In this document: positions 1 to 64,000 of the stretch, piece after piece
Numbering within the stretch: position 1 is the first letter of the stretch
How the letters are laid out: each line of letters begins with the position of its first letter
Origin: Capillidium heterosporum
Lineage: Eukaryota > Entomophthoromycota > Entomophthoromycetes > Entomophthorales > Capillidiaceae
Assembly (NCBI GenBank): GCA_016630905.1
Contig: WBMQ01000012.1
Coordinates: forward strand, 434,001 to 498,000
DNA length: 64,000 bases
Direction of reading: 5' to 3'
Notes under the pieces: generated by a model
What the model was told of the DNA's origin: nothing
The model's input: the letters and a program-made list of their open reading frames with translations, nothing else
The model's database searches: none
Made by a program: the position numbers and the translations under genes

Positions 1-540
1 AAAGGTGTAAGTATTTGGTAAATCTTTCGATCCTATGAGATTTGTTCGCTTTGTCAATCTTTGCAACTTATAAATTGACATATTTTGATGGGCAGCTAAA
101 GCCAAGCAGAAACTACTTGGTACTGCCCAATTCAAAATTTCGGAAGAGTTGTTCATTGCAGCCCATATCCAAACTTGCTAACTATGCAAAGCTTCTAATT
201 TGTAATTCATCTTCCAATTAGAATTCCCTACCATCTTTAAGCTTTTACTTATACTGCACCTGTTTCAAGTTGCTGCAACAAACCTACATTGCCCATCAAT
301 TTAAATATTAGTTCGATAAGGAAAGCTCAAAAGCAATACAAACTGTTGCAAATATTGTGGAATGGAGCCCTATTAGCATCCTAGTTTTAGGTAAATGCCA
401 ACTTAATATATGTGTAAAAGCTTAATTCCATACACTATTCTAAAGCAGTCTATTTTAAACAATGCTGATCATATAAGCTATCTTAACTTTTATAAACAAT
501 TGTAAACTATTTATACAGGCTTTTATGATCTTAGTATTCA
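1..540. other. Non-coding region upstream of TF1
   Basis: AT-rich, no convincing ORF. It holds the presumed TF1 promoter; no clear TATATAAA box is seen, unlike the secreted-protein genes. Confidence 0.6.
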
Positions 541-2415
541 ATGAGCTCCAAAAAAGAATGCAGTGTTACATCGAGAGTTTCCTGTGATCGATGCAGAAGG
601 CATAGACGAGCTTGCGACAGAGGGATGCCCAGCTGTAGCAGATGTCAACAATCATCAAGTGAATGCAACTACACATCAACCTTCAAATTTATTCCGAAAA
701 ACAAACCGACTTTAGATAGATATCCAGCTTTCAATATAGAACAAAATCAAAAGTCCAAGGGTATAGCACTAGGTGTCTTTGAACAGATGGGGCCCAACAC
801 AAGCCAATTAGAAATAGTCCACTGGCAAAAATCAGCAACCTCAGAGAAGAAAAACCAAGTGGACTTCACCAACAAACCAACTTATATATGGAGGCCACCT
901 AACCAGAATGGTCGATTAAGAGATAGATACCTCCACCCCAAGCTAAAGTTGCAAAGAACAAGCATCAAATTCCATCTGCTTCACGCCTTGTTCAGAAAAT
1001 CCATCTTTGACAACCAAAAGGTATTTGCATTTGGAACCGGGTCCCTAGATTACTACGGCGACAACCCGATGGGTAGATTGATAACGATGTACGTGATCCA
1101 TCACTCCAAGCCCAAATCTCTAGATGAGTTGATTCGAAATAAAAAGAAGGTGTCTACCACTTTACTCCTCCCCATAACTATGTTGGTCGACGCTAAGGAT
1201 TTACAGGATAGGTGCAGTGCGAACTTCATAGTTGGTCGATGTGTTCAAGCCTACTTTCAGTACTACCATCCCCAAGTACCAATAATCAGTAGACGCTCGA
1301 TAGTTGAAAACTTTAAAGGCCATTCGCCAGCGTTGCAAAACATAATATGCTCCATCGGATCCACCTTCATCCCGGAGATGGCTGTCGACATACGGGACTA
1401 CTTCAGCGATACCGCAGTTCGATCGCTTAGAAGCAGGTACTTGGACTGTACGCTCGATAACATAAGTGTACTCATACTGATGTCTGACTTTCAACACGAT
1501 CCCAAGGACTATTCCAATGGATTCTTTAGAATCAGTCACGCCATTCGCATCAGCTACACACTAGGGTTGGATCGAAATCCACCGCCTGGGACTGACCCAG
1601 AAACTACCGAGCTGAGGAACCGAATTTGGTGGTGGTTACATATAAAGGATAAGCTCTATGGGTTTGCAGTTAATAGACCCTTTGCTCACGACTTCCGATT
1701 TAGCACTAGGCCGTTTCCAAAATTTGGTAATATGGATTTTTCCAAGGACGATAGCTCAGAGTACAAATTTGTCATCCGGTGCTCCTGCTTGTACCTGAAG
1801 TTACTGGGAGAGCTCTGCCATATAATGAGTCTTATGATCCTCAAGTTCAAATTCTCAACACGTATTCCCGATTCCGAGTTAGAAGATATCAACAAATTAG
1901 CCCGTGCAACCGGCCAGCATGTAGAGCTATGGGGCCAGAAGGTGCATGCTCAATTTAACGAACTTACCAACGAACATGACCATCGGTATGAAGGTTTGGC
2001 TTCTCCTTTCACTTCCAACTTGAAATTGGCCATGAACTGTGTCCTACTTCAGCTTTATCAGATTTTTTCAAAAGTTAAAGATCAAAGTGTAGTTTCCTAT
2101 TTCAACCAGCAAGCATGCAAAGTAGCCGACAGCACCATCGATATTTCGGTACAAATGGGCAACACCTTCTTACTGTCAAGTATTCCTTACAAGTTCTACT
2201 CCCTCTGCATGGCCAGCCTCTACCAAGTCCGAAACGCAACTTCACAAAATCAAGCACTGGCTTCCAAGTCCAGAGCTAAGTTAAAGTCGGCTTTGCAAAT
2301 CCTTCAGGTGAGCAGAATATACAACAGTTTTGTCGCCGAATGCTACAGTATGGTTACGCTTATGATGAAGGCGGAAAATTTGGATTTGGAAGATGGGTTC
2401 TACAGCATCAATTAG
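541..2415 (+). CDS. Zn(II)2Cys6 fungal transcription factor TF1 (A-type), left copy
   Basis: Predicted nuclear DNA-binding regulator, 624 aa, no introns. The Zn2Cys6 binuclear cluster is at residues 15-42 (C15, C18, C25, C32, C35, C42; spacing C-x2-C-x6-C-x6-C-x2-C-x6-C) with basic residues RRHRR after C18. A linker carries the A-type motif NKPTYIWRPPN at residues 111-121. The middle region has the fungal-specific TF domain signature RNRIWWWLHIKDK, with the three Trp at 363-365. The C-terminus has the family tail KAENLDLEDGFYSIN. It is followed 1.2 kb downstream on the same strand by B-type TF2. Against the right-arm copy there are 9 residue differences; here Gly of FRIG is changed to Ser and ETAELR to ETTELR, both unlike all paralogues, so these are derived changes. 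The target genes are unknown. Confidence 0.93.
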   Translation: MSSKKECSVTSRVSCDRCRRHRRACDRGMPSCSRCQQSSSECNYTSTFKFIPKNKPTLDRYPAFNIEQNQKSKGIALGVFEQMGPNTSQLEIVHWQKSATSEKKNQVDFTNKPTYIWRPPNQNGRLRDRYLHPKLKLQRTSIKFHLLHALFRKSIFDNQKVFAFGTGSLDYYGDNPMGRLITMYVIHHSKPKSLDELIRNKKKVSTTLLLPITMLVDAKDLQDRCSANFIVGRCVQAYFQYYHPQVPIISRRSIVENFKGHSPALQNIICSIGSTFIPEMAVDIRDYFSDTAVRSLRSRYLDCTLDNISVLILMSDFQHDPKDYSNGFFRISHAIRISYTLGLDRNPPPGTDPETTELRNRIWWWLHIKDKLYGFAVNRPFAHDFRFSTRPFPKFGNMDFSKDDSSEYKFVIRCSCLYLKLLGELCHIMSLMILKFKFSTRIPDSELEDINKLARATGQHVELWGQKVHAQFNELTNEHDHRYEGLASPFTSNLKLAMNCVLLQLYQIFSKVKDQSVVSYFNQQACKVADSTIDISVQMGNTFLLSSIPYKFYSLCMASLYQVRNATSQNQALASKSRAKLKSALQILQVSRIYNSFVAECYSMVTLMMKAENLDLEDGFYSIN

Positions 2416-3616
2416 ATGATTTACTCACTTGCATTCATATTAAATGTATGTATCTGACATTTATTTTTGTACAAATACTGCATTTGAACGTTTGCATATT
2501 TATTTATAGTAAATATTTCGAATGTTTCGATTTTAAATATAATCTATTTCTTTATAGAATGATCCTCAGTGACAGTTCAACGCCTTTATCACTTTTCTAA
2601 AGATGAGTGAAACTATAGACAACTTTTAAAGATCATTAAATGCATATTTTTCTAAAACTCAGCTTTTATTGATAGATCATAAATGTGTTGTTAGCCTTTA
2701 ATCTATTAACGTCATATAGGAGGTTGAACCTTTGACTCCTGCTTTTGATTGAAGGTTAGCCGAGACATAAAAGCCAGTTGATGTCAACCGATTTAGAAAT
2801 TAGCACCATACAGTTGAATATTTAATATGTATACATATTTAAAGTGTGGAATGAAAGCAAGGTTTTGCAAAAAGATGTAAATCCTATCTGTTCGATTTAA
2901 GTATTGTACTGAATTGGTTGGATGTATTGCCAGTATAAAAATTGAATTAAAAGTAGATATTGACTGACTATTTAGCTATAAATCGGCTAATAGGATTTTA
3001 ATAGTATTCCTTTGAAAATATCAGAAAGCGCTGTAAAATTGAAAGTCACCCTGCAGAGCTTAGTTTCTTTCAGGTAGCTCGAGGGTGGTATAATTGGTGG
3101 GTCGAAACATTGAAAATTCAAAGCCTACCTGCATAGCCGATGTACAAGTGCTAGTACTGGGACTCAGTTTTGAGATTTCAGTCAAAAGGTAATACTCCCC
3201 TCCGAAATACTTGCATGTAGGCTTAAATGAGTTGAAGCTTTTGAAGGGAATAAGATTTTAAACTGTAATTGCTGAAAATTAGCTTATGTACATATTACAA
3301 AAGCGAACTGTTGAGTAAAGCTGGTATTTCAAACTTGGTCCGATTTAAGCTACATAGAACGTACTGTTGCATGGAAATATTCTTCAAAGTGAACATACTA
3401 TTCTGTTCAGTATTATTTTGCAATGGTTTACACATTTGTTTTAAATAAAGCTACAAAGAAATGCTGAGCAAAGTAGTAAAGTTCATATATACCATGCAAA
3501 GTTCTTGAATCTAGTTGCAAATCCTCTGATTTCAGTAATGCTCATTTAGTAATTGCCTAAAGATAATAGGAGCATTTTGAATCAGCTTGAACTCTTAAAT
3601 TTTAATAGCCACTACC
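2416..3616. other. Intergenic region TF1-TF2
   Basis: 1.2 kb of AT-rich DNA without a credible gene. The small ORF at 2340-2600 overlaps the end of TF1 in another frame and is not supported. Confidence 0.6.
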
Positions 3617-5473
3617 ATGGAAAAGAAAGCTTTATCATTGCTTTCCTGTGATAAGTGTAGGGATCAAAAGACGTACTGTAGCAAGGAGCTCCCTAGCTGT
3701 GGAAGATGCCAACATAAATCCATCGAATGTACATATACTTATGTACCTAGAAGACTGCCGACAAGCAAGCTAAAAAAATATCCAGGTGCATCATCTAATC
3801 GAGCAATAGGCGACTTAAACTTCAAAAGTCTGACTTGTATTGATTTTAAAAATGCAGAAGTGGCCACCACATATCAACTAGAAGCAAGTCAAAGTGGTAA
3901 GTCAAAGAAGCCGGAGATAAAGTTGGAGGACAGGGCGTTAAGGGTATGGAAGTCTAAGAGTAGTGGAGGTTTGGTAAATGCAGCCGTTCACTCGGAGCTG
4001 CCTCTAGAGTACGTGAATGCCAAGTTTGGTTTGATACATACCTTGTTTCGAAACTCCATATTAGATACCAAGCAAAAGGTATTCGTGTTTACGACCGGAT
4101 CCTTGGACTACTATGGTGACAACCCAGTTGGTAGAATGATAACGATGTATGTGGTCCATCAATCCAAACCTAAAACTTTATATGAGTTGGCTAGGCGTGA
4201 AAAAACAGTATTCTCCACCGTACTCCTTCCCATAACCAAGTTAATTGATGCAAAGAGCTTACAGGATAAGTACAGCGCAAATTTCATAGTCAGCAAGTGC
4301 ATTAAGGCCTATTTCCAGCACTGGCACCCTCAGCTACCAATAGTCAATAGACGCTCGATAGTCGAAAATTTTGAAAGCCATTCCCCAGCACTGCAAAACA
4401 TAATATGCTCCATTGGATCCACATTCATCACAGAGATGTCAGACGATATACGCGACTACTTTAGCAACATCGCAGTCAAAGCGTGCGAAGACTGCTATTT
4501 AAACTGTACTTTGGACAACATCAGTGCCCTTTATCTAATGTCCAGCTTCCAGCACAATCCTAAGGATTACTCTAAAGGCTTCTTCAGGATCGGTCTTGCC
4601 ACTCGAATCAGCTACGCCCTAGGGTTGGACAGAGATCCGCCACCTGGGACCGACAAAGAGACCATAGAACTTAGGAATCGGATCTGGTGGTGGTTGCACA
4701 TAAAGGACAAGTTCTTTGGGTTCGGGATCAACAAGCCATTCGCCCACGATTTTCGATATAGCACCAGGCCACCTCAAAAGTTTAGTACGATGGACTGTTC
4801 CAAGGATGATGGTGTAGACTATCAATTTGCCATGCATTGTTCTTGCCTGTACACCAAGTTCCTCGGCGAGCTCTGCCACTTTATGGAGCTGTTGGTTGTC
4901 AAGTTTGAATTCTCGAGCCGCATCCCCGATTCCAAGTTGGGTGCTGCCAACCGGCTAGCTCGTGTGACTGGTGAACATATAAAGCTGTGGGAGCAGAAAG
5001 TATACGCCAATTTCAGAGAGCTGGTTCGAAATAACGGGAGTTGGGCCGAAGATGTAGCCTTCCTTTTCACATCGAACTTGAAACTGGCTATAAACTCGGT
5101 ACTGCTCCAACTGTACCAAATGTTTCTGAAGGTCAGCGACCAAAGTATCGCCTCCTACTTTATTGAGGAAGCTGGTAAGGTAGCGGACAGCACCATTGAT
5201 ATCTCAGTACGAATGAAAAGTCACTTCTTCCTCTCCGGGTTCCCTTACCGGTTCTACCCCCTCTGTATGGCCACCCTCTACTTGATTAGGAATGCTACTT
5301 CGAAAAATAAAGATTTAGCTGACAAGTCCATAGAGAGCTTGAAGTCCGCTTTGAGGATCCTTCAGGCCAGCAAAGTTTATAGCAGTTTAGCTGCTGAGTA
5401 TTGGCGTGTAGCTTTGCTTATGGTAAAGGCGGAGAATTTGGATTTGGGAGATGGGTTCTATAATATAGACTAA
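3617..5473 (+). CDS. Zn(II)2Cys6 fungal transcription factor TF2 (B-type), left copy
   Basis: Predicted nuclear regulator, 618 aa, intronless. The start ATG has a good context (CTACCATGG). The zinc cluster is C11, C14, C21, C28, C31, C38 and has the B-type signature QKTYC instead of the A-type RRACD. The linker has TCIDF at 73-77 and then a stretch ending in a WKSK-like motif; the fungal TF domain has WWW at 357-359 within RNRIWWWLHIKDK; the C-terminal tail is KAENLDLGDGFYNID. It differs from the right-arm copy at only 5 residues, all in the first about 125: K instead of R between C11 and C14, Pro/Ser after YTYV, two Val/Ala-Thr/Ala changes, and Glu/Lys before LPLEYVNAKFG. The rest of the protein is identical, an uneven pattern suggesting conversion between arms. 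It is the best donor candidate for the conversion tract seen in left TF3. Confidence 0.93.
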   Translation: MEKKALSLLSCDKCRDQKTYCSKELPSCGRCQHKSIECTYTYVPRRLPTSKLKKYPGASSNRAIGDLNFKSLTCIDFKNAEVATTYQLEASQSGKSKKPEIKLEDRALRVWKSKSSGGLVNAAVHSELPLEYVNAKFGLIHTLFRNSILDTKQKVFVFTTGSLDYYGDNPVGRMITMYVVHQSKPKTLYELARREKTVFSTVLLPITKLIDAKSLQDKYSANFIVSKCIKAYFQHWHPQLPIVNRRSIVENFESHSPALQNIICSIGSTFITEMSDDIRDYFSNIAVKACEDCYLNCTLDNISALYLMSSFQHNPKDYSKGFFRIGLATRISYALGLDRDPPPGTDKETIELRNRIWWWLHIKDKFFGFGINKPFAHDFRYSTRPPQKFSTMDCSKDDGVDYQFAMHCSCLYTKFLGELCHFMELLVVKFEFSSRIPDSKLGAANRLARVTGEHIKLWEQKVYANFRELVRNNGSWAEDVAFLFTSNLKLAINSVLLQLYQMFLKVSDQSIASYFIEEAGKVADSTIDISVRMKSHFFLSGFPYRFYPLCMATLYLIRNATSKNKDLADKSIESLKSALRILQASKVYSSLAAEYWRVALLMVKAENLDLGDGFYNID

Positions 5474-6330
5474 CTATCGATAGCCATATGCATTCCAAAA
5501 GGTTGGTGAAACTTACATTTGTTCGTAACACTGTAAGCTTTAACATACCATTATATTGTGTAGAAATATAAATTCAGCCAGCGATCCTTACCATTGTCAA
5601 TATTTACAACAGCTTTGAAAGCGCGTTTAAATAGACTGATGCCAGCAACAAATTCACTTCACTAGGAACTTTATTAGACAATGCTGATAGAATTAAATCA
5701 TCGGGACTAACTTTCCTATCAATTAATCGATAAAAGCATCTACATTCAAGTGCTCTTTCGATGAAGGTAAGGATTTCAAATCAAAAGGTTGAAATATGTT
5801 CTCATTAGTACAGTACTAAAAAGCTCAAGGGTACAATATAAAGTAGAGCGTAGTTTAAAAGAACTAGTACCGTTGCAACAGTATAGCAAATCTATAAAAA
5901 TAATTTATACACTATATGTATCGATATAATACTGTTCAAATAAACTTTACATGGCTATCTACGTATGATTCCCTTTCCTCTTATTTAACCAAAGTTATCG
6001 TTGGCAGCAGAATCCTTAATATCATTAAACCCAATGAACCTACTTCGCCTTATTAGTTATGATAGCAACTATACTCTAACTGGAAATGGAAAACATCAAC
6101 CTATGTTTAATATATCGCTGCATTTGAGCCTATATCTCATTAAGTTGCTATAAATGGCTGATATGAATTGCTGGATGATGCTCAAAATTTGAGGAATATG
6201 GCATCAATTTGAAACTGCTGAGCTTTTAAAACTCTTGACGCTTAGTAACTTATCTTCATTGAAGTTGTGGCTGGAAAGTAGAAATGGAATTGGTAATAAA
6301 AGAAATGTAACCAAATGAAAGGAGAGGACT

Positions 6331-6430
6331 ACAAGTTTATTACAACCAATTTTACCTTGTACACTATTCAGACATGCTATTCTCACGGTATGTTAGTAGC
6401 TTCTTGTACCATTTATTTGTTACTGTTGCA
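6331..6430. other. Conserved non-coding block downstream of TF2 (left)
   Basis: About 100 bp nearly matching 12848-12948 downstream of TF4, although surrounding sequence has drifted. The best-kept core reads ATTCAGACATGCTAT then CACGGTATGTTAGTAGC. On the minus strand the core contains TACTAAC followed by a CAG/TAG-like acceptor, resembling an intron 3' end. No reading frame is shared between copies. The mirror copies in the right arm are at 52581-52680 and 46063-46163. Confidence 0.5.
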
Positions 6431-7449
6431 AGTTAAAAGTTTGAGAACCTTAGATTGCTTTAAATTAGACAGTCGCTATAAAAACATGCAGTTTTGTTAA
6501 AGCGAATAGTTCCCTTGCTTTTAAGTCCAAATATATGGAAATTAAAATGACTAGATAGTTTTCTTGGATATAGAAAAGTATCTCTGCCGCTTTAATTTAA
6601 TTGGATTTAGTATCCCAAATATCAGGTAAAAGCTTGGTATTAAAGGGTCGTTTCTTCTTGACCTTTGCAATTATATTAGAAGCCTCCAATGTTGACAGTA
6701 TTGCTTACCCGAAATTCCATTCTATTCAATTAAGTTTAGTAAAGGCAAAAGCTAGGCAATGAGATTGGTAAAACTAAGAAAACTGATAGTCGATTGTAAT
6801 TGGATGGACTATAGCCTGCATTTCCTCAACAAAAGTTAGCATAAGGCGAACAGGCAGATTAGCATAAAGCCATAATTGAATTCAGTATAGAGCCTTATCC
6901 CATTCTATGAAGTTGATTCACTTATACACTGTAGTGTTTCTTAAGGTATCAGGCTAGCTAACCATTTGATCAAAGATAACTTCAATCCAAATGCTAACAA
7001 TTATAGATAGCTATTATTTCCAACTTTTTACAAGCACTTTTAGTTGAAATACACTCTAGTTAGATATGTGGCTGATAAATAGCTTGTTGCTCTGCTTGCA
7101 TAAATAGGGTAATTTACTACAAGTCCAAATGTAAAATTCTCAACCTTATATGAACAGTATTATATTTAACTTGTCCAGCTCTTTTTTGGCCAAAACTTTA
7201 TGTTACAAGGCACTGGTCAATCGATGATACTGATGCAAATCTAAAAGGTTTGTACCTCTGTCAATGATTTGGTACCATGTGGTCTTTTATTCGATAAAAG
7301 CAAACGCTAATCTATCGATACAAAGCAAATACAACGATAGAGGCAAAAGTAATAGTTGGTAGTGCTAGATGGACTCATAATTCAACTTCAAAGCCCAAAA
7401 CTTTAGAAAAGTTTTACGTTTAAGCTTTTGAACAATAGTTGAATCTGAA

Positions 7450-7463
7450 TCCGAATATTCGGA
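7450..7463. promoter_or_regulatory. Perfect palindrome TCCGAATATTCGGA upstream of TF3
   Basis: A 14-bp perfect palindrome carrying everted CGG triplets (CCG-N6-CGG), the kind of half-site pair bound by dimeric Zn2Cys6 proteins. It is 325 bp upstream of the TF3 start. It is conserved at 51548-51561 in the other arm. A 14-bp palindrome alone can occur by chance in a window this size. Confidence 0.3.
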
Positions 7464-7787
7464 CCCACCTAACACTCAGTTTAGCACTTTGGAAGAGCTG
7501 CTCGCTATAATGCAGATGCAAATTGTATCTACCTATACAGTGCTAAAACCTTTAGCAAAGCACTCTGTTCCTTTAAATGGGTATGTTTATTACAATTGAA
7601 TTTTAGAAATTTAGACAGGTTTTCATAGATTGGCAGCCAAAAGCTTAATTGTACCCATCGCTATAAAGCAATTATTCTTGCATATAGCTGCAACACATCT
7701 TATTCTAGAATTGCCAAACTTGCATAGACAACTATAAATCTATTTCCAGAAGCTATTTGAACAGCCTTATTTCCAAGGACTATCAAT

Positions 7788-9653
7788 ATGGAGCATGTTG
7801 GTATATCAAAAGCTTCTTGTGACCGATGTAGAAGGCATAAGCGAGCCTGCGACCGAAAGATCCCCAACTGTGGAAGATGCCAACAATCATCAGTTGGATG
7901 TAAATACACATCAACCTTCAAAATAGTTTTGAATGATCAGCAGAAATTAAATGAATCTTCAACTTTCAGTCCTGGAATACGGAATCCAAGGTGCAAGAAT
8001 ATAGCACTAGGAGTCTTTGAACGGATGATGCCGGACACATGTCAATTAGAAATGAGCTATTGGCAGGAATCTGCAACACCAAAGAAAAATCAGGTGGATT
8101 TCGTCAACAAACCGACTTATATATGGAGGCCTCCCAACAAGAAATATGTGCCAAGAGATAGATTCTTCCGGCCCAAACTAGCTTTAGAACAGACAGGTAT
8201 CAAGTGCAGCTTAATCCACACGCTATTTCGCAACTCTATATTGGACAACAGCCAAAAGGTATTCGTATTTACTACTGGATCCCTAGATTATTACGGTGAC
8301 AACCCAGTAGGTAGGTTGATAACGATGTATGTGGTCCACCACTCTAGGCCCAAAACTTTGAATAAACTGGTTGCATGCAAAAGAACAACATCCTCGACCA
8401 TACTCCTTCCTATAACCAAGTTAGTTGATGCAAAGAGCTTACAGGATAAGTACAGCGCAAATTTTATAGTCAGCAGGTGCATTAAGGCCTATTTCCAGCA
8501 CTGGCACCCACGGTTACCGATAGTTAATAGACGTTCATTACTTGAAACCTTTGAAAGCCATTCTCCAGCACTTCAAAGCATAATATGCTCTATAGGATCC
8601 ACTTTTATCCCGGAGATGACCACAGGCATACGAGACCATTTCAGCAAGGCTGCGGTCAAATCACTCAACACCACCTACTTGGACTGTACGTTGGATAACA
8701 TCAGCGCCCTGTTCCTGATGTCCAGCTTCCAACATGACCCAAAGGACTACTCGAAAGGATTCTCCAGGATCGGCCTTGCCATTCGCATCAGCTACACTTT
8801 GGGACTAGATAGGGACCCCCCACATGGAACCGACTTGGAGACAATAGAGCTTCGAAACCGGATCTGGTGGTGGCTGCACATAAAGGACAAGTTCTTTGGA
8901 TTTGCAGTCAACAAGCCTTTCACCCACGACTTTAGGTTTAGTACCAGGCCGTTCCCAAAGCTGAGTACAATGGACTGCTCTAAAGATGACGATGAAAAGT
9001 TTAGGTTCTCAATGCAGTGTTCCTGTCTGTACACTAAGCTGTTGGGAGAATTGTGCCACTTCATGGATCTTCTAGTCCCCAAGTTCAAATTCTCTACCCA
9101 CATCCCCAATTCAAAATTAAAAACTGCCAATCGATTAGCTCGTGCGACTGGTCAGCATCTAGAGTTCTGGGAACAGAAGGTGTGCACCCAGTTTAGAGAA
9201 CTCGTTAGCAGCAATGGCGGTCAGTGCGAAGATGTAGCTTCACTCTTTATATCGAATTTAAAGCTGGCTATGAATTCAGTCCTACTCCAGCTGTATCAAG
9301 CATTTTCGAAGATCAGCGATCGATCCATCTCCTCCTACTTTACGAAAAAGGCTGGTAAGGTAGCAGAAAACACAATCAACGTCTCGGTAAGGATGGGGAA
9401 CGATTTCTTCCTCTCCGGTTTCCCATACAAGTTCTACCCTCTATGCATGGCCACCCTCTACCAGATTAGAAATGCTACCTCAAAAGCCAAAGATCTAACT
9501 GTCAGGCCCATAGCGAATTTGAAGGCCGCTTTGAGGATACTTCAGACAGGTAGAGTTTACAGTAGTTTGGCTGCTGAGTATTGGCGCATGGCCATGCTCA
9601 TGGTGAAGGCAGAGAGCCTGGACTTGGGTGATGATTTTTACAATATTAGTTAG
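7788..9653 (+). CDS. Zn(II)2Cys6 fungal transcription factor TF3 (A-type N-terminus, B-like C-terminus), left copy
   Basis: Predicted nuclear regulator, 621 aa, intronless. The zinc cluster CDRCRRHKRACDR starts at residue 10, and the A-type linker includes ALGVFERM, then NKPTYIWRPPN. From about residue 142 (LIHTLFRNSILD) onward the protein is closer to B-type TF2: STMDCSKDD, LWEQ/FWEQKV, FFLSGFPY, SLAAEYWR. WWW is at 360-362 and the tail is KAESLDLGDDFYNIS. So the DNA-binding end and the C-terminal half have different nearest relatives. Nucleotides 8421-8509 almost equal TF2 4241-4329 but not TF3 of the right arm, marking a conversion tract (residues about 212-240). Outside this tract the two TF3 copies differ at only about seven residues. 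It lies 412 bp before TF4. Confidence 0.93.
   Translation: MEHVGISKASCDRCRRHKRACDRKIPNCGRCQQSSVGCKYTSTFKIVLNDQQKLNESSTFSPGIRNPRCKNIALGVFERMMPDTCQLEMSYWQESATPKKNQVDFVNKPTYIWRPPNKKYVPRDRFFRPKLALEQTGIKCSLIHTLFRNSILDNSQKVFVFTTGSLDYYGDNPVGRLITMYVVHHSRPKTLNKLVACKRTTSSTILLPITKLVDAKSLQDKYSANFIVSRCIKAYFQHWHPRLPIVNRRSLLETFESHSPALQSIICSIGSTFIPEMTTGIRDHFSKAAVKSLNTTYLDCTLDNISALFLMSSFQHDPKDYSKGFSRIGLAIRISYTLGLDRDPPHGTDLETIELRNRIWWWLHIKDKFFGFAVNKPFTHDFRFSTRPFPKLSTMDCSKDDDEKFRFSMQCSCLYTKLLGELCHFMDLLVPKFKFSTHIPNSKLKTANRLARATGQHLEFWEQKVCTQFRELVSSNGGQCEDVASLFISNLKLAMNSVLLQLYQAFSKISDRSISSYFTKKAGKVAENTINVSVRMGNDFFLSGFPYKFYPLCMATLYQIRNATSKAKDLTVRPIANLKAALRILQTGRVYSSLAAEYWRMAMLMVKAESLDLGDDFYNIS
8421..8509 (+). other. 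Apparent ectopic gene-conversion tract in TF3 (left copy)
   Basis: By eye there are about three differences from TF2 at 4241-4329 over 89 bases, but roughly twenty from the allelic-position TF3 in the right arm. Immediately downstream (from CACGGTTACCGATAG) left and right TF3 are identical again. This is a short patch copied from TF2 or its right-arm twin. Confidence 0.75.
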
Positions 9654-10065
9654 GTTGCTTACATTAATTTGCTCTGAGTGTGTATATTGTTATTAAGTAG
9701 GTTTATATATAAAGCTTTAGCCACGTTATAGATTTTATATTCATGGTTAATTACACATTTTCAATGGGTTTATGAATGCTTTATTTATAATTGGCACAAA
9801 TTGCTTCAATACTAAGTGCAATAACCAAATGGATTGAGATTTGGTAGGCCAATAGGCTAGAGTGTGGTGTTCAGAAATGCTGTAGGAAAAGGCATGGTTA
9901 AATTCAGTGTTTTAGTTTTTAAACAAAGCATTCAATATGCCGCATTCAGTGGGGAAATGAGTATGAAACCTCCGATCCCGAGCTCACGAGATAAGTGACC
10001 ATCCAAAGCTATGAAAGAACCATTTCGAATTTGAAGAAAGCTTAAAGGTTCAGACAGATGCCACC
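9654..10065. other. Intergenic region TF3-TF4
   Basis: 412 bp. It holds CCGATCCCG at 9972-9980, which on the minus strand is two direct CGG triplets (CGG-GAT-CGG), about 85 bp before the TF4 start: a possible but unproven Zn2Cys6 site. Confidence 0.4.
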
Positions 10066-11937
10066 ATGGAAAAAAACAGCTTGTCGTTAGTGCCCTGCGA
10101 TAGGTGTAGGGTCCAAAAGACGTACTGTGACAAAGAGCTCCCCAGCTGTGGAAGATGCCAGCATAGGGCTCAGGAATGTGCCTATACTTTTGTCTCCAAA
10201 AAACTCCCGACCAACAAACCAAAGAAACCAAGGCCTGTACCGTCCGATCCGACAGCGAGCAAAGAGATATTCAAAAGTATAACCTGTATCGACTTCCGAA
10301 GTACAGAGAAAGCTGCCACCTATGAGTCGAAAGTAAAACAAAAGCAGAGCGATCAGTCACCGAAAAAGAGAGTGGATATAGTGTTGGATGATAGGTCGTT
10401 AAATCTATGGAAGCCTAAAGTCAAAAGGTGTTCGATAAGGAGCGCAAGCCACCATTCTAAGCTGGCTCTAGAGTACATGAATGCCAAGTTTGGTCTGGTG
10501 CACATATTGTTTCGAAACTCCATAGTCGATACCAACAAAAAGGTTTTCGTCCTTACGACTGGGACTTTGGATTACTACGGGGAAAGTCCGGTAGGCAGGC
10601 TACTGACAATGTATATTGTCCACCACTCCAAGCCCAAAATTTTGAACGAGTTTATTGGGAATGAGAAGCCAAAATCCTCTGCTATACTTCTCCCTACCAC
10701 AAAACTAATTGATATTCAAAGCTTACAGGACAAATTCAATGCTGTTGCCATAGTAAGCCGATGTATCGCAGCTTATTTTCAGCACTATCACTCTCAGATG
10801 CCAGTGGTTAACAAACGTGCAGTAGTTAAAAACTTTGAAAGCCAACCCCAAGCGCTACAGAGTATTATTCTTTCCATCGGATCCACATTTATACTGGAGA
10901 TGACGGACGATATACGTGACTACTTTAGCGACGTCGCAGTCAAAGCGTTCAAAGACTGCTACCTAGACTGTACTTTAGACAGCATCAGCACGCTAATTCT
11001 GATGTCCAACTTCCAACACAGTCCCAAGGACTTCTCCAAAGGGTTCTTTAGACTTGGCCAAGCCATCCGAATCAGCTACGCTTTAGGCTTAGATAAGGAT
11101 CCACCGCTTGGAATAAACTCCGAAACCGCTGAACTTCGCAATCGGATCTGGTGGTGGCTACACATAAAGGACAAACTCTTCGGGTTCGCGGTCAACAAGC
11201 CTTTCACCCACGACTTTAGGTACAGTACTCGTCCACCTCCCAGGTATAGCACGATGGATTGTTCCAAGGACGACGATGCAGAGTATAGGTTCGCAATGCA
11301 GTGCTCCTGCCTGTACACCCAGCTGCTCGGCGAGCTGTGCCACTTTATCAATCTCATGGCTGTCAAGTTTGATTTTGCAACGCACATCCCCGACTACAAA
11401 GTAAAGGATATCAACAGTCTGGCCCGTGCTACCGGCCAGCACATCAAACTGTGGGAGCAGAAGATGTTCACCCAGTTCAATGAGCTCGTAGGTGGCAACG
11501 GAGGTTGGGCTGAGCAGGCAGCTCTACCCTTCACCTTCACCTTGAAGCTGACTATGAACTCAGCCCTACTTCAGCTCTACCAGACGTTTTCCAAGGTCAG
11601 CGACCAAGCCATCGCCTCCTATTTTACAAAGGAGGCTGGTAAGGTGGCGGATAGTACTATAGAGGTTTCAGTAAAGATGGGTAATGCCTTCTTCATCTCG
11701 GGGTTCTCCTACAAGTTCTACTCCCTCTGCATGGCAAGCCTCTACCAGGTTCGAAATGCTACTTTGGAGAATAAATACCTGGCTGCCAAGTCCATTGCAA
11801 ATCTGAAGTTGGCTTTGCAGATCCTTCAGGTGAACAAAGCTTACAGCGGTTTGGCGGCCGAGTACTGGCGCATGGCCATGCTTATGGTGAAGGCGGAGAA
11901 TTTGGATCTGGGGGATGGGTTCTACAATATAAACTAG
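10066..11937 (+). CDS. Zn(II)2Cys6 fungal transcription factor TF4 (B-type), left copy
   Basis: Predicted nuclear regulator, 623 aa, intronless, with a start in strong context (CCACCATGG). The zinc cluster CDRCRVQKTYC begins at residue 11 (second half CGRCQHRAQEC); the linker has TCIDF and a basic segment, then a DRSLNLWKPK motif; WWW is at 362-364; the tail is KAENLDLGDGFYNIN. Its nearest relatives are TF2 and TF6 at the N-terminus. It differs from the right-arm copy at one residue only (HIPDYK here, HISDYK there), far fewer than TF1 or TF3, which points to recent homogenisation of this part of the arms. Confidence 0.93.
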   Translation: MEKNSLSLVPCDRCRVQKTYCDKELPSCGRCQHRAQECAYTFVSKKLPTNKPKKPRPVPSDPTASKEIFKSITCIDFRSTEKAATYESKVKQKQSDQSPKKRVDIVLDDRSLNLWKPKVKRCSIRSASHHSKLALEYMNAKFGLVHILFRNSIVDTNKKVFVLTTGTLDYYGESPVGRLLTMYIVHHSKPKILNEFIGNEKPKSSAILLPTTKLIDIQSLQDKFNAVAIVSRCIAAYFQHYHSQMPVVNKRAVVKNFESQPQALQSIILSIGSTFILEMTDDIRDYFSDVAVKAFKDCYLDCTLDSISTLILMSNFQHSPKDFSKGFFRLGQAIRISYALGLDKDPPLGINSETAELRNRIWWWLHIKDKLFGFAVNKPFTHDFRYSTRPPPRYSTMDCSKDDDAEYRFAMQCSCLYTQLLGELCHFINLMAVKFDFATHIPDYKVKDINSLARATGQHIKLWEQKMFTQFNELVGGNGGWAEQAALPFTFTLKLTMNSALLQLYQTFSKVSDQAIASYFTKEAGKVADSTIEVSVKMGNAFFISGFSYKFYSLCMASLYQVRNATLENKYLAAKSIANLKLALQILQVNKAYSGLAAEYWRMAMLMVKAENLDLGDGFYNIN

Positions 11938-12847
11938 CTATATATAGGTCTATGTATTCCAAAAACCCATTTAAGCTATATTGATTTGTAGTGTTATCAT
12001 TTAACATATCGCTATACCAATTTCCAAATTCTCTAATAATGCACGTATACCTTTGGTTTATAAAAACGATCCTTGCCATTGTCAATATGTATAGTAAATC
12101 TAAAAGGCATACTTAAAGAAGCCTATGCCTACTTGTGGATACACTTCATCCGGAATTTTCCTAAACTACATTGATAGAAGTTATACTGTCGAGACTGTCT
12201 TTTTGTTGCAAGTTCTTATTTCCTTATTAATTTGTCAATAAAGCATTTTCATACAACTACCTTTTAGATTTAAATAAAAATATCAACCAAATTTTGGACT
12301 ACATTCCCAGCAGCTATGTAGTAGAAATATTAAAAGCACAACTATAAAGTAGAATATGATTTAAAAGAAACAGCACTATTATCACAAAGCATTATGTTTA
12401 TAAAATATCTACCGGGTATATGGACTAACAATGTATCACTATCAAACACTTGGAGCTGTTTAAATAATCTCTACATGGCCGGTTATATGCTCTTGCATTT
12501 GCCTGTTTGATGGAATCTACAAAAATAAATAATTTAGTAAGCCATTTACCGTTAGTAGAAATACCATTAATGTCATCAAATAAAAGTCAAATCTAATTCA
12601 TTCCACTAGCCAGTAACAATTGCATTCTAACTAGAAAGGAAAATACCAACCTACATTTAACTATACTGCTGAACTTGAGTCTATATCACATTAGATTGGA
12701 ATGAATAGTTGATGTGGATCTCTGAATGGAGTTTGGGCCTTTCAACTGCCACCGATTGGTCACTTGATTGAACATCGAAGTTGGAGTTGGAAAGTAGAAA
12801 TGGAGTTGAAGATGAATGAAGTTTAACTAAATAAAAAGAAAAGGGCC

Positions 12848-12948
12848 GCAAATTTATTACAAACAAGTTTACCTCGTACAATATTCAGACATGCTATCCT
12901 TACGGTATGTTAGTAGCTTCTTGTACTCATTTGTTTGTTACGGCTGCT
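12848..12948. other. Conserved non-coding block downstream of TF4 (left)
   Basis: Partner of 6331-6430. The core ATTCAGACATGCTAT and ACGGTATGTTAGTAGC are retained while flanks differ. Function unknown; see the TF2 copy. Confidence 0.5.
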
Positions 12949-13911
12949 TCAAGCTAAGGTTGCTAATTTTTAAATTTAGGAGCTTTGGGTTGCTTTAAAT
13001 AGATGCTTGTAGAGGTATCATGTAAACTTGCTGCCAAGACGAATAAGCCCTTTGCTTATAAGTCTAAACATGTAGAAGAATAAATCACTAAATAATGTAT
13101 GTAGAAAAAGCACCTCTGCCGCTTCAGCTTAAAAAGCTCTATTCGATGTCACTTATCAGATAAAAATTGGTGTTGAAGGATTGCTTAATCTTAAACTTAA
13201 AAATGCATTTAGTAACCCTCAACGTCAGATAGGTTGATTTATTAGTTGGACTTTGGTACCCATGGTTCTGTTCTATCCATTTCGGTCAAGCTTATCAAGC
13301 TAAAACTAAAGGTGCTGAGGTTTAGTTCAAGCTAAAGTGGCAGGAAAGCCAATTGAAATTGGATGGATTTAATTGCCCATTATCTCAATAAAAATCGGTA
13401 GAATAGGTTTGAGCACATTTTATTAGGTTCGTATATCAAATTAATAGGCTCGTATAAAATGAAGCTTGGCTAAATACTTTATCAAATGCAATTTGAATTT
13501 GAATGTTGCTAGCATAAGTCTTATTTATATCTCTATACAAGCCAGGTTCATTGATAGCGAACCTTTCCTGTTTTCTGAGCACTTTTAGCTGAAAATACCA
13601 CTTTGAAACCTACTCTTCTCTTCAAATCCAAATCGACGATGGATAAGTTATACTGCCCACTATCAGCATAGCTTATTTCAATTAACAGACATCAATCTAT
13701 ATTTAGCTCGGATGAATGCGTCACAAATCCAACACGGCGAAACCAAAACGAAGTGTAAAGATAGATCAGCTGAAGCTGGGATTCAGTAGATAGTTTCTCA
13801 AAATATCCGCAGACCTAGACGTAAAGTGCCATTATTCCAATTAATTGACAAGCTAAATATGCCTTCTCTACTGCTACAGTAGGTCCATATCACCTATGGA
13901 TTTAGAGTATG

Positions 13912-13920
13912 TATAAAATA
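13912..13920 (+). promoter_or_regulatory. TATA box of trypsin-like protease gene (left)
   Basis: TATAAAATA starting 56 bp upstream of the ATG at 13968. It belongs to the set of TATA boxes 43-75 bp before the start codon of the secreted-protein genes in this window. Confidence 0.6.
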
Positions 13921-13967
13921 GAAAGCACTCTTAGCCCAATCCTTAAAAATACTGGGCCTTATTGACA

Positions 13968-14786
13968 ATGAATTCGCTCCTACTAATTTTAACTCTGCTA
14001 CCGACGATTATCCAATGCCAACGTAGAGTTGTTAACGGCAACACAACCTTGCCTTTTCAGTACAGGTTCATGGTGTCCTTACAGACGCCAGAAGGAAGCT
14101 TCTGTGGAGGTTCTTTGCTGGATAGAGAAACCATATTGACGGCCGGGCACTGTGTAAACAAGCTGGAGGGGGTACAAGCATCCATCCACCGGCATAACTT
14201 GAAGAAGGGTGATGGCGAGGAAGAGGGGATCACTATACCTGTTAAGAAGATGATTCGACATCCAAAGTACAAAGTCAGCCTTGAAACGGGGGAGGTATCG
14301 AGCGACCTAGCTATATTTAAGTTGGCCAACCCTATACCCAAGCATATCGAAGTCGCCTTCATAAATATCGCTAACAAAGCTGGCTATGAGAAGGAAGGCA
14401 CTGAACTTAGCTTGGCAGGCTGGGGGACTTACAAGTTGAATAGTGACGCCAAGAGCAATCTCCTATTGACCGCGAATTTTACCATTAGCAACTTTGCTCA
14501 ATGTAATGAAAAGTACAAGAGCCAGTTGACAAAGAAAGCCCAGATATGTGCAATCAACAGCATAAAGGGTCAAGATGGATGTCATGGAGATAGTGGTGGT
14601 CCTCTCTTTTTTAAAAAAGACAATAAAAGCTTTGTACAGGTTGGTGTCACTTCGTTCGGCCAGGAGGACTGTGATTCCAGTAAGGGATTCCCGTCCGTGT
14701 ATACCTCTGTGTACCACTACCGTAAGTGGATTAACAAGCACCTACGCAGTAGGAATAGGATTGCAAGGTTGTTGTTTAAGAGTTAG
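13968..14786 (+). CDS. Secreted trypsin-like serine protease (S1 family), left copy
   Basis: Predicted extracellular endopeptidase cutting after Lys/Arg, 272 aa. The start is taken at ATG 13968; an earlier TTG at 13962 is not a credible eukaryotic start. A hydrophobic signal peptide covers residues 1-17, then a short propeptide ending RR before the new N-terminus VVNG (R20/V21), as in trypsin zymogens. The catalytic triad is visible: H61 in TAGHC, D113 in SSDLAIFKL and S209 in GDSGGP. D203, six residues before the Ser, is the trypsin specificity-pocket Asp. Cys pairs expected for S1 are present (C46-C62, C179-C194, C205 with the Cys of QEDC). A basic C-terminal tail follows KWINKHL. The right-arm copy is identical in protein. 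AATAAA lies shortly after the stop. A role in digesting host or food protein is inference. Confidence 0.95.
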   Translation: MNSLLLILTLLPTIIQCQRRVVNGNTTLPFQYRFMVSLQTPEGSFCGGSLLDRETILTAGHCVNKLEGVQASIHRHNLKKGDGEEEGITIPVKKMIRHPKYKVSLETGEVSSDLAIFKLANPIPKHIEVAFINIANKAGYEKEGTELSLAGWGTYKLNSDAKSNLLLTANFTISNFAQCNEKYKSQLTKKAQICAINSIKGQDGCHGDSGGPLFFKKDNKSFVQVGVTSFGQEDCDSSKGFPSVYTSVYHYRKWINKHLRSRNRIARLLFKS

Positions 14787-15806
14787 ATACGGGATCAAAT
14801 ATATTTGTAAATAAATATAGCAAATTTTTAGTCATCCTTTTATTCTTTGTCAAAACCGCTGGTGATAACGCCATTATTTCAATATTCTGTACCATTCTTA
14901 TATGCTACTCTCATTGATAAGCACTATGCTGCTTTAAACCTTCCATTGTCAAATATAGATATATAAATTAGAAAGTGGGGACTTTGGAGTCTTTAAAGTT
15001 GATTTGTACATAAGATTATTGGTTGGTTAACAAGCTGTTCAGTTAGAAACGGTCAGAATGGTCAATTGATATACGAGCTACCTCATTTTTTATAAAAGCC
15101 ATATTTTAAAACTACCAACTGTGTTCTCTTGAACCATAGGTTCCCAACGTGTTTAGTTTCATAGGTCTCTAAGTTACAAAGTAACACCTAGAGCTTCAAG
15201 GAACAAAGTATACTCTATCAAAGTATTTGAGGGTTTATACAGGGGTGCCTTGTTGGGGATAGTAGTCATCTATGTCAGTTGTAAAAGCAATATTGGATGG
15301 AGGGGTTGTGGGAAACTTAAAGACGGTCCTAGAAAAAAGGTTTACGAAAATGGTATATCAGGGGAAGCTATATTCTCAAGGTTGGTCTGCTTTTCAACAG
15401 TATCAAACTATATAAGACGGTTTATGTTATGTAGATACCTTATAAGGCAAAAGCACAAGTCCGCTCATCAGTAAATATGAAACACCTACTAATCTTCGAG
15501 TGTTACCACGGTCACTTCAGTATGGTGGAGTAGCTATAACCAATAGATCCAAAGTAATGGCTTTGCTGGGCAAAAATAGCTCTCGGGGGGACTCCAACCC
15601 AATAAAATATTTTCCCAAGACATATTGTTCCGACTAATGAGAAAGTTTAGTCCACAATCAAAAATCGGCGAAACTTCTGAAATACTCAAAAAATGGCCGT
15701 AACTCAATATATAGCTATTCCTACGTATGCGATATTAAGCCATAACTATTCACATATATAAGGAGGCGAAAATAGGCTCTCAAAATTATAAAGCAAAAGC
15801 ATCTCA
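14787..15806. other. Intergenic region trypsin-tyrosinase
   Basis: 1.0 kb. The ORF at 15250-15474 starts with a non-ATG codon and has no recognisable domain; not accepted. A small cluster of arm-to-arm differences, including an indel, lies near 15106-15115. Confidence 0.55.
15755..15761 (+). promoter_or_regulatory. TATA box of tyrosinase gene (left)
   Basis: TATATAA starting 52 bp before the ATG at 15807. Confidence 0.6.
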
Positions 15807-17000
15807 ATGAAAGTCTGTATCCCATTTATAATTAGTCTTATCTTTACATCCAACCAAGTAGTTTCCCAGGCCCACAGATGCCCCAATGGTATTCAAACTC
15901 GCAAGAACATCGAAAGTCTCAGCTCTAATGAACTCAAACGTTACTTTGACGCCATCCACAAGCTAAATACAGGTCCAACCAGCTTCTGGAGTCGCCAAAC
16001 TGCCAAGCATATAGCGTTCAAAGACAACATCCACAAAAGCTCAACCAGCGGAGAAGGCCGAGACATATTTCTAATCTGGCACCGGGTCTTCCTACGTGAA
16101 ATGGAATTGGAGCTGCAGAAGATCGACCCCTCCGTCACCATCCCTTACTGGGATTGGTCGGCCAAACCCAAGTCAGGCCAAAGTTCCAAGGTGCTGTCTG
16201 ACACCCATTTCGGTGGTAACGGTTTCTTACCCGACTTCTGTGTACGTGACGGTGCCTTTAAGAACTTCAAGGTCTACACTACTGAAGCAAGAGAAAGGAC
16301 TAACGAGTGCTTAAAACGTGCCAACTTTACCAAGGTAGATGCCGTCAGCGACGAAGTCATTGCGTCCCAGTTCCTCAAGGCTAAAACTATTGATGAGTTC
16401 AAGCGGATTGAGTTTGCGCCTCATGCTACACCCCACAACAGCGTAGGTCAGTTTATGGGATCACATGGTTCTCCAGCAGACCCATTGTTCTACTCCCATC
16501 ACGCTTTCATCGATAAACTGTGGTACGACTGGCAGCGTATCCACCCCAAAGTTGCTAGGCAGTACGGTATGAGTCACCGTAGACATATTGGTTACGGTTA
16601 CGACTACGTTAAAGTTGGTGACGCCTTGATCGTCGAAACTATGTGCTACAACTACCCCCAAGAGAACTTTCAGTGGAAGGCCGAACCTCTACCTACTCGA
16701 TTGCGCTTGGCACCTTCCGTCTTACACCCTAAAGTTGAACCTTACCAGGCACCTCAAAACTTGACCTCCAAAGAGTTGCAAAAGTTCGATAAGGATTATG
16801 TGACTAAGGGGACCTTGGAGCTGCCCAAAAAGTTGCGATCCAAGTTTGATTTCAAACCTATAAATGAACCTATCCCAGTAGAGTTTATCAAGAAGATGGG
16901 CTATGATGTCGCTGAGTTCCGTAAGGAGGAACGTAGGCTGGCCAAAGCTCAGGATGCTTTCAACAGAATCCGTTTAGGGGATAGTGATTTGCAAGGGTAA
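15807..17000 (+). CDS. Secreted tyrosinase-type type-3 copper oxidase, left copy
   Basis: Predicted secreted copper oxidase acting on phenols/catechols (melanin or cuticle chemistry), 397 aa. The signal peptide is about residues 1-21, cut before AHRC. The CuA region has WHR at 91-93 followed by FLREMELELQKIDP and TIPYWDWS. H68 and H76 lie upstream, but the residue nine before H92, where most tyrosinases have the second CuA histidine, is E83. CuB looks complete: H206-x3-H210 (PHATPHN) and HHAFID at 231-236, with GSPADPLFYS before it. Loss or shift of a CuA ligand could alter activity; H68 and H76 might compensate. AATAAATAAA follows the stop. Three residues differ in the right copy (Y/H, T/A, P/S). 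A pseudogene paralogue lies 1.5 kb downstream. Confidence 0.92.
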   Translation: MKVCIPFIISLIFTSNQVVSQAHRCPNGIQTRKNIESLSSNELKRYFDAIHKLNTGPTSFWSRQTAKHIAFKDNIHKSSTSGEGRDIFLIWHRVFLREMELELQKIDPSVTIPYWDWSAKPKSGQSSKVLSDTHFGGNGFLPDFCVRDGAFKNFKVYTTEARERTNECLKRANFTKVDAVSDEVIASQFLKAKTIDEFKRIEFAPHATPHNSVGQFMGSHGSPADPLFYSHHAFIDKLWYDWQRIHPKVARQYGMSHRRHIGYGYDYVKVGDALIVETMCYNYPQENFQWKAEPLPTRLRLAPSVLHPKVEPYQAPQNLTSKELQKFDKDYVTKGTLELPKKLRSKFDFKPINEPIPVEFIKKMGYDVAEFRKEERRLAKAQDAFNRIRLGDSDLQG

Positions 17001-18510
17001 CTGAAGTTGGAGCAATAGATGTACATACACTCTGAAATAAATAAATACTAGCTACTTTTATAAATTTAATGTGGCTTCCTAGATACTAAAACTTTCCTAG
17101 GCTAAGAAAGGAATTTTAATATTCAAATCGATGGCTTGGTAAGTAAGCCCCAAGCTATCGTCACTTTAACTTCTAGGCTGATGTAATGGATGGTAATGGT
17201 ACTGATTTTATGCAATACCTTAAGTTAAAGGTAGAGCACAAACTAAACTTAGCAGCTCTTGTTCAAGGATGGCTTCGCTTTATAAGGTATCACCGATAAT
17301 AAGATACTATATCCTTTTCACACTTTAAGGATTAGATTGATACAAATATTACTTAATACCTGTGCAGCTATATGTCTAAACAGCAGTGCTATTGTATACA
17401 TTTGGTTGGAAGTTTTGAAAATGTTGGTATGTAGGATCTGCCAAACTTGAGCAAAACTTCTTTGATATAAATTCAATAGTGCAGCAAAGTTTATTAAAGT
17501 TCTAGTAAGGCTATTTAGTGCTATAAACCAATAGTCTTTAATCTTTGAGTCCTTGCTCACAGCATGTGGACATACCCACAGAGCTAGCCACTGATTTAAA
17601 CATAATTTATTTTGATAAATAGAATGGATGAGATTGGCTTGGTAGAGAATTAACCTCTGTAGGAACTAGCTGCGACCAATAAATTTGAGGCGAGAATGTG
17701 GCTGAAAGAAACAGAAGTTGATGCAAGAAGCTCGGTACTTATAAAAGCAGGTTTAACTCGGACCAAATTGTATTGTAGGTGGAGGACTGAATTCGAGAAA
17801 TTGTCAAAGAAAGGCTCCAATGTGGGTAACTGAGTATTTGGATACAGGAAATACGCTGCATTGGTTAGTTTAATGGTTGAGACGATTTATCGATGATTTA
17901 TACTTGGATTTAATTCACATCAGTTCGAATACCTTAGGAAAATTGAAAAGCGAGGGCTATCTCAAGTTTATAATGTATCTACAGTTTAGGAGTAGGGATG
18001 TTAAATGGGTATATAGCTTCCTATACAAGCTTTTATAGCCACTAAATTTGAAGTTTATTTAACCTGCATCTATATAGTCTTTATAAAGCACTTGCTTTTG
18101 CCCTACAACTGTAACGAATAGCCTATATCGAGCTCATTTCTGCCAAGGAATTAGCACGATATGGGAATGATATAGTAAGATTAAACAAATATGGATACCC
18201 ATGGCTATTAAAGCAACCTATATAGCTACCATGAAAATTAATTGAATTAGTCCGAAAATCCATCAATGGAAAGTTGGTAGTTTCCGCCAGACCGTTTTTC
18301 AGTCATAATTTCACCCCAACAAGCTCCCATGACATGAAGGTTTGTTTCAAACAAGCTTTGCCTACTTATGTCCGTTGTGATTGGTATTCAGGAAGTAGTA
18401 ACCCCATTTAGCATCATTGAGGAACTGCTACTATGGAAATCGAGTTGTAATATTCATATATGAACATGATCAAAAGAACTCTGGTAAAACTACAAGTAAA
18501 ATCAACTTCG
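17001..18510. other. Intergenic region tyrosinase-tyrosinase pseudogene
   Basis: 1.5 kb with nothing recognisable. The minus ORF at 17318-17560 needs a GTG start and is rejected. Confidence 0.55.
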
Positions 18511-19683
18511 ATGAAAATCACCATCCCTTTATCGTCAATCTACTCTTATCGTTGAACCAAGCAATTTCCCGAACCAGAAACTGTCCTAAAGACATCCAAA
18601 CTTAAAAAATCGAGTCTTTTGCCTCATCCAAGAATAAGCGCTACTTCGACACCATCCACCAGCTAAACAGGGAAGCTGATGATATCTAGACCTGACAGAC
18701 CGCCAAATATCTGAGGGGTAAGAATTAGATTCACAGAGCGGATGCTGATAAGGAGAGATGCAATATCTTCTTAGTTTGACATAGATAGTTTTTACAAGAG
18801 ATGCTGTTCAAGTTGCAAATGAAGAATCTCCCCATCATCATTCCTTACTGGGATTCTTCCCCTCAATATAAACCGGGCCAGAAGTTCAAGGTACTTACTG
18901 ATGCCACCTTTGCCAGTATTCATTCTCTACCCCACTGCTACGTAGGTTATAATGTCCCCAAATATTTTAGAGCTTTAATAACAAAAGCCAAGAGTAGAAC
19001 TGACGAGTTCTTCAAGCACTCCAGTTTTACCAAAGTACTGGCATTCCAATTCCTCAAGGCTAAAGCTATTAGCAAATTCAAGCGGATTGAATTTGCACCC
19101 CACGCTAAACTCCACAGCAGCGTAGGTTGGTTTATAGGATCGCATAGTTCCCCAGCCGATGCATTATTCTACACTCACCACGCTTTCATCGACAAACTTT
19201 GATAAGACTGGCAAAATATCCACTTCATCGCTCAAAACTATACCATAGATCCTAACAAGCCTATTGGTTGCAAGTATGGAAATATCAAGATAGGTGATAC
19301 TTTGATACCCGAGACTATGTGCTACAACTACATCCAAAATAACTTTCAGCAGGAAGAGAATTCCCTTGGACCCTGGTTTCGTATGGAACCTTTCCATCTG
19401 CACTCTGAGGCCGAACTCTACTCCACACCTCACAATTTGATTTTGGGGAGTTGAAATCCAACTTTGATATGCAGTCAAGGGAGTCTTGCAGCTTTCTGTC
19501 AGGTTGCAATGCTAATTCTATTTCCTCCTTATCAATCAACCGATCATCACCAAAAGAATTGGGAAGATGGGATACGATATTGAACAGTTCCGTATAGAGG
19601 AGTGTTTGTTGGCTTTGACCCGAGATGCCTTCAATAGAGTTATATTTGGTGCTTCTAGGCATCAAACCTGCAAGTGCGTGTAG
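18511..19683 (+). pseudogene. Decayed tyrosinase paralogue, left copy
   Basis: Remnant of a second tyrosinase colinear with the intact gene from ATG (MKITIP for MKVCIP) to the end (KMGYDIEQFR... DAFNRV). There is a frameshift within the signal peptide and at least eight in-frame stops: after DIQT, two where the intact gene has TSFWSR, one before IHRA, at the Trp of the WHR motif, two codons after that stop, and TGA-TAA after HHAFIDKL. Several stops stand where the intact protein has Trp, as expected from TGG to TGA/TAG. CuB landmarks (FAPHAKLH, SSPADALFYTHHAFIDKL) are still readable. An open stretch at 18801-19202 is only a fragment. The same lesions occur in the right-arm copy, so decay preceded the palindromic duplication. 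Confidence 0.9.
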
Positions 19684-21605
19684 TCCTTTCAAACAGTTTT
19701 TAATATATCCTATCGTACATTTTGAATTAGTAATCAATGCAAGTATGTGTCAAGGCTTTGATATCTTATATACATAATATAAACACTTATAAATTCATCA
19801 AATGTATGGAATATTTAGCAAGCAGGAGAATCAAAGTATGGCTGATAGGAAAATCTATAAAAACATGATATCCATAAGCAATGAAGAGTTGCAATTTAGA
19901 AACAAAAAAGCAGCCACATTGTATCATTTTAAGAACAGTAAGGATGGAGCATATGCTCTTGAACAAACAGCTGAAAATAGCCATGCCTACAAGTAAAGCA
20001 TTGTAGATACAGATATTGAGATGTGTTTTCCAGGTTTATCAGCTATTTTTCACTTTAGTTAAAATGGCAAACCGAAATTTAGACTGACATCGATTCAAAG
20101 TTTTAAATAGAGTTAGGGCAGTTGAGTGTATTGAACAAATATCAATATTACTGCAACTTGAACATACAAAACAAACTTTGTACAGGATTTATCTATATAG
20201 CTAAAATAAGCCTACTTTTAAATCCATGTATTCCTCCTCCACCTACATTGGTTTCTGCCTTTTGCTTTGTAGCTCAAGCTAGTTGCTAAAGTTTGATAGC
20301 TGGTATAGTACAATCTAAACCTTTTAAAATCAAATACTGAAGCCTAGATCTACATAAAAGAAAACTAAAAGTTTAGAAAATAGGTATATGTAAATGTACC
20401 TATTGAGTCATGAGTAGTGCTACAAGCTCAAGCAGATAAATTCATTGAACGGGATACTTGGTTGAGTTGAAGTATATGTTTTAAATGTGTTGGTGGGTAA
20501 CAAGCATATGGTTTCGATGGGGTAGATATGTCGACAAGTCAGAAACAAATCGGTTTGCCATAAGTCGAGTTTACTTCCATTTGTTCATTTCGGATTGGGG
20601 TTTGTCAGAGTTCTTGAGAGAATCGTTAGCATCAGCTTCAACTTCCAAGCCTGGCCTTTTGAGAATAGTAGAAGCTAATCATAGCCAGAGTAGTCTAGAG
20701 GCTGTTGGGAAAGTATGTGGTGCACCTCAGCATCTAACCAAAGTGGGTGGGATTAAACATCTTGCATGCAAGCTTTAGGATTTGCAGAGTTATTTCACAC
20801 ATATGCTGAAGTTTATTGAGGAGTAGTAGTTCTTTGCTCATATTGACATTTGTAATATATCGGTATTGTGCTACATTCACCTTTAACTAACAGATTAAAG
20901 CTAGGCTCTACTTTTTAAAACCATCACTGCTACGATGCTCTCACCAACGTAGCAAAGTTTATTGCAACCAGAATAACCCGTTTCTTGAACCTGATAGAGC
21001 CTTCAGCCAGTTTAATTTGGATACTTTTATCCATTCGATATAATACTATTGGCTTTATAAATTTAGCATACTTTTTGGCTTCTGAACTGAATTGGGTATG
21101 GTAGTACTCATTCAACCTTATGTACATTTCCATCAAAGCCCCAGCTTACCTTTGTAAAGCTACTTGGTGGCATCTCCTAGTTTAATATGGCAGTTGTTAA
21201 GCCAACCTATACACATATAGGTTACTAATTCACGTCAATGCGTTTTAAAGATGGTATACATCCAAAAGTTTTGAATGTAAACGCACCCACAAAGCAAAGC
21301 ATCGCTAATCATATCTTAAATACCACTGGTTGTAAAGCTTAGACTATATCAAAGCTATATCCGATGTTTAGCAATTGCATCTGTAAATGTAGCTTCGTTC
21401 GAGCTGAAATAAGGTTAAGGCTGAGACTTACCTGTCGATTGAAATTTCGCAGAATACCAATTAATCATCCTTTCAAAGCGCCAACTTAAATATTCAAGGA
21501 CAAACCTATACAAGCAGTACACTTGACTAAAGTACAATTCAACAATTCAAAATTATAAAACAACATTATTATTTATTATAACTAAAATATTTAAACTGAA
21601 TCCAA
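19684..21605. other. Intergenic region with weak ORFs
   Basis: 1.9 kb. ATG-started ORFs at 19802-19996 (64 aa), 20485-20778 (97 aa) and 20930-21136 minus (68 aa) are present in both arms but have no recognisable domain, signal peptide or consistent promoter. Their conservation is explained by the recent duplication. No function assigned. Confidence 0.5.
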
Positions 21606-21917
21606 CTATTTGGTGTTGCGACGGTGAGGCTTAGGAGGGGCTGGTGCAGCTGGTGATGAGGCAGAACCAGTATTCCCACTTTTACGTTGGTCTATACCAG
21701 CGCTAGCTAGACCTACAGCAGCCCCTAATCCTCCAGTCACTGCTGCAACTTGGCCGGCCACATCCTTACCCCTACCGTCAGGCATGAAGGAGTTGGCAAT
21801 ACCAGCTATTCCACCAGTTAATCCTAAAACTCCACCTGCTATATTCATCTTGTTCCCCGCTAATGCTACTCCAAAGAAGGCTAGGAAGGTGATGTAGGTG
21901 TCGATAAATCTGACCAT
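21606..21917 (-). CDS. Small secreted glycine-rich peptide precursor, left copy
   Basis: Predicted secreted protein of 103 aa, family not recognised. A signal peptide covers about residues 1-20 (hydrophobic TFLAFFGVALA). The mature part has two Gly/Ala-rich hydrophobic stretches of the glycine-zipper kind (GGVLGLTGGIAGIA near 27-40 and GGLGAAVGLASAG near 62-74), then a Pro/Ala-rich basic tail ending KPHRRNTK. It has no cysteines. The layout suggests a membrane-active or self-assembling peptide, but that is inference. A TATATAAA box lies at 21985-21992. It is identical in the right arm. A smaller relative in style is encoded at 23576-23812. Confidence 0.8.
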   Translation of the reverse strand: MVRFIDTYITFLAFFGVALAGNKMNIAGGVLGLTGGIAGIANSFMPDGRGKDVAGQVAAVTGGLGAAVGLASAGIDQRKSGNTGSASSPAAPAPPKPHRRNTK

Positions 21918-21984
21918 TTTGAATTAGTTGAGTAGATGTTGTAGTGTTTGATTTGGTTGTAAAAGTCCAAAGTGAAGAGCTAGC

Positions 21985-21992
21985 TTTATATA
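21985..21992 (-). promoter_or_regulatory. TATA box of glycine-rich peptide gene (left)
   Basis: TATATAAA on the minus strand, starting 75 bp upstream of the ATG ending at 21917. Confidence 0.55.
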
Positions 21993-23520
21993 CCAGTTTC
22001 GTCATATAGAGTTTGAAATAGACTACTATCTATCTGTGTTCTGTATAAATCCATTTTAATTTATTTTCGAGATCGCTTGCTTTGAAAAATATACTAAAAG
22101 CAACAATGGATACGAAAGGAGTTCTGTAATAAGGTCGACTGTAATTCAAATACTAATCTATTGCTCACATAAGGCTTTCAATTATTTCAAAGCTATGATG
22201 GGTATACATCTGTCCACAGCATAAGTGCATAGCACCACAAACATGACTTCTATGGATCTTGCCTGTAGCATTTCGAACATCTACTCTATTAGGTCCTAAA
22301 AAGTCAAACCGCTATACATACCATCTATTAGGTTGACCAGATAAAGTGTGAGATCGTGTCAAAATTAATTTTGGGTTCTCAAAACCATTCTAATTACAAC
22401 AATCCACATCATACACTATTGCTTGTCGAGAAAATTCCATATATGGAAATAATATTTGACCACTGCTATTTTTGCAATTCATCTTTGTATAGTTCGAAAA
22501 GGCGAAATGCAGTATAGATTCAATTTAAATTACATAAAATATTAGTTTGGAGCTTGGGAATTGCCATATTAGGCAAACAATAATTGTTTGTAGTTAGATT
22601 TTCTATACCTGGAAGTATAGGTTTTCAGGTTCCTTCTTTGTCTCAAGTTTTTTCTAAATAGAGCTCTACCGCTTCCACAAGTATATAGGATGTTCTTATA
22701 AGATTAAGCGCACAAAATCAATGTGTTTATTAGATATTTTATATCGCTTTAATATTGGATATAATTAAGTGTAGTAGAAATAGAGATAGATATACAAGTT
22801 ACTTTAAGTGATAAAGGTAGGAGCTTATTAAAATACACTTACTGAAATAGCTTAAGATACCTAGATTACAGGTGTATACATACTTTTGAACTCATACCGT
22901 AAAAATCATATCATAACTTTGATTTGGCTTTAATCGTATACCAAGCTTTGTATAAACAAACATCAGAGCCATTGAAAATTCAAGATGCATCAACTGGATC
23001 TCCAATTACATATTCTATATTCGTTTGTATACAATATATTAGAATACTAGAGAACTTAATAAAACCAGTAAAACTATTATAGAAGACTATTTTAAGTCTA
23101 AAGGTGTATAGGATAGGCTTTTCTAGAGTTCCAATTAAAAGGATCTAGAAACGTAAACTTATTAGCAATTGACTTGGACGGAACCAAATTCGCAAGATAA
23201 AGAGATCGGTATGTAGGAATGTATTTCTAAAGCTAAATGGTGTATTTTAATAGACTAATGTTCATAATCTTGTTTGTTTAAATCTATTGATATGTTAATA
23301 TGAAGCGGAATCATGATGTCGTTGCACAGGGAAGTTTTAGAATTTAGTTGGTAAAGTAGCTGGTATTAGGAACACATAATCTATAAAAAATTCAAATGTA
23401 AACATTTAGATTGGACGCTATATATTTATTTAAGACTTCAATGTATATATATCCTTAATATAAATAACCATTTTATAGATCTACTAGTAAGCTGTTCCAC
23501 TTTCCTACATACAGCCCAAA

Positions 23521-23528
23521 TATATAAA
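23521..23528 (+). promoter_or_regulatory. TATA box of 78-aa peptide gene
   Basis: TATATAAA starting 55 bp before the ATG at 23576. Confidence 0.6.
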
Positions 23529-23575
23529 CTTCTAAACTTGCCTCAAATTTTTGATAAAAAATTCGTCAAAAATCG

Positions 23576-23812
23576 ATGTTAGCCTTCAACAAATTTGCCA
23601 TCGTAGCCTTTATCTTAAGTGTCACAAATGTAGCTCAGGGAGCTCCCCCCGGTAAAAGGTCGAATGCAATCAGTGGAATTGGTTTCGCTGGTACGGTTGC
23701 AAACGTAGTAGGTGGTATGATTCCCAATAAGGTTGGAGCTGCATTATCTGGTGTTGGTCAGATCGCTCAGTCAGGTTCCGACATGTACTTCATGTCCAAA
23801 GGTAGGAAGTAA
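23576..23812 (+). CDS. Small secreted glycine-rich peptide precursor, 78 aa
   Basis: Predicted secreted peptide of unknown family. The signal peptide is about residues 1-22 (FAIVAFILSVTNVAQG, then APPGKR). The KR at 27-28 could be a Kex2-type processing site, which would free a peptide beginning SNAISGIG. The mature part is Gly/Ala/Val-rich (GFAGTVANVVGG, VGAALSGVGQIAQSG) and ends with a basic KGRK. It has no cysteines. In organisation it resembles the 103-aa peptide of the arms: signal peptide, zipper-like glycine repeats, basic C-terminus, so the two may be one diverged family. It lies in the spacer between the palindrome edge and the GatA gene. Confidence 0.75.
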   Translation: MLAFNKFAIVAFILSVTNVAQGAPPGKRSNAISGIGFAGTVANVVGGMIPNKVGAALSGVGQIAQSGSDMYFMSKGRK

Positions 23813-24400
23813 AGGGTTAAAAGTATCCAGTTGGTACCATGTATTGGAAATGTGATAGTACCAATATCTAGCGAACTTCCGTATTTATTTATAATTGATG
23901 CGCCAATAATAAAGTACTATATATTATAACTAGCAATATTGGATATATACTACAATTTTACTTTAATTCATATTCTCTAAACAATTTAATAACATATAAA
24001 TGAAGTTTATTGAATTGTCTACTTAGCAAAATACAATTAAAGTTTGTACTTGAAGCAACGAGTAACTGCAATTACTCGTTTATTTTTGTCATTAAAAGAA
24101 GGTAGGCATCAAAAGGAAGCAGTTACATCGTATAATGATATAAAAGCTTAAATGAAAGTTCAAAGAAATTACTGATCTATTTTAGTAATTTAATCAATTA
24201 GTTAGAAAGATATGCCGGATTGAGCTACTTAATCGTACCAATTCAAATTGAAGAGTCATTCTTATTTATTTTGATAGAGTGCTCTATTTATAAGCTAGCT
24301 TTCTATTGGTTAAAATTATTTCTGATTTTCATCACAACTTCAAGCTTTCAAACTTTGACTGATTTCAATCTCAATTAATAAGGGTCGATTCAGTATCAAC
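23813..24400. other. Intergenic region before GatA gene
   Basis: 588 bp, AT-rich. No gene seen; presumed promoter of the GatA-type gene, without a clear TATATAAA. Confidence 0.55.
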
Positions 24401-25989
24401 ATGGTCAAGCTAAAATGCCAACCTAATCAAGTTACCAAAATACGTCGCCATAGCTCCAAAAGTTATGAAGAGTTCAGCACCACCAACAAAAAGTTCAACA
24501 TATTCAACAGCCATGCTACTAATCTAGATTTCAAAATCGAGTTAGACGGTACAGGTAACTTCTAACTTGAAATCCATTCAAAATTTTTGTAATTTTTATT
24601 TCAAGAGACCAAAAAGTTATCAGGTCTAGCTATAGCTATTAAAGATAACTTTACCACCACCCAATTTAAAACAACCTGCAGCTCCAAAACTTTGGAAAAC
24701 TACCAACCTCAGTTCCAAGCTACCGTAGTACAGAAGTTGGTAAATGAAGGTGCTGATATAATAGGAAAGACCAACATGGATGAGTTTGGTATGGGGTAAC
24801 TTTTATATAACAAACTTTACCGTTGACTTTTTCCAATAGTTCGTTGACCTTCAACTCCAACTTCGGCCCGACTTTCAATCCCAACTTCGACATCAAAGAG
24901 CAGAGGTCGAGTGGTGGGAGTTCAGGTGGATCAGCAGCTGCAATGGCTTCCAACTTGTGCTATGCGTAAATTTATTTTTTTGGATTTTCTGCTAACGCTT
25001 TATCCAGTGCTTTAGGTTCCGATACCGGGGGAAGTGTACGTCTACCAGCTGCCTACTCGAACCTAGTTGGATTCAAGCCTAGTTATGGTGCCATATCCAG
25101 GTACGGCCTCGTACCCTACGCCTCTAGTTTAGATACGGTCGGCATCTTAGCAAATGAAGTCCAAAAAGTTGGTAGCGTGTTCGACGTCATCAGAGGAAAT
25201 GATGCAAATGATATGACAAGCGTCAACCTGCCCAACATCACCAAATCAGAAAGAAAAAAGTTGAAAATAGGTATACCTAGACAATTTTTTATCGATACTC
25301 TAGACAAATACGTCGAACAAGGATGGAGGCAGACGATACGCAGGCTGCAGGAGCATGACGTCGAAGTAGTATCGGTAGACTTACCCAACATCTTACACTG
25401 CTTACCTACCTACTACATCATTGCTTTAGCAGAAGCTTCTTCCAACTTGGCTAGGTACGATGGCTACCAGTTTGGTTACTCCAACGACACCAACATTGAT
25501 AAAATGCGAAGTTTGGGCTTCAGTGTCGAGGTGCAAAATCGTATCACTTTGGGGACGCTGACTCTATCGAAAAGGTATATTTTCTTGTAGTCGATTTTAG
25601 TTAATTATATATTAGGGAAATTGGTACCTACTATGAGAAGGCGGCCCGGATACGACAGCTTTTATCCCAAGACTTTATCGACGTGTTCGCAAAAGTTGAT
25701 TTCTTACTGACACCTACTTCATTAAACCTACCTCCTAAGCTTGGCATTAGTAAGAAGAACAGTGGTAATGAAGATAACAATTATCTGTTGGACCTGTTTA
25801 CGGTACCCGCTTCGTTAACCGGTACTCTATTCTAGTTTTATGCTAGTTGCTAACATTCAATTAGGAGTTCCAGCCATCAACCTGCCTATCCAAGTAGATG
25901 GCGTTGGAGTCGGTATACAGCTTATCGGTAGCTACTTGAGTGATATGAAGTTGCTCAAGTTTGCCGAAAGTATCGAGAAATATATATGA
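24401..25989 (+). CDS. HER2: Mitochondrial glutamyl-tRNA(Gln) amidotransferase subunit A (GatA/HER2 type), six exons
   Basis: The amidase subunit that releases ammonia from glutamine for converting Glu-tRNA(Gln) to Gln-tRNA(Gln) in mitochondria. By eye the exons are 24401-24554, 24606-24795, 24840-24965, 25008-25574, 25616-25821 and 25865-25989, giving 1368 bases in frame (455 aa plus stop). All introns are 41-51 nt with GT...AG ends, and three contain CTAAC or CTAACG-like branch points. The amidase-signature catalytic residues are present: Lys in AIKDNF, cis-Ser in [12 protein letters not shown] and nucleophile Ser in [11 protein letters not shown]. The basic N-terminus ([19 protein letters not shown]) fits a mitochondrial presequence. 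C-terminal motifs VPAINLP and GIQLIG are typical of GatA. It is the only clear housekeeping gene here and the only one with introns. A different amidase-signature enzyme is possible but less likely. Confidence 0.88.
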
Positions 25990-26860
25990 AATTGATCGGT
26001 ATAAAAGCTTCAGATTTGTAGATGTTGGATTAAGTTAGATTTGGTAACTATAATTTTATTTATTTTTATATGATATCTTTTACCTTGGATTTATGAGAGG
26101 GATTTTGATGTATATGCACTTTCAAGTGTTTCCTGTATCATATATATATTTGCGATCTTCCATTGATGGCATTCTTTCCTTCTACCACGCCTTTGCTTTC
26201 TATACCTTTGTTACTCAACTTCCTTTTAGTATGGCAATCTATCGGACCAACGTTCGTTGTAGATGATGGGTAATGCCTACTTTCATTCATGTATCCTCTA
26301 CATGTCCCAGTTCACTTACAAACTTTTAGTTTCTCTGATAAACCCAAGCTCTTATTAGAAACGTTGTTATTGTTACTTTCAATTTGCGATTCAGTGTACT
26401 GTTGTATGAATACACTAATTAGGCATAGAAAGTTTGCTGCACTTACAAGTCTTTTCATGATTAACATACTGCAGTTTAGGTAGCTTTTAGAGCTGGTTTG
26501 ATAAATAGCATCGTCTTAACCAACTTTATCTTGTAAATGATTCCATTGATATGCTTTACATTGTGTACTATTGGTTTAATAAACCAATTGATAGTTAAAC
26601 ATCGTCATGTTAGTTTATGCTTTGCTGGCTTCGAATATGGAACTAATGGAATAATTTAAAGAAATTTCGAACTGTGTCTACAATACATTTAGAGCCAGCC
26701 TATGTTTTTATTCGTAAAGGCTATATAGATCTAAGCAAATTTACAGGATTTATTTCACTGTGCCTGGGAAGTTAATAGGTAAACCAGAGTTTAATTTTAT
26801 CGAATTGATGATACTCAACTACAAAGTCGAAATTGCTCCCAAAGCTCGGCCTTACAAAAT
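25990..26860. other. Intergenic region GatA-TF5
   Basis: 870 bp between convergent genes. The ORF at 26289-26483 has no recognisable feature and is not accepted. Confidence 0.55.
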
Positions 26861-28726
26861 TCAATTTATGTTATAAAACCCTTCACCCAAATACAAATCT
26901 TCAGCTTTGATCATGAGCAACACCATATGCAGACTTTCGGCTGCAAAGCTATAGTAAAATTTACTAACTTGTAGTACTTGCAAAGCTGATTTCAAATGAA
27001 CTATTGCTAATTCAGCCAGTTCTTTATCCTCTGATTTGGCACACTTTACCATGTAGAAAGCAGCCATGCATAAAGTGTAGAACTTGAGTGGGAACCCTGT
27101 GTGATAGAACGAATTTTTCATCTGTACCGAAACTTTTATGGTGTTGATAGCTATTTTTCGAGCTTCTTGAGCGAAATAGGTGGCGATACTTGGATCTTGG
27201 ACCTTGGCAAAGGTTTGCGAAAGCTGGAGGGAGGCTGAATTGATGGCCAACTTTAAGTTGTCGATAAAAGGTAGAGCGAGGTTTTGAAAAACACACTCTT
27301 TATTTTTGACAAGTGCTTGGAACTGGAGGTACATACCACTTTCCAACGTCTGCAGCTGGAGCTTCGTCTTACTTGCCAAGTCGCTGGCATTCTTTAGCTT
27401 AGAATCAGGGATGTGGGCCGAGAACTCAAAATTAATGATCATAGAATACAAAATGCAACAGAGCTTACCCAGCAACCTTATGTAAAGACAGGAGCACACC
27501 ATAGTAAACCTATAGCCTTGGTCATTATCTTTTAGATAATCCATCGTACTGGGAGCGGGGAAGGGTCGAATACTAAATCTAAACTCGTGAACGCAAGGCT
27601 TGTTCATTGTGAAGCAAAAGAGCTTGTCCTGGATATGTAACCACCACCATATACGATTGCGAAGCTCTATGGTCTCCAAGTCGGTCCCAGGGGGTGGATC
27701 GCGATCCAACCCCAAGGCATAACTCATACGAATGGCATATCCTAATCCAAGGTGACCTTTGGATTTGAACCTGGGATCATGTTGGTAGCATGACAATAGT
27801 ATCGTACAGGCGAGTCTATCTAGTGAGCAATCCAGGTAACTACTCCGGAAGGTTTCTACCGCCTTTGCACCAAAGTAATCGCGGATATCTCCACTAAATT
27901 CGGGGATAAAGGTCGATCCGATGCTACATATGACGTTCTGTAAGGCTGAGCAGTGGTTATTTAAGTTTTCAAGTAGGGAACGACGATTCACTACCGGTGT
28001 AAAGGGATGCCAAAACTGAAAATAAGCGTCAACGCACCTACCAGTTATCATGATGGCATTGAAGGAATCTTGTAGATTTTGGATGCCTATAAGCTTGGTA
28101 GTGGGTGGTCTTACTGCTGGTGACGGTCTTTTCGCATTAGTCACCAAAATATTCAAATTTTTAGGTTTGGAGTGATGGACCACGTACATTGCTATCAGCC
28201 TTCCAGCTGGGCTGTCACCATAGTAATTTAAGCTGCCAGTTCTAAACACATGGATCTTTTGATGGTTGTCTATCTTGGAGTTCTTGAATAAGGCTTGGAC
28301 CAGACCAAATTTTTCATTCATAAAATCTAAAGTTGGTTTAGGATGACGGTATAGGTCACCTGTGGCATCATTGTAGTTGGACTTACATGCATTTATCGGG
28401 ATCGTTTTCCTACCTACTTGTAGCTTACCTTTGGATGATTTATCTTTATTCCACTGTACTATTCTCAGTTCAGCTTTGCAATTTGTCTTTCTATTCGAGC
28501 TGCATTCTGTTAAACTATCCAAGGCTGAGTCTTCGTCGTAGATATCGAGTGTGGCAGGCTTGCGCTTCATCGGTCTGTATAAATTCGATTTTATGATGTA
28601 AAAGGTGTAATTACACTTGATGGAAAACTTTTGGCAGCGCATACAGTTGGGAATCAGCTTGTCGCAGGCCTTCTTCTGCCTTCTACACCGGTCACAAGGG
28701 ATCTTGGAGCTACTGGTTTGTTGCAT
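26861..28726 (-). CDS. Zn(II)2Cys6 fungal transcription factor TF5 (divergent member)
   Basis: Predicted nuclear regulator, 621 aa, intronless, single copy in the spacer. The zinc cluster starts at residue 10 (CDRCRRQKKACDK, then CMRCQKFSIKC). The linker lacks the NKPTYIWRPPN and TCIDF motifs but keeps ELRIVQW, echoing the A-type LEIVHW. The fungal TF domain has RNRIWWWLHIQDK and the tail is KAEDLYLGEGFYNIN. The C-terminal half is closest to TF7: PVVNRRSLL, CSLDRL, LQLSQTF, SFYHTGFP, where other members have LQLYQ and FFLSGFP. It has no A-B partner beside it, being separated from TF6 by SCR1. Target unknown. Confidence 0.92.
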   Translation of the reverse strand: MQQTSSSKIPCDRCRRQKKACDKLIPNCMRCQKFSIKCNYTFYIIKSNLYRPMKRKPATLDIYDEDSALDSLTECSSNRKTNCKAELRIVQWNKDKSSKGKLQVGRKTIPINACKSNYNDATGDLYRHPKPTLDFMNEKFGLVQALFKNSKIDNHQKIHVFRTGSLNYYGDSPAGRLIAMYVVHHSKPKNLNILVTNAKRPSPAVRPPTTKLIGIQNLQDSFNAIMITGRCVDAYFQFWHPFTPVVNRRSLLENLNNHCSALQNVICSIGSTFIPEFSGDIRDYFGAKAVETFRSSYLDCSLDRLACTILLSCYQHDPRFKSKGHLGLGYAIRMSYALGLDRDPPPGTDLETIELRNRIWWWLHIQDKLFCFTMNKPCVHEFRFSIRPFPAPSTMDYLKDNDQGYRFTMVCSCLYIRLLGKLCCILYSMIINFEFSAHIPDSKLKNASDLASKTKLQLQTLESGMYLQFQALVKNKECVFQNLALPFIDNLKLAINSASLQLSQTFAKVQDPSIATYFAQEARKIAINTIKVSVQMKNSFYHTGFPLKFYTLCMAAFYMVKCAKSEDKELAELAIVHLKSALQVLQVSKFYYSFAAESLHMVLLMIKAEDLYLGEGFYNIN

Positions 28727-30534
28727 ACTTTCGAATATTTAAAGTTGAGAGCGCTCCTTTAGTTATAAGGGCGTTTATCCTATAAGCATTTTGAAGGAAG
28801 TTGATGAAAGTGTATTTTAGGACATAGATGTTGCATAACAAGTTTAATTAATTTGGTGTGGTAGTAGTTAAATTAAATTTTTAGATGTGTCGAAAAATTC
28901 AGTTGCATATCCATAATTTTGCAATGTACTTGAAAGCACGAATTCCATTCTTTTCAAGCAAAATTGGGTACATTATTAATTCACTCCATAAATATGGGCA
29001 AGTTTTTACGAGCTCAGCTACAAAAATTTAAACCATATTTCGGAACCAAAAACTTATAAACTTGAGCTAAAATGATGATTTTTTTTCATTCTCAGTTGAT
29101 GGGCTTATTTAAATTATAGGCTTATAATCTAAAATAGTAAACCGGATCGTAAGCAGGTAAACGGTGAATTTTTACAAATTAGGAAACTGTTTTCATGAAA
29201 GAAATGCCCATCTATTGGCATTCAAGTATAGTGGTAGAATAGTATTCCATACTTACAGCTACAATATGTAAATGTGTTTTAAATATCTGTACAGTCTAAT
29301 GTTTTAGATACGATACTAGCTAATGGTCGCTATATTTAATAAATCCCATCGTAATCCTCTACTCTCATGAACGACGGCACAATAGTATATAAAACACAGG
29401 CAATCATTCAACTAATAAGCCACCAAATAAGTTATTTTATATGAAAAACCTCCAACAGTTTAGAAAACTAGATGATGTAATTGGCTAACTTAGGAAAAAG
29501 CTTATGGGTTGAGTGGCTGCCTGCATTATTGTTCACCTATTTCAGTTCCGAAATTCCAAATCAACTGCTCATTAATTTAACTATGAATCCCCTATCTAAT
29601 TGAAAAGATGCAAAGGCTTTTATTTGAGCAAGCTGATATTTTTTAAATGTTGGGATATACTAATATCCAAATTTGGTAGTCGGCATTTACTTGATAGATC
29701 ACTTCAAGAAACCATCAGAAAATTCGTGGATAAATATTTTAAATATCTTTGGATACATCAAAACTAGAAGCTAATTTTCCTAAATCTATCTAACACGTAC
29801 TTTTGCTTCGAATTTTTATATATCAAAATTTAGCCTTAATGGACTATTTGCAAATCATAAGTAACTAATCATGTTTTAATTTACATAGTGACTTATGGAT
29901 GCTATATCTATATATTTCAAAATATCGGATATTTAAACTGTTGCATTTTTATCACAGCCATTACTTGAACTCCTTCCTATACCTTCAAACCAATATGAGT
30001 AAAGGAAGCTATAGCTGAAAATATATCGGTAATATATTTTTAATCAATGCATACTAACTTTACTGTCATCCAAGCAATGTAGTTAGTATATTTGAAGTAG
30101 ATAAATAATGCGGGTAAAAAATTATAGTCGAAATTTCACACCTATATAGGCTGCCGATATAAAACAGTATATATTTTGATAGTACGTGTGGTCTTAATGT
30201 AGCTATATAATCCAATATTGTAGAGTACTAGATCCATGATCCTTAAATAGATACTGTGTAATTTTTAGGAGTATCTAAACAAATTCGAAGCAACCACATT
30301 TCGTAAGCTCTACATTCACATGTGTATTTATGTATATAGTAAAATTCAGAGAAATCTACCTAAAATAGGTAATAAAGCCACTAATATTAATAAATATAGC
30401 TAGTAAGTATTTTAAATAAGCTTAAACTAGTCCTCAAGCTTAGGTAGCAATGGAAAATAGGTTGATGGGTGGAAGAATATATAAACGCTGAGAAGACTAG
30501 TAATTTTTATAATAAAACCAAATAAATAATTCAA
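28727..30534. other. Intergenic region TF5-SCR1
   Basis: 1.8 kb, very AT-rich, between divergent genes. No gene recognised. The SCR1 TATA box is at its right end. Confidence 0.6.
30478..30485 (+). promoter_or_regulatory. TATA box of SCR1
   Basis: TATATAAA starting 57 bp before the ATG at 30535. Confidence 0.6.
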
Positions 30535-30816
30535 ATGTTCAAGAATTTCATCCTCATTGCCACCCTCGTCGCCACTACCTTGGCCTGCGATTCTGCTTGC
30601 TCAGCTGCCAGTGATCGTAATGGACGTTGCTACTATGCCTGCACTGATAACGCTTGCCACTTTTCAGGGTCTCATCACCGTGATCAGTTCTTAAATGGAT
30701 TATCCAACCGTGGCTATGACTGCAAGCCCGAAGGCTACAACAGTTTATCATGTAAGAAGACGGCTAGCTTCGGTGGGTGCTGGACTCACAAGTGGACCTG
30801 TGGCTCAGGATGCTAA
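30535..30816 (+). CDS. Small secreted 10-cysteine protein SCR1
   Basis: Predicted secreted protein, 93 aa, of a family I do not recognise. The signal peptide is about residues 1-17 (FILIATLVATTLA), with the mature chain starting at the first Cys. Mature cysteine spacing is C-x3-C-x9-C-x3-C-x4-C-x21-C-x9-C-x8-C-x6-C-x3-C, which would allow five disulfides. Conserved landmarks in all five family members are GRCYY, HHR(D/N)QFLNGL, RGY, LSC and HKWTCG. It is convergent with TF6, whose stop is 133 bp away, and has AATAAA just after the stop. It is the only member inside the palindrome spacer; the others are at 59867-64000. Effector, structural or antimicrobial roles are all possible. Confidence 0.88.
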   Translation: MFKNFILIATLVATTLACDSACSAASDRNGRCYYACTDNACHFSGSHHRDQFLNGLSNRGYDCKPEGYNSLSCKKTASFGGCWTHKWTCGSGC

Positions 30817-30949
30817 GTGCTTATTTCAAATAAACTTTAAATTTCATATATATGATCAATGTTTTCCTCTACCATATTGCAATTTCATAGCTAAAGCTGT
30901 TTCACAATCGTAAGGTTCTTAATTCAGGATTAATGAGAATTTAACAAAG

Positions 30950-32821
30950 CTATCTAATATTATAAAATCCATCTCCTAAATCCAAGTTCTCGGCTTTAAC
31001 CAAAAGTAGAACTAGCTTTAGGTACTCTGCTGCAAAGCTACTGTAAACCTTACCCACCTGAAGGATCCGCAAAGCTGACTTCAAGTTGGCTACAGATTTT
31101 TTAACCAACGCTTTATCTTCCGAGCAGGCACTCCTAATCTGATAGAGAGTAGCCATACAGAGGGAGTAGAGCTTGTAGGAGAATCCAGAGAGGAAAAATG
31201 CATTACCCATCCGCACCGAAAAGTTTATAATGTTGTCAGCTACTTGACCAGCTTTCTTTGCAAAGTAGGCGGCGATTGCTTGATCGATTGCCTTTGTAAA
31301 CGTCTGGTAAAGCTGAAGCAGGGCCGAGTTCATAGCCAGTTTCAAGATAAAGATGAAGGAGGGAGCTACGATTTTAGTCTGACCACTAGTATAGATATCG
31401 AGTTTTCGGAACTGTACACTTACTTTTTGCTCCCACAAATTTATTTTCTGCTCAGTAGTACGGGCCAAACCGTTGGCATTCTCCAGTTTGAAATCGGGGA
31501 TTCGGGTGGTAAATTCGAATCGGTGTACCATAGTGTACATGATGCAGCACAGTTCTCCAAACAGCTTTGTGGAAAGGCAGGAACACATCATGGCGAGCTG
31601 GTATTCCTTGGAATCGCCTTTTGAACTATCCATCGTACTGAGCTTTGGAGGTGGTCTGGTACCGTATCGGAAATCGTGGGTAAAGGTTTTATTTATGGCG
31701 AACCCGTAGAGCTTGTCGTATATATGTGTCCACCACCACATCCGGTTTCTAAGCTCCGCAGTCTCTGGATCAGTTCCAGGCGGCGGATTTTGATCTAATC
31801 CTAACGTGTAACTGATTCGGATGGCATGGCCAAGTCTGGAGAACCCTTTGGAGAAGTCTTTTGGGTCATGTTGGAAACTAGACATTAGTAGAAGTATACT
31901 AACAGTATCAAGCGTGCAGTCCAGGTATGTATCTCCAAGTAACTTAACTGCGGTATCGCTGAAGTGATCCCTTATATTTTCGGTAATCTCTGGTATATAG
32001 GTGGATCCAATGGAGCATATAATGTTTTGCAGTGCTGGGGGGTGATTTTCAAAATTTTCGATTATAGAGCGCTTGTTAACAATTGGTATCTGAGGATGAA
32101 AGTACTGGAAGTAGGCTTTGATACATTGATTTACTATGGTAGCTGAGTTAAATTTATCCTGTAAACTTTGGACATCGATTAGTTTGCTGATAGGAAGAAG
32201 CACAGTAGATGGTGGCTCTTTATCGCATTCAACCAACTCGTCCAAAGATTTGGGCTTCGAATGGTGAACGATATACATCGTCAGTAACTTTCCTATGGGG
32301 TTTTCTCCATAGTAGTCTAAAGTTCCAGTGCTAAGAACAAATATTTTTTTGTTGATATCAACTATGGAGTTTCGGAGCAACACATGGACTAAACCAAATT
32401 TGGCGTTCACATACTCTAAAGGTAGCTTGGAATGGACGTTTGTACCTCTTACAAAGCATCCATCGTTCTTAGGCTTCCATAGCTTTAACGACCTATCATC
32501 TAGCTTTATTTCAACCTTCTTTTTGATCGGCATATCGCTTTGTTTTCGCTTTGTCTCACATCTGTTTGTAGTAGTTGTCTCCGAACTTTTGAAGTTGATA
32601 CAAGTTAAACTTTTGAACTTTTCTTTGCCCGCCTCCTTATTTAATGGGAAACCTGTACATTTCTTTGACTTGCTTGACAGATTCCTTTTGGTGACAAAGG
32701 TATATGAGCATTTGGTAGATTTGTGTTGGCACTTTCCGCAGGTAGGAAGCTCCTTGTCACAATATGTTCTTTGATGCTTGCATCTATCACAGGGAATCGA
32801 TGAGAGGTTATTTCTTTCCAT
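30950..32821 (-). CDS. Zn(II)2Cys6 fungal transcription factor TF6 (B-type)
   Basis: Predicted nuclear regulator, 623 aa, intronless, start in ACCATGG context. The zinc cluster CDRCKHQRTYCDK begins at residue 11 (second half CGKCQHKSTKC), close to TF2 and TF4. The linker has TCINF (TCIDF in TF2/TF4) and DRSLKLWKPK. The TF domain reads RNRMWWWTHIYDK, departing slightly from the usual RNRIWWWLHIKDK. The tail is KAENLDLGDGFYNIR. It lies 1.08 kb downstream of A-type TF7 on the same strand, repeating the A-B order of TF1-TF2 and TF3-TF4. Single copy in the spacer. Confidence 0.93.
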   Translation of the reverse strand: MERNNLSSIPCDRCKHQRTYCDKELPTCGKCQHKSTKCSYTFVTKRNLSSKSKKCTGFPLNKEAGKEKFKSLTCINFKSSETTTTNRCETKRKQSDMPIKKKVEIKLDDRSLKLWKPKNDGCFVRGTNVHSKLPLEYVNAKFGLVHVLLRNSIVDINKKIFVLSTGTLDYYGENPIGKLLTMYIVHHSKPKSLDELVECDKEPPSTVLLPISKLIDVQSLQDKFNSATIVNQCIKAYFQYFHPQIPIVNKRSIIENFENHPPALQNIICSIGSTYIPEITENIRDHFSDTAVKLLGDTYLDCTLDTVSILLLMSSFQHDPKDFSKGFSRLGHAIRISYTLGLDQNPPPGTDPETAELRNRMWWWTHIYDKLYGFAINKTFTHDFRYGTRPPPKLSTMDSSKGDSKEYQLAMMCSCLSTKLFGELCCIMYTMVHRFEFTTRIPDFKLENANGLARTTEQKINLWEQKVSVQFRKLDIYTSGQTKIVAPSFIFILKLAMNSALLQLYQTFTKAIDQAIAAYFAKKAGQVADNIINFSVRMGNAFFLSGFSYKLYSLCMATLYQIRSACSEDKALVKKSVANLKSALRILQVGKVYSSFAAEYLKLVLLLVKAENLDLGDGFYNIR

Positions 32822-33899
32822 GGTAGCAACTATTCAAAATTAGCTATTCAAATAATACCAATCTTTTATATCTGGATTTTTTAGAAGCATTGTTAAACAT
32901 GTTGGTTAAAGTATTAACTTATATCAAAAACTCGCTTTGAAACCCACCTCCATATCCAAAACTATATTTGTGGTCTAAACTAGGTCAAATTTGCAAGTGT
33001 AAATTAATGATTCAAGATAGCTTTAATGTCATTTGGTAGTTTTGCTTTATTCATCCTATATTAGTTAAATTTCCACAACCTTGTTTCTCATGGAAGTGGA
33101 TTAGAAATATTCTATCCCTAAAATTTCCAACCCATTTAAGCATATATGCATATGTTCCATAGAGGGATATCAATTTCTATTTAAATCAAATTTTTAGAAA
33201 AGTCTGTATGCTAATATACAATATCCTGTTCAATTAAACTTTATAATTCAAACAGCTCGATCTATCAAATCTTCTCCTAAATCTTTCAAAGGAAAATAAA
33301 CTATGTACGATGACTTACAACCTTACCAATACTCTTTAACTTTAGCTTTGTACCAAATTCCAATAAAATATCCATCAGTAGTTGATTTTCATATCCCATC
33401 AATGGTTGACCTCAATACTACTGCTGATTGTTAATATTAACCTAGTTAGTGTCATTTAATAGACTAAAACATAAAGCTATAGTATTTAAGTCATTGCTTA
33501 AAAGTTGAGAACTGACCAATCTTAAGCTGAGATGCGACTCAAAAATTGACTTGTTATATACACCAAATAGGCTAATTATTGGCAGGTTAGTTAGCTTGAA
33601 AATTTATTACTAATTGCCTAAGATCTTTAGAAAAAATGTATACAGTGACTTTCAAATTTTCATATATATAGAAGAGTAAGAAAATATTAACGCAGATTCC
33701 AAAGCCTCTATAAATCAAAATACATTGGAGCCTTGTTTCTATTTTAAAACCAAGCTATATAAATGAAATACTAAAAGCATTTATTTATGTTTCTTTAAAA
33801 GTGCCATTAGTATAAAAATTGAATTTATATCGTACAGTTAAATTTGTATAAAGGTTCAAAAGATATAAATTTAATGTATACGAAAGGTAAATACATACA
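32822..33899. other. Intergenic region TF7-TF6
   Basis: 1.08 kb AT-rich, no supported gene; presumed TF6 promoter. Confidence 0.55.
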
Positions 33900-35780
33900 T
33901 TAATTGATGTTGTAAAACCCATCTCCCAGATCTAGATTCTCAGCCTTAGCCATAAGCAAAGTCATGTGAAAAGCTTCAGCGGCCAGGCTGTAGTAAACTT
34001 TACCCACCTGAAGTAAGTACAGTGCCGACTTCAACTTCATTTTCGACCTATCAGCAACTTCTTTATCCTTAGATTTGATATTCCTTATCTGATAGAAAGC
34101 AGCCATACACAACGAATAGAACTTGTAGGGGAAGCCAGTTAGGTAGAAGGAGTTCTTCATTTGAACCGAAATGTCGATTATATTGTTGGCCAACATATTA
34201 GCTTTTGATTTGAAATAAATAGAGACCTTTGAGTCATTTACTTTTGAAAAAGTCTGAGAAAGTTGAAGTAGAGCTGAATTGTTGGCCAGTTTTAAGTTGA
34301 AGATGAAAGGGGCAATTGTATTTTTGTCCAAATTACCTATAACTCGATCAAGTTCCTCAAATTGAAGGTTCACCTTTTTTTCCCATATATATAAGTGTTG
34401 ACTGATCGCATTTGCCAATTTGTCGACATCCTTTAACTTGGAATCAGGTATCCTATTAGAAAACTCAAACTTGACTATCATGAGATTAAGTACGTGGCAT
34501 AGCTCGCCCAGCAGCTTTATGTAGAGGCACGAGCCCATCATAGTATATTTGAATTCTTCATTCTCATTATTCACATAATCCATAGTGCTTAGTTTTGGAG
34601 GCGGCCGTGTACTGAACCTAAAATCATGGACGAACGGTTTGTTCATGGCAAATCCAAAAATCTTATCTTGGATATGTAACCACCACCATATGCGATTGCG
34701 CAGCTCCATAGTCTCTAGGTTGGTACCTGGCGGTGGGTCTTTGTCTAACCCTAAAGCGTAACTCATACGTACGGCATGCCCTAACCTGAAGAATCCTTTA
34801 GAACAATCTTTAGGGTCGTGCTGGTAGTTGGAAAGTAGGATGATGGCTCCAAGTTTGTCAAGTGAACATTCCATATAGCTACTTTCGAATGCTTTTATGG
34901 AAACTGTACTAAAATAATCTCGGATATCGGTAGTTATTTCAGGGATGAACGTGGACCCTATAGAACATATGATGTTCTGTAAAGCTAAAGAATGACCATC
35001 AAAGTTTTGGAGTATCGATCTTCGGTTGACTACCGGGGTGTAAGGGTGCCAACATCTAAAGTAGGCATCAATACATCGATTGATTATAATTCCTACGTTG
35101 ACTTTGTCCTGTAAACATTGGATATCTATAATTTTAGTAATAGGTGGTAGTATGAATGATGATGCTACTTTATACTCTCCCAATACCTCCTTCAAAGTTT
35201 TGGGCTTGGAGTGGTGGACTACGTACATCGTTATCAGCCTACCTACTGGACTGTCGCCATAATAATCTAAAGATCCAGTAGTAAATATGAATATCTTTTG
35301 GTTGTTGTCCATCATGGAGCTGCGAAGTAGGGTATCAATAAAACTGAGCTTGGCATCGGTCCACTTTATAGTTAGGCTGGAATGGATGTACCTACCTCTT
35401 ATTCTGTTTTTTTCGTTTGTTGGTATCCACACATAGGTTGGTTTGTTGATGAAATCTACTAGGCTTTTCTTTCTTGTGACCGCTGATCCTTGCCAATGGA
35501 CTATCTCCAATTCACAATTTGTTGGTTGCATCCGTTCAAAAACTCCTATCGTTATATTCTTGGGCTTTTGATCTCGTTCCCTCAAGTTAGAAATTGAAGG
35601 TCCATTTAACTTTTGCTTGTCGTTCGGAAGCATTTTGAAGGTCGATGTGTAAGAACATTCCACAAATGATCGTTGACATCTGTCACAGTTGGGGATCCTT
35701 CGATCGCAAGCTCTTTTATGCCTCTTACATCTGTCACAAGAAACTTTGGATGTATTTTTATTTTCTATTTTGATAGACAT
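33900..35780 (-). CDS. Zn(II)2Cys6 fungal transcription factor TF7 (A-type N-terminus, TF5-like C-terminus)
   Basis: Predicted nuclear regulator, 626 aa, intronless. The zinc cluster CDRCKRHKRACDR starts at residue 15 (second half CDRCQRSFVEC), followed by YTSTFK, GVFERM, LEIVHWQ and NKPTYVW, all A-type. From about residue 250 it is closest to TF5: PVVNRRSIL, CSLDKL, LQLSQTF, SFYLTGFPYKFY, VYYSLAAE. RNRIWWWLHIQDK has the same Gln as TF5. The tail is KAENLDLGDGFYNIN. So it is a second mosaic like TF3. It is the upstream partner of B-type TF6. An imperfect hairpin lies about 130-215 bp upstream of its start. Confidence 0.93.
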   Translation of the reverse strand: MSIKIENKNTSKVSCDRCKRHKRACDRRIPNCDRCQRSFVECSYTSTFKMLPNDKQKLNGPSISNLRERDQKPKNITIGVFERMQPTNCELEIVHWQGSAVTRKKSLVDFINKPTYVWIPTNEKNRIRGRYIHSSLTIKWTDAKLSFIDTLLRSSMMDNNQKIFIFTTGSLDYYGDSPVGRLITMYVVHHSKPKTLKEVLGEYKVASSFILPPITKIIDIQCLQDKVNVGIIINRCIDAYFRCWHPYTPVVNRRSILQNFDGHSLALQNIICSIGSTFIPEITTDIRDYFSTVSIKAFESSYMECSLDKLGAIILLSNYQHDPKDCSKGFFRLGHAVRMSYALGLDKDPPPGTNLETMELRNRIWWWLHIQDKIFGFAMNKPFVHDFRFSTRPPPKLSTMDYVNNENEEFKYTMMGSCLYIKLLGELCHVLNLMIVKFEFSNRIPDSKLKDVDKLANAISQHLYIWEKKVNLQFEELDRVIGNLDKNTIAPFIFNLKLANNSALLQLSQTFSKVNDSKVSIYFKSKANMLANNIIDISVQMKNSFYLTGFPYKFYSLCMAAFYQIRNIKSKDKEVADRSKMKLKSALYLLQVGKVYYSLAAEAFHMTLLMAKAENLDLGDGFYNIN

Positions 35781-35910
35781 TAGAGATTAGAATCAAATTA
35801 AAAGCTTATACTAAATTTTATAGCTTTCTGTGGAAGCTAAGCTATGGTACATGACCAACATTACGTAAAATCAGTCGCTTTAAAGTGGTTTACGAAATTA
35901 AGCTTTTATG

Positions 35911-35993
35911 TACTACTTGATTCAGCAAAACTGAATGGCTATGCTTAAACTGAACTTAAGCATAACCACCCAATTTTGCTAAACCAAATAGTA
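35911..35993. repeat. Imperfect inverted repeat (hairpin) upstream of TF7
   Basis: Arms 35911-35948 and 35956-35993 (38 nt each) with a 7-nt loop ACTGAAC. About seven mismatches, all of which appear to be transitions (A opposite C). The stem next to the loop, GCTTAA/TTAAGC, is perfect. It could be a foldback element or a regulatory structure; only this one copy was noticed. Confidence 0.7.
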
Positions 35994-37016
35994 TAATTAG
36001 AATTTAAAAGTTTAACTGGCTTTACATTTGACGCTAATCTAGCACGATTTTCGTATTGCTAACTTACATAATCGGATATATATAGTTTAAAATCTATTAT
36101 AGCGATCCGAAACTTCATTCAGGATTTTATAAAATTGATTTAGCTACTACTATTCCTAGAATGACAAGCAATCACTTTAAATCTAAAGTTCTGAATTATT
36201 TATATTTTGACAAAGAATCCGGTAGTGTATATTTCAATATATATGTATTTTTGAGCATCATATTTACTCTCATCAACTAAATATGTAAAAGATGAAAACA
36301 TCCATCAAGTTTCTACTTAATCTCTTTGTTCGTTTTTACTCAACACTTTTCTTATAGAATTAGTTAATAAAAGTATCGAATAAATCCAAACTGTGGTAGT
36401 ACTTTCTAGTTTAATTCAATTCCATTCCAATTTACTAGGAATAATTGATTTGAAAGCTTATAATAGAAGTTCCACTAATTCAGAATGATGATAGTAAATT
36501 TTATTTTTATTTTCGAACTATACAAAGATGAATTGCAAAAATAGCAGTGGTCAAATATTATTTCCATATATGGAATTTTCTCGACAAGCAATAGTGTATG
36601 ATGTGGATTGTTGTAATTAGAATGGTTTTGAGAACCCAAAATTAATTTGACACGATCTCACACTTTATCTGGTCAACCTAATAGATGGTATGTATAGCGG
36701 TTTGACTTTTTAGGACCTAATAGAGTAGATGTTCGAAATGCTACAGGCAAGATCCATAGAAGTCATGTTTGTGGTGCTATGCACTTATGCTGTGGACAGA
36801 TGTATACCCATCATAGCTTTGAAATAATTGAAAGCCTTATGTGAGCAATAGATTAGTATTTGAATTACAGTCGACGTTATTACAGAACTCCTTTCGTATC
36901 CATTGTTGCTTTTAGTATATTTTTCAAAACAAGCGATCTCGAAAATAAATTAAAATGGATTTATACAGAACACAGATAGATAGTAGTCTATTTCAAACTC
37001 TATATGACGAAACTGG

Positions 37017-37024
37017 TATATAAA
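37017..37024 (+). promoter_or_regulatory. TATA box of glycine-rich peptide gene (right)
   Basis: TATATAAA, mirror of 21985-21992, starting 75 bp before the ATG at 37092. Confidence 0.55.
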
Positions 37025-37091
37025 GCTAGCTCTTCACTTTGGACTTTTACAACCAAATCAAACACTACAACATCTACTCAACTAATTCAAA

Positions 37092-37403
37092 ATGGTCAGA
37101 TTTATCGACACCTACATCACCTTCCTAGCCTTCTTTGGAGTAGCATTAGCGGGGAACAAGATGAATATAGCAGGTGGAGTTTTAGGATTAACTGGTGGAA
37201 TAGCTGGTATTGCCAACTCCTTCATGCCTGACGGTAGGGGTAAGGATGTGGCCGGCCAAGTTGCAGCAGTGACTGGAGGATTAGGGGCTGCTGTAGGTCT
37301 AGCTAGCGCTGGTATAGACCAACGTAAAAGTGGGAATACTGGTTCTGCCTCATCACCAGCTGCACCAGCCCCTCCTAAGCCTCACCGTCGCAACACCAAA
37401 TAG
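37092..37403 (+). CDS. Small secreted glycine-rich peptide precursor, right copy
   Basis: Identical 103-aa protein to the left copy (21606-21917): signal peptide, two glycine-zipper-like stretches, Pro/Ala-rich basic tail. It is the innermost gene of the right arm. Confidence 0.8.
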   Translation: MVRFIDTYITFLAFFGVALAGNKMNIAGGVLGLTGGIAGIANSFMPDGRGKDVAGQVAAVTGGLGAAVGLASAGIDQRKSGNTGSASSPAAPAPPKPHRRNTK

Positions 37404-39326
37404 TTGGATTCAGTTTAAATATTTTAGTTATAATAAATAATAATGTTGTTTTATAATTTTGAATTGTTGAATTGTACTTTAGTCAAGTGTACTGCTTGTA
37501 TAGGTTTGTCCTTGAATATTTAAGTTGGCGCTTTGAAAGGATGATTAATTGGTATTCTGCGAAATTTCAATCGACAGGTAAGTCTCAGCCTTAACCTTAT
37601 TTCAGCTCGAACGAAGCTACATTTACAGATGCAATTGCTAAACATCGGATATAGCTTTGATATAGTCTAAGCTTTACAACCAGTGGTATTTAAGATATGA
37701 TTAGCGATGCTTTGCTTTGTGGGTGCGTTTACATTCAAAACTTTTGGATGTATACCATCTTTAAAACGCATTGACGTGAATTAGTAACCTATATGTGTAT
37801 AGGTTGGCTTAACAACTGCCATATTAAACTAGGAGATGCCACCAAGTAGCTTTACAAAGGTAAGCTGGGGCTTTGATGGAAATGTACATAAGGTTGAATG
37901 AGTACTACCATACCCAATTCAGTTCAGAAGCCAAAAAGTATGCTAAATTTATAAAGCCAATAGTATTATATCGAATGGATAAAAGTATCCAAATTAAACT
38001 GGCTGAAGGCTCTATCAGGTTCAAGAAACGGGTTATTCTGGTTGCAATAAACTTTGCTACGTTGGTGAGAGCATCGTAGCAGTGATGGTTTTAAAAAAGT
38101 AGAGCCTAGCTTTAATCTGTTAGTTAAAGGTGAATGTAGCACAATACCGATATATTACAAATGTCAATATGAGCAAAGAACTACTACTCCTCAATAAACT
38201 TCAGCATATGTGTGAAATAACTCTGCAAATCCTAAAGCTTGCATGCAAGATGTTTAATCCCACCCACTTTGGTTAGATGCTGAGGTGCACCACATACTTT
38301 CCCAACAGCCTCTAGACTACTCTGGCTATGATTGGCTTCTACTATTCTCAAAAGGCCAGGCTTGGAAGTTGAAGCTGATGCTAACGATTCTCTCAAGAAC
38401 TCTGACAAACCCCAATCCGAAATGAACAAATGGAAGTAAACTCGACTTATGGCAAACCGATTTGTTTCTGACTTGTCGACATATCTACCCCATCGAAACC
38501 ATATGCTTGTTACCCACCAACACATTTAAAACATATACTTCAACTCAACCAAGTATCCCGTTCAATGAATTTATCTGCTTGAGCTTGTAGCACTACTCAT
38601 GACTCAATAGGTACATTTACATATACCTATTTTCTAAACTTTTAGTTTTCTTTTATGTAGATCTAGGCTTCAGTATTTGATTTTAAAAGGTTTAGATTGT
38701 ACTATACCAGCTATCAAACTTTAGCAACTAGCTTGAGCTACAAAGCAAAAGGCAGAAACCAATGTAGGTGGAGGAGGAATACATGGATTTAAAAGTAGGC
38801 TTATTTTAGCTATATAGATAAATCCTGTACAAAGTTTGTTTTGTATGTTCAAGTTGCAGTAATATTGATATTTGTTCAATACACTCAACTGCCCTAACTC
38901 TATTTAAAACTTTGAATCGATGTCAGTCTAAATTTCGGTTTGCCATTTTAACTAAAGTGAAAAATAGCTGATAAACCTGGAAAACACATCTCAATATCTG
39001 TATCTACAATGCTTTACTTGTAGGCATGGCTATTTTCAGCTGTTTGTTCAAGAGCATATGCTCCATCCTTACTGTTCTTAAAATGATACAATGTGGCTGC
39101 TTTTTTGTTTCTAAATTGCAACTCTTCATTGCTTATGGATATCATGCTTTTATAGATTTTCCTATCAGCCATACTTTGATTCTCCTGCTTGCTAAATATT
39201 CCATACATTTGATGAATTTATAAGTGTTTATATTATGTATATAAGATATCAAAGCCTTGACACATACTTGCATTGATTACTAATTCAAAATGTACGATAG
39301 GATATATTAAAAACTGTTTGAAAGGA
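37404..39326. other. Intergenic region, mirror of 19684-21605
   Basis: Weak ORFs at 37873-38079, 38232-38525 (minus) and 39014-39208 (minus) mirror those of the left arm, with one residue change (N to S) in the last. No gene accepted. Confidence 0.5.
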
Positions 39327-40499
39327 CTACACGCACTTGCAGGTTTGATGCCTAGAAGCACCAAATATAACTCTATTGAAGGCATCTCGGGTCAAAGCCA
39401 ACAAACACTCCTCTATACGGAACTGTTCAATATCGTATCCCATCTTCCCAATTCTTTTGGTGATGATCGGTTGATTGATAAGGAGGAAATAGAATTAGCA
39501 TTGCAACCTGACAGAAAGCTGCAAGACTCCCTTGACTGCATATCAAAGTTGGATTTCAACTCCCCAAAATCAAATTGTGAGATGTGGAGTAGAGTTCGGC
39601 CTCAGAGTGCAGATGGAAAGGTTCCATACGAAACCAGGGTCCAAGGGAATTCTCTTCCTGCTGAAAGTTATTTTGGATGTAGTTGTAGCACATAGTCTCG
39701 GGTATCAAAGTATCACCTATCTTGATATTTCCATACTTGCAACCAATAGGCTTGTTAGGATCTATGGTATAGTTTTGAGCGATGAAGTGGATATTTTGCC
39801 AGTCTTATCAAAGTTTGTCGATGAAAGCGTGGTGAGTGTAGAATAATGTATCGGCTGGGGAACTATGCGATCCTATAAACCAACCTACGCTGCTGTGGAG
39901 TTTAGCGTGGGGTGCAAATTCAATCCGCTTGAATTTGCTAATAGCTTTAGCCTTGAGGAATTGGAATGCCAGTACTTTGGTAAAACTGGAGTGCTTGAAG
40001 AACTCGTCAGTTCTACTCTTGGCTTTTGTTATTAAAGCTCTAAAATATTTGGGGACATTATAACCTACGTAGCAGTGGGGTAGAGAATGAATACTGGCAA
40101 AGGTGGCATCAGTAAGTACCTTGAACTTCTGGCCCGGTTTATATTGAGGGGAAGAATCCCAGTAAGGAATGATGATGGGGAGATTCTTCATTTGCAACTT
40201 GAACAGCATCTCTTGTAAAAACTATCTATGTCAAACTAAGAAGATATTGCATCTCTCCTTATCAGCATCCGCTCTGTGAATCTAATTCTTACCCCTCAGA
40301 TATTTGGCGGTCTGTCAGGTCTAGATATCATCAGCTTCCCTGTTTAGCTGGTGGATGGTGTCGAAGTAGCGCTTATTCTTGGATGAGGCAAAAGACTCGA
40401 TTTTTTAAGTTTGGATGTCTTTAGGACAGTTTCTGGTTCGGGAAATTGCTTGGTTCAACGATAAGAGTAGATTGACGATAAAGGGATGGTGATTTTCAT
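39327..40499 (-). pseudogene. Decayed tyrosinase paralogue, right copy
   Basis: Mirror of 18511-19683 with the same frameshift near the start and the same in-frame stops. An open fragment at 39808-40209 differs by Ala to Thr in SSPADTLFY. It shares all major lesions with the left copy, so inactivation is older than the palindrome. Confidence 0.9.
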
Positions 40500-42009
40500 C
40501 GAAGTTGATTTTACTTGTAGTTTTACCAGAGTTCTTTTGATCATGTTCATATATGAATATTACAACTCGATTTCCATAATAGCAGTTCCTCAATGATGCT
40601 AAATGGGGTTAATACTTCCTGAATACCAATCACAACGGACATAAGTAGGCAAAGCTTGTTTGAAACAAACTTTCATGTCATGGGAGCTTTTTGGGGTGAA
40701 ATTATGACTGAAAAACGGTCTGGCGGAAACTACCAACTTTCCATTGATGGATTTTCGGACTAATTCAATTAATTTTCATGGTAGCTATATAGGTTGCTTT
40801 AATAGCCATGGGTATCCATATTTGTTTAATCTTACTATATCATTCCCATATCGTGCTAATTCCTTGGCAGAAATGAGCTCGATATAGGCTATTCGTTACA
40901 GTTGTAGGGCAAAAGCAAGTGCTTTATAAAGACTATATAGATGCAGGTTAAATAAACTTCAAATTTAGTGGCTATAAAAGCCTGTATAGGAAGCTATATA
41001 CCCATTTAACATCCCTACTCCTAAACTGTAGATACATTATAAACTTGAGATAGCCCTCGCTTTTCAATTTTCCTAAGGTATTCGAACTGATGTGAATTAA
41101 ATCCAAGTATAAATCATCGATAAATCGTCTCAACCATTAAACTAACCAATGCAGCGTATTTCCTGTATCCAAATACTCAGTTACCCACATTGGAGCCTTT
41201 CTTTGACAATTTCTCGAATTCAGTCCTCCACCTACAATACAATTTGGTCCGAGTTAAACCTGCTTTTATAAGTACCGAGCTTCTTGCATCAATTTCTGTT
41301 TCTTTCAGCCACATTTTCGCCTCAAATTTATTGGTCGCAGCTAGTTCCTACAGAGGTTAATTCTCTACCAAGCCAATCTCATCCATTCTATTTATCAAAA
41401 TAAATTATGTTTAAATCAGTGGCTAGCTCTGTGGGTATGTCCACATGCTGTGAGCAAGGACTCAAAGATTAAAGACTATTGGTTTATAGCACTAAATAGC
41501 CTTACTAGAACTTTAATAAACTTTGCTGCACTATTGAATTTATATCAAAGAAGTTTTGCTCAAGTTTGGCAGATCCTACATACCAACATTTTCAAAACTT
41601 CCAACCAAATGTATACAATAGCACTGCTGTTTAGACATATAGCTGCACAGGTATTAAGTAATATTTGTATCAATCTAATCCTTAAAGTGTGAAAAGGATA
41701 TAGTATCTTATTATCGGTGATACCTTATAAAGCGAAGCCATCCTTGAACAAGAGCTGCTAAGTTTAGTTTGTGCTCTACCTTTAACTTAAGGTATTGCAT
41801 AAAATCAGTACCATTACCATCCATTACATCAGCCTAGAAGTTAAAGTGACGATAGCTTGGGGCTTACTTACCAAGCCATCGATTTGAATATTAAAATTCC
41901 TTTCTTAGCCTAGGAAAGTTTTAGTATCTAGGAAGCCACATTAAATTTATAAAAGTAGTTAGTATTTATTTATTTCAGAGTGTATGTACATCTATTGCTC
42001 CAACTTCAG
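40500..42009. other. Intergenic region, mirror of 17001-18510
   Basis: Nothing recognisable. The ORF at 41450-41692 begins at GTG and is rejected. Confidence 0.55.
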
Positions 42010-43203
42010 TTACCCTTGCAAATCACTATCCCCTAAACGGATTCTGTTGAAAGCATCCTGAGCTTTGGCCAGCCTACGTTCCTCCTTACGGAACTCAGCG
42101 ACATCATAGCCCATCTTCTTGATAAACTCTACTGAGATAGGTTCATTTATAGGTTTGAAATCAAACTTGGATCGCAACTTTTTGGGCAGCTCCAAGGCCC
42201 CCTTAGTCACATAATCCTTATCGAACTTTTGCAATTCTTTGGAGGTCAAGTTTTGAGGTGCCTGGTAAGGTTCAACTTTAGGGTGTAAGACGGAAGGTGC
42301 CAAGCGCAATCGAGTAGGTAGAGGTTCGGCCTTCCACTGAAAGTTCTCTTGGGGGTAGTTGTAGCACATAGTTTCGACGATCAAGGCGTCACCAACTTTA
42401 ACGTGGTCGTAACCGTAACCAATATGTCTACGGTGACTCATACCGTACTGCCTAGCAACTTTGGGGTGGATACGCTGCCAGTCGTACCACAGTTTATCGA
42501 TGAAAGCGTGATGGGAGTAGAACAATGGGTCTGCTGGAGAACCATGTGATCCCATAAACTGACCTACGCTGTTGTGGGGTGTAGCATGAGGCGCAAACTC
42601 AATCCGCTTGAACTCATCAATAGTTTTAGCCTTGAGGAACTGGGACGCAATGACTTCGTCGCTGACGGCATCTACCTTGGTAAAGTTGGCACGTTTTAAG
42701 CACTCGTTAGTCCTTTCTCTTGCTTCAGTAGTGTAGACCTTGAAGTTCTTGAAGGCACCGTCACGTACACAGAAGTCGGGTAAGAAACCGTTACCACCGA
42801 AATGGGTGTCAGACAGCACCTTGGAACTTTGGCCTGACTTGGGTTTGGCCGACCAATCCCAGTAAGGGATGGTGACGGAGGGGTCGATCTTCTGCAGCTC
42901 CAATTCCATTTCACGTAGGAAGACCCGGTGCCAGATTAGAAATATGTCTCGGCCTTCTCCACTGGTTGAGCTTTTGTGGATGTTGTCTTTGAACGCTATA
43001 TGCTTGGCAGTTTGGCGACTCCAGAAGCTGGTTGGACCTGTATTTAGCTTGTGGATGGCGTCAAAGTAACGTTTGAGTTCATTAGAGCTGAGACTTTCGA
43101 TGTTCTTGCGAGTTTGAATACCATTGGGGCATCTGTGGGCCTGGGAAACTACTTGGTTGGATGTAAAGATAAGACTAATTATAAATGGGATACAGACTTT
43201 CAT
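42010..43203 (-). CDS. Secreted tyrosinase-type type-3 copper oxidase, right copy
   Basis: 397 aa, intact. It differs from the left copy at three residues: Y to H in YDHVKVG, T to A in KGALEL and P to S in EPISVEF. The CuA oddity (Glu83 nine residues before the WHR His) and complete CuB motifs are the same. Both copies being open contrasts with the dead paralogue next door and suggests selection keeps this gene. Confidence 0.92.
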   Translation of the reverse strand: MKVCIPFIISLIFTSNQVVSQAHRCPNGIQTRKNIESLSSNELKRYFDAIHKLNTGPTSFWSRQTAKHIAFKDNIHKSSTSGEGRDIFLIWHRVFLREMELELQKIDPSVTIPYWDWSAKPKSGQSSKVLSDTHFGGNGFLPDFCVRDGAFKNFKVYTTEARERTNECLKRANFTKVDAVSDEVIASQFLKAKTIDEFKRIEFAPHATPHNSVGQFMGSHGSPADPLFYSHHAFIDKLWYDWQRIHPKVARQYGMSHRRHIGYGYDHVKVGDALIVETMCYNYPQENFQWKAEPLPTRLRLAPSVLHPKVEPYQAPQNLTSKELQKFDKDYVTKGALELPKKLRSKFDFKPINEPISVEFIKKMGYDVAEFRKEERRLAKAQDAFNRIRLGDSDLQG

Positions 43204-44224
43204 TGAGATGCTTTTGCTTTATAATTTTGAGAGCCTATTTTCGCCTCCTTATATACGTGAATAGTTATGGCTTAATATCGCATACGTAGGAATAGCTATA
43301 TATTGAGTTACGGCCATTTTTTGAGTATTTCAGAAGTTTCGCCGACTTTTGATTGTGGACTAAACTTTCTCATTAGTCGGAACAATATGTCTTGGAAAAT
43401 ATTTTATTGGGTTGGAGTCCCCCCGAGAGCTATTTTTGCCCAGCAAAGCCATTACTTTGGATCTATTGGTTATAGCTACTCCACCATACTGAAGTGACCG
43501 TGGTAACACTCGAAGATTAGTAGGTGTTTCATATTTACTGATGAGCGGACTTGTGCTTTTGCCTTATAAGGTATCTACATAACATAAACCGTCTTATATA
43601 GTTTGATACTGTTGAAAAGCAGACCAACCTTGAGAATATAGCTTCCCCTGATATACCATTTTCGTAAACCTTTTTTCTAGGACCGTCTTTAAGTTTCCCA
43701 CAACCCCTCCATCCAATATTGCTTTTACAACTGACATAGATGACTACTATCCCCAACAAGGCACCCCTGTATAAACCCTCAAATACTTTGATAGAGTATA
43801 CTTTGTTCCTTGAAGCTCTAGGTGTTACTTTGTAACTTAGAGACCTATGAAACTAAACACGTTGGGAACCTATGGTTCAAGAGAACACAGTTGGTAGCTT
43901 TAAAATATAGCTTTTATAAAAGATATGAGGTAGCTCGTATATCAATTGACCATTCTGACCGTTTCTAACTGAACAGCTTGTTAACCAACCAATAATCTTA
44001 TGTACAAATCAACTTTAAAGACTCCAAAGTCCCCACTTTCTAATTTATATATCTATATTTGACAATAAAAGGTTTAAAGCAGCATAGTGCTTATCAATGA
44101 GAGTAGCATATAAGAATGGTACAGAATATTGAAATAATGGCGTTATCACCAGCGGTTTTGACAAAGAATAAAAGGATGACTAAAAATTTGCTATATTTAT
44201 TTACAAATATATTTGATCCCGTAT
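43204..44224. other. Intergenic region, mirror of 14787-15806
   Basis: The ORFs at 43303-43497 and 43535-43759 (minus) are not supported. The tyrosinase TATA box is at 43249-43255. Several SNPs and an indel against the left arm lie around 43900-43925. Confidence 0.55.
43249..43255 (-). promoter_or_regulatory. TATA box of tyrosinase gene (right)
   Basis: TATATAA on the minus strand, 52 bp before the ATG ending at 43203. Confidence 0.6.
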
Positions 44225-45043
44225 CTAACTCTTAAACAACAACCTTGCAATCCTATTCCTACTGCGTAGGTGCTTGTTAATCCACTTACGGTAGTGGTAC
44301 ACAGAGGTATACACGGACGGGAATCCCTTACTGGAATCACAGTCCTCCTGGCCGAACGAAGTGACACCAACCTGTACAAAGCTTTTATTGTCTTTTTTAA
44401 AAAAGAGAGGACCACCACTATCTCCATGACATCCATCTTGACCCTTTATGCTGTTGATTGCACATATCTGGGCTTTCTTTGTCAACTGGCTCTTGTACTT
44501 TTCATTACATTGAGCAAAGTTGCTAATGGTAAAATTCGCGGTCAATAGGAGATTGCTCTTGGCGTCACTATTCAACTTGTAAGTCCCCCAGCCTGCCAAG
44601 CTAAGTTCAGTGCCTTCCTTCTCATAGCCAGCTTTGTTAGCGATATTTATGAAGGCGACTTCGATATGCTTGGGTATAGGGTTGGCCAACTTAAATATAG
44701 CTAGGTCGCTCGATACCTCCCCCGTTTCAAGGCTGACTTTGTACTTTGGATGTCGAATCATCTTCTTAACAGGTATAGTGATCCCCTCTTCCTCGCCATC
44801 ACCCTTCTTCAAGTTATGCCGGTGGATGGATGCTTGTACCCCCTCCAGCTTGTTTACACAGTGCCCGGCCGTCAATATGGTTTCTCTATCCAGCAAAGAA
44901 CCTCCACAGAAGCTTCCTTCTGGCGTCTGTAAGGACACCATGAACCTGTACTGAAAAGGCAAGGTTGTGTTGCCGTTAACAACTCTACGTTGGCATTGGA
45001 TAATCGTCGGTAGCAGAGTTAAAATTAGTAGGAGCGAATTCAT
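44225..45043 (-). CDS. Secreted trypsin-like serine protease (S1 family), right copy
   Basis: 272 aa from the ATG ending at 45043 (the upstream TTG is ignored). The protein is identical to the left copy, with catalytic triad, specificity Asp, RR/VVNG activation site and signal peptide all intact. Complete identity here contrasts with about 13 differences in TF3. Confidence 0.95.
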   Translation of the reverse strand: MNSLLLILTLLPTIIQCQRRVVNGNTTLPFQYRFMVSLQTPEGSFCGGSLLDRETILTAGHCVNKLEGVQASIHRHNLKKGDGEEEGITIPVKKMIRHPKYKVSLETGEVSSDLAIFKLANPIPKHIEVAFINIANKAGYEKEGTELSLAGWGTYKLNSDAKSNLLLTANFTISNFAQCNEKYKSQLTKKAQICAINSIKGQDGCHGDSGGPLFFKKDNKSFVQVGVTSFGQEDCDSSKGFPSVYTSVYHYRKWINKHLRSRNRIARLLFKS

Positions 45044-45090
45044 TGTCAATAAGGCCCAGTATTTTTAAGGATTGGGCTAAGAGTGCTTTC

Positions 45091-45099
45091 TATTTTATA
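45091..45099 (-). promoter_or_regulatory. TATA box of trypsin-like protease gene (right)
   Basis: TATAAAATA on the minus strand, 56 bp before the ATG ending at 45043. Confidence 0.6.
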
Positions 45100-46062
45100 C
45101 ATACTCTAAATCCATAGGTGATATGGACCTACTGTAGCAGTAGAGAAGGCATATTTAGCTTGTCAATTAATTGGAATAATGGCACTTTACGTCTAGGTCT
45201 GCGGATATTTTGAGAAACTATCTACTGAATCCCAGCTTCAGCTGATCTATCTTTACACTTCGTTTTGGTTTCGCCGTGTTGGATTTGTGACGCATTCATC
45301 CGAGCTAAATATAGATTGATGTCTGTTAATTGAAATAAGCTATGCTGATAGTGGGCAGTATAACTTATCCATCGTCGATTTGGATTTGAAGAGAAGAGTA
45401 GGTTTCAAAGTGGTATTTTCAGCTAAAAGTGCTCAGAAAACAGGAAAGGTTCGCTATCAATGAACCTGGCTTGTATAGAGATATAAATAAGACTTATGCT
45501 AGCAACATTCAAATTCAAATTGCATTTGATAAAGTATTTAGCCAAGCTTCATTTTATACGAGCCTATTAATTTGATATACGAACCTAATAAAATGTGCTC
45601 AAACCTATTCTACCGATTTTTATTGAGATAATGGGCAATTGAATCCATCCAATTTCAATTGGCTTTCCTGCCACTTTAGCTTGAACTAAACCTCAGCACC
45701 TTTAGTTTTAGCTTGATAAGCTTGACCGAAATGGATAGAACAGAACCATGGGTACCAAAGTCCAACTAATAAATCAACCTATCTGACGTTGAGGGTTACT
45801 AAATGCATTTTTAAGTTTAAGATTAAGCAATCCTTCAACACCAATTTTTATCTGATAAGTGACATCGAATAGAGTTTTTTAAGCTGAAGCGGCAGAGGTG
45901 CTTTTTCTACATACATTATTTAGTGATTTATTCTTCTACATGTTTAGACTTATAAGCAAAGGGCTTATTCGTCTTGACAGCAAGTTTACATGATACCTCT
46001 ACAAGCATCTATTTAAAGCAACCCAAAGCTCCTAAATTTAAAAATTAGCAACCTTAGCTTGA

Positions 46063-46163
46063 AGCAGCCGTAACAAACAAATGAGTACAAGAAGCTACTA
46101 ACATACCGTAAGGATAGCATGTCTGAATATTGTACGAGGTAAACTTGTTTGTAATAAATTTGC
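46063..46163. other. Conserved non-coding block downstream of TF4 (right)
   Basis: Mirror of 12848-12948, same core sequences. Confidence 0.5.
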
Positions 46164-47073
46164 GGTCCTTTTCTTTTTATTTAGTTAAACTTCATTCATC
46201 TTCAATACCATTTCTACTTTCCAACTCCAACTTCGATGTTCAATCAAGTGACCAATCGGTGGCAGTTGAAAGGCCCAAACTCCATTCAGAGATCCACATC
46301 AACTATTCATTCCAATCTAATGTGATATAGACTCAAGTTCAGCAGTATAGTTAAATGTAGGTTGGTATTTTCCTTTCTAGTTAGAATGCAATTGTTACTG
46401 GCTAGTGGAATGAATTAGATTTGACTTTTATTTGATGACATTAATGGTATTTCTACTAACGGTAAATGGCTTACTAAATTATTTATTTTTGTAGATTCCA
46501 TCAAACAGGCAAATGCAAGAGCATATAACCGGCCATGTAGAGATTATTTAAACAGCTCCAAGTGTTTGATAGTGATACATTGTTAGTCCATATACCCGGT
46601 AGATATTTTATAAACATAATGCTTTGTGATAATAGTGCTGTTTCTTTTAAATCATATTCTACTTTATAGTTGTGCTTTTAATATTTCTACTACATAGCTG
46701 CTGGGAATGTAGTCCAAAATTTGGTTGATATTTTTATTTAAATCTAAAAGGTAGTTGTATGAAAATGCTTTATTGACAAATTAATAAGGAAATAAGAACT
46801 TGCAACAAAAAGACAGTCTCGACAGTATAACTTCTATCAATGTAGTTTAGGAAAATTCCGGATGAAGTGTATCCACAAGTAGGCATAGGCTTCTTTAAGT
46901 ATGCCTTTTAGATTTACTATACATATTGACAATGGCAAGGATCGTTTTTATAAACCAAAGGTATACGTGCATTATTAGAGAATTTGGAAATTGGTATAGC
47001 GATATGTTAAATGATAACACTACAAATCAATATAGCTTAAATGGGTTTTTGGAATACATAGACCTATATATAG

Positions 47074-48945
47074 CTAGTTTATATTGTAGAACCCATCCCC
47101 CAGATCCAAATTCTCCGCCTTCACCATAAGCATGGCCATGCGCCAGTACTCGGCCGCCAAACCGCTGTAAGCTTTGTTCACCTGAAGGATCTGCAAAGCC
47201 AACTTCAGATTTGCAATGGACTTGGCAGCCAGGTATTTATTCTCCAAAGTAGCATTTCGAACCTGGTAGAGGCTTGCCATGCAGAGGGAGTAGAACTTGT
47301 AGGAGAACCCCGAGATGAAGAAGGCATTACCCATCTTTACTGAAACCTCTATAGTACTATCCGCCACCTTACCAGCCTCCTTTGTAAAATAGGAGGCGAT
47401 GGCTTGGTCGCTGACCTTGGAAAACGTCTGGTAGAGCTGAAGTAGGGCTGAGTTCATAGTCAGCTTCAAGGTGAAGGTGAAGGGTAGAGCTGCCTGCTCA
47501 GCCCAACCTCCGTTGCCACCTACGAGCTCATTGAACTGGGTGAACATCTTCTGCTCCCACAGTTTGATGTGCTGGCCGGTAGCACGGGCCAGACTGTTGA
47601 TATCCTTTACTTTGTAGTCGGAGATGTGCGTTGCAAAATCAAACTTGACAGCCATGAGATTGATAAAGTGGCACAGCTCGCCGAGCAGCTGGGTGTACAG
47701 GCAGGAGCACTGCATTGCGAACCTATACTCTGCATCGTCGTCCTTGGAACAATCCATCGTGCTATACCTGGGAGGTGGACGAGTACTGTACCTAAAGTCG
47801 TGGGTGAAAGGCTTGTTGACCGCGAACCCGAAGAGTTTGTCCTTTATGTGTAGCCACCACCAGATCCGATTGCGAAGTTCAGCGGTTTCGGAGTTTATTC
47901 CAAGCGGTGGATCCTTATCTAAGCCTAAAGCGTAGCTGATTCGGATGGCTTGGCCAAGTCTAAAGAACCCTTTGGAGAAGTCCTTGGGACTGTGTTGGAA
48001 GTTGGACATCAGAATTAGCGTGCTGATGCTGTCTAAAGTACAGTCTAGATAGCAGTCTTTGAACGCTTTGACTGCGACGTCGCTAAAGTAGTCACGTATA
48101 TCGTCCGTCATCTCCAGTATAAATGTGGATCCGATGGAAAGAATAATACTCTGTAGCGCTTGGGGTTGGCTTTCAAAGTTTTTAACTACTGCACGTTTGT
48201 TAACCACTGGCATCTGAGAGTGATAGTGCTGAAAATAAGCTGCGATACATCGGCTTACTATGGCAACAGCATTGAATTTGTCCTGTAAGCTTTGAATATC
48301 AATTAGTTTTGTGGTAGGGAGAAGTATAGCAGAGGATTTTGGCTTCTCATTCCCAATAAACTCGTTCAAAATTTTGGGCTTGGAGTGGTGGACAATATAC
48401 ATTGTCAGTAGCCTGCCTACCGGACTTTCCCCGTAGTAATCCAAAGTCCCAGTCGTAAGGACGAAAACCTTTTTGTTGGTATCGACTATGGAGTTTCGAA
48501 ACAATATGTGCACCAGACCAAACTTGGCATTCATGTACTCTAGAGCCAGCTTAGAATGGTGGCTTGCGCTCCTTATCGAACACCTTTTGACTTTAGGCTT
48601 CCATAGATTTAACGACCTATCATCCAACACTATATCCACTCTCTTTTTCGGTGACTGATCGCTCTGCTTTTGTTTTACTTTCGACTCATAGGTGGCAGCT
48701 TTCTCTGTACTTCGGAAGTCGATACAAGTTATACTTTTGAATATCTCTTTGCTCGCTGTCGGATCGGACGGTACAGGCCTTGGTTTCTTTGGTTTGTTGG
48801 TCGGGAGTTTTTTGGAGACAAAAGTATAGGCACATTCCTGAGCCCTATGCTGGCATCTTCCACAGCTGGGGAGCTCTTTGTCACAGTACGTCTTTTGGAC
48901 CCTACACCTATCGCAGGGCACTAACGACAAGCTGTTTTTTTCCAT
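47074..48945 (-). CDS. Zn(II)2Cys6 fungal transcription factor TF4 (B-type), right copy
   Basis: 623 aa, same domains as the left copy (zinc cluster with QKTYC, TCIDF, WKPK, RNRIWWWLHIKDK, terminal GDGFYNIN). A single residue differs: Ser for Pro in HISDYKVKD. Confidence 0.93.
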   Translation of the reverse strand: MEKNSLSLVPCDRCRVQKTYCDKELPSCGRCQHRAQECAYTFVSKKLPTNKPKKPRPVPSDPTASKEIFKSITCIDFRSTEKAATYESKVKQKQSDQSPKKRVDIVLDDRSLNLWKPKVKRCSIRSASHHSKLALEYMNAKFGLVHILFRNSIVDTNKKVFVLTTGTLDYYGESPVGRLLTMYIVHHSKPKILNEFIGNEKPKSSAILLPTTKLIDIQSLQDKFNAVAIVSRCIAAYFQHYHSQMPVVNKRAVVKNFESQPQALQSIILSIGSTFILEMTDDIRDYFSDVAVKAFKDCYLDCTLDSISTLILMSNFQHSPKDFSKGFFRLGQAIRISYALGLDKDPPLGINSETAELRNRIWWWLHIKDKLFGFAVNKPFTHDFRYSTRPPPRYSTMDCSKDDDAEYRFAMQCSCLYTQLLGELCHFINLMAVKFDFATHISDYKVKDINSLARATGQHIKLWEQKMFTQFNELVGGNGGWAEQAALPFTFTLKLTMNSALLQLYQTFSKVSDQAIASYFTKEAGKVADSTIEVSVKMGNAFFISGFSYKFYSLCMASLYQVRNATLENKYLAAKSIANLKLALQILQVNKAYSGLAAEYWRMAMLMVKAENLDLGDGFYNIN

Positions 48946-49357
48946 GGTGGCATCTGTCTGAACCTTTAAGCTTTCTTCAAATTCGAAATGGTTCTTTCAT
49001 AGCTTTGGATGGTCACTTATCTCGTGAGCTCGGGATCGGAGGTTTCATACTCATTTCCCCACTGAATGCGGCATATTGAATGCTTTGTTTAAAAACTAAA
49101 ACACTGAATTTAACCATGCCTTTTCCTACAGCATTTCTGAACACCACACTCTAGCCTATTGGCCTACCAAATCTCAATCCATTTGGTTATTGCACTTAGT
49201 ATTGAAGCAATTTGTGCCAATTATAAATAAAGCATTCATAAACCCATTGAAAATGTGTAATTAACCATGAATATAAAATCTATAACGTGGCTAAAGCTTT
49301 ATATATAAACCTACTTAATAACAATATACACACTCAGAGCAAATTAATGTAAGCAAC
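48946..49357. other. Intergenic region TF3-TF4 (right)
   Basis: 412 bp mirror of 9654-10065, retaining the CGGGATCGG motif (at 49031-49039) upstream of TF4. Confidence 0.4.
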
Positions 49358-51223
49358 CTAACTAATATTGTAAAAATCATCACCCAAGTCCAGGCTCTCT
49401 GCCTTCACCATGAGCATGGCCATGCGCCAATACTCAGCAGCCAAACTACTGTAAACTCTACCTGTCTGAAGTATCCTCAAAGCGGCCTTCAAATTTGCTA
49501 TGGGCCTGACAGTTAGATCTTTGGCTTTTGAGGTAGCATTTCTAATCTGGTAGAGGGTGGCCATGCATAGAGGGTAGAACTTGTATGGGAAACCGGAGAG
49601 GAAGAAATCGTTCCCCATCCTTACCGAGACGTTGATTGTGTTTTCTGCTACCTTACCAGCCTTTTTCGTAAAGTAGGAGGAGATGGATCGATCGCTGATC
49701 TTCGAAAATGCTTGATATAGCTGGAGTAGGACTGAATTCATAGCCAGCTTCAGATTCGATATAAAGAGCGAAGCTACATCTTCGCACTGACCGCCATTGC
49801 TGCTAACGAGTTCTCTAAACTGGGTGCACACCTTCTGTTCCCAGAACTCTAGATGCTGACCAGTCGCACGAGCTAATCGATTGGCAGTTTTTAATTTTGA
49901 ATTGGGGATGTGGGTAGAGAATTTGAACTTGGGGACTAGAAGATCCATGAAGTGGCACAATTCTCCCAACAGCTTAGTGTACAGACAGGAACACTGCATT
50001 GAGAACCTAAACTTTTCATCGTCATCTTTAGAGCAGTCCATTGTACTCAGCTTTGGGAACGGCCTGGTACTAAACCTAAAGTCGTGGGTGAAAGGCTTGT
50101 TGACTGCAAATCCAAAGAACTTGTCCTTTATGTGCAGCCACCACCAGATCCGGTTTCGAAGTTCTATTGTCTCCAAGTCTGTTCCATGTGGGGGGTCCCT
50201 ATCTAGTCCCAAAGTGTAGCTGATGCGAATGGCAAGGCCGATCCTGGAGAATCCTTTCGAGTAGTCCTTTGGGTCATGTTGGAAGCTGGACATCAGGAAC
50301 AGGGCGCTGATGTTATCCAACGTACAGTCCAAGTAGGTGGTGTTGAGTGATTTGACCGCAGCCTTGCTGAAATGGTCTCGTATGTCTGTGGTCATCTCCA
50401 GGATAAAAGTGGATCCTATAGAGCATATTATGCTTTGAAGTGCTGGAGAATGGCTTTCAAAGGTTTCAAGTAATGAACGTCTATTAACTATCGGTAACCG
50501 TGGGTGCCAGTGTTGAAAGAATGCTCTAATACACCTGCTGGCTATGTATTTCGCACTATATCTATCCTGCAAACTCTTGGCATCGACCGGCTTGGTTATA
50601 GGAAGGAGTATGGTCGAGGATGTTGTTCTTTTGCATGCAACCAGTTTATTCAAAGTTTTGGGCCTAGAGTGGTGGACCACATACATCGTTATCAACCTAC
50701 CTACTGGGTTGTCACCGTAATAATCTAGGGATCCAGTAGTAAATACGAATACCTTTTGGCTGTTGTCCAATATAGAGTTGTGAAATAGCGTGTGGATTAA
50801 GCTGTACTTGATATCCGTCTGTTCTAAAGCTAGTTTGGGCCGGAAGAATCTATCTCTTGGCACATATTTCTTGTTGGGAGGCCTCCATATATAAGTCGGT
50901 TTGTTGACGAAATCCACCTGATTTTTCTTTGGTGTTGCAGATTCCTGCAAATAGCTCATTTCTAATTGACATGTGTCCGGCATCATCCGTTCAAAGACTC
51001 CTAATGCTATATTCTTGCACCTTGGATTCCGTATTCCAGGACTGAAAGTTGAAGATTCATTTAATTTCTGCTGATTATTCAAAACTATTTTGAAGGTTGA
51101 TGTGTATTTACATCCAACTGATGATTGTTGGCATCTTCCACAGTTGGGGATCTTTCGATCGCAGGCTCGCTTATGCCTTCTACATCGGTCACACGAAGCT
51201 TTTGATATACCAACATGCTCCAT
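49358..51223 (-). CDS. Zn(II)2Cys6 fungal transcription factor TF3 (A-type N-terminus, B-like C-terminus), right copy
   Basis: 621 aa, same architecture as the left TF3. It lacks the TF2-like patch: between QD and QHWHP it reads RYSAKYIASRCIRAFF where left TF3 matches TF2. Other differences are D/N in the linker, Leu for Trp in SYLQES, D/G and Y/C near IKYS, His for Arg in TLFHNS, Leu for Pro in STFILEM, and Asp in TTDIRDH (the paralogue consensus). From about residue 285 to the end both copies are identical. Confidence 0.93.
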   Translation of the reverse strand: MEHVGISKASCDRCRRHKRACDRKIPNCGRCQQSSVGCKYTSTFKIVLNNQQKLNESSTFSPGIRNPRCKNIALGVFERMMPDTCQLEMSYLQESATPKKNQVDFVNKPTYIWRPPNKKYVPRDRFFRPKLALEQTDIKYSLIHTLFHNSILDNSQKVFVFTTGSLDYYGDNPVGRLITMYVVHHSRPKTLNKLVACKRTTSSTILLPITKPVDAKSLQDRYSAKYIASRCIRAFFQHWHPRLPIVNRRSLLETFESHSPALQSIICSIGSTFILEMTTDIRDHFSKAAVKSLNTTYLDCTLDNISALFLMSSFQHDPKDYSKGFSRIGLAIRISYTLGLDRDPPHGTDLETIELRNRIWWWLHIKDKFFGFAVNKPFTHDFRFSTRPFPKLSTMDCSKDDDEKFRFSMQCSCLYTKLLGELCHFMDLLVPKFKFSTHIPNSKLKTANRLARATGQHLEFWEQKVCTQFRELVSSNGGQCEDVASLFISNLKLAMNSVLLQLYQAFSKISDRSISSYFTKKAGKVAENTINVSVRMGNDFFLSGFPYKFYPLCMATLYQIRNATSKAKDLTVRPIANLKAALRILQTGRVYSSLAAEYWRMAMLMVKAESLDLGDDFYNIS

Positions 51224-51547
51224 ATTGATAGTCCTTGGAAATGAGGCTGTTCAAATAGCTTCTGGAAATAGATTTATAGTTGTCTATGCAAGTTTGGCAA
51301 TTCTAGAATAAGATGTGTTGCAGCTATATGCAAGAATAATTGCTTTATAGCGATGGGTACAATTAAGCTTTTGGCTGCCAATCTATGAAAACCTGTCTAA
51401 ATTTCTAAAACTCAATTGTAATAAACATACCCATTTAAAGGAACAGAGTGCTTTGCTAAAGGCTTTAGCATTGTATAGGTAGATACAATTTGCATCTGCA
51501 TTATAGCGAGCAGCTCTTCCAAAGTGCTAAATTGAGTGTTAGGTGGG

Positions 51548-51561
51548 TCCGAATATTCGGA
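51548..51561. promoter_or_regulatory. Perfect palindrome TCCGAATATTCGGA upstream of TF3 (right)
   Basis: Mirror copy of 7450-7463, unchanged. Candidate Zn2Cys6 operator, unproven. Confidence 0.3.
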
Positions 51562-52580
51562 TTCAGATTCAACTATTGTTCAAAAGCTTAAACGTAAAAC
51601 TTTTCTAAAGTTTTGGGCTTTGAAGTTGAATTATGAGTCCATCTAGCACTACCAACTATTACTTTTGCCTCTATCGTTGTATTTGCTTTGTATCGATAGA
51701 TTAGCGTTTGCTTTTATCGAATAAAAGACCACATGGTACCAAATCATTGACAGAGGTACAAACCTTTTAGATTTGCATCAGTATCATCGATTGACCAGTG
51801 CCTTGTAACATAAAGTTTTGGCCAAAAAAGAGCTGGACAAGTTAAATATAATACTGTTCATATAAGGTTGAGAATTTTACATTTGGACTTGTAGTAAATT
51901 ACCCTATTTATGCAAGCAGAGCAACAAGCTATTTATCAGCCACATATCTAACTAGAGTGTATTTCAACTAAAGGTGCTTGTAAAAAGTTGGAAATAATAG
52001 CTATCTATAATTGTTAGTATTTGGATTGAAGTTATCTTTGATCAAATGGTTAGCTAGCCTGATACCTTAAGAAACACTACAATGTATAAGTGAATCAACT
52101 TCATAGAATGGGATAAGGCTCTGTACTGAATTCAATTATGGCTTTATGCTAATCTGCCTGTTCGCCTTATGCTAACTTTTGTTGAGGAAATGCAGGCTAT
52201 AGTCCATCCAATTACAATCGACTATCAGTTTTCTTAGTTTTACCAATCTCATTGCCTAGCTTTTGCCTTTACTAAACTTAATTGAATAGAATGGAATTTC
52301 GGGTAAGCAATACTGTCAACATTGGAGGCTTCTAATATAATTGCAAAGGTCAAGAAGAAACGACCCTTTAATACCAAGCTTTTACCTGATATTTGGGATA
52401 CTAAATCCAATTAAATTGAAGCGGCAGAGATACTTTTTCTATATCCAAGAAAACTATCTAGTCATTTTAATTTCCATATATTTGGACTTAAAAGCAAGGG
52501 AACTATTCGCTTTAACAAAACTGCATGTTTTTATAGCGACTGTCTAATTTAAAGCAATCTAAGGTTCTCAAACTTTTAAC

Positions 52581-52680
52581 TTGCAACAGTAACAAATAAA
52601 TGGTACAAGAAGCTACTAATATACCGTGAGAATAGCATGTCTGAATAGTGTACAAGGTAAAATTGGTTGTAATAAACTTG
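52581..52680. other. Conserved non-coding block downstream of TF2 (right)
   Basis: Mirror of 6331-6430 with a change of TACTAAC to TACTAAT in the core. Confidence 0.5.
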
Positions 52681-53537
52681 TAGTCCTCTCCTTTCATTTG
52701 GTTACACTTCTTTTATTACCAATTCCATTTCTACTTTCCAGCCACAACTTCAATGAAGATAAGTTACTAAGCGTCAAGAGTTTTAAAAGCTCAGCAGTTT
52801 CAAATTGATGCCATATTCCTCAAATTTTGAGCATCATCCAGCAATTCATATCAGCCATTTATAGCAACTTAATGAGATATAGGCTCAAATGCAGCGATAT
52901 ATTAAACATAGGTTGATGTTTTCCATTTCCAGTTAGAGTATAGTTGCTATCATAACTAATAAGGCGAAGTAGGTTCATTGGGTTTAATGATATTAAGGAT
53001 TCTGCTGCCAACGATAACTTTGGTTAAATAAGAGGAAAGGGAATCATACGTAGATAGCCATGTAAAGTTTATTTGAACAGTATTATATCGATACATATAG
53101 TGTATAAATTATTTTATAGATTTGCTATACTGTTGCAACGGTACTAGTTCTTTTAAACTACGCTCTACTTTATATTGTACCCTTGAGCTTTTTAGTACTG
53201 TACTAATGAGAACATATTTCAACCTTTTGATTTGAAATCCTTACCTTCATCGAAAGAGCACTTGAATGTAGATGCTTTTATCGATTAATTGATAGGAAAG
53301 TTAGTCCCGATGATTTAATTCTATCAGCATTGTCTAATAAAGTTCCTAGTGAAGTGAATTTGTTGCTGGCATCAGTCTATTTAAACGCGCTTTCAAAGCT
53401 GTTGTAAATATTGACAATGGTAAGGATCGCTGGCTGAATTTATATTTCTACACAATATAATGGTATGTTAAAGCTTACAGTGTTACGAACAAATGTAAGT
53501 TTCACCAACCTTTTGGAATGCATATGGCTATCGATAG

Positions 53538-55394
53538 TTAGTCTATATTATAGAACCCATCTCCCAAATCCAAATTCTCCGCCTTTACCATAAGCAAAGC
53601 TACACGCCAATACTCAGCAGCTAAACTGCTATAAACTTTGCTGGCCTGAAGGATCCTCAAAGCGGACTTCAAGCTCTCTATGGACTTGTCAGCTAAATCT
53701 TTATTTTTCGAAGTAGCATTCCTAATCAAGTAGAGGGTGGCCATACAGAGGGGGTAGAACCGGTAAGGGAACCCGGAGAGGAAGAAGTGACTTTTCATTC
53801 GTACTGAGATATCAATGGTGCTGTCCGCTACCTTACCAGCTTCCTCAATAAAGTAGGAGGCGATACTTTGGTCGCTGACCTTCAGAAACATTTGGTACAG
53901 TTGGAGCAGTACCGAGTTTATAGCCAGTTTCAAGTTCGATGTGAAAAGGAAGGCTACATCTTCGGCCCAACTCCCGTTATTTCGAACCAGCTCTCTGAAA
54001 TTGGCGTATACTTTCTGCTCCCACAGCTTTATATGTTCACCAGTCACACGAGCTAGCCGGTTGGCAGCACCCAACTTGGAATCGGGGATGCGGCTCGAGA
54101 ATTCAAACTTGACAACCAACAGCTCCATAAAGTGGCAGAGCTCGCCGAGGAACTTGGTGTACAGGCAAGAACAATGCATGGCAAATTGATAGTCTACACC
54201 ATCATCCTTGGAACAGTCCATCGTACTAAACTTTTGAGGTGGCCTGGTGCTATATCGAAAATCGTGGGCGAATGGCTTGTTGATCCCGAACCCAAAGAAC
54301 TTGTCCTTTATGTGCAACCACCACCAGATCCGATTCCTAAGTTCTATGGTCTCTTTGTCGGTCCCAGGTGGCGGATCTCTGTCCAACCCTAGGGCGTAGC
54401 TGATTCGAGTGGCAAGACCGATCCTGAAGAAGCCTTTAGAGTAATCCTTAGGATTGTGCTGGAAGCTGGACATTAGATAAAGGGCACTGATGTTGTCCAA
54501 AGTACAGTTTAAGTAGCAGTCTTCGCACGCTTTAACTGCGATGTTGCTAAAGTAGTCGCGTATATCGTCTGACATCTCTGTGATGAATGTGGATCCAATG
54601 GAGCATATTATGTTTTGCAGTGCTGGGGAATGGCTTTCAAAATTTTCGACTATCGAGCGTCTATTGACTATTGGTAGCTGAGGGTGCCAGTGCTGGAAAT
54701 AGGCCTTAATGCACTTGCTGACTATGAAATTTGCGCTGTACTTATCCTGTAAGCTCTTTGCATCAATTAACTTGGTTATGGGAAGGAGTACGGTGGAGAA
54801 TACTGTTTTTTCACGCCTAGCCAACTCATATAAAGTTTTAGGTTTGGATTGATGGACCACATACATCGTTATCATTCTACCAACTGGGTTGTCACCATAG
54901 TAGTCCAAGGATCCGGTCGTAAACACGAATACCTTTTGCTTGGTATCTAATATGGAGTTTCGAAACAAGGTATGTATCAAACCAAACTTGGCATTCACGT
55001 ACTCTAGAGGCAGCTTCGAGTGAACGGCTGCATTTACCAAACCTCCACTACTCTTAGACTTCCATACCCTTAACGCCCTGTCCTCCAACTTTATCTCCGG
55101 CTTCTTTGACTTACCACTTTGACTTGCTTCTAGTTGATATGCGGTGGCCGCTTCTGCATTTTTAAAATCAATACAAGTCAGACTTTTGAAGTTTAAGTCG
55201 CCTATTGCTCGATTAGATGATGCACCTGGATATTTTTTTAGCTTGCTTGTCGGCAGTCTTCTAGATACATAAGTATATGTACATTCGATGGATTTATGTT
55301 GGCATCTTCCACAGCTAGGGAGCTCCTTGCTACAGTACGTCTTTTGATCCCTACACCTATCACAGGAAAGCAACGATAAAGCTTTCTTTTCCAT
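53538..55394 (-). CDS. Zn(II)2Cys6 fungal transcription factor TF2 (B-type), right copy
   Basis: 618 aa, same domains as the left TF2. Five differences, all before about residue 130: CDRC (family consensus) for CDKC, YVSRRL, EAATAYQ and VHSKLP. Residues after that are identical between the arms. Confidence 0.93.
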   Translation of the reverse strand: MEKKALSLLSCDRCRDQKTYCSKELPSCGRCQHKSIECTYTYVSRRLPTSKLKKYPGASSNRAIGDLNFKSLTCIDFKNAEAATAYQLEASQSGKSKKPEIKLEDRALRVWKSKSSGGLVNAAVHSKLPLEYVNAKFGLIHTLFRNSILDTKQKVFVFTTGSLDYYGDNPVGRMITMYVVHQSKPKTLYELARREKTVFSTVLLPITKLIDAKSLQDKYSANFIVSKCIKAYFQHWHPQLPIVNRRSIVENFESHSPALQNIICSIGSTFITEMSDDIRDYFSNIAVKACEDCYLNCTLDNISALYLMSSFQHNPKDYSKGFFRIGLATRISYALGLDRDPPPGTDKETIELRNRIWWWLHIKDKFFGFGINKPFAHDFRYSTRPPQKFSTMDCSKDDGVDYQFAMHCSCLYTKFLGELCHFMELLVVKFEFSSRIPDSKLGAANRLARVTGEHIKLWEQKVYANFRELVRNNGSWAEDVAFLFTSNLKLAINSVLLQLYQMFLKVSDQSIASYFIEEAGKVADSTIDISVRMKSHFFLSGFPYRFYPLCMATLYLIRNATSKNKDLADKSIESLKSALRILQASKVYSSLAAEYWRVALLMVKAENLDLGDGFYNID

Positions 55395-56595
55395 GGTAGT
55401 GGCTATTAAAATTTAAGAGTTCAAGCTGATTCAAAATGCTCCTATTATCTTTAGGCAATTACTAAATGAGCATTACTGAAATCAGAGGATTTGCAACTAG
55501 ATTCAAGAACTTTGCATGGTATATATGAACTTTACTACTTTGCTCAGCATTTCTTTGTAGCTTTATTTAAAACAAATGTGTAAACCATTGCAAAATAATA
55601 CTGAACAGAATAGTATGTTCACTTTGAAGAATATTTCCATGCAACAGTACGTTCTATGTAGCTTAAATCGGACCAAGTTTGAAATACCAGCTTTACTCAA
55701 CAGTTCGCTTTTGTAATATGTACATAAGCTAATTTTCAGCAATTACAGTTTAAAATCTTATTCCCTTCAAAAGCTTCAACTCATTTAAGCCTACATGCAA
55801 GTATTTCGGAGGGGAGTATTACCTTTTGACTGAAATCTCAAAACTGAGTCCCAATACTAGCACTTGTACATCGGTTATGCAGGTAGGCTTTGAATTTTCA
55901 ATGTTTCGACCCACCAATTATACCACCCTCGAGCTACCTGAAAGAAACTAAGCTCTGTAGGGTGACTTTCAATTTTACAGCGCTTTCTGATATTTTCAAA
56001 GGAATACTATTAAAATCCTATTAGCCGATTTATAGCTAAATAGTCAGTCAATATCTACTTTTAATTCAATTTTTATACTGGCAATACATCCAACCAATTC
56101 AGTACAATACTTAAATCGAACAGATAGGATTTACATCTTTTTGCAAAACCTTGCTTTCATTCCACACTTTAAATATGTATACATATTAAATATTCAACTG
56201 TATGGTGCTAATTTCTAAATCGGTTGACATCAACTGGCTTTTATGTCTCGGCTAACCTTCAATCAAAAGCAGGAGTCAAAGGTTCAACCTCCTATATGAC
56301 GTTAATAGATTAAAGGCTAACAGCACATTTATGATCTATCAATAAAAGCTGAGTTTTAGAAAAATATGCATTTAATGATCTTTAAAAGTTGTCTATAGTT
56401 TCACTCATCTTTAGAAAAGTGATAAAGGCGTTGAACTGTCACTGAGGATCATTCTATAAAGAAATAGATTATATTTAAAATCGAAACATTCGAAATATTT
56501 ACTATAAATAAATATGCAAACGTTCAAATGCAGTATTTGTACAAAAATAAATGTCAGATACATACATTTAATATGAATGCAAGTGAGTAAATCAT
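55395..56595. other. Intergenic region TF1-TF2 (right)
   Basis: 1.2 kb mirror of 2416-3616. No supported gene. Confidence 0.55.
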
Positions 56596-58470
56596 CTAAT
56601 TGATGCTGTAGAACCCATCTTCCAAATCCAAATTTTCCGCCTTTATCATAAGCGTAACCATACTGTAGCATTCGGCGACAAAACTGTTGTATATTCTGCT
56701 CACCTGAAGGATTTGCAAAGCCGACTTTAACTTAGCTCTGGACTTGGAAGCCAGTGCTTGATTTTGTGAAGTTGCGTTTCGGACTTGGTAGAGGCTGGCC
56801 ATGCAGAGGGAGTAGAACTTGTAAGGAATACTTGACAGTAAGAAGGTGTTGCCCATTTGTACCGAAATATCGATGGTGCTGTCGGCTACTTTGCATGCTT
56901 GCTGGTTGAAATAGGAAACTACACTTTGATCTTTAACTTTTGAAAAAATCTGATAAAGCTGAAGTAGGACACAGTTCATGGCCAATTTCAAGTTGGAAGT
57001 GAAAGGAGAAGCCAAACCTTCATACCGATGGTCATGTTCGTTGGTAAGTTCGTTAAATTGAGCATGCACCTTCTGGCCCCATAGCTCTACATGCTGGCCG
57101 GTTGCACGGGCTAATTTGTTGATATCTTCTAACTCGGAATCGGGAATACGTGTTGAGAATTTGAACTTGAGGATCATAAGACTCATTATATGGCAGAGCT
57201 CTCCCAGTAACTTCAGGTACAAGCAGGAGCACCGGATGACAAATTTGTACTCTGAGCTATCGTCCTTGGAAAAATCCATATTACCAAATTTTGGAAACGG
57301 CCTAGTGCTAAATCGGAAGTCGTGAGCAAAGGGTCTATTAACTGCAAACCCATAGAGCTTATCCTTTATATGTAACCACCACCAAATTCGGTTCCTCAGC
57401 TCGGCAGTTTCTGGGTCAGTCCCAGGCGGTGGATTTCGATCCAACCCTAGTGTGTAGCTGATGCGAATGGCGTGACCGATTCTAAAGAATCCATTGGAAT
57501 AGTCCTTGGGATCGTGTTGAAAGTCAGACATCAGTATGAGTACACTTATGTTATCGAGCGTACAGTCCAAGTACCTGCTTCTAAGCGATTGAACTGCGGT
57601 ATCGCTGAAGTAGTCCCGTATGTCGACAGCCATCTCCGGGATGAAGGTGGATCCGATGGACCATATTATGTTTTGCAACGCTGGCGAATGGCCTTTAAAG
57701 TTTTCAACTATCGAGCGTCTACTGATTATTGGTACTTGGGGATGGTAGTACTGAAAGTAGGCTTGAACACATCGACCAACTATGAAGTTCGCACTGCACC
57801 TATCCTGTAAATCCTTAGCGTCGACCAACATAGTTATGGGGAGGAGTAAAGTGGTAGACACCTTCTTTTTATTTCGAATCAACTCATCTAGAGATTTGGG
57901 CTTGGAGTGATGGATCACGTACATCGTTATCAATCTACCCATCGGGTTGTCGCCGTAGTAATCTAGGGACCCGGTTCCAAATGCAAATACCTTTTGGTTG
58001 TCAAAGATGGATTTTCTGAACAAGGCGTGAAGCAGATGGAATTTGATGCTTGTTCTTTGCAACTTTAGCTTGGGGTGGAGGTATCTATCTCTTAATCGAC
58101 CATTCTGGTTAGGTGGCCTCCATATATAAGTTGGTTTGTTGGTGAAGTCCACTTGGTTTTTCTTCTCTGAGGCTGCTGATTTTTGCCAGTGGACTATTTC
58201 TAATTGGCCTGTGTTGGGCCCCATCTGTTCAAAGACACCTAGTGCTATACCCTTGGACTTTTGATTTTGTTCTATATTGAAAGCTGGATATCTATCTAAA
58301 GCCGGTTTGTTTTTCGGAATAAATTTGAAGGTTGATGTGTAGTTGCATTCACTTGATGATTGTTGACATCTGCTACAGATGGGCATCCCTCTGTCGCAAG
58401 CTCGTCTATGCCTTCTGCATCGATCACAGGAAACTCTCGATGTAACACTGCATTCTTTTTTGGAGCTCAT
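56596..58470 (-). CDS. Zn(II)2Cys6 fungal transcription factor TF1 (A-type), right copy
   Basis: 624 aa, same domains as the left TF1. Nine differences, including Ile for Ser just before the fourth zinc-cluster Cys (GMPICSRC), and Trp for Cys in NIIWSIG where six of the seven family members have Cys. The Gly of FRIG and Ala of ETAELR, lost in the left copy, are kept here. The start codon lies at the mirror of 541. Confidence 0.92.
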   Translation of the reverse strand: MSSKKECSVTSRVSCDRCRRHRRACDRGMPICSRCQQSSSECNYTSTFKFIPKNKPALDRYPAFNIEQNQKSKGIALGVFEQMGPNTGQLEIVHWQKSAASEKKNQVDFTNKPTYIWRPPNQNGRLRDRYLHPKLKLQRTSIKFHLLHALFRKSIFDNQKVFAFGTGSLDYYGDNPMGRLITMYVIHHSKPKSLDELIRNKKKVSTTLLLPITMLVDAKDLQDRCSANFIVGRCVQAYFQYYHPQVPIISRRSIVENFKGHSPALQNIIWSIGSTFIPEMAVDIRDYFSDTAVQSLRSRYLDCTLDNISVLILMSDFQHDPKDYSNGFFRIGHAIRISYTLGLDRNPPPGTDPETAELRNRIWWWLHIKDKLYGFAVNRPFAHDFRFSTRPFPKFGNMDFSKDDSSEYKFVIRCSCLYLKLLGELCHIMSLMILKFKFSTRIPDSELEDINKLARATGQHVELWGQKVHAQFNELTNEHDHRYEGLASPFTSNLKLAMNCVLLQLYQIFSKVKDQSVVSYFNQQACKVADSTIDISVQMGNTFLLSSIPYKFYSLCMASLYQVRNATSQNQALASKSRAKLKSALQILQVSRIYNSFVAECYSMVTLMIKAENLDLEDGFYSIN

Positions 58471-59866
58471 TGAATACTAAGATCATAAAAGCCTGTATAA
58501 ATAGTTTACAATTGTTTATAAAAGTTAAGATAGCTTATATGATCAGCATTGTTTAAAATAGACTGCTTTAGAATAGTGTATGGAATTAAGCTTTTACACA
58601 TATATTAAGTTGGCATTTACCTAAAACTAGGATGCTAATAGGGCTCCATTCCACAATATTTGCAACAGTTTGTATTGCTTTTGAGCTTTCCTTATCGAAC
58701 TAATATTTAAATTGATGGGCAATGTAGGTTTGTTGCAGCAACTTGAAACAGGTGCAGTATAAGTAAAAGCTTAAAGATGGTAGGGAATTCTAATTGGAAG
58801 ATGAATTACAAATTAGAAGCTTTGCATAGTTAGCAAGTTTGGATATGGGCTGCAATGAACAACTCTTCCGAAATTTTGAATTGGGCAGTACCAAGTAGTT
58901 TCTGCTTGGCTTTAGCTGCCCATCAAAATATGTCAATTTATAAGTTGCAAAGATTGACAAAGCGAACAAATCTCATAGGATCGAAAGATTTACCAAATAC
59001 TTACACCTTTAAACACTCATCAGCTATCCACCTACTACTGCAAAAAGTAAACTTAACTGATAGAACTATAAACCTGAACTGGGTCACTTTAATTCCGAGC
59101 CTATTGCTTCCTTGCTTAGAGAATTTAGAATACTAAAAGCGATATGATATATAAAATGGAAGTAGTGTAAGTAGGCCTAGAATCTATACGTCCAACTATG
59201 TGAAGCCATCCAAAACTTAAATGTAAATTCAGCACTACTATTAGTTGCAATCAAGTGTGTAGCTATTCTTTTTAGAGGTTATATCTAAATCTGTCAAGCA
59301 CCTATCTCAGCTTTTGATGCGTAGATTTGTTTTTTCTCTTACGAAACTCAAATCGAGGAATCTTTGATCCATAGACTATCGCTATATGTTCCAAAACAGA
59401 CAGAATAGTACACTTAAATAAATGATAGTATCCTTTTATTTTGGAATTGAATTTGCAAGCCCATCTATAAATCTAGATATATTAGACCTAATTAATTATA
59501 AACAGTGTAGCAGTAACTTTTGATTACTGTCTTAGCTTGTGGTATCGAACGATGGCTGGCGACTTTATATATTTTGAGACCTTTTTATAAAGTTAGAACT
59601 CTGTTCAGAGATTTTGAACAGATTCTCACTATTGAGTTATAAAAACTTGCCCAGATTTCCTGAACAGTTATGAGCCAAGGAACCGAACTTTGGAATTCCT
59701 ATATCCTGATTGAAAACCATCGATTTGAAAAATAAATGGATCTGATACAACTATAGCCTTATAAATATCAGAAAACTATATACGCATTATGTATATAGCC
59801 AAATATACAAATTAAAAGTTGGCGGTACATATATTAAGAAAACAACATATATTTTATTGAAAAGTA
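58471..59866. other. Non-coding region TF1-SCR2
   Basis: 1.4 kb. Up to 59010 it mirrors the window start; beyond that it is not duplicated within this window. The ORF at 58855-59136 straddles the mirror limit and has no recognisable domain; not accepted. Confidence 0.55.
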
Positions 59867-60142
59867 TTAACAGTTGGCACCACAAGTCCACTTATGAGAG
59901 TTACAAGCTCCGAATCCAGAATTCTTCTTACAGGATAAAGTGTTGTATCCTTCGGCGTTACAGTCATAACCACGAATCTGTAGCCCGTTCAAAAATTGGT
60001 CGCGGTGGTGGCTTTCAGCCCAGCTGCACTTTTTCTGGCAGATGTAGTAGCAACGACCGTTACGATCCCCGTTGGTGTAGCAGGCGGTGTCACAAGACAG
60101 TACACCGGCGACAAAGGCGATTAGTAGGGCTACGGATTTCAT
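59867..60142 (-). CDS. Small secreted 10-cysteine protein SCR2
   Basis: 91 aa, same family as SCR1. The signal peptide is about residues 1-16 (ALLIAFVAGVLS), then the mature chain beginning CDTAC. All ten cysteines are retained, with x3 instead of x4 between the fourth and fifth (CQKKC) and a CSWAESHHRDQFLNGL core. Near its end GACNSHKWTCGANC replaces GGCWTHKWTCGSGC. It is divergent from SCR3, with 1.25 kb between the starts. TATATATA at 60195-60202. Confidence 0.87.
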   Translation of the reverse strand: MKSVALLIAFVAGVLSCDTACYTNGDRNGRCYYICQKKCSWAESHHRDQFLNGLQIRGYDCNAEGYNTLSCKKNSGFGACNSHKWTCGANC

Positions 60143-60194
60143 AGTTAGTATTGGAATGGAATGCTTGGTTTTTGATGTGAGATCTCTGGGCTGC

Positions 60195-60202
60195 TATATA
60201 TA
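60195..60202 (-). promoter_or_regulatory. TATA box of SCR2
   Basis: TATATATA on the minus strand, starting 60 bp upstream of the ATG. Confidence 0.55.
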
Positions 60203-61334
60203 CGCTACCTTCAATCAAATATATCAGGGGTATCCAAACTTTCAGCAAAGCATATCACCTTACAAATGATTTCTACATCATAGCATCGAGCTTCTGAAAT
60301 AAAAACCGTAATCTATAAAAGTACATGGCACGACCCATCTGAGCCTCTAATAAAGAGGCAGAAATCGGCGTATGCCTAGATTAGGTAGGATTATAATAGT
60401 TTGTAATGCCTACTGTTAGAAACCTATACTAAATTGTGCATGCAGCGCTTAAAAATAACAAGACATGCCTGTTGAACTTTGGCAGTAGGTGACTGCTCGA
60501 AAGCAATTAACTTCTGATAAGCTATGCATTTTGAAGTATAGAGCTCATGGACTCCGGGTAAATATTCCAAAAATTTTGACTGCTCTACCTAAAGTACTCT
60601 AATTACATTTTTGCCTAATTTAGTCATTCGGATATGGAAGTTTGGGTTGAAGGTCTGGATAGCCGAAGATATAGTGGTTGCTGCAATAGGACATTTGTAG
60701 ACAGGCAAATGTTCTAACTCTAATTCCAATAGCTTATATATAGCCTAAAGGCTTTTTTATTATAAGTAGATTAGCAGGTTAGTTCTAAACGTTCTAGCTG
60801 GTTCGGAACTAATTTCAATGTATACCTACAGCTTTGGCAAATATGAAGATAAGTAAACGTATTGGAGCTAACCAAACGTTTCCAACATATATTTTAAGCT
60901 TGGTGGGTTAAAACTATAGTGTACTTAATTCTAACACTTCAAGGCCACTTCTTTATTCTAAAAGACTATATATAAAGTGCGTATCCACTTTGAGCTGGTA
61001 CCATGGCAGTAGTGTATAAATATCCCTTAAGCGGGTACGGGACATAGTACGGATATATGCATGTATACTTTACAAATATTACCTTATCCAGATGTTTTGT
61101 AATAGCTATGAGTATGTTAAGAAACCCGCAGATGTATCAAGGTTCATTAGCGTTTTAGGATCGCTTAAATTCTATATATGCTTTGATAGTATCTCTAAAT
61201 ATAGCTACAGGACTGCATACCGAATCCAAATGCTCAAGTGACTTTCAATATATTGATGACATAGACATGAAAAAATAGCTTGGTGAGCTTAAATAATTCA
61301 AAGTATATGAGTTGAAATATGGCATTTGAAGAGG

Positions 61335-61342
61335 TATATAAA
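61335..61342 (+). promoter_or_regulatory. TATA box of SCR3
   Basis: TATATAAA starting 57 bp before the ATG at 61392. Confidence 0.6.
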
Positions 61343-61391
61343 CCATGCAAAGCATAGCCATCCACACTAAAAACAATACACAACAGTCAAT

Positions 61392-61673
61392 ATGCTCAAG
61401 AACGTTCTCTTAATCGCCACCTTAGTCGCTGCTACCTTGGCCTGTGATAACGCCTGTTCCGCTTCCAGTGATCGTAACGGACGCTGCTACTACGCTTGTA
61501 CCGACAACGCTTGCCACTACTCAGGTTCCCATCACCGTGATCAGTTCTTGAATGGCCTATCCAACCGTGGTTATGATTGCAAGCCCGAAGGCTACAACAG
61601 CTTATCCTGCAAGAAGACAGCCAGCTTTGGTGGCTGTTGGACTCACAAGTGGACCTGTGGTTCGGGATGTTAA
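61392..61673 (+). CDS. Small secreted 10-cysteine protein SCR3
   Basis: 93 aa. The signal peptide is about residues 1-17 (VLLIATLVAATLA). Cysteine spacing is identical to SCR1; the mature protein differs from SCR1 at only a few positions (for example HYSG for HFSG). The last about 165 bases are almost identical in DNA to SCR5, indicating recent copying. C-ending codons are favoured (GCC, TAC, TGC, AAG), unlike the TF genes, as expected of a highly expressed gene. AATAAA follows the stop. Confidence 0.88.
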   Translation: MLKNVLLIATLVAATLACDNACSASSDRNGRCYYACTDNACHYSGSHHRDQFLNGLSNRGYDCKPEGYNSLSCKKTASFGGCWTHKWTCGSGC

Positions 61674-62303
61674 GCATATACTCAATAAACTTTACTTTTA
61701 TAAGCGCTGGGCTGTTAGTGTTTAATGCCTATATGTAATCACTTGAACTAATTTGTGTTGAATAAGTATGCAAAGATAGGCAAGATAGCATCACCGACTT
61801 ATATTGATGCTTTATTCTAATTTTTAATATGAGCCTTACAAAAAATTGAAATAGGGTTGGGCGTGGTGTTTTACATGAAAAGAAAGGCATACTATTATAA
61901 AATAGATTTATATTGACAGTTTTATCAAAGAGTATTGACAAACTTTATAGTAAGCTGATACAAATTTGTATTCTGAAAAGATGTTGAAGTGGTGATTTGC
62001 TAGCTACAATCAGAAGCTCAAGTTGGCAGTACAGATAGTGTGTTTTGATAACTACAAATTGCAAGGTTAAATTCATAACACTATTCTAACTTTTCCATCG
62101 ATAAGTGGAATTATTGAATGCAACTTATCCCATGTAGATAGATATACCGGCACAAATATACTTTGAACTTTCAAACCAACACCCGTAACATATGCTAACA
62201 CATTATATATACGACTACACCACCTTCAAATCTACCGACTACGTTAAGAAATATAAATTTGACAAAAGAGGACTATGAAAATGTATTTATTAAATCCAAA
62301 CAC
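61674..62303. other. Intergenic region SCR3-SCR4
   Basis: 630 bp between convergent genes. The ORF at 61729-61941 (minus) is AT-rich and featureless; not accepted. Confidence 0.55.
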
Positions 62304-62582
62304 CTAACAGTTAGCACCACAAGTCCACTTATGACCCCAACACCCACCAAAGTCACCTGTTTTGGTACACGACAAAGTACTTGCACTTTCGGCTTTGCAA
62401 CTGTAGCCACGAAGTCCCAAGCCATTCAAAAACTGATTACGGTGGTGAGTAGCGTCCCAACTGCACATGCGTTTACAGGTATAGTAACAACGACCTCCGC
62501 TGTCCTTGGTTGCCGTACAAGCATCATCACAGGATAAAGCGACTAGAGTTAGGGTGGCGAAAATTAAAATATTTTTGAGCAT
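62304..62582 (-). CDS. Small secreted 10-cysteine protein SCR4
   Basis: 92 aa, the most diverged member. The signal peptide is about residues 1-17 (ILIFATLTLVALS), then CDDACTATKD. Ten cysteines are conserved, with x3 between the fourth and fifth (CKRMC) as in SCR2; HHRNQFLNGL has Asn for the usual Asp. It ends GGCWGHKWTCGANC. TATATAAA at 62618-62625. Confidence 0.87.
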   Translation of the reverse strand: MLKNILIFATLTLVALSCDDACTATKDSGGRCYYTCKRMCSWDATHHRNQFLNGLGLRGYSCKAESASTLSCTKTGDFGGCWGHKWTCGANC

Positions 62583-62617
62583 TCTTGTCTTTGGTGAGGA
62601 AGGATGCTAGTGTCAGC

Positions 62618-62625
62618 TTTATATA
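62618..62625 (-). promoter_or_regulatory. TATA box of SCR4
   Basis: TATATAAA on the minus strand, starting 43 bp upstream of the ATG. Confidence 0.55.
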
Positions 62626-63657
62626 GGTGACCTGGTGTCATCGTTTACTTGATTTGTAAATTGGCGGTAGAGTTTTCAAGCTGCTTAGAGTGTGATGTAA
62701 AGATTCGATTTATGTACCGGAACCATATAGGGGAATGCTGGTCATTCAACTTATATGTTTCGGACTTGTAAGCTTTAACCTATTAGTTAAAGCAGGATAT
62801 TGGCAAAGGCATAAATCTCACCTAACAGAAGCCATCCTACAGATCCAACCCCAAAGATACCCTGTCCATTCCGTCATACATGAATTTGGTTTTGGATAAC
62901 TTGGACAATTTAGCTACCTGTCAAGGTCTTTACGCTTAAATATGCCGTCAGCAACTTTACCAACTTTGGCAAGACAATTAAATTCAGCCGATCAAGGGAG
63001 CCAAACTAAAATATGCTTGAGGCACAATTGCAACATTCTTCCATAAATATAACCAAGCTAATCGATTTGGCATCCGCTCAACTGCTAGCCTGCAGATGTA
63101 GGTTTTAGAATAAAACCCATCTATATGTAGATGGAATAACATTGGTAAAGGTACCTAGGTCTTAAACTATTTACCATTGGATTCATCAATTCTACCTTTT
63201 ATAGACCGAACCCATCTTTAGTTTGGCAGTTTGCATGCGAAACGTAGCACTTTAATGTAACTATATTTGGTAAAGTGTTAGCTAAATATAGCAAAGGCTG
63301 GCTGAATATCGACAAAGTGATTTACGTTTCAAATCAAAGCCGAGTCTTACTTACCTATATGGAGGAAATTTCCTATGGATACATTGCAATAAGTGCAGTG
63401 ACACCTTTTCACATTAGTGCTTACCCAACTTCGAGGCTAAATAGGAAGCTTTCCAATCAAGCTGGTCGAGCCACTATACCGAAGTTCTACTTCCATTGCT
63501 TATCGACAGAATACACCTGGCTCAATATATTGAAAAGAATTATACGAGACAACTGATATACTGTTAAACTTCGGTACATACTTTAAAAACACATAGATTC
63601 TCAAAAACCCACTACATAACATACAAAGTCACCATAAAAAATTGACATCTACAAAGA

Positions 63658-63665
63658 TATATAAA
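63658..63665 (+). promoter_or_regulatory. TATA box of SCR5
   Basis: TATATAAA starting 64 bp before the ATG at 63722. Confidence 0.6.
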
Positions 63666-63721
63666 GACTTCCAAAACTATCCAATTTTAACAAAAAACAA
63701 ATCCAAATCCAACAATTCAAA

Positions 63722-64000
63722 ATGTTCAAGAATCTCATCCTCATCGCCACTCTCGTAGCCACCACCTTGGCCTGTGACTCTGCCTGCTCTGCCGCCAGTG
63801 ACCGCAATGGCCGCTGCTACTACTCTTGTACCGACAACGCCTGCCACTACTCAGGTTCCCATCACCGTGATCAGTTCTTGAATGGCCTATCCAACCGTGG
63901 CTATGATTGCAAGCCCGAAGGTTACAACAGCTTATCCTGCAAGAAGACAGCCAGCTTTGGTGGCTGTTGGACTCACAAGTGGACCTGTGGTTCTGGATGT
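63722..64000 (+). CDS. Small secreted 10-cysteine protein SCR5 (cut by window end)
   Basis: 93 codons, ending exactly at the final Cys codon; the stop must lie just outside the window. The signal peptide is LILIATLVATTLA-like. Ten cysteines have SCR1/SCR3 spacing, with SCTDNAC in place of ACTDNAC. Codons are strongly biased to C-ending forms. The 3' half is nearly identical to SCR3 in DNA. Confidence 0.88.
   Translation, partial: MFKNLILIATLVATTLACDSACSAASDRNGRCYYSCTDNACHYSGSHHRDQFLNGLSNRGYDCKPEGYNSLSCKKTASFGGCWTHKWTCGSGC

Follow-up and report, generated by a model that had tools for sequence, protein, structure and literature searches.

A gene-bearing palindrome with 32-kb arms in the genome assembly of Capillidium heterosporum

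The stretch of Capillidium heterosporum DNA analysed here (the window, 64,000 nucleotides) carries a set of regulator genes and predicted secreted-protein genes twice, in opposite orientations. Is this arrangement a palindrome of the genome or two haplotypes joined by the assembly and, if it is a palindrome, how did its arms arise and stay alike?

Geometry and genes of the inverted repeat

When the window was compared with itself by BLAST, positions 36510-59010 paired with 22500-1 on the opposite strand over 22,504 columns with 99.476% identity and 111 mismatches. The initial annotation had described a palindrome with arms of 22.5 kb, a spacer of about 14 kb and an end at 59,010, and had proposed a self-comparison with 30 kb of flank added on each side. 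This comparison confirmed the inverted repeat and the spacer but gave longer arms, since the pairing reaches past the window edge, from -9543..22500 to 68555..36510 (coordinate 0 is the base preceding the window, and negative positions lie in the left flank). The whole-arm match comprises 32,051 columns at 99.354% identity, which excludes a chance origin. The outer end of the left arm, C4:424457, was also recovered when the genome was searched with the right outer junction. By global alignment, the arms differ by 195 mismatches, 165 of which are transitions, and by 12 gap columns; the divergence is about 0.6% and not the 1 percent estimated by eye. The locus therefore has two inverted arms of at least 10 kb at about 99% identity, here of 32 kb, and they are parted by 14,009 bases of non-repeat sequence. 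The features are as follows.

1..22500 (+), left arm, continuing 9,544 bases further leftward (C4:424457-456500; self-BLAST with flanks)
541..2415 (+), gene A, regulator with Zn_clus and Fungal_trans domains; right copy 56596..58470 (-)
3617..5473 (+), gene B, regulator with Zn_clus and Fungal_trans domains; right copy 53538..55394 (-)
7788..9653 (+), gene C, regulator with Zn_clus and Fungal_trans domains; right copy 49358..51223 (-), without the B-like tract
8412..8511 (+), B-like tract of 100 bases in the left gene C
10066..11937 (+), gene D, regulator with Zn_clus and Fungal_trans domains; right copy 47074..48945 (-)
13968..14786 (+), trypsin-family protease (PF00089); right copy 44225..45043 (-), with 0 differences
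15807..17000 (+), tyrosinase-domain protein (PF00264); right copy 42010..43203 (-)
18525..19656 (+), decayed tyrosinase copy; right copy 39354..40485 (-), with an equal stop count
22501..36509, spacer between the arms, with regulators E, F and G, a small cysteine-rich gene and an amidase-domain exon
24970..25587 (+), exon of a GatA-like amidase gene (PF01425, E 3.2e-51)
26861..28726 (-), regulator E, of the same family as the arm regulators
30535..30813 (+), spacer copy of a 93-residue cysteine-rich protein family
30950..32821 (-), regulator F, of the same family
33900..35780 (-), regulator G, of the same family
35911..35993, short dispersed repeat able to form a hairpin, lying some 0.5 kb away from the inner right junction
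36510..64000 (-), right arm, the inverted copy of the left, running on to 68,555 (C4:470510-502555; self-BLAST)
59870..60139 (-), 61392..61670 (+), 62307..62582 (-) and 63722..64000 (+), four small cysteine-rich genes in the right arm, with mirror-image copies to the left of the window

Each arm encodes five intact Zn2Cys6 regulators, four small cysteine-rich proteins, one trypsin and one tyrosinase. Inside the window, the left arm has four 600-residue open reading frames, and a fifth (Z) lies to the left of the window; all five have open partners in the right arm. With the trypsin and the tyrosinase included, 7 of 7 compared gene pairs are open in both arms. The earlier claim of intact reading frames stands for these seven pairs; the tyrosinase relic is broken in both arms. 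Relatives of the gene D protein outside this genome were searched among 5,936 candidates, and none was found at E <=0.001.

Arm boundaries and the assembly

A mis-assembly joining two haplotypes head to head had been raised as a serious alternative. The palindrome, inner junctions included, is read from one assembly, which contains small contigs and some overlaps: the start of contig C1 is repeated inside C8 (100% over 150 bases; 0 mismatches and 9 gap openings over 1,653 columns), and C10 and C13 share their first 150 bases. Five pairs of regulators on C1 and C8 have scores at most 3 bits apart yet unequal, so the overlap may hold substitutions elsewhere. A duplication linked to telomeres was also considered, but the pattern TTAGGG x4 had no match in the genome and does not serve to judge contig ends.

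At the four arm boundaries, however, the sequence beyond each one is unlike the others in the window and its flanks, so that both ends of both arms enter different sequence, and this within a contig of 1.48 Mb. A search of the genome with a stretch of the left flank ending 456 bases before the boundary returned 1 match, itself. The inner left junction gave 2 matches (itself and its right-arm partner), the right outer junction 6 (itself, its left-arm partner and four short weak repeats) and the inner right junction 50 (itself, its left-arm partner and 48 matches to short dispersed repeats). A second copy of flank or spacer was thus not found in the four sampled stretches of 1.0-2.5 kb, in searches that scored only the best candidates and skipped very common words, so that this absence is not absolute. 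A haplotype join would itself require a haplotype in which the arm adjoins the opposite spacer end. The differences between the arms are mostly substitutions (195 against 12 gap columns), and a related inverted duplication on contig C3, described below, has arms that are 11% apart in part. In a generally doubled assembly, matches should come with equal-score partners; the best six of 79 tyrosinase matches outside the locus scored 547.4, 273.9, 240.7, 237.4, 227.0 and 201.8 bits and had none. Near-equal scores indicate duplicates for high scores only: a C8/C1 pair at 94.9 and 95.8 bits is undecidable by score alone, and among the trypsin and tyrosinase matches with low scores many are close in score although they are not duplicates. 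Since the neighbours differ at all four boundaries and no second copy was found of the flank and spacer ends that were sampled, a simple head-to-head join fits poorly, and we regard mis-assembly as very unlikely.

Divergence of the arms and origin of the palindrome

The same regulator family occurs in two further inverted duplications, on contigs C3 and C9. Both were found with the regulator itself as the query, so a special tie between palindromes and this regulator family is not established by them. The C3 arms are 8.4 kb long and differ along their length by 6, 0, 3, 2, 9, 30, 108 and 121 positions per kb, then by 46 in the last 0.4 kb; they are 11% apart in one part and nearly identical in another. 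In the C3 regulator pair, codons 151-250 are identical and synonymous changes lie on both sides, with an overall dS of 0.27. These 100 identical codons, together with nearly identical arm parts next to diverged ones, point to arm-to-arm gene conversion, and C3 speaks most clearly on the mechanism. On C9, a small contig of 155 kb that could be tangled, the first 1.03 kb of the arm contains 27 differences, and the 9 kb that follow contain 1.

In the window, the differences are also unevenly spread. With the 24 sites of the B-like tract left out, the variance/mean ratio per 500 bases was 2.3, compared with 0.98 on average over 5,000 shuffles (p 0.0002). The outer 1.5 kb contains 31 differences and the remaining 30.5 kb contains 140 (Fisher p 9e-11); divergence at this edge is about 2%, 4.5 times that elsewhere in the window arms, compared with 0.3-0.5% for the rest. 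In addition, the B-like tract of the left gene C is identical to gene B at 96/100 positions, compared with 74/100 for the right copy, and on either side of it the left gene C matches B at 355/612 and 844/1139 positions. The tract probably came by ectopic conversion, with gene B or a near relative of that gene as the donor. It is absent from the right arm, and homogenisation of the arms is thus incomplete.

From these comparisons of sequence, we consider it probable (about 70%) that the window holds part of a gene-bearing palindrome which formed when part of a tandem cluster was duplicated in inverted orientation, and whose arms have since been kept alike by patchy arm-to-arm conversion. The structure would then be present in the cell as assembled. 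Part of the tandem gene cluster would have been copied in inverted orientation by a template switch during replication or break repair that needed little homology. Conversion would act in the window arms as the C3 pair indicates for C3, and the edge divergence of about 2% would lie nearer the true age than the lower values of the other arm parts. Selection may keep the extra dose and the mixing of regulators and secreted proteins. A palindrome maintained by conversion had been suggested by the initial annotation; the support for it is clearest from C3 and C9 and less direct in the window, where it comes from the uneven spread of the differences, for which an origin in two steps or uneven mutation could also account.

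The arms could instead be a young inverted duplication without continuing conversion, made in one event or in two steps that lengthened the arms, with the 0.6% simply recording its age. The high identity throughout, the few gap columns and the 7 of 7 open gene pairs agree with this, and a more diverged outer edge is also expected from a two-step origin. Against it, the overdispersion of the differences persists when the B-like tract is left out, and one event does not produce the mosaic C3 arms; we hold this account to be unlikely, though tenable. That a mobile element carrying the regulator family duplicated the block, with the inverted arrangement as a by-product, is brought to mind by the repeats that abut the duplication boundaries on C3 (C3:638728-639456) and C9 (C9:116787-117246) and by a DDE transposase domain inside the C9 arms. 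At the arm boundaries of the present palindrome, however, no abutting repeat was found at the three searched genome-wide, nor at the left outer boundary, where the last 456 flank bases were compared with the window and flanks (124 kb) only, and profiles detected no transposase domain among the arm reading frames scanned. This origin is highly improbable. Doubtful as well, but wider in reach, is the proposal that the palindromes form a diversification engine: in the lineage of this fungus, inverted duplication would repeatedly capture one Zn2Cys6 clan along with adjacent genes for secreted proteins, and conversion, both from arm to arm and from one tandem paralogue to another, would repair the copies and shuffle their segments into new mosaic regulators, with no sex chromosome involved.

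Known palindromes and the original arm

Sex chromosomes are known to have gene-bearing palindromes with conversion; others have been described in a springtail and in a rotifer, and one fungus has a large palindrome. The gene-rich fungal palindrome described here is a variant on these. The human Y palindromes likewise have large inverted gene-bearing arms with a spacer between them. Their arm identity is given as >99.9%, conversion and inversion have been traced across 378 Y chromosomes, and for palindrome P6 conversion tracts averaging about 2 kb and rare inversions are reported (PMC3723533), whereas our case is 99.35% in one fungal assembly. Inverted gene-cluster duplications within scaffolds are described for Folsomia candida (11) and Adineta vaga (17 reported), and synonymous divergence in the Dscam2 palindrome of the springtail is 0.2 (PMC5490193). 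Both animals are described there as parthenogenetic.

The initial annotation had called such a palindrome unusual in a fungus, which holds only in part. A large one is in print for Zymoseptoria tritici, within 500-550 kb of chromosome 14, and its authors liken it to the human Y palindromes; it lies in insertions described as "virtually devoid of genes" with flanking Copia remnants (PMC3681731), in contrast to the gene-rich arms of the present palindrome, where the boundaries searched showed no repeat. The long inverted repeats of Candida albicans are reported as recombination sites that bound copy-number gain under antifungal selection (PMC7371428), and the likeness to them is at the sequence level only. 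Among the entries listed for Conidiobolus and palindromes, none appeared to concern nuclear palindromes. Human inverted duplications are recent disease rearrangements but share the inverted copy with a single-copy spacer: normal-copy sequence lies between the copy and its source, and the junctions show short homology (PMC3907307, PMC10766186). A fold-back or an origin-dependent template switch as the formation route here would be only an analogy.

The persistence of large gene-bearing palindromes has been debated mostly for sex chromosomes. If our reading is true, one regulator family of this fungus lies in three or more inverted duplications that seem to differ in age and whose mosaic tracts can be read, and such a small genome would allow arm-to-arm conversion, tract lengths and loss at the arm edges to be measured. 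It is also a warning that conversion distorts ages and relationships within such gene families.

Which arm is the original can be approached from the gene order. The regulators of the right arm and the spacer (Z', A', B', C', D', G, F and E, primes marking right-arm copies) all lie on the minus strand and run in one direction, an argument that arm-to-arm recombination flipping the spacer would void. The small cysteine-rich genes go on past the right arm, and 0 of 27 matches lie between C4:97268 and the left arm. By the one-way orientation of the regulators and the cysteine-rich genes beyond the right arm, the right arm may be the original.

Extent and gene content of the palindrome

The inverted repeat claimed in the initial annotation was recovered by self-BLAST of the window, C4:434001-498000. 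Extending the BLAST by 30 kb to the left and right showed that both arms continue beyond the window on contig C4. The elements are placed as follows, with coordinate 0 as the base before the window:

-9543 to 22500 (C4:424457-456500), left arm
541..2415 (+), regulator gene A
3617..5473 (+), regulator gene B
7788..9653 (+), regulator gene C
10066..11937 (+), regulator gene D
22501..36509, spacer of 14,009 bases
36510 to 68555 (C4:470510-502555), right arm

The arms are 99.354% identical over 32,051 alignment columns, and the sequences diverge immediately past each of the four boundaries. Global alignment of the arms gave 195 substitutions, mostly transitions (165), and 12 gap columns.

Each arm carries five regulators of the Zn_clus and Fungal_trans type, Z and A to D. 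The Pfam search covered A to D, and Z was assigned by its match to D and by alignment. Four small cysteine-rich genes, one trypsin and one tyrosinase are also found per arm, together with a decayed tyrosinase copy that has the same breakage in both. From their hydrophobic start, the small cysteine-rich proteins were judged by eye to be putatively secreted. The spacer holds the regulators E, F and G, one small cysteine-rich gene and an amidase-domain exon. For all seven gene pairs compared, the reading frames were open in both arms; the trypsin pair had no differences and the remaining six had 3 to 42 differing sites. The open reading frames scanned in the left flank include two carboxypeptidases of the M14 family and one MFS transporter; those scanned in the right flank include part of a glycoside hydrolase of family 5 as well as a glycogen debranching enzyme. 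Genome-wide, 106 trypsin and 79 tyrosinase matches were counted, including fragments and single exons. For Conidiobolus coronatus, 90 trypsins, 55 tyrosinases and 67 fungal transcription-factor-domain genes are given in an excerpt of PMC12387763.

A cysteine-rich family of about 93 residues was observed at window positions 30535-30813 and 59870-64000, with 27 matches genome-wide; the one copy scanned had no Pfam match. Only five relatives were found at E 0.001 among 5.8 billion proteins searched: two Purpureocillium lilacinum entries (82% identity), Mucor velutinosus, Backusella circina and one further contig. This patchy kinship could reflect transfer between distant fungi. Two decayed fragments of the family, C4:91595-91708 and C4:97154-97267, lie 5.6 kb from each other on opposite strands with the same score and are perhaps another small inverted duplication.

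Related loci and redundancy in the assembly

With gene D as the query, 74 matches were obtained in the genome. Among them, near-identical inverted pairs on the same contig occurred on C4 and on two further contigs, C3 and C9, where sequence comparison gave these arms:

C3:639444-647868 and 669738-678170, inverted, 95.74% identity
C9:106767-116789 and 129950-140019, inverted, 99.24% identity, more inverted pieces close by

All three loci are inverted, a number too small to demonstrate a bias, and all were located via this regulator family. In the region C9:98613-140019, inverted pieces are nested within one another and reach 99.97% identity; the region is more tangled than the window palindrome and has DDE transposase, MULE and Gti1/Pac2 regulator domains. 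A MYG1 protein on C3 had its top match in Neoconidiobolus thromboides (56% identity, 418 bits), with lower scores for Mycoemilia scoparia (395 bits) and for other fungi. The genome probably comes from a fungus related to Conidiobolus.

The initial annotation had raised a mis-assembly as an alternative, and the genome (29.5 Mb, 44 contigs) was searched with stretches from the junctions and flank. A 1.5-kb left-flank stretch, ending 456 bases short of the boundary, matched only itself. Besides itself, the right outer junction matched its partner in the left arm and four weak, short repeats, with no second copy of the flank. The inner left junction matched only itself and its arm partner, and the inner right junction matched itself and its arm partner and gave 48 further matches to short dispersed repeats. 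Thus, these searches revealed no second copy of a flank or of a spacer end. The assembly does hold some redundancy: C1:1-150 recurs inside C8 at C8:95806-95955, and C10:1-150 and C13:1-150 are alike, so that the assembly is partly redundant or contig ends are duplicated. The C1/C8 overlap showed 9 gap openings and no substitution across 1,653 columns, whereas the palindrome arms differ mostly by substitutions. Judged by scores only, five more near-equal regulator pairs link C1 with C8 and one links C10 with C13; since the C1/C8 pairs are slightly unequal in score, substitutions may occur further along that overlap.

Probable sequence exchange between arms and between genes

The differences between the C3 arms, per kb from outer to inner, were 6, 0, 3, 2, 9, 30, 108 and 121, with 46 in the last 0.4 kb. 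The diverged part has 293 differences in 2,674 bases, yet includes a 500-base island with 6 (binomial p 5e-18, uncorrected for the choice of interval). In the C3 regulator pair (dS 0.27, dN 0.06), codons 151-250 are identical and synonymous changes flank them on both sides. Since protein constraint leaves synonymous changes in place, the plain reading of these codons is a copied tract. In C9, the first 1.03 kb of the arms accounts for 27 differences and a gap of roughly 49 columns; in the other 9 kb there is 1 difference.

In the window arms, 171 differences (leaving out 24 sites of the gene C tract described below) were overdispersed, with a variance/mean of 2.3 versus 0.98 (p 0.0002), and the longest difference-free run was 1,807 bases (p 0.008). 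In the outer 1.5 kb, 31 differences were counted versus 140 in the remaining 30.5 kb (p 9e-11), and this outer stretch also exceeds inner sequence that is for the most part intergenic (36 in 10,983 bases). Conversion that stops at the arm boundary would leave more divergence at the arm edge; the main other reading of the diverged outer edge is a two-step origin. At the inner edge of the window arms, no rise in differences was observed.

Between positions 8412 and 8511, the left gene C is identical to gene B at 96 of 100 positions, the right copy at 74 of 100. Outside this tract the likeness of C to B is 58% on one side and 74% on the other. When the 24 left-right differences in 8421-8498 were compared with B, it agreed with the left copy at 23. 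The left gene C therefore likely received this tract by ectopic conversion, from gene B itself or one of its near relatives, at a time when the arms were already separate. The tract did not spread to the right arm.

Comparison with known palindromes and formation

The kind of structure is already known, as gene-bearing and conversion-maintained palindromes and as a large fungal palindrome. In the excerpts of the cited sources, human Y palindromes are maintained by conversion (PMC3723533), Folsomia and Adineta have gene clusters in palindromes (PMC5490193), and a large palindrome of Zymoseptoria tritici lies within insertions called virtually devoid of genes (PMC3681731). Unlike the first three, the present case is in a fungus, and unlike that of Z. 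tritici its arms are gene-rich. It is set apart by being fungal, gene-rich and recurring with one regulator family.

The window palindrome may have formed with little homology, through template switching or end joining. This would fit the few shared bases at its joints and the lack of a long repeat at the boundaries searched (inner left, inner right, right outer, and left outer to within 456 bases). For human inverted duplications that enclose a single-copy spacer, such a route has been put forward (excerpts of PMC3907307 and PMC10766186). Repeats adjoin some of the C3 and C9 boundaries, so the formation route there may differ.

Near the C3 and C9 inverted-duplication boundaries (C3:637687-638737; C9:87426-88468, 117672-118684 and 140295-141304) lies a dispersed repeat roughly 1 kb long, which also occurs at C4:523954-524995; two open reading frames inside it had no Pfam match. 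A hairpin-forming dispersed repeat of about 85 bases, self-matching on both strands and present at many genome sites, was observed at window coordinates 35911-35993 and 71034-71122. The first copy lies 0.5 kb from the inner right junction, the second 2.5 kb past the right outer boundary.
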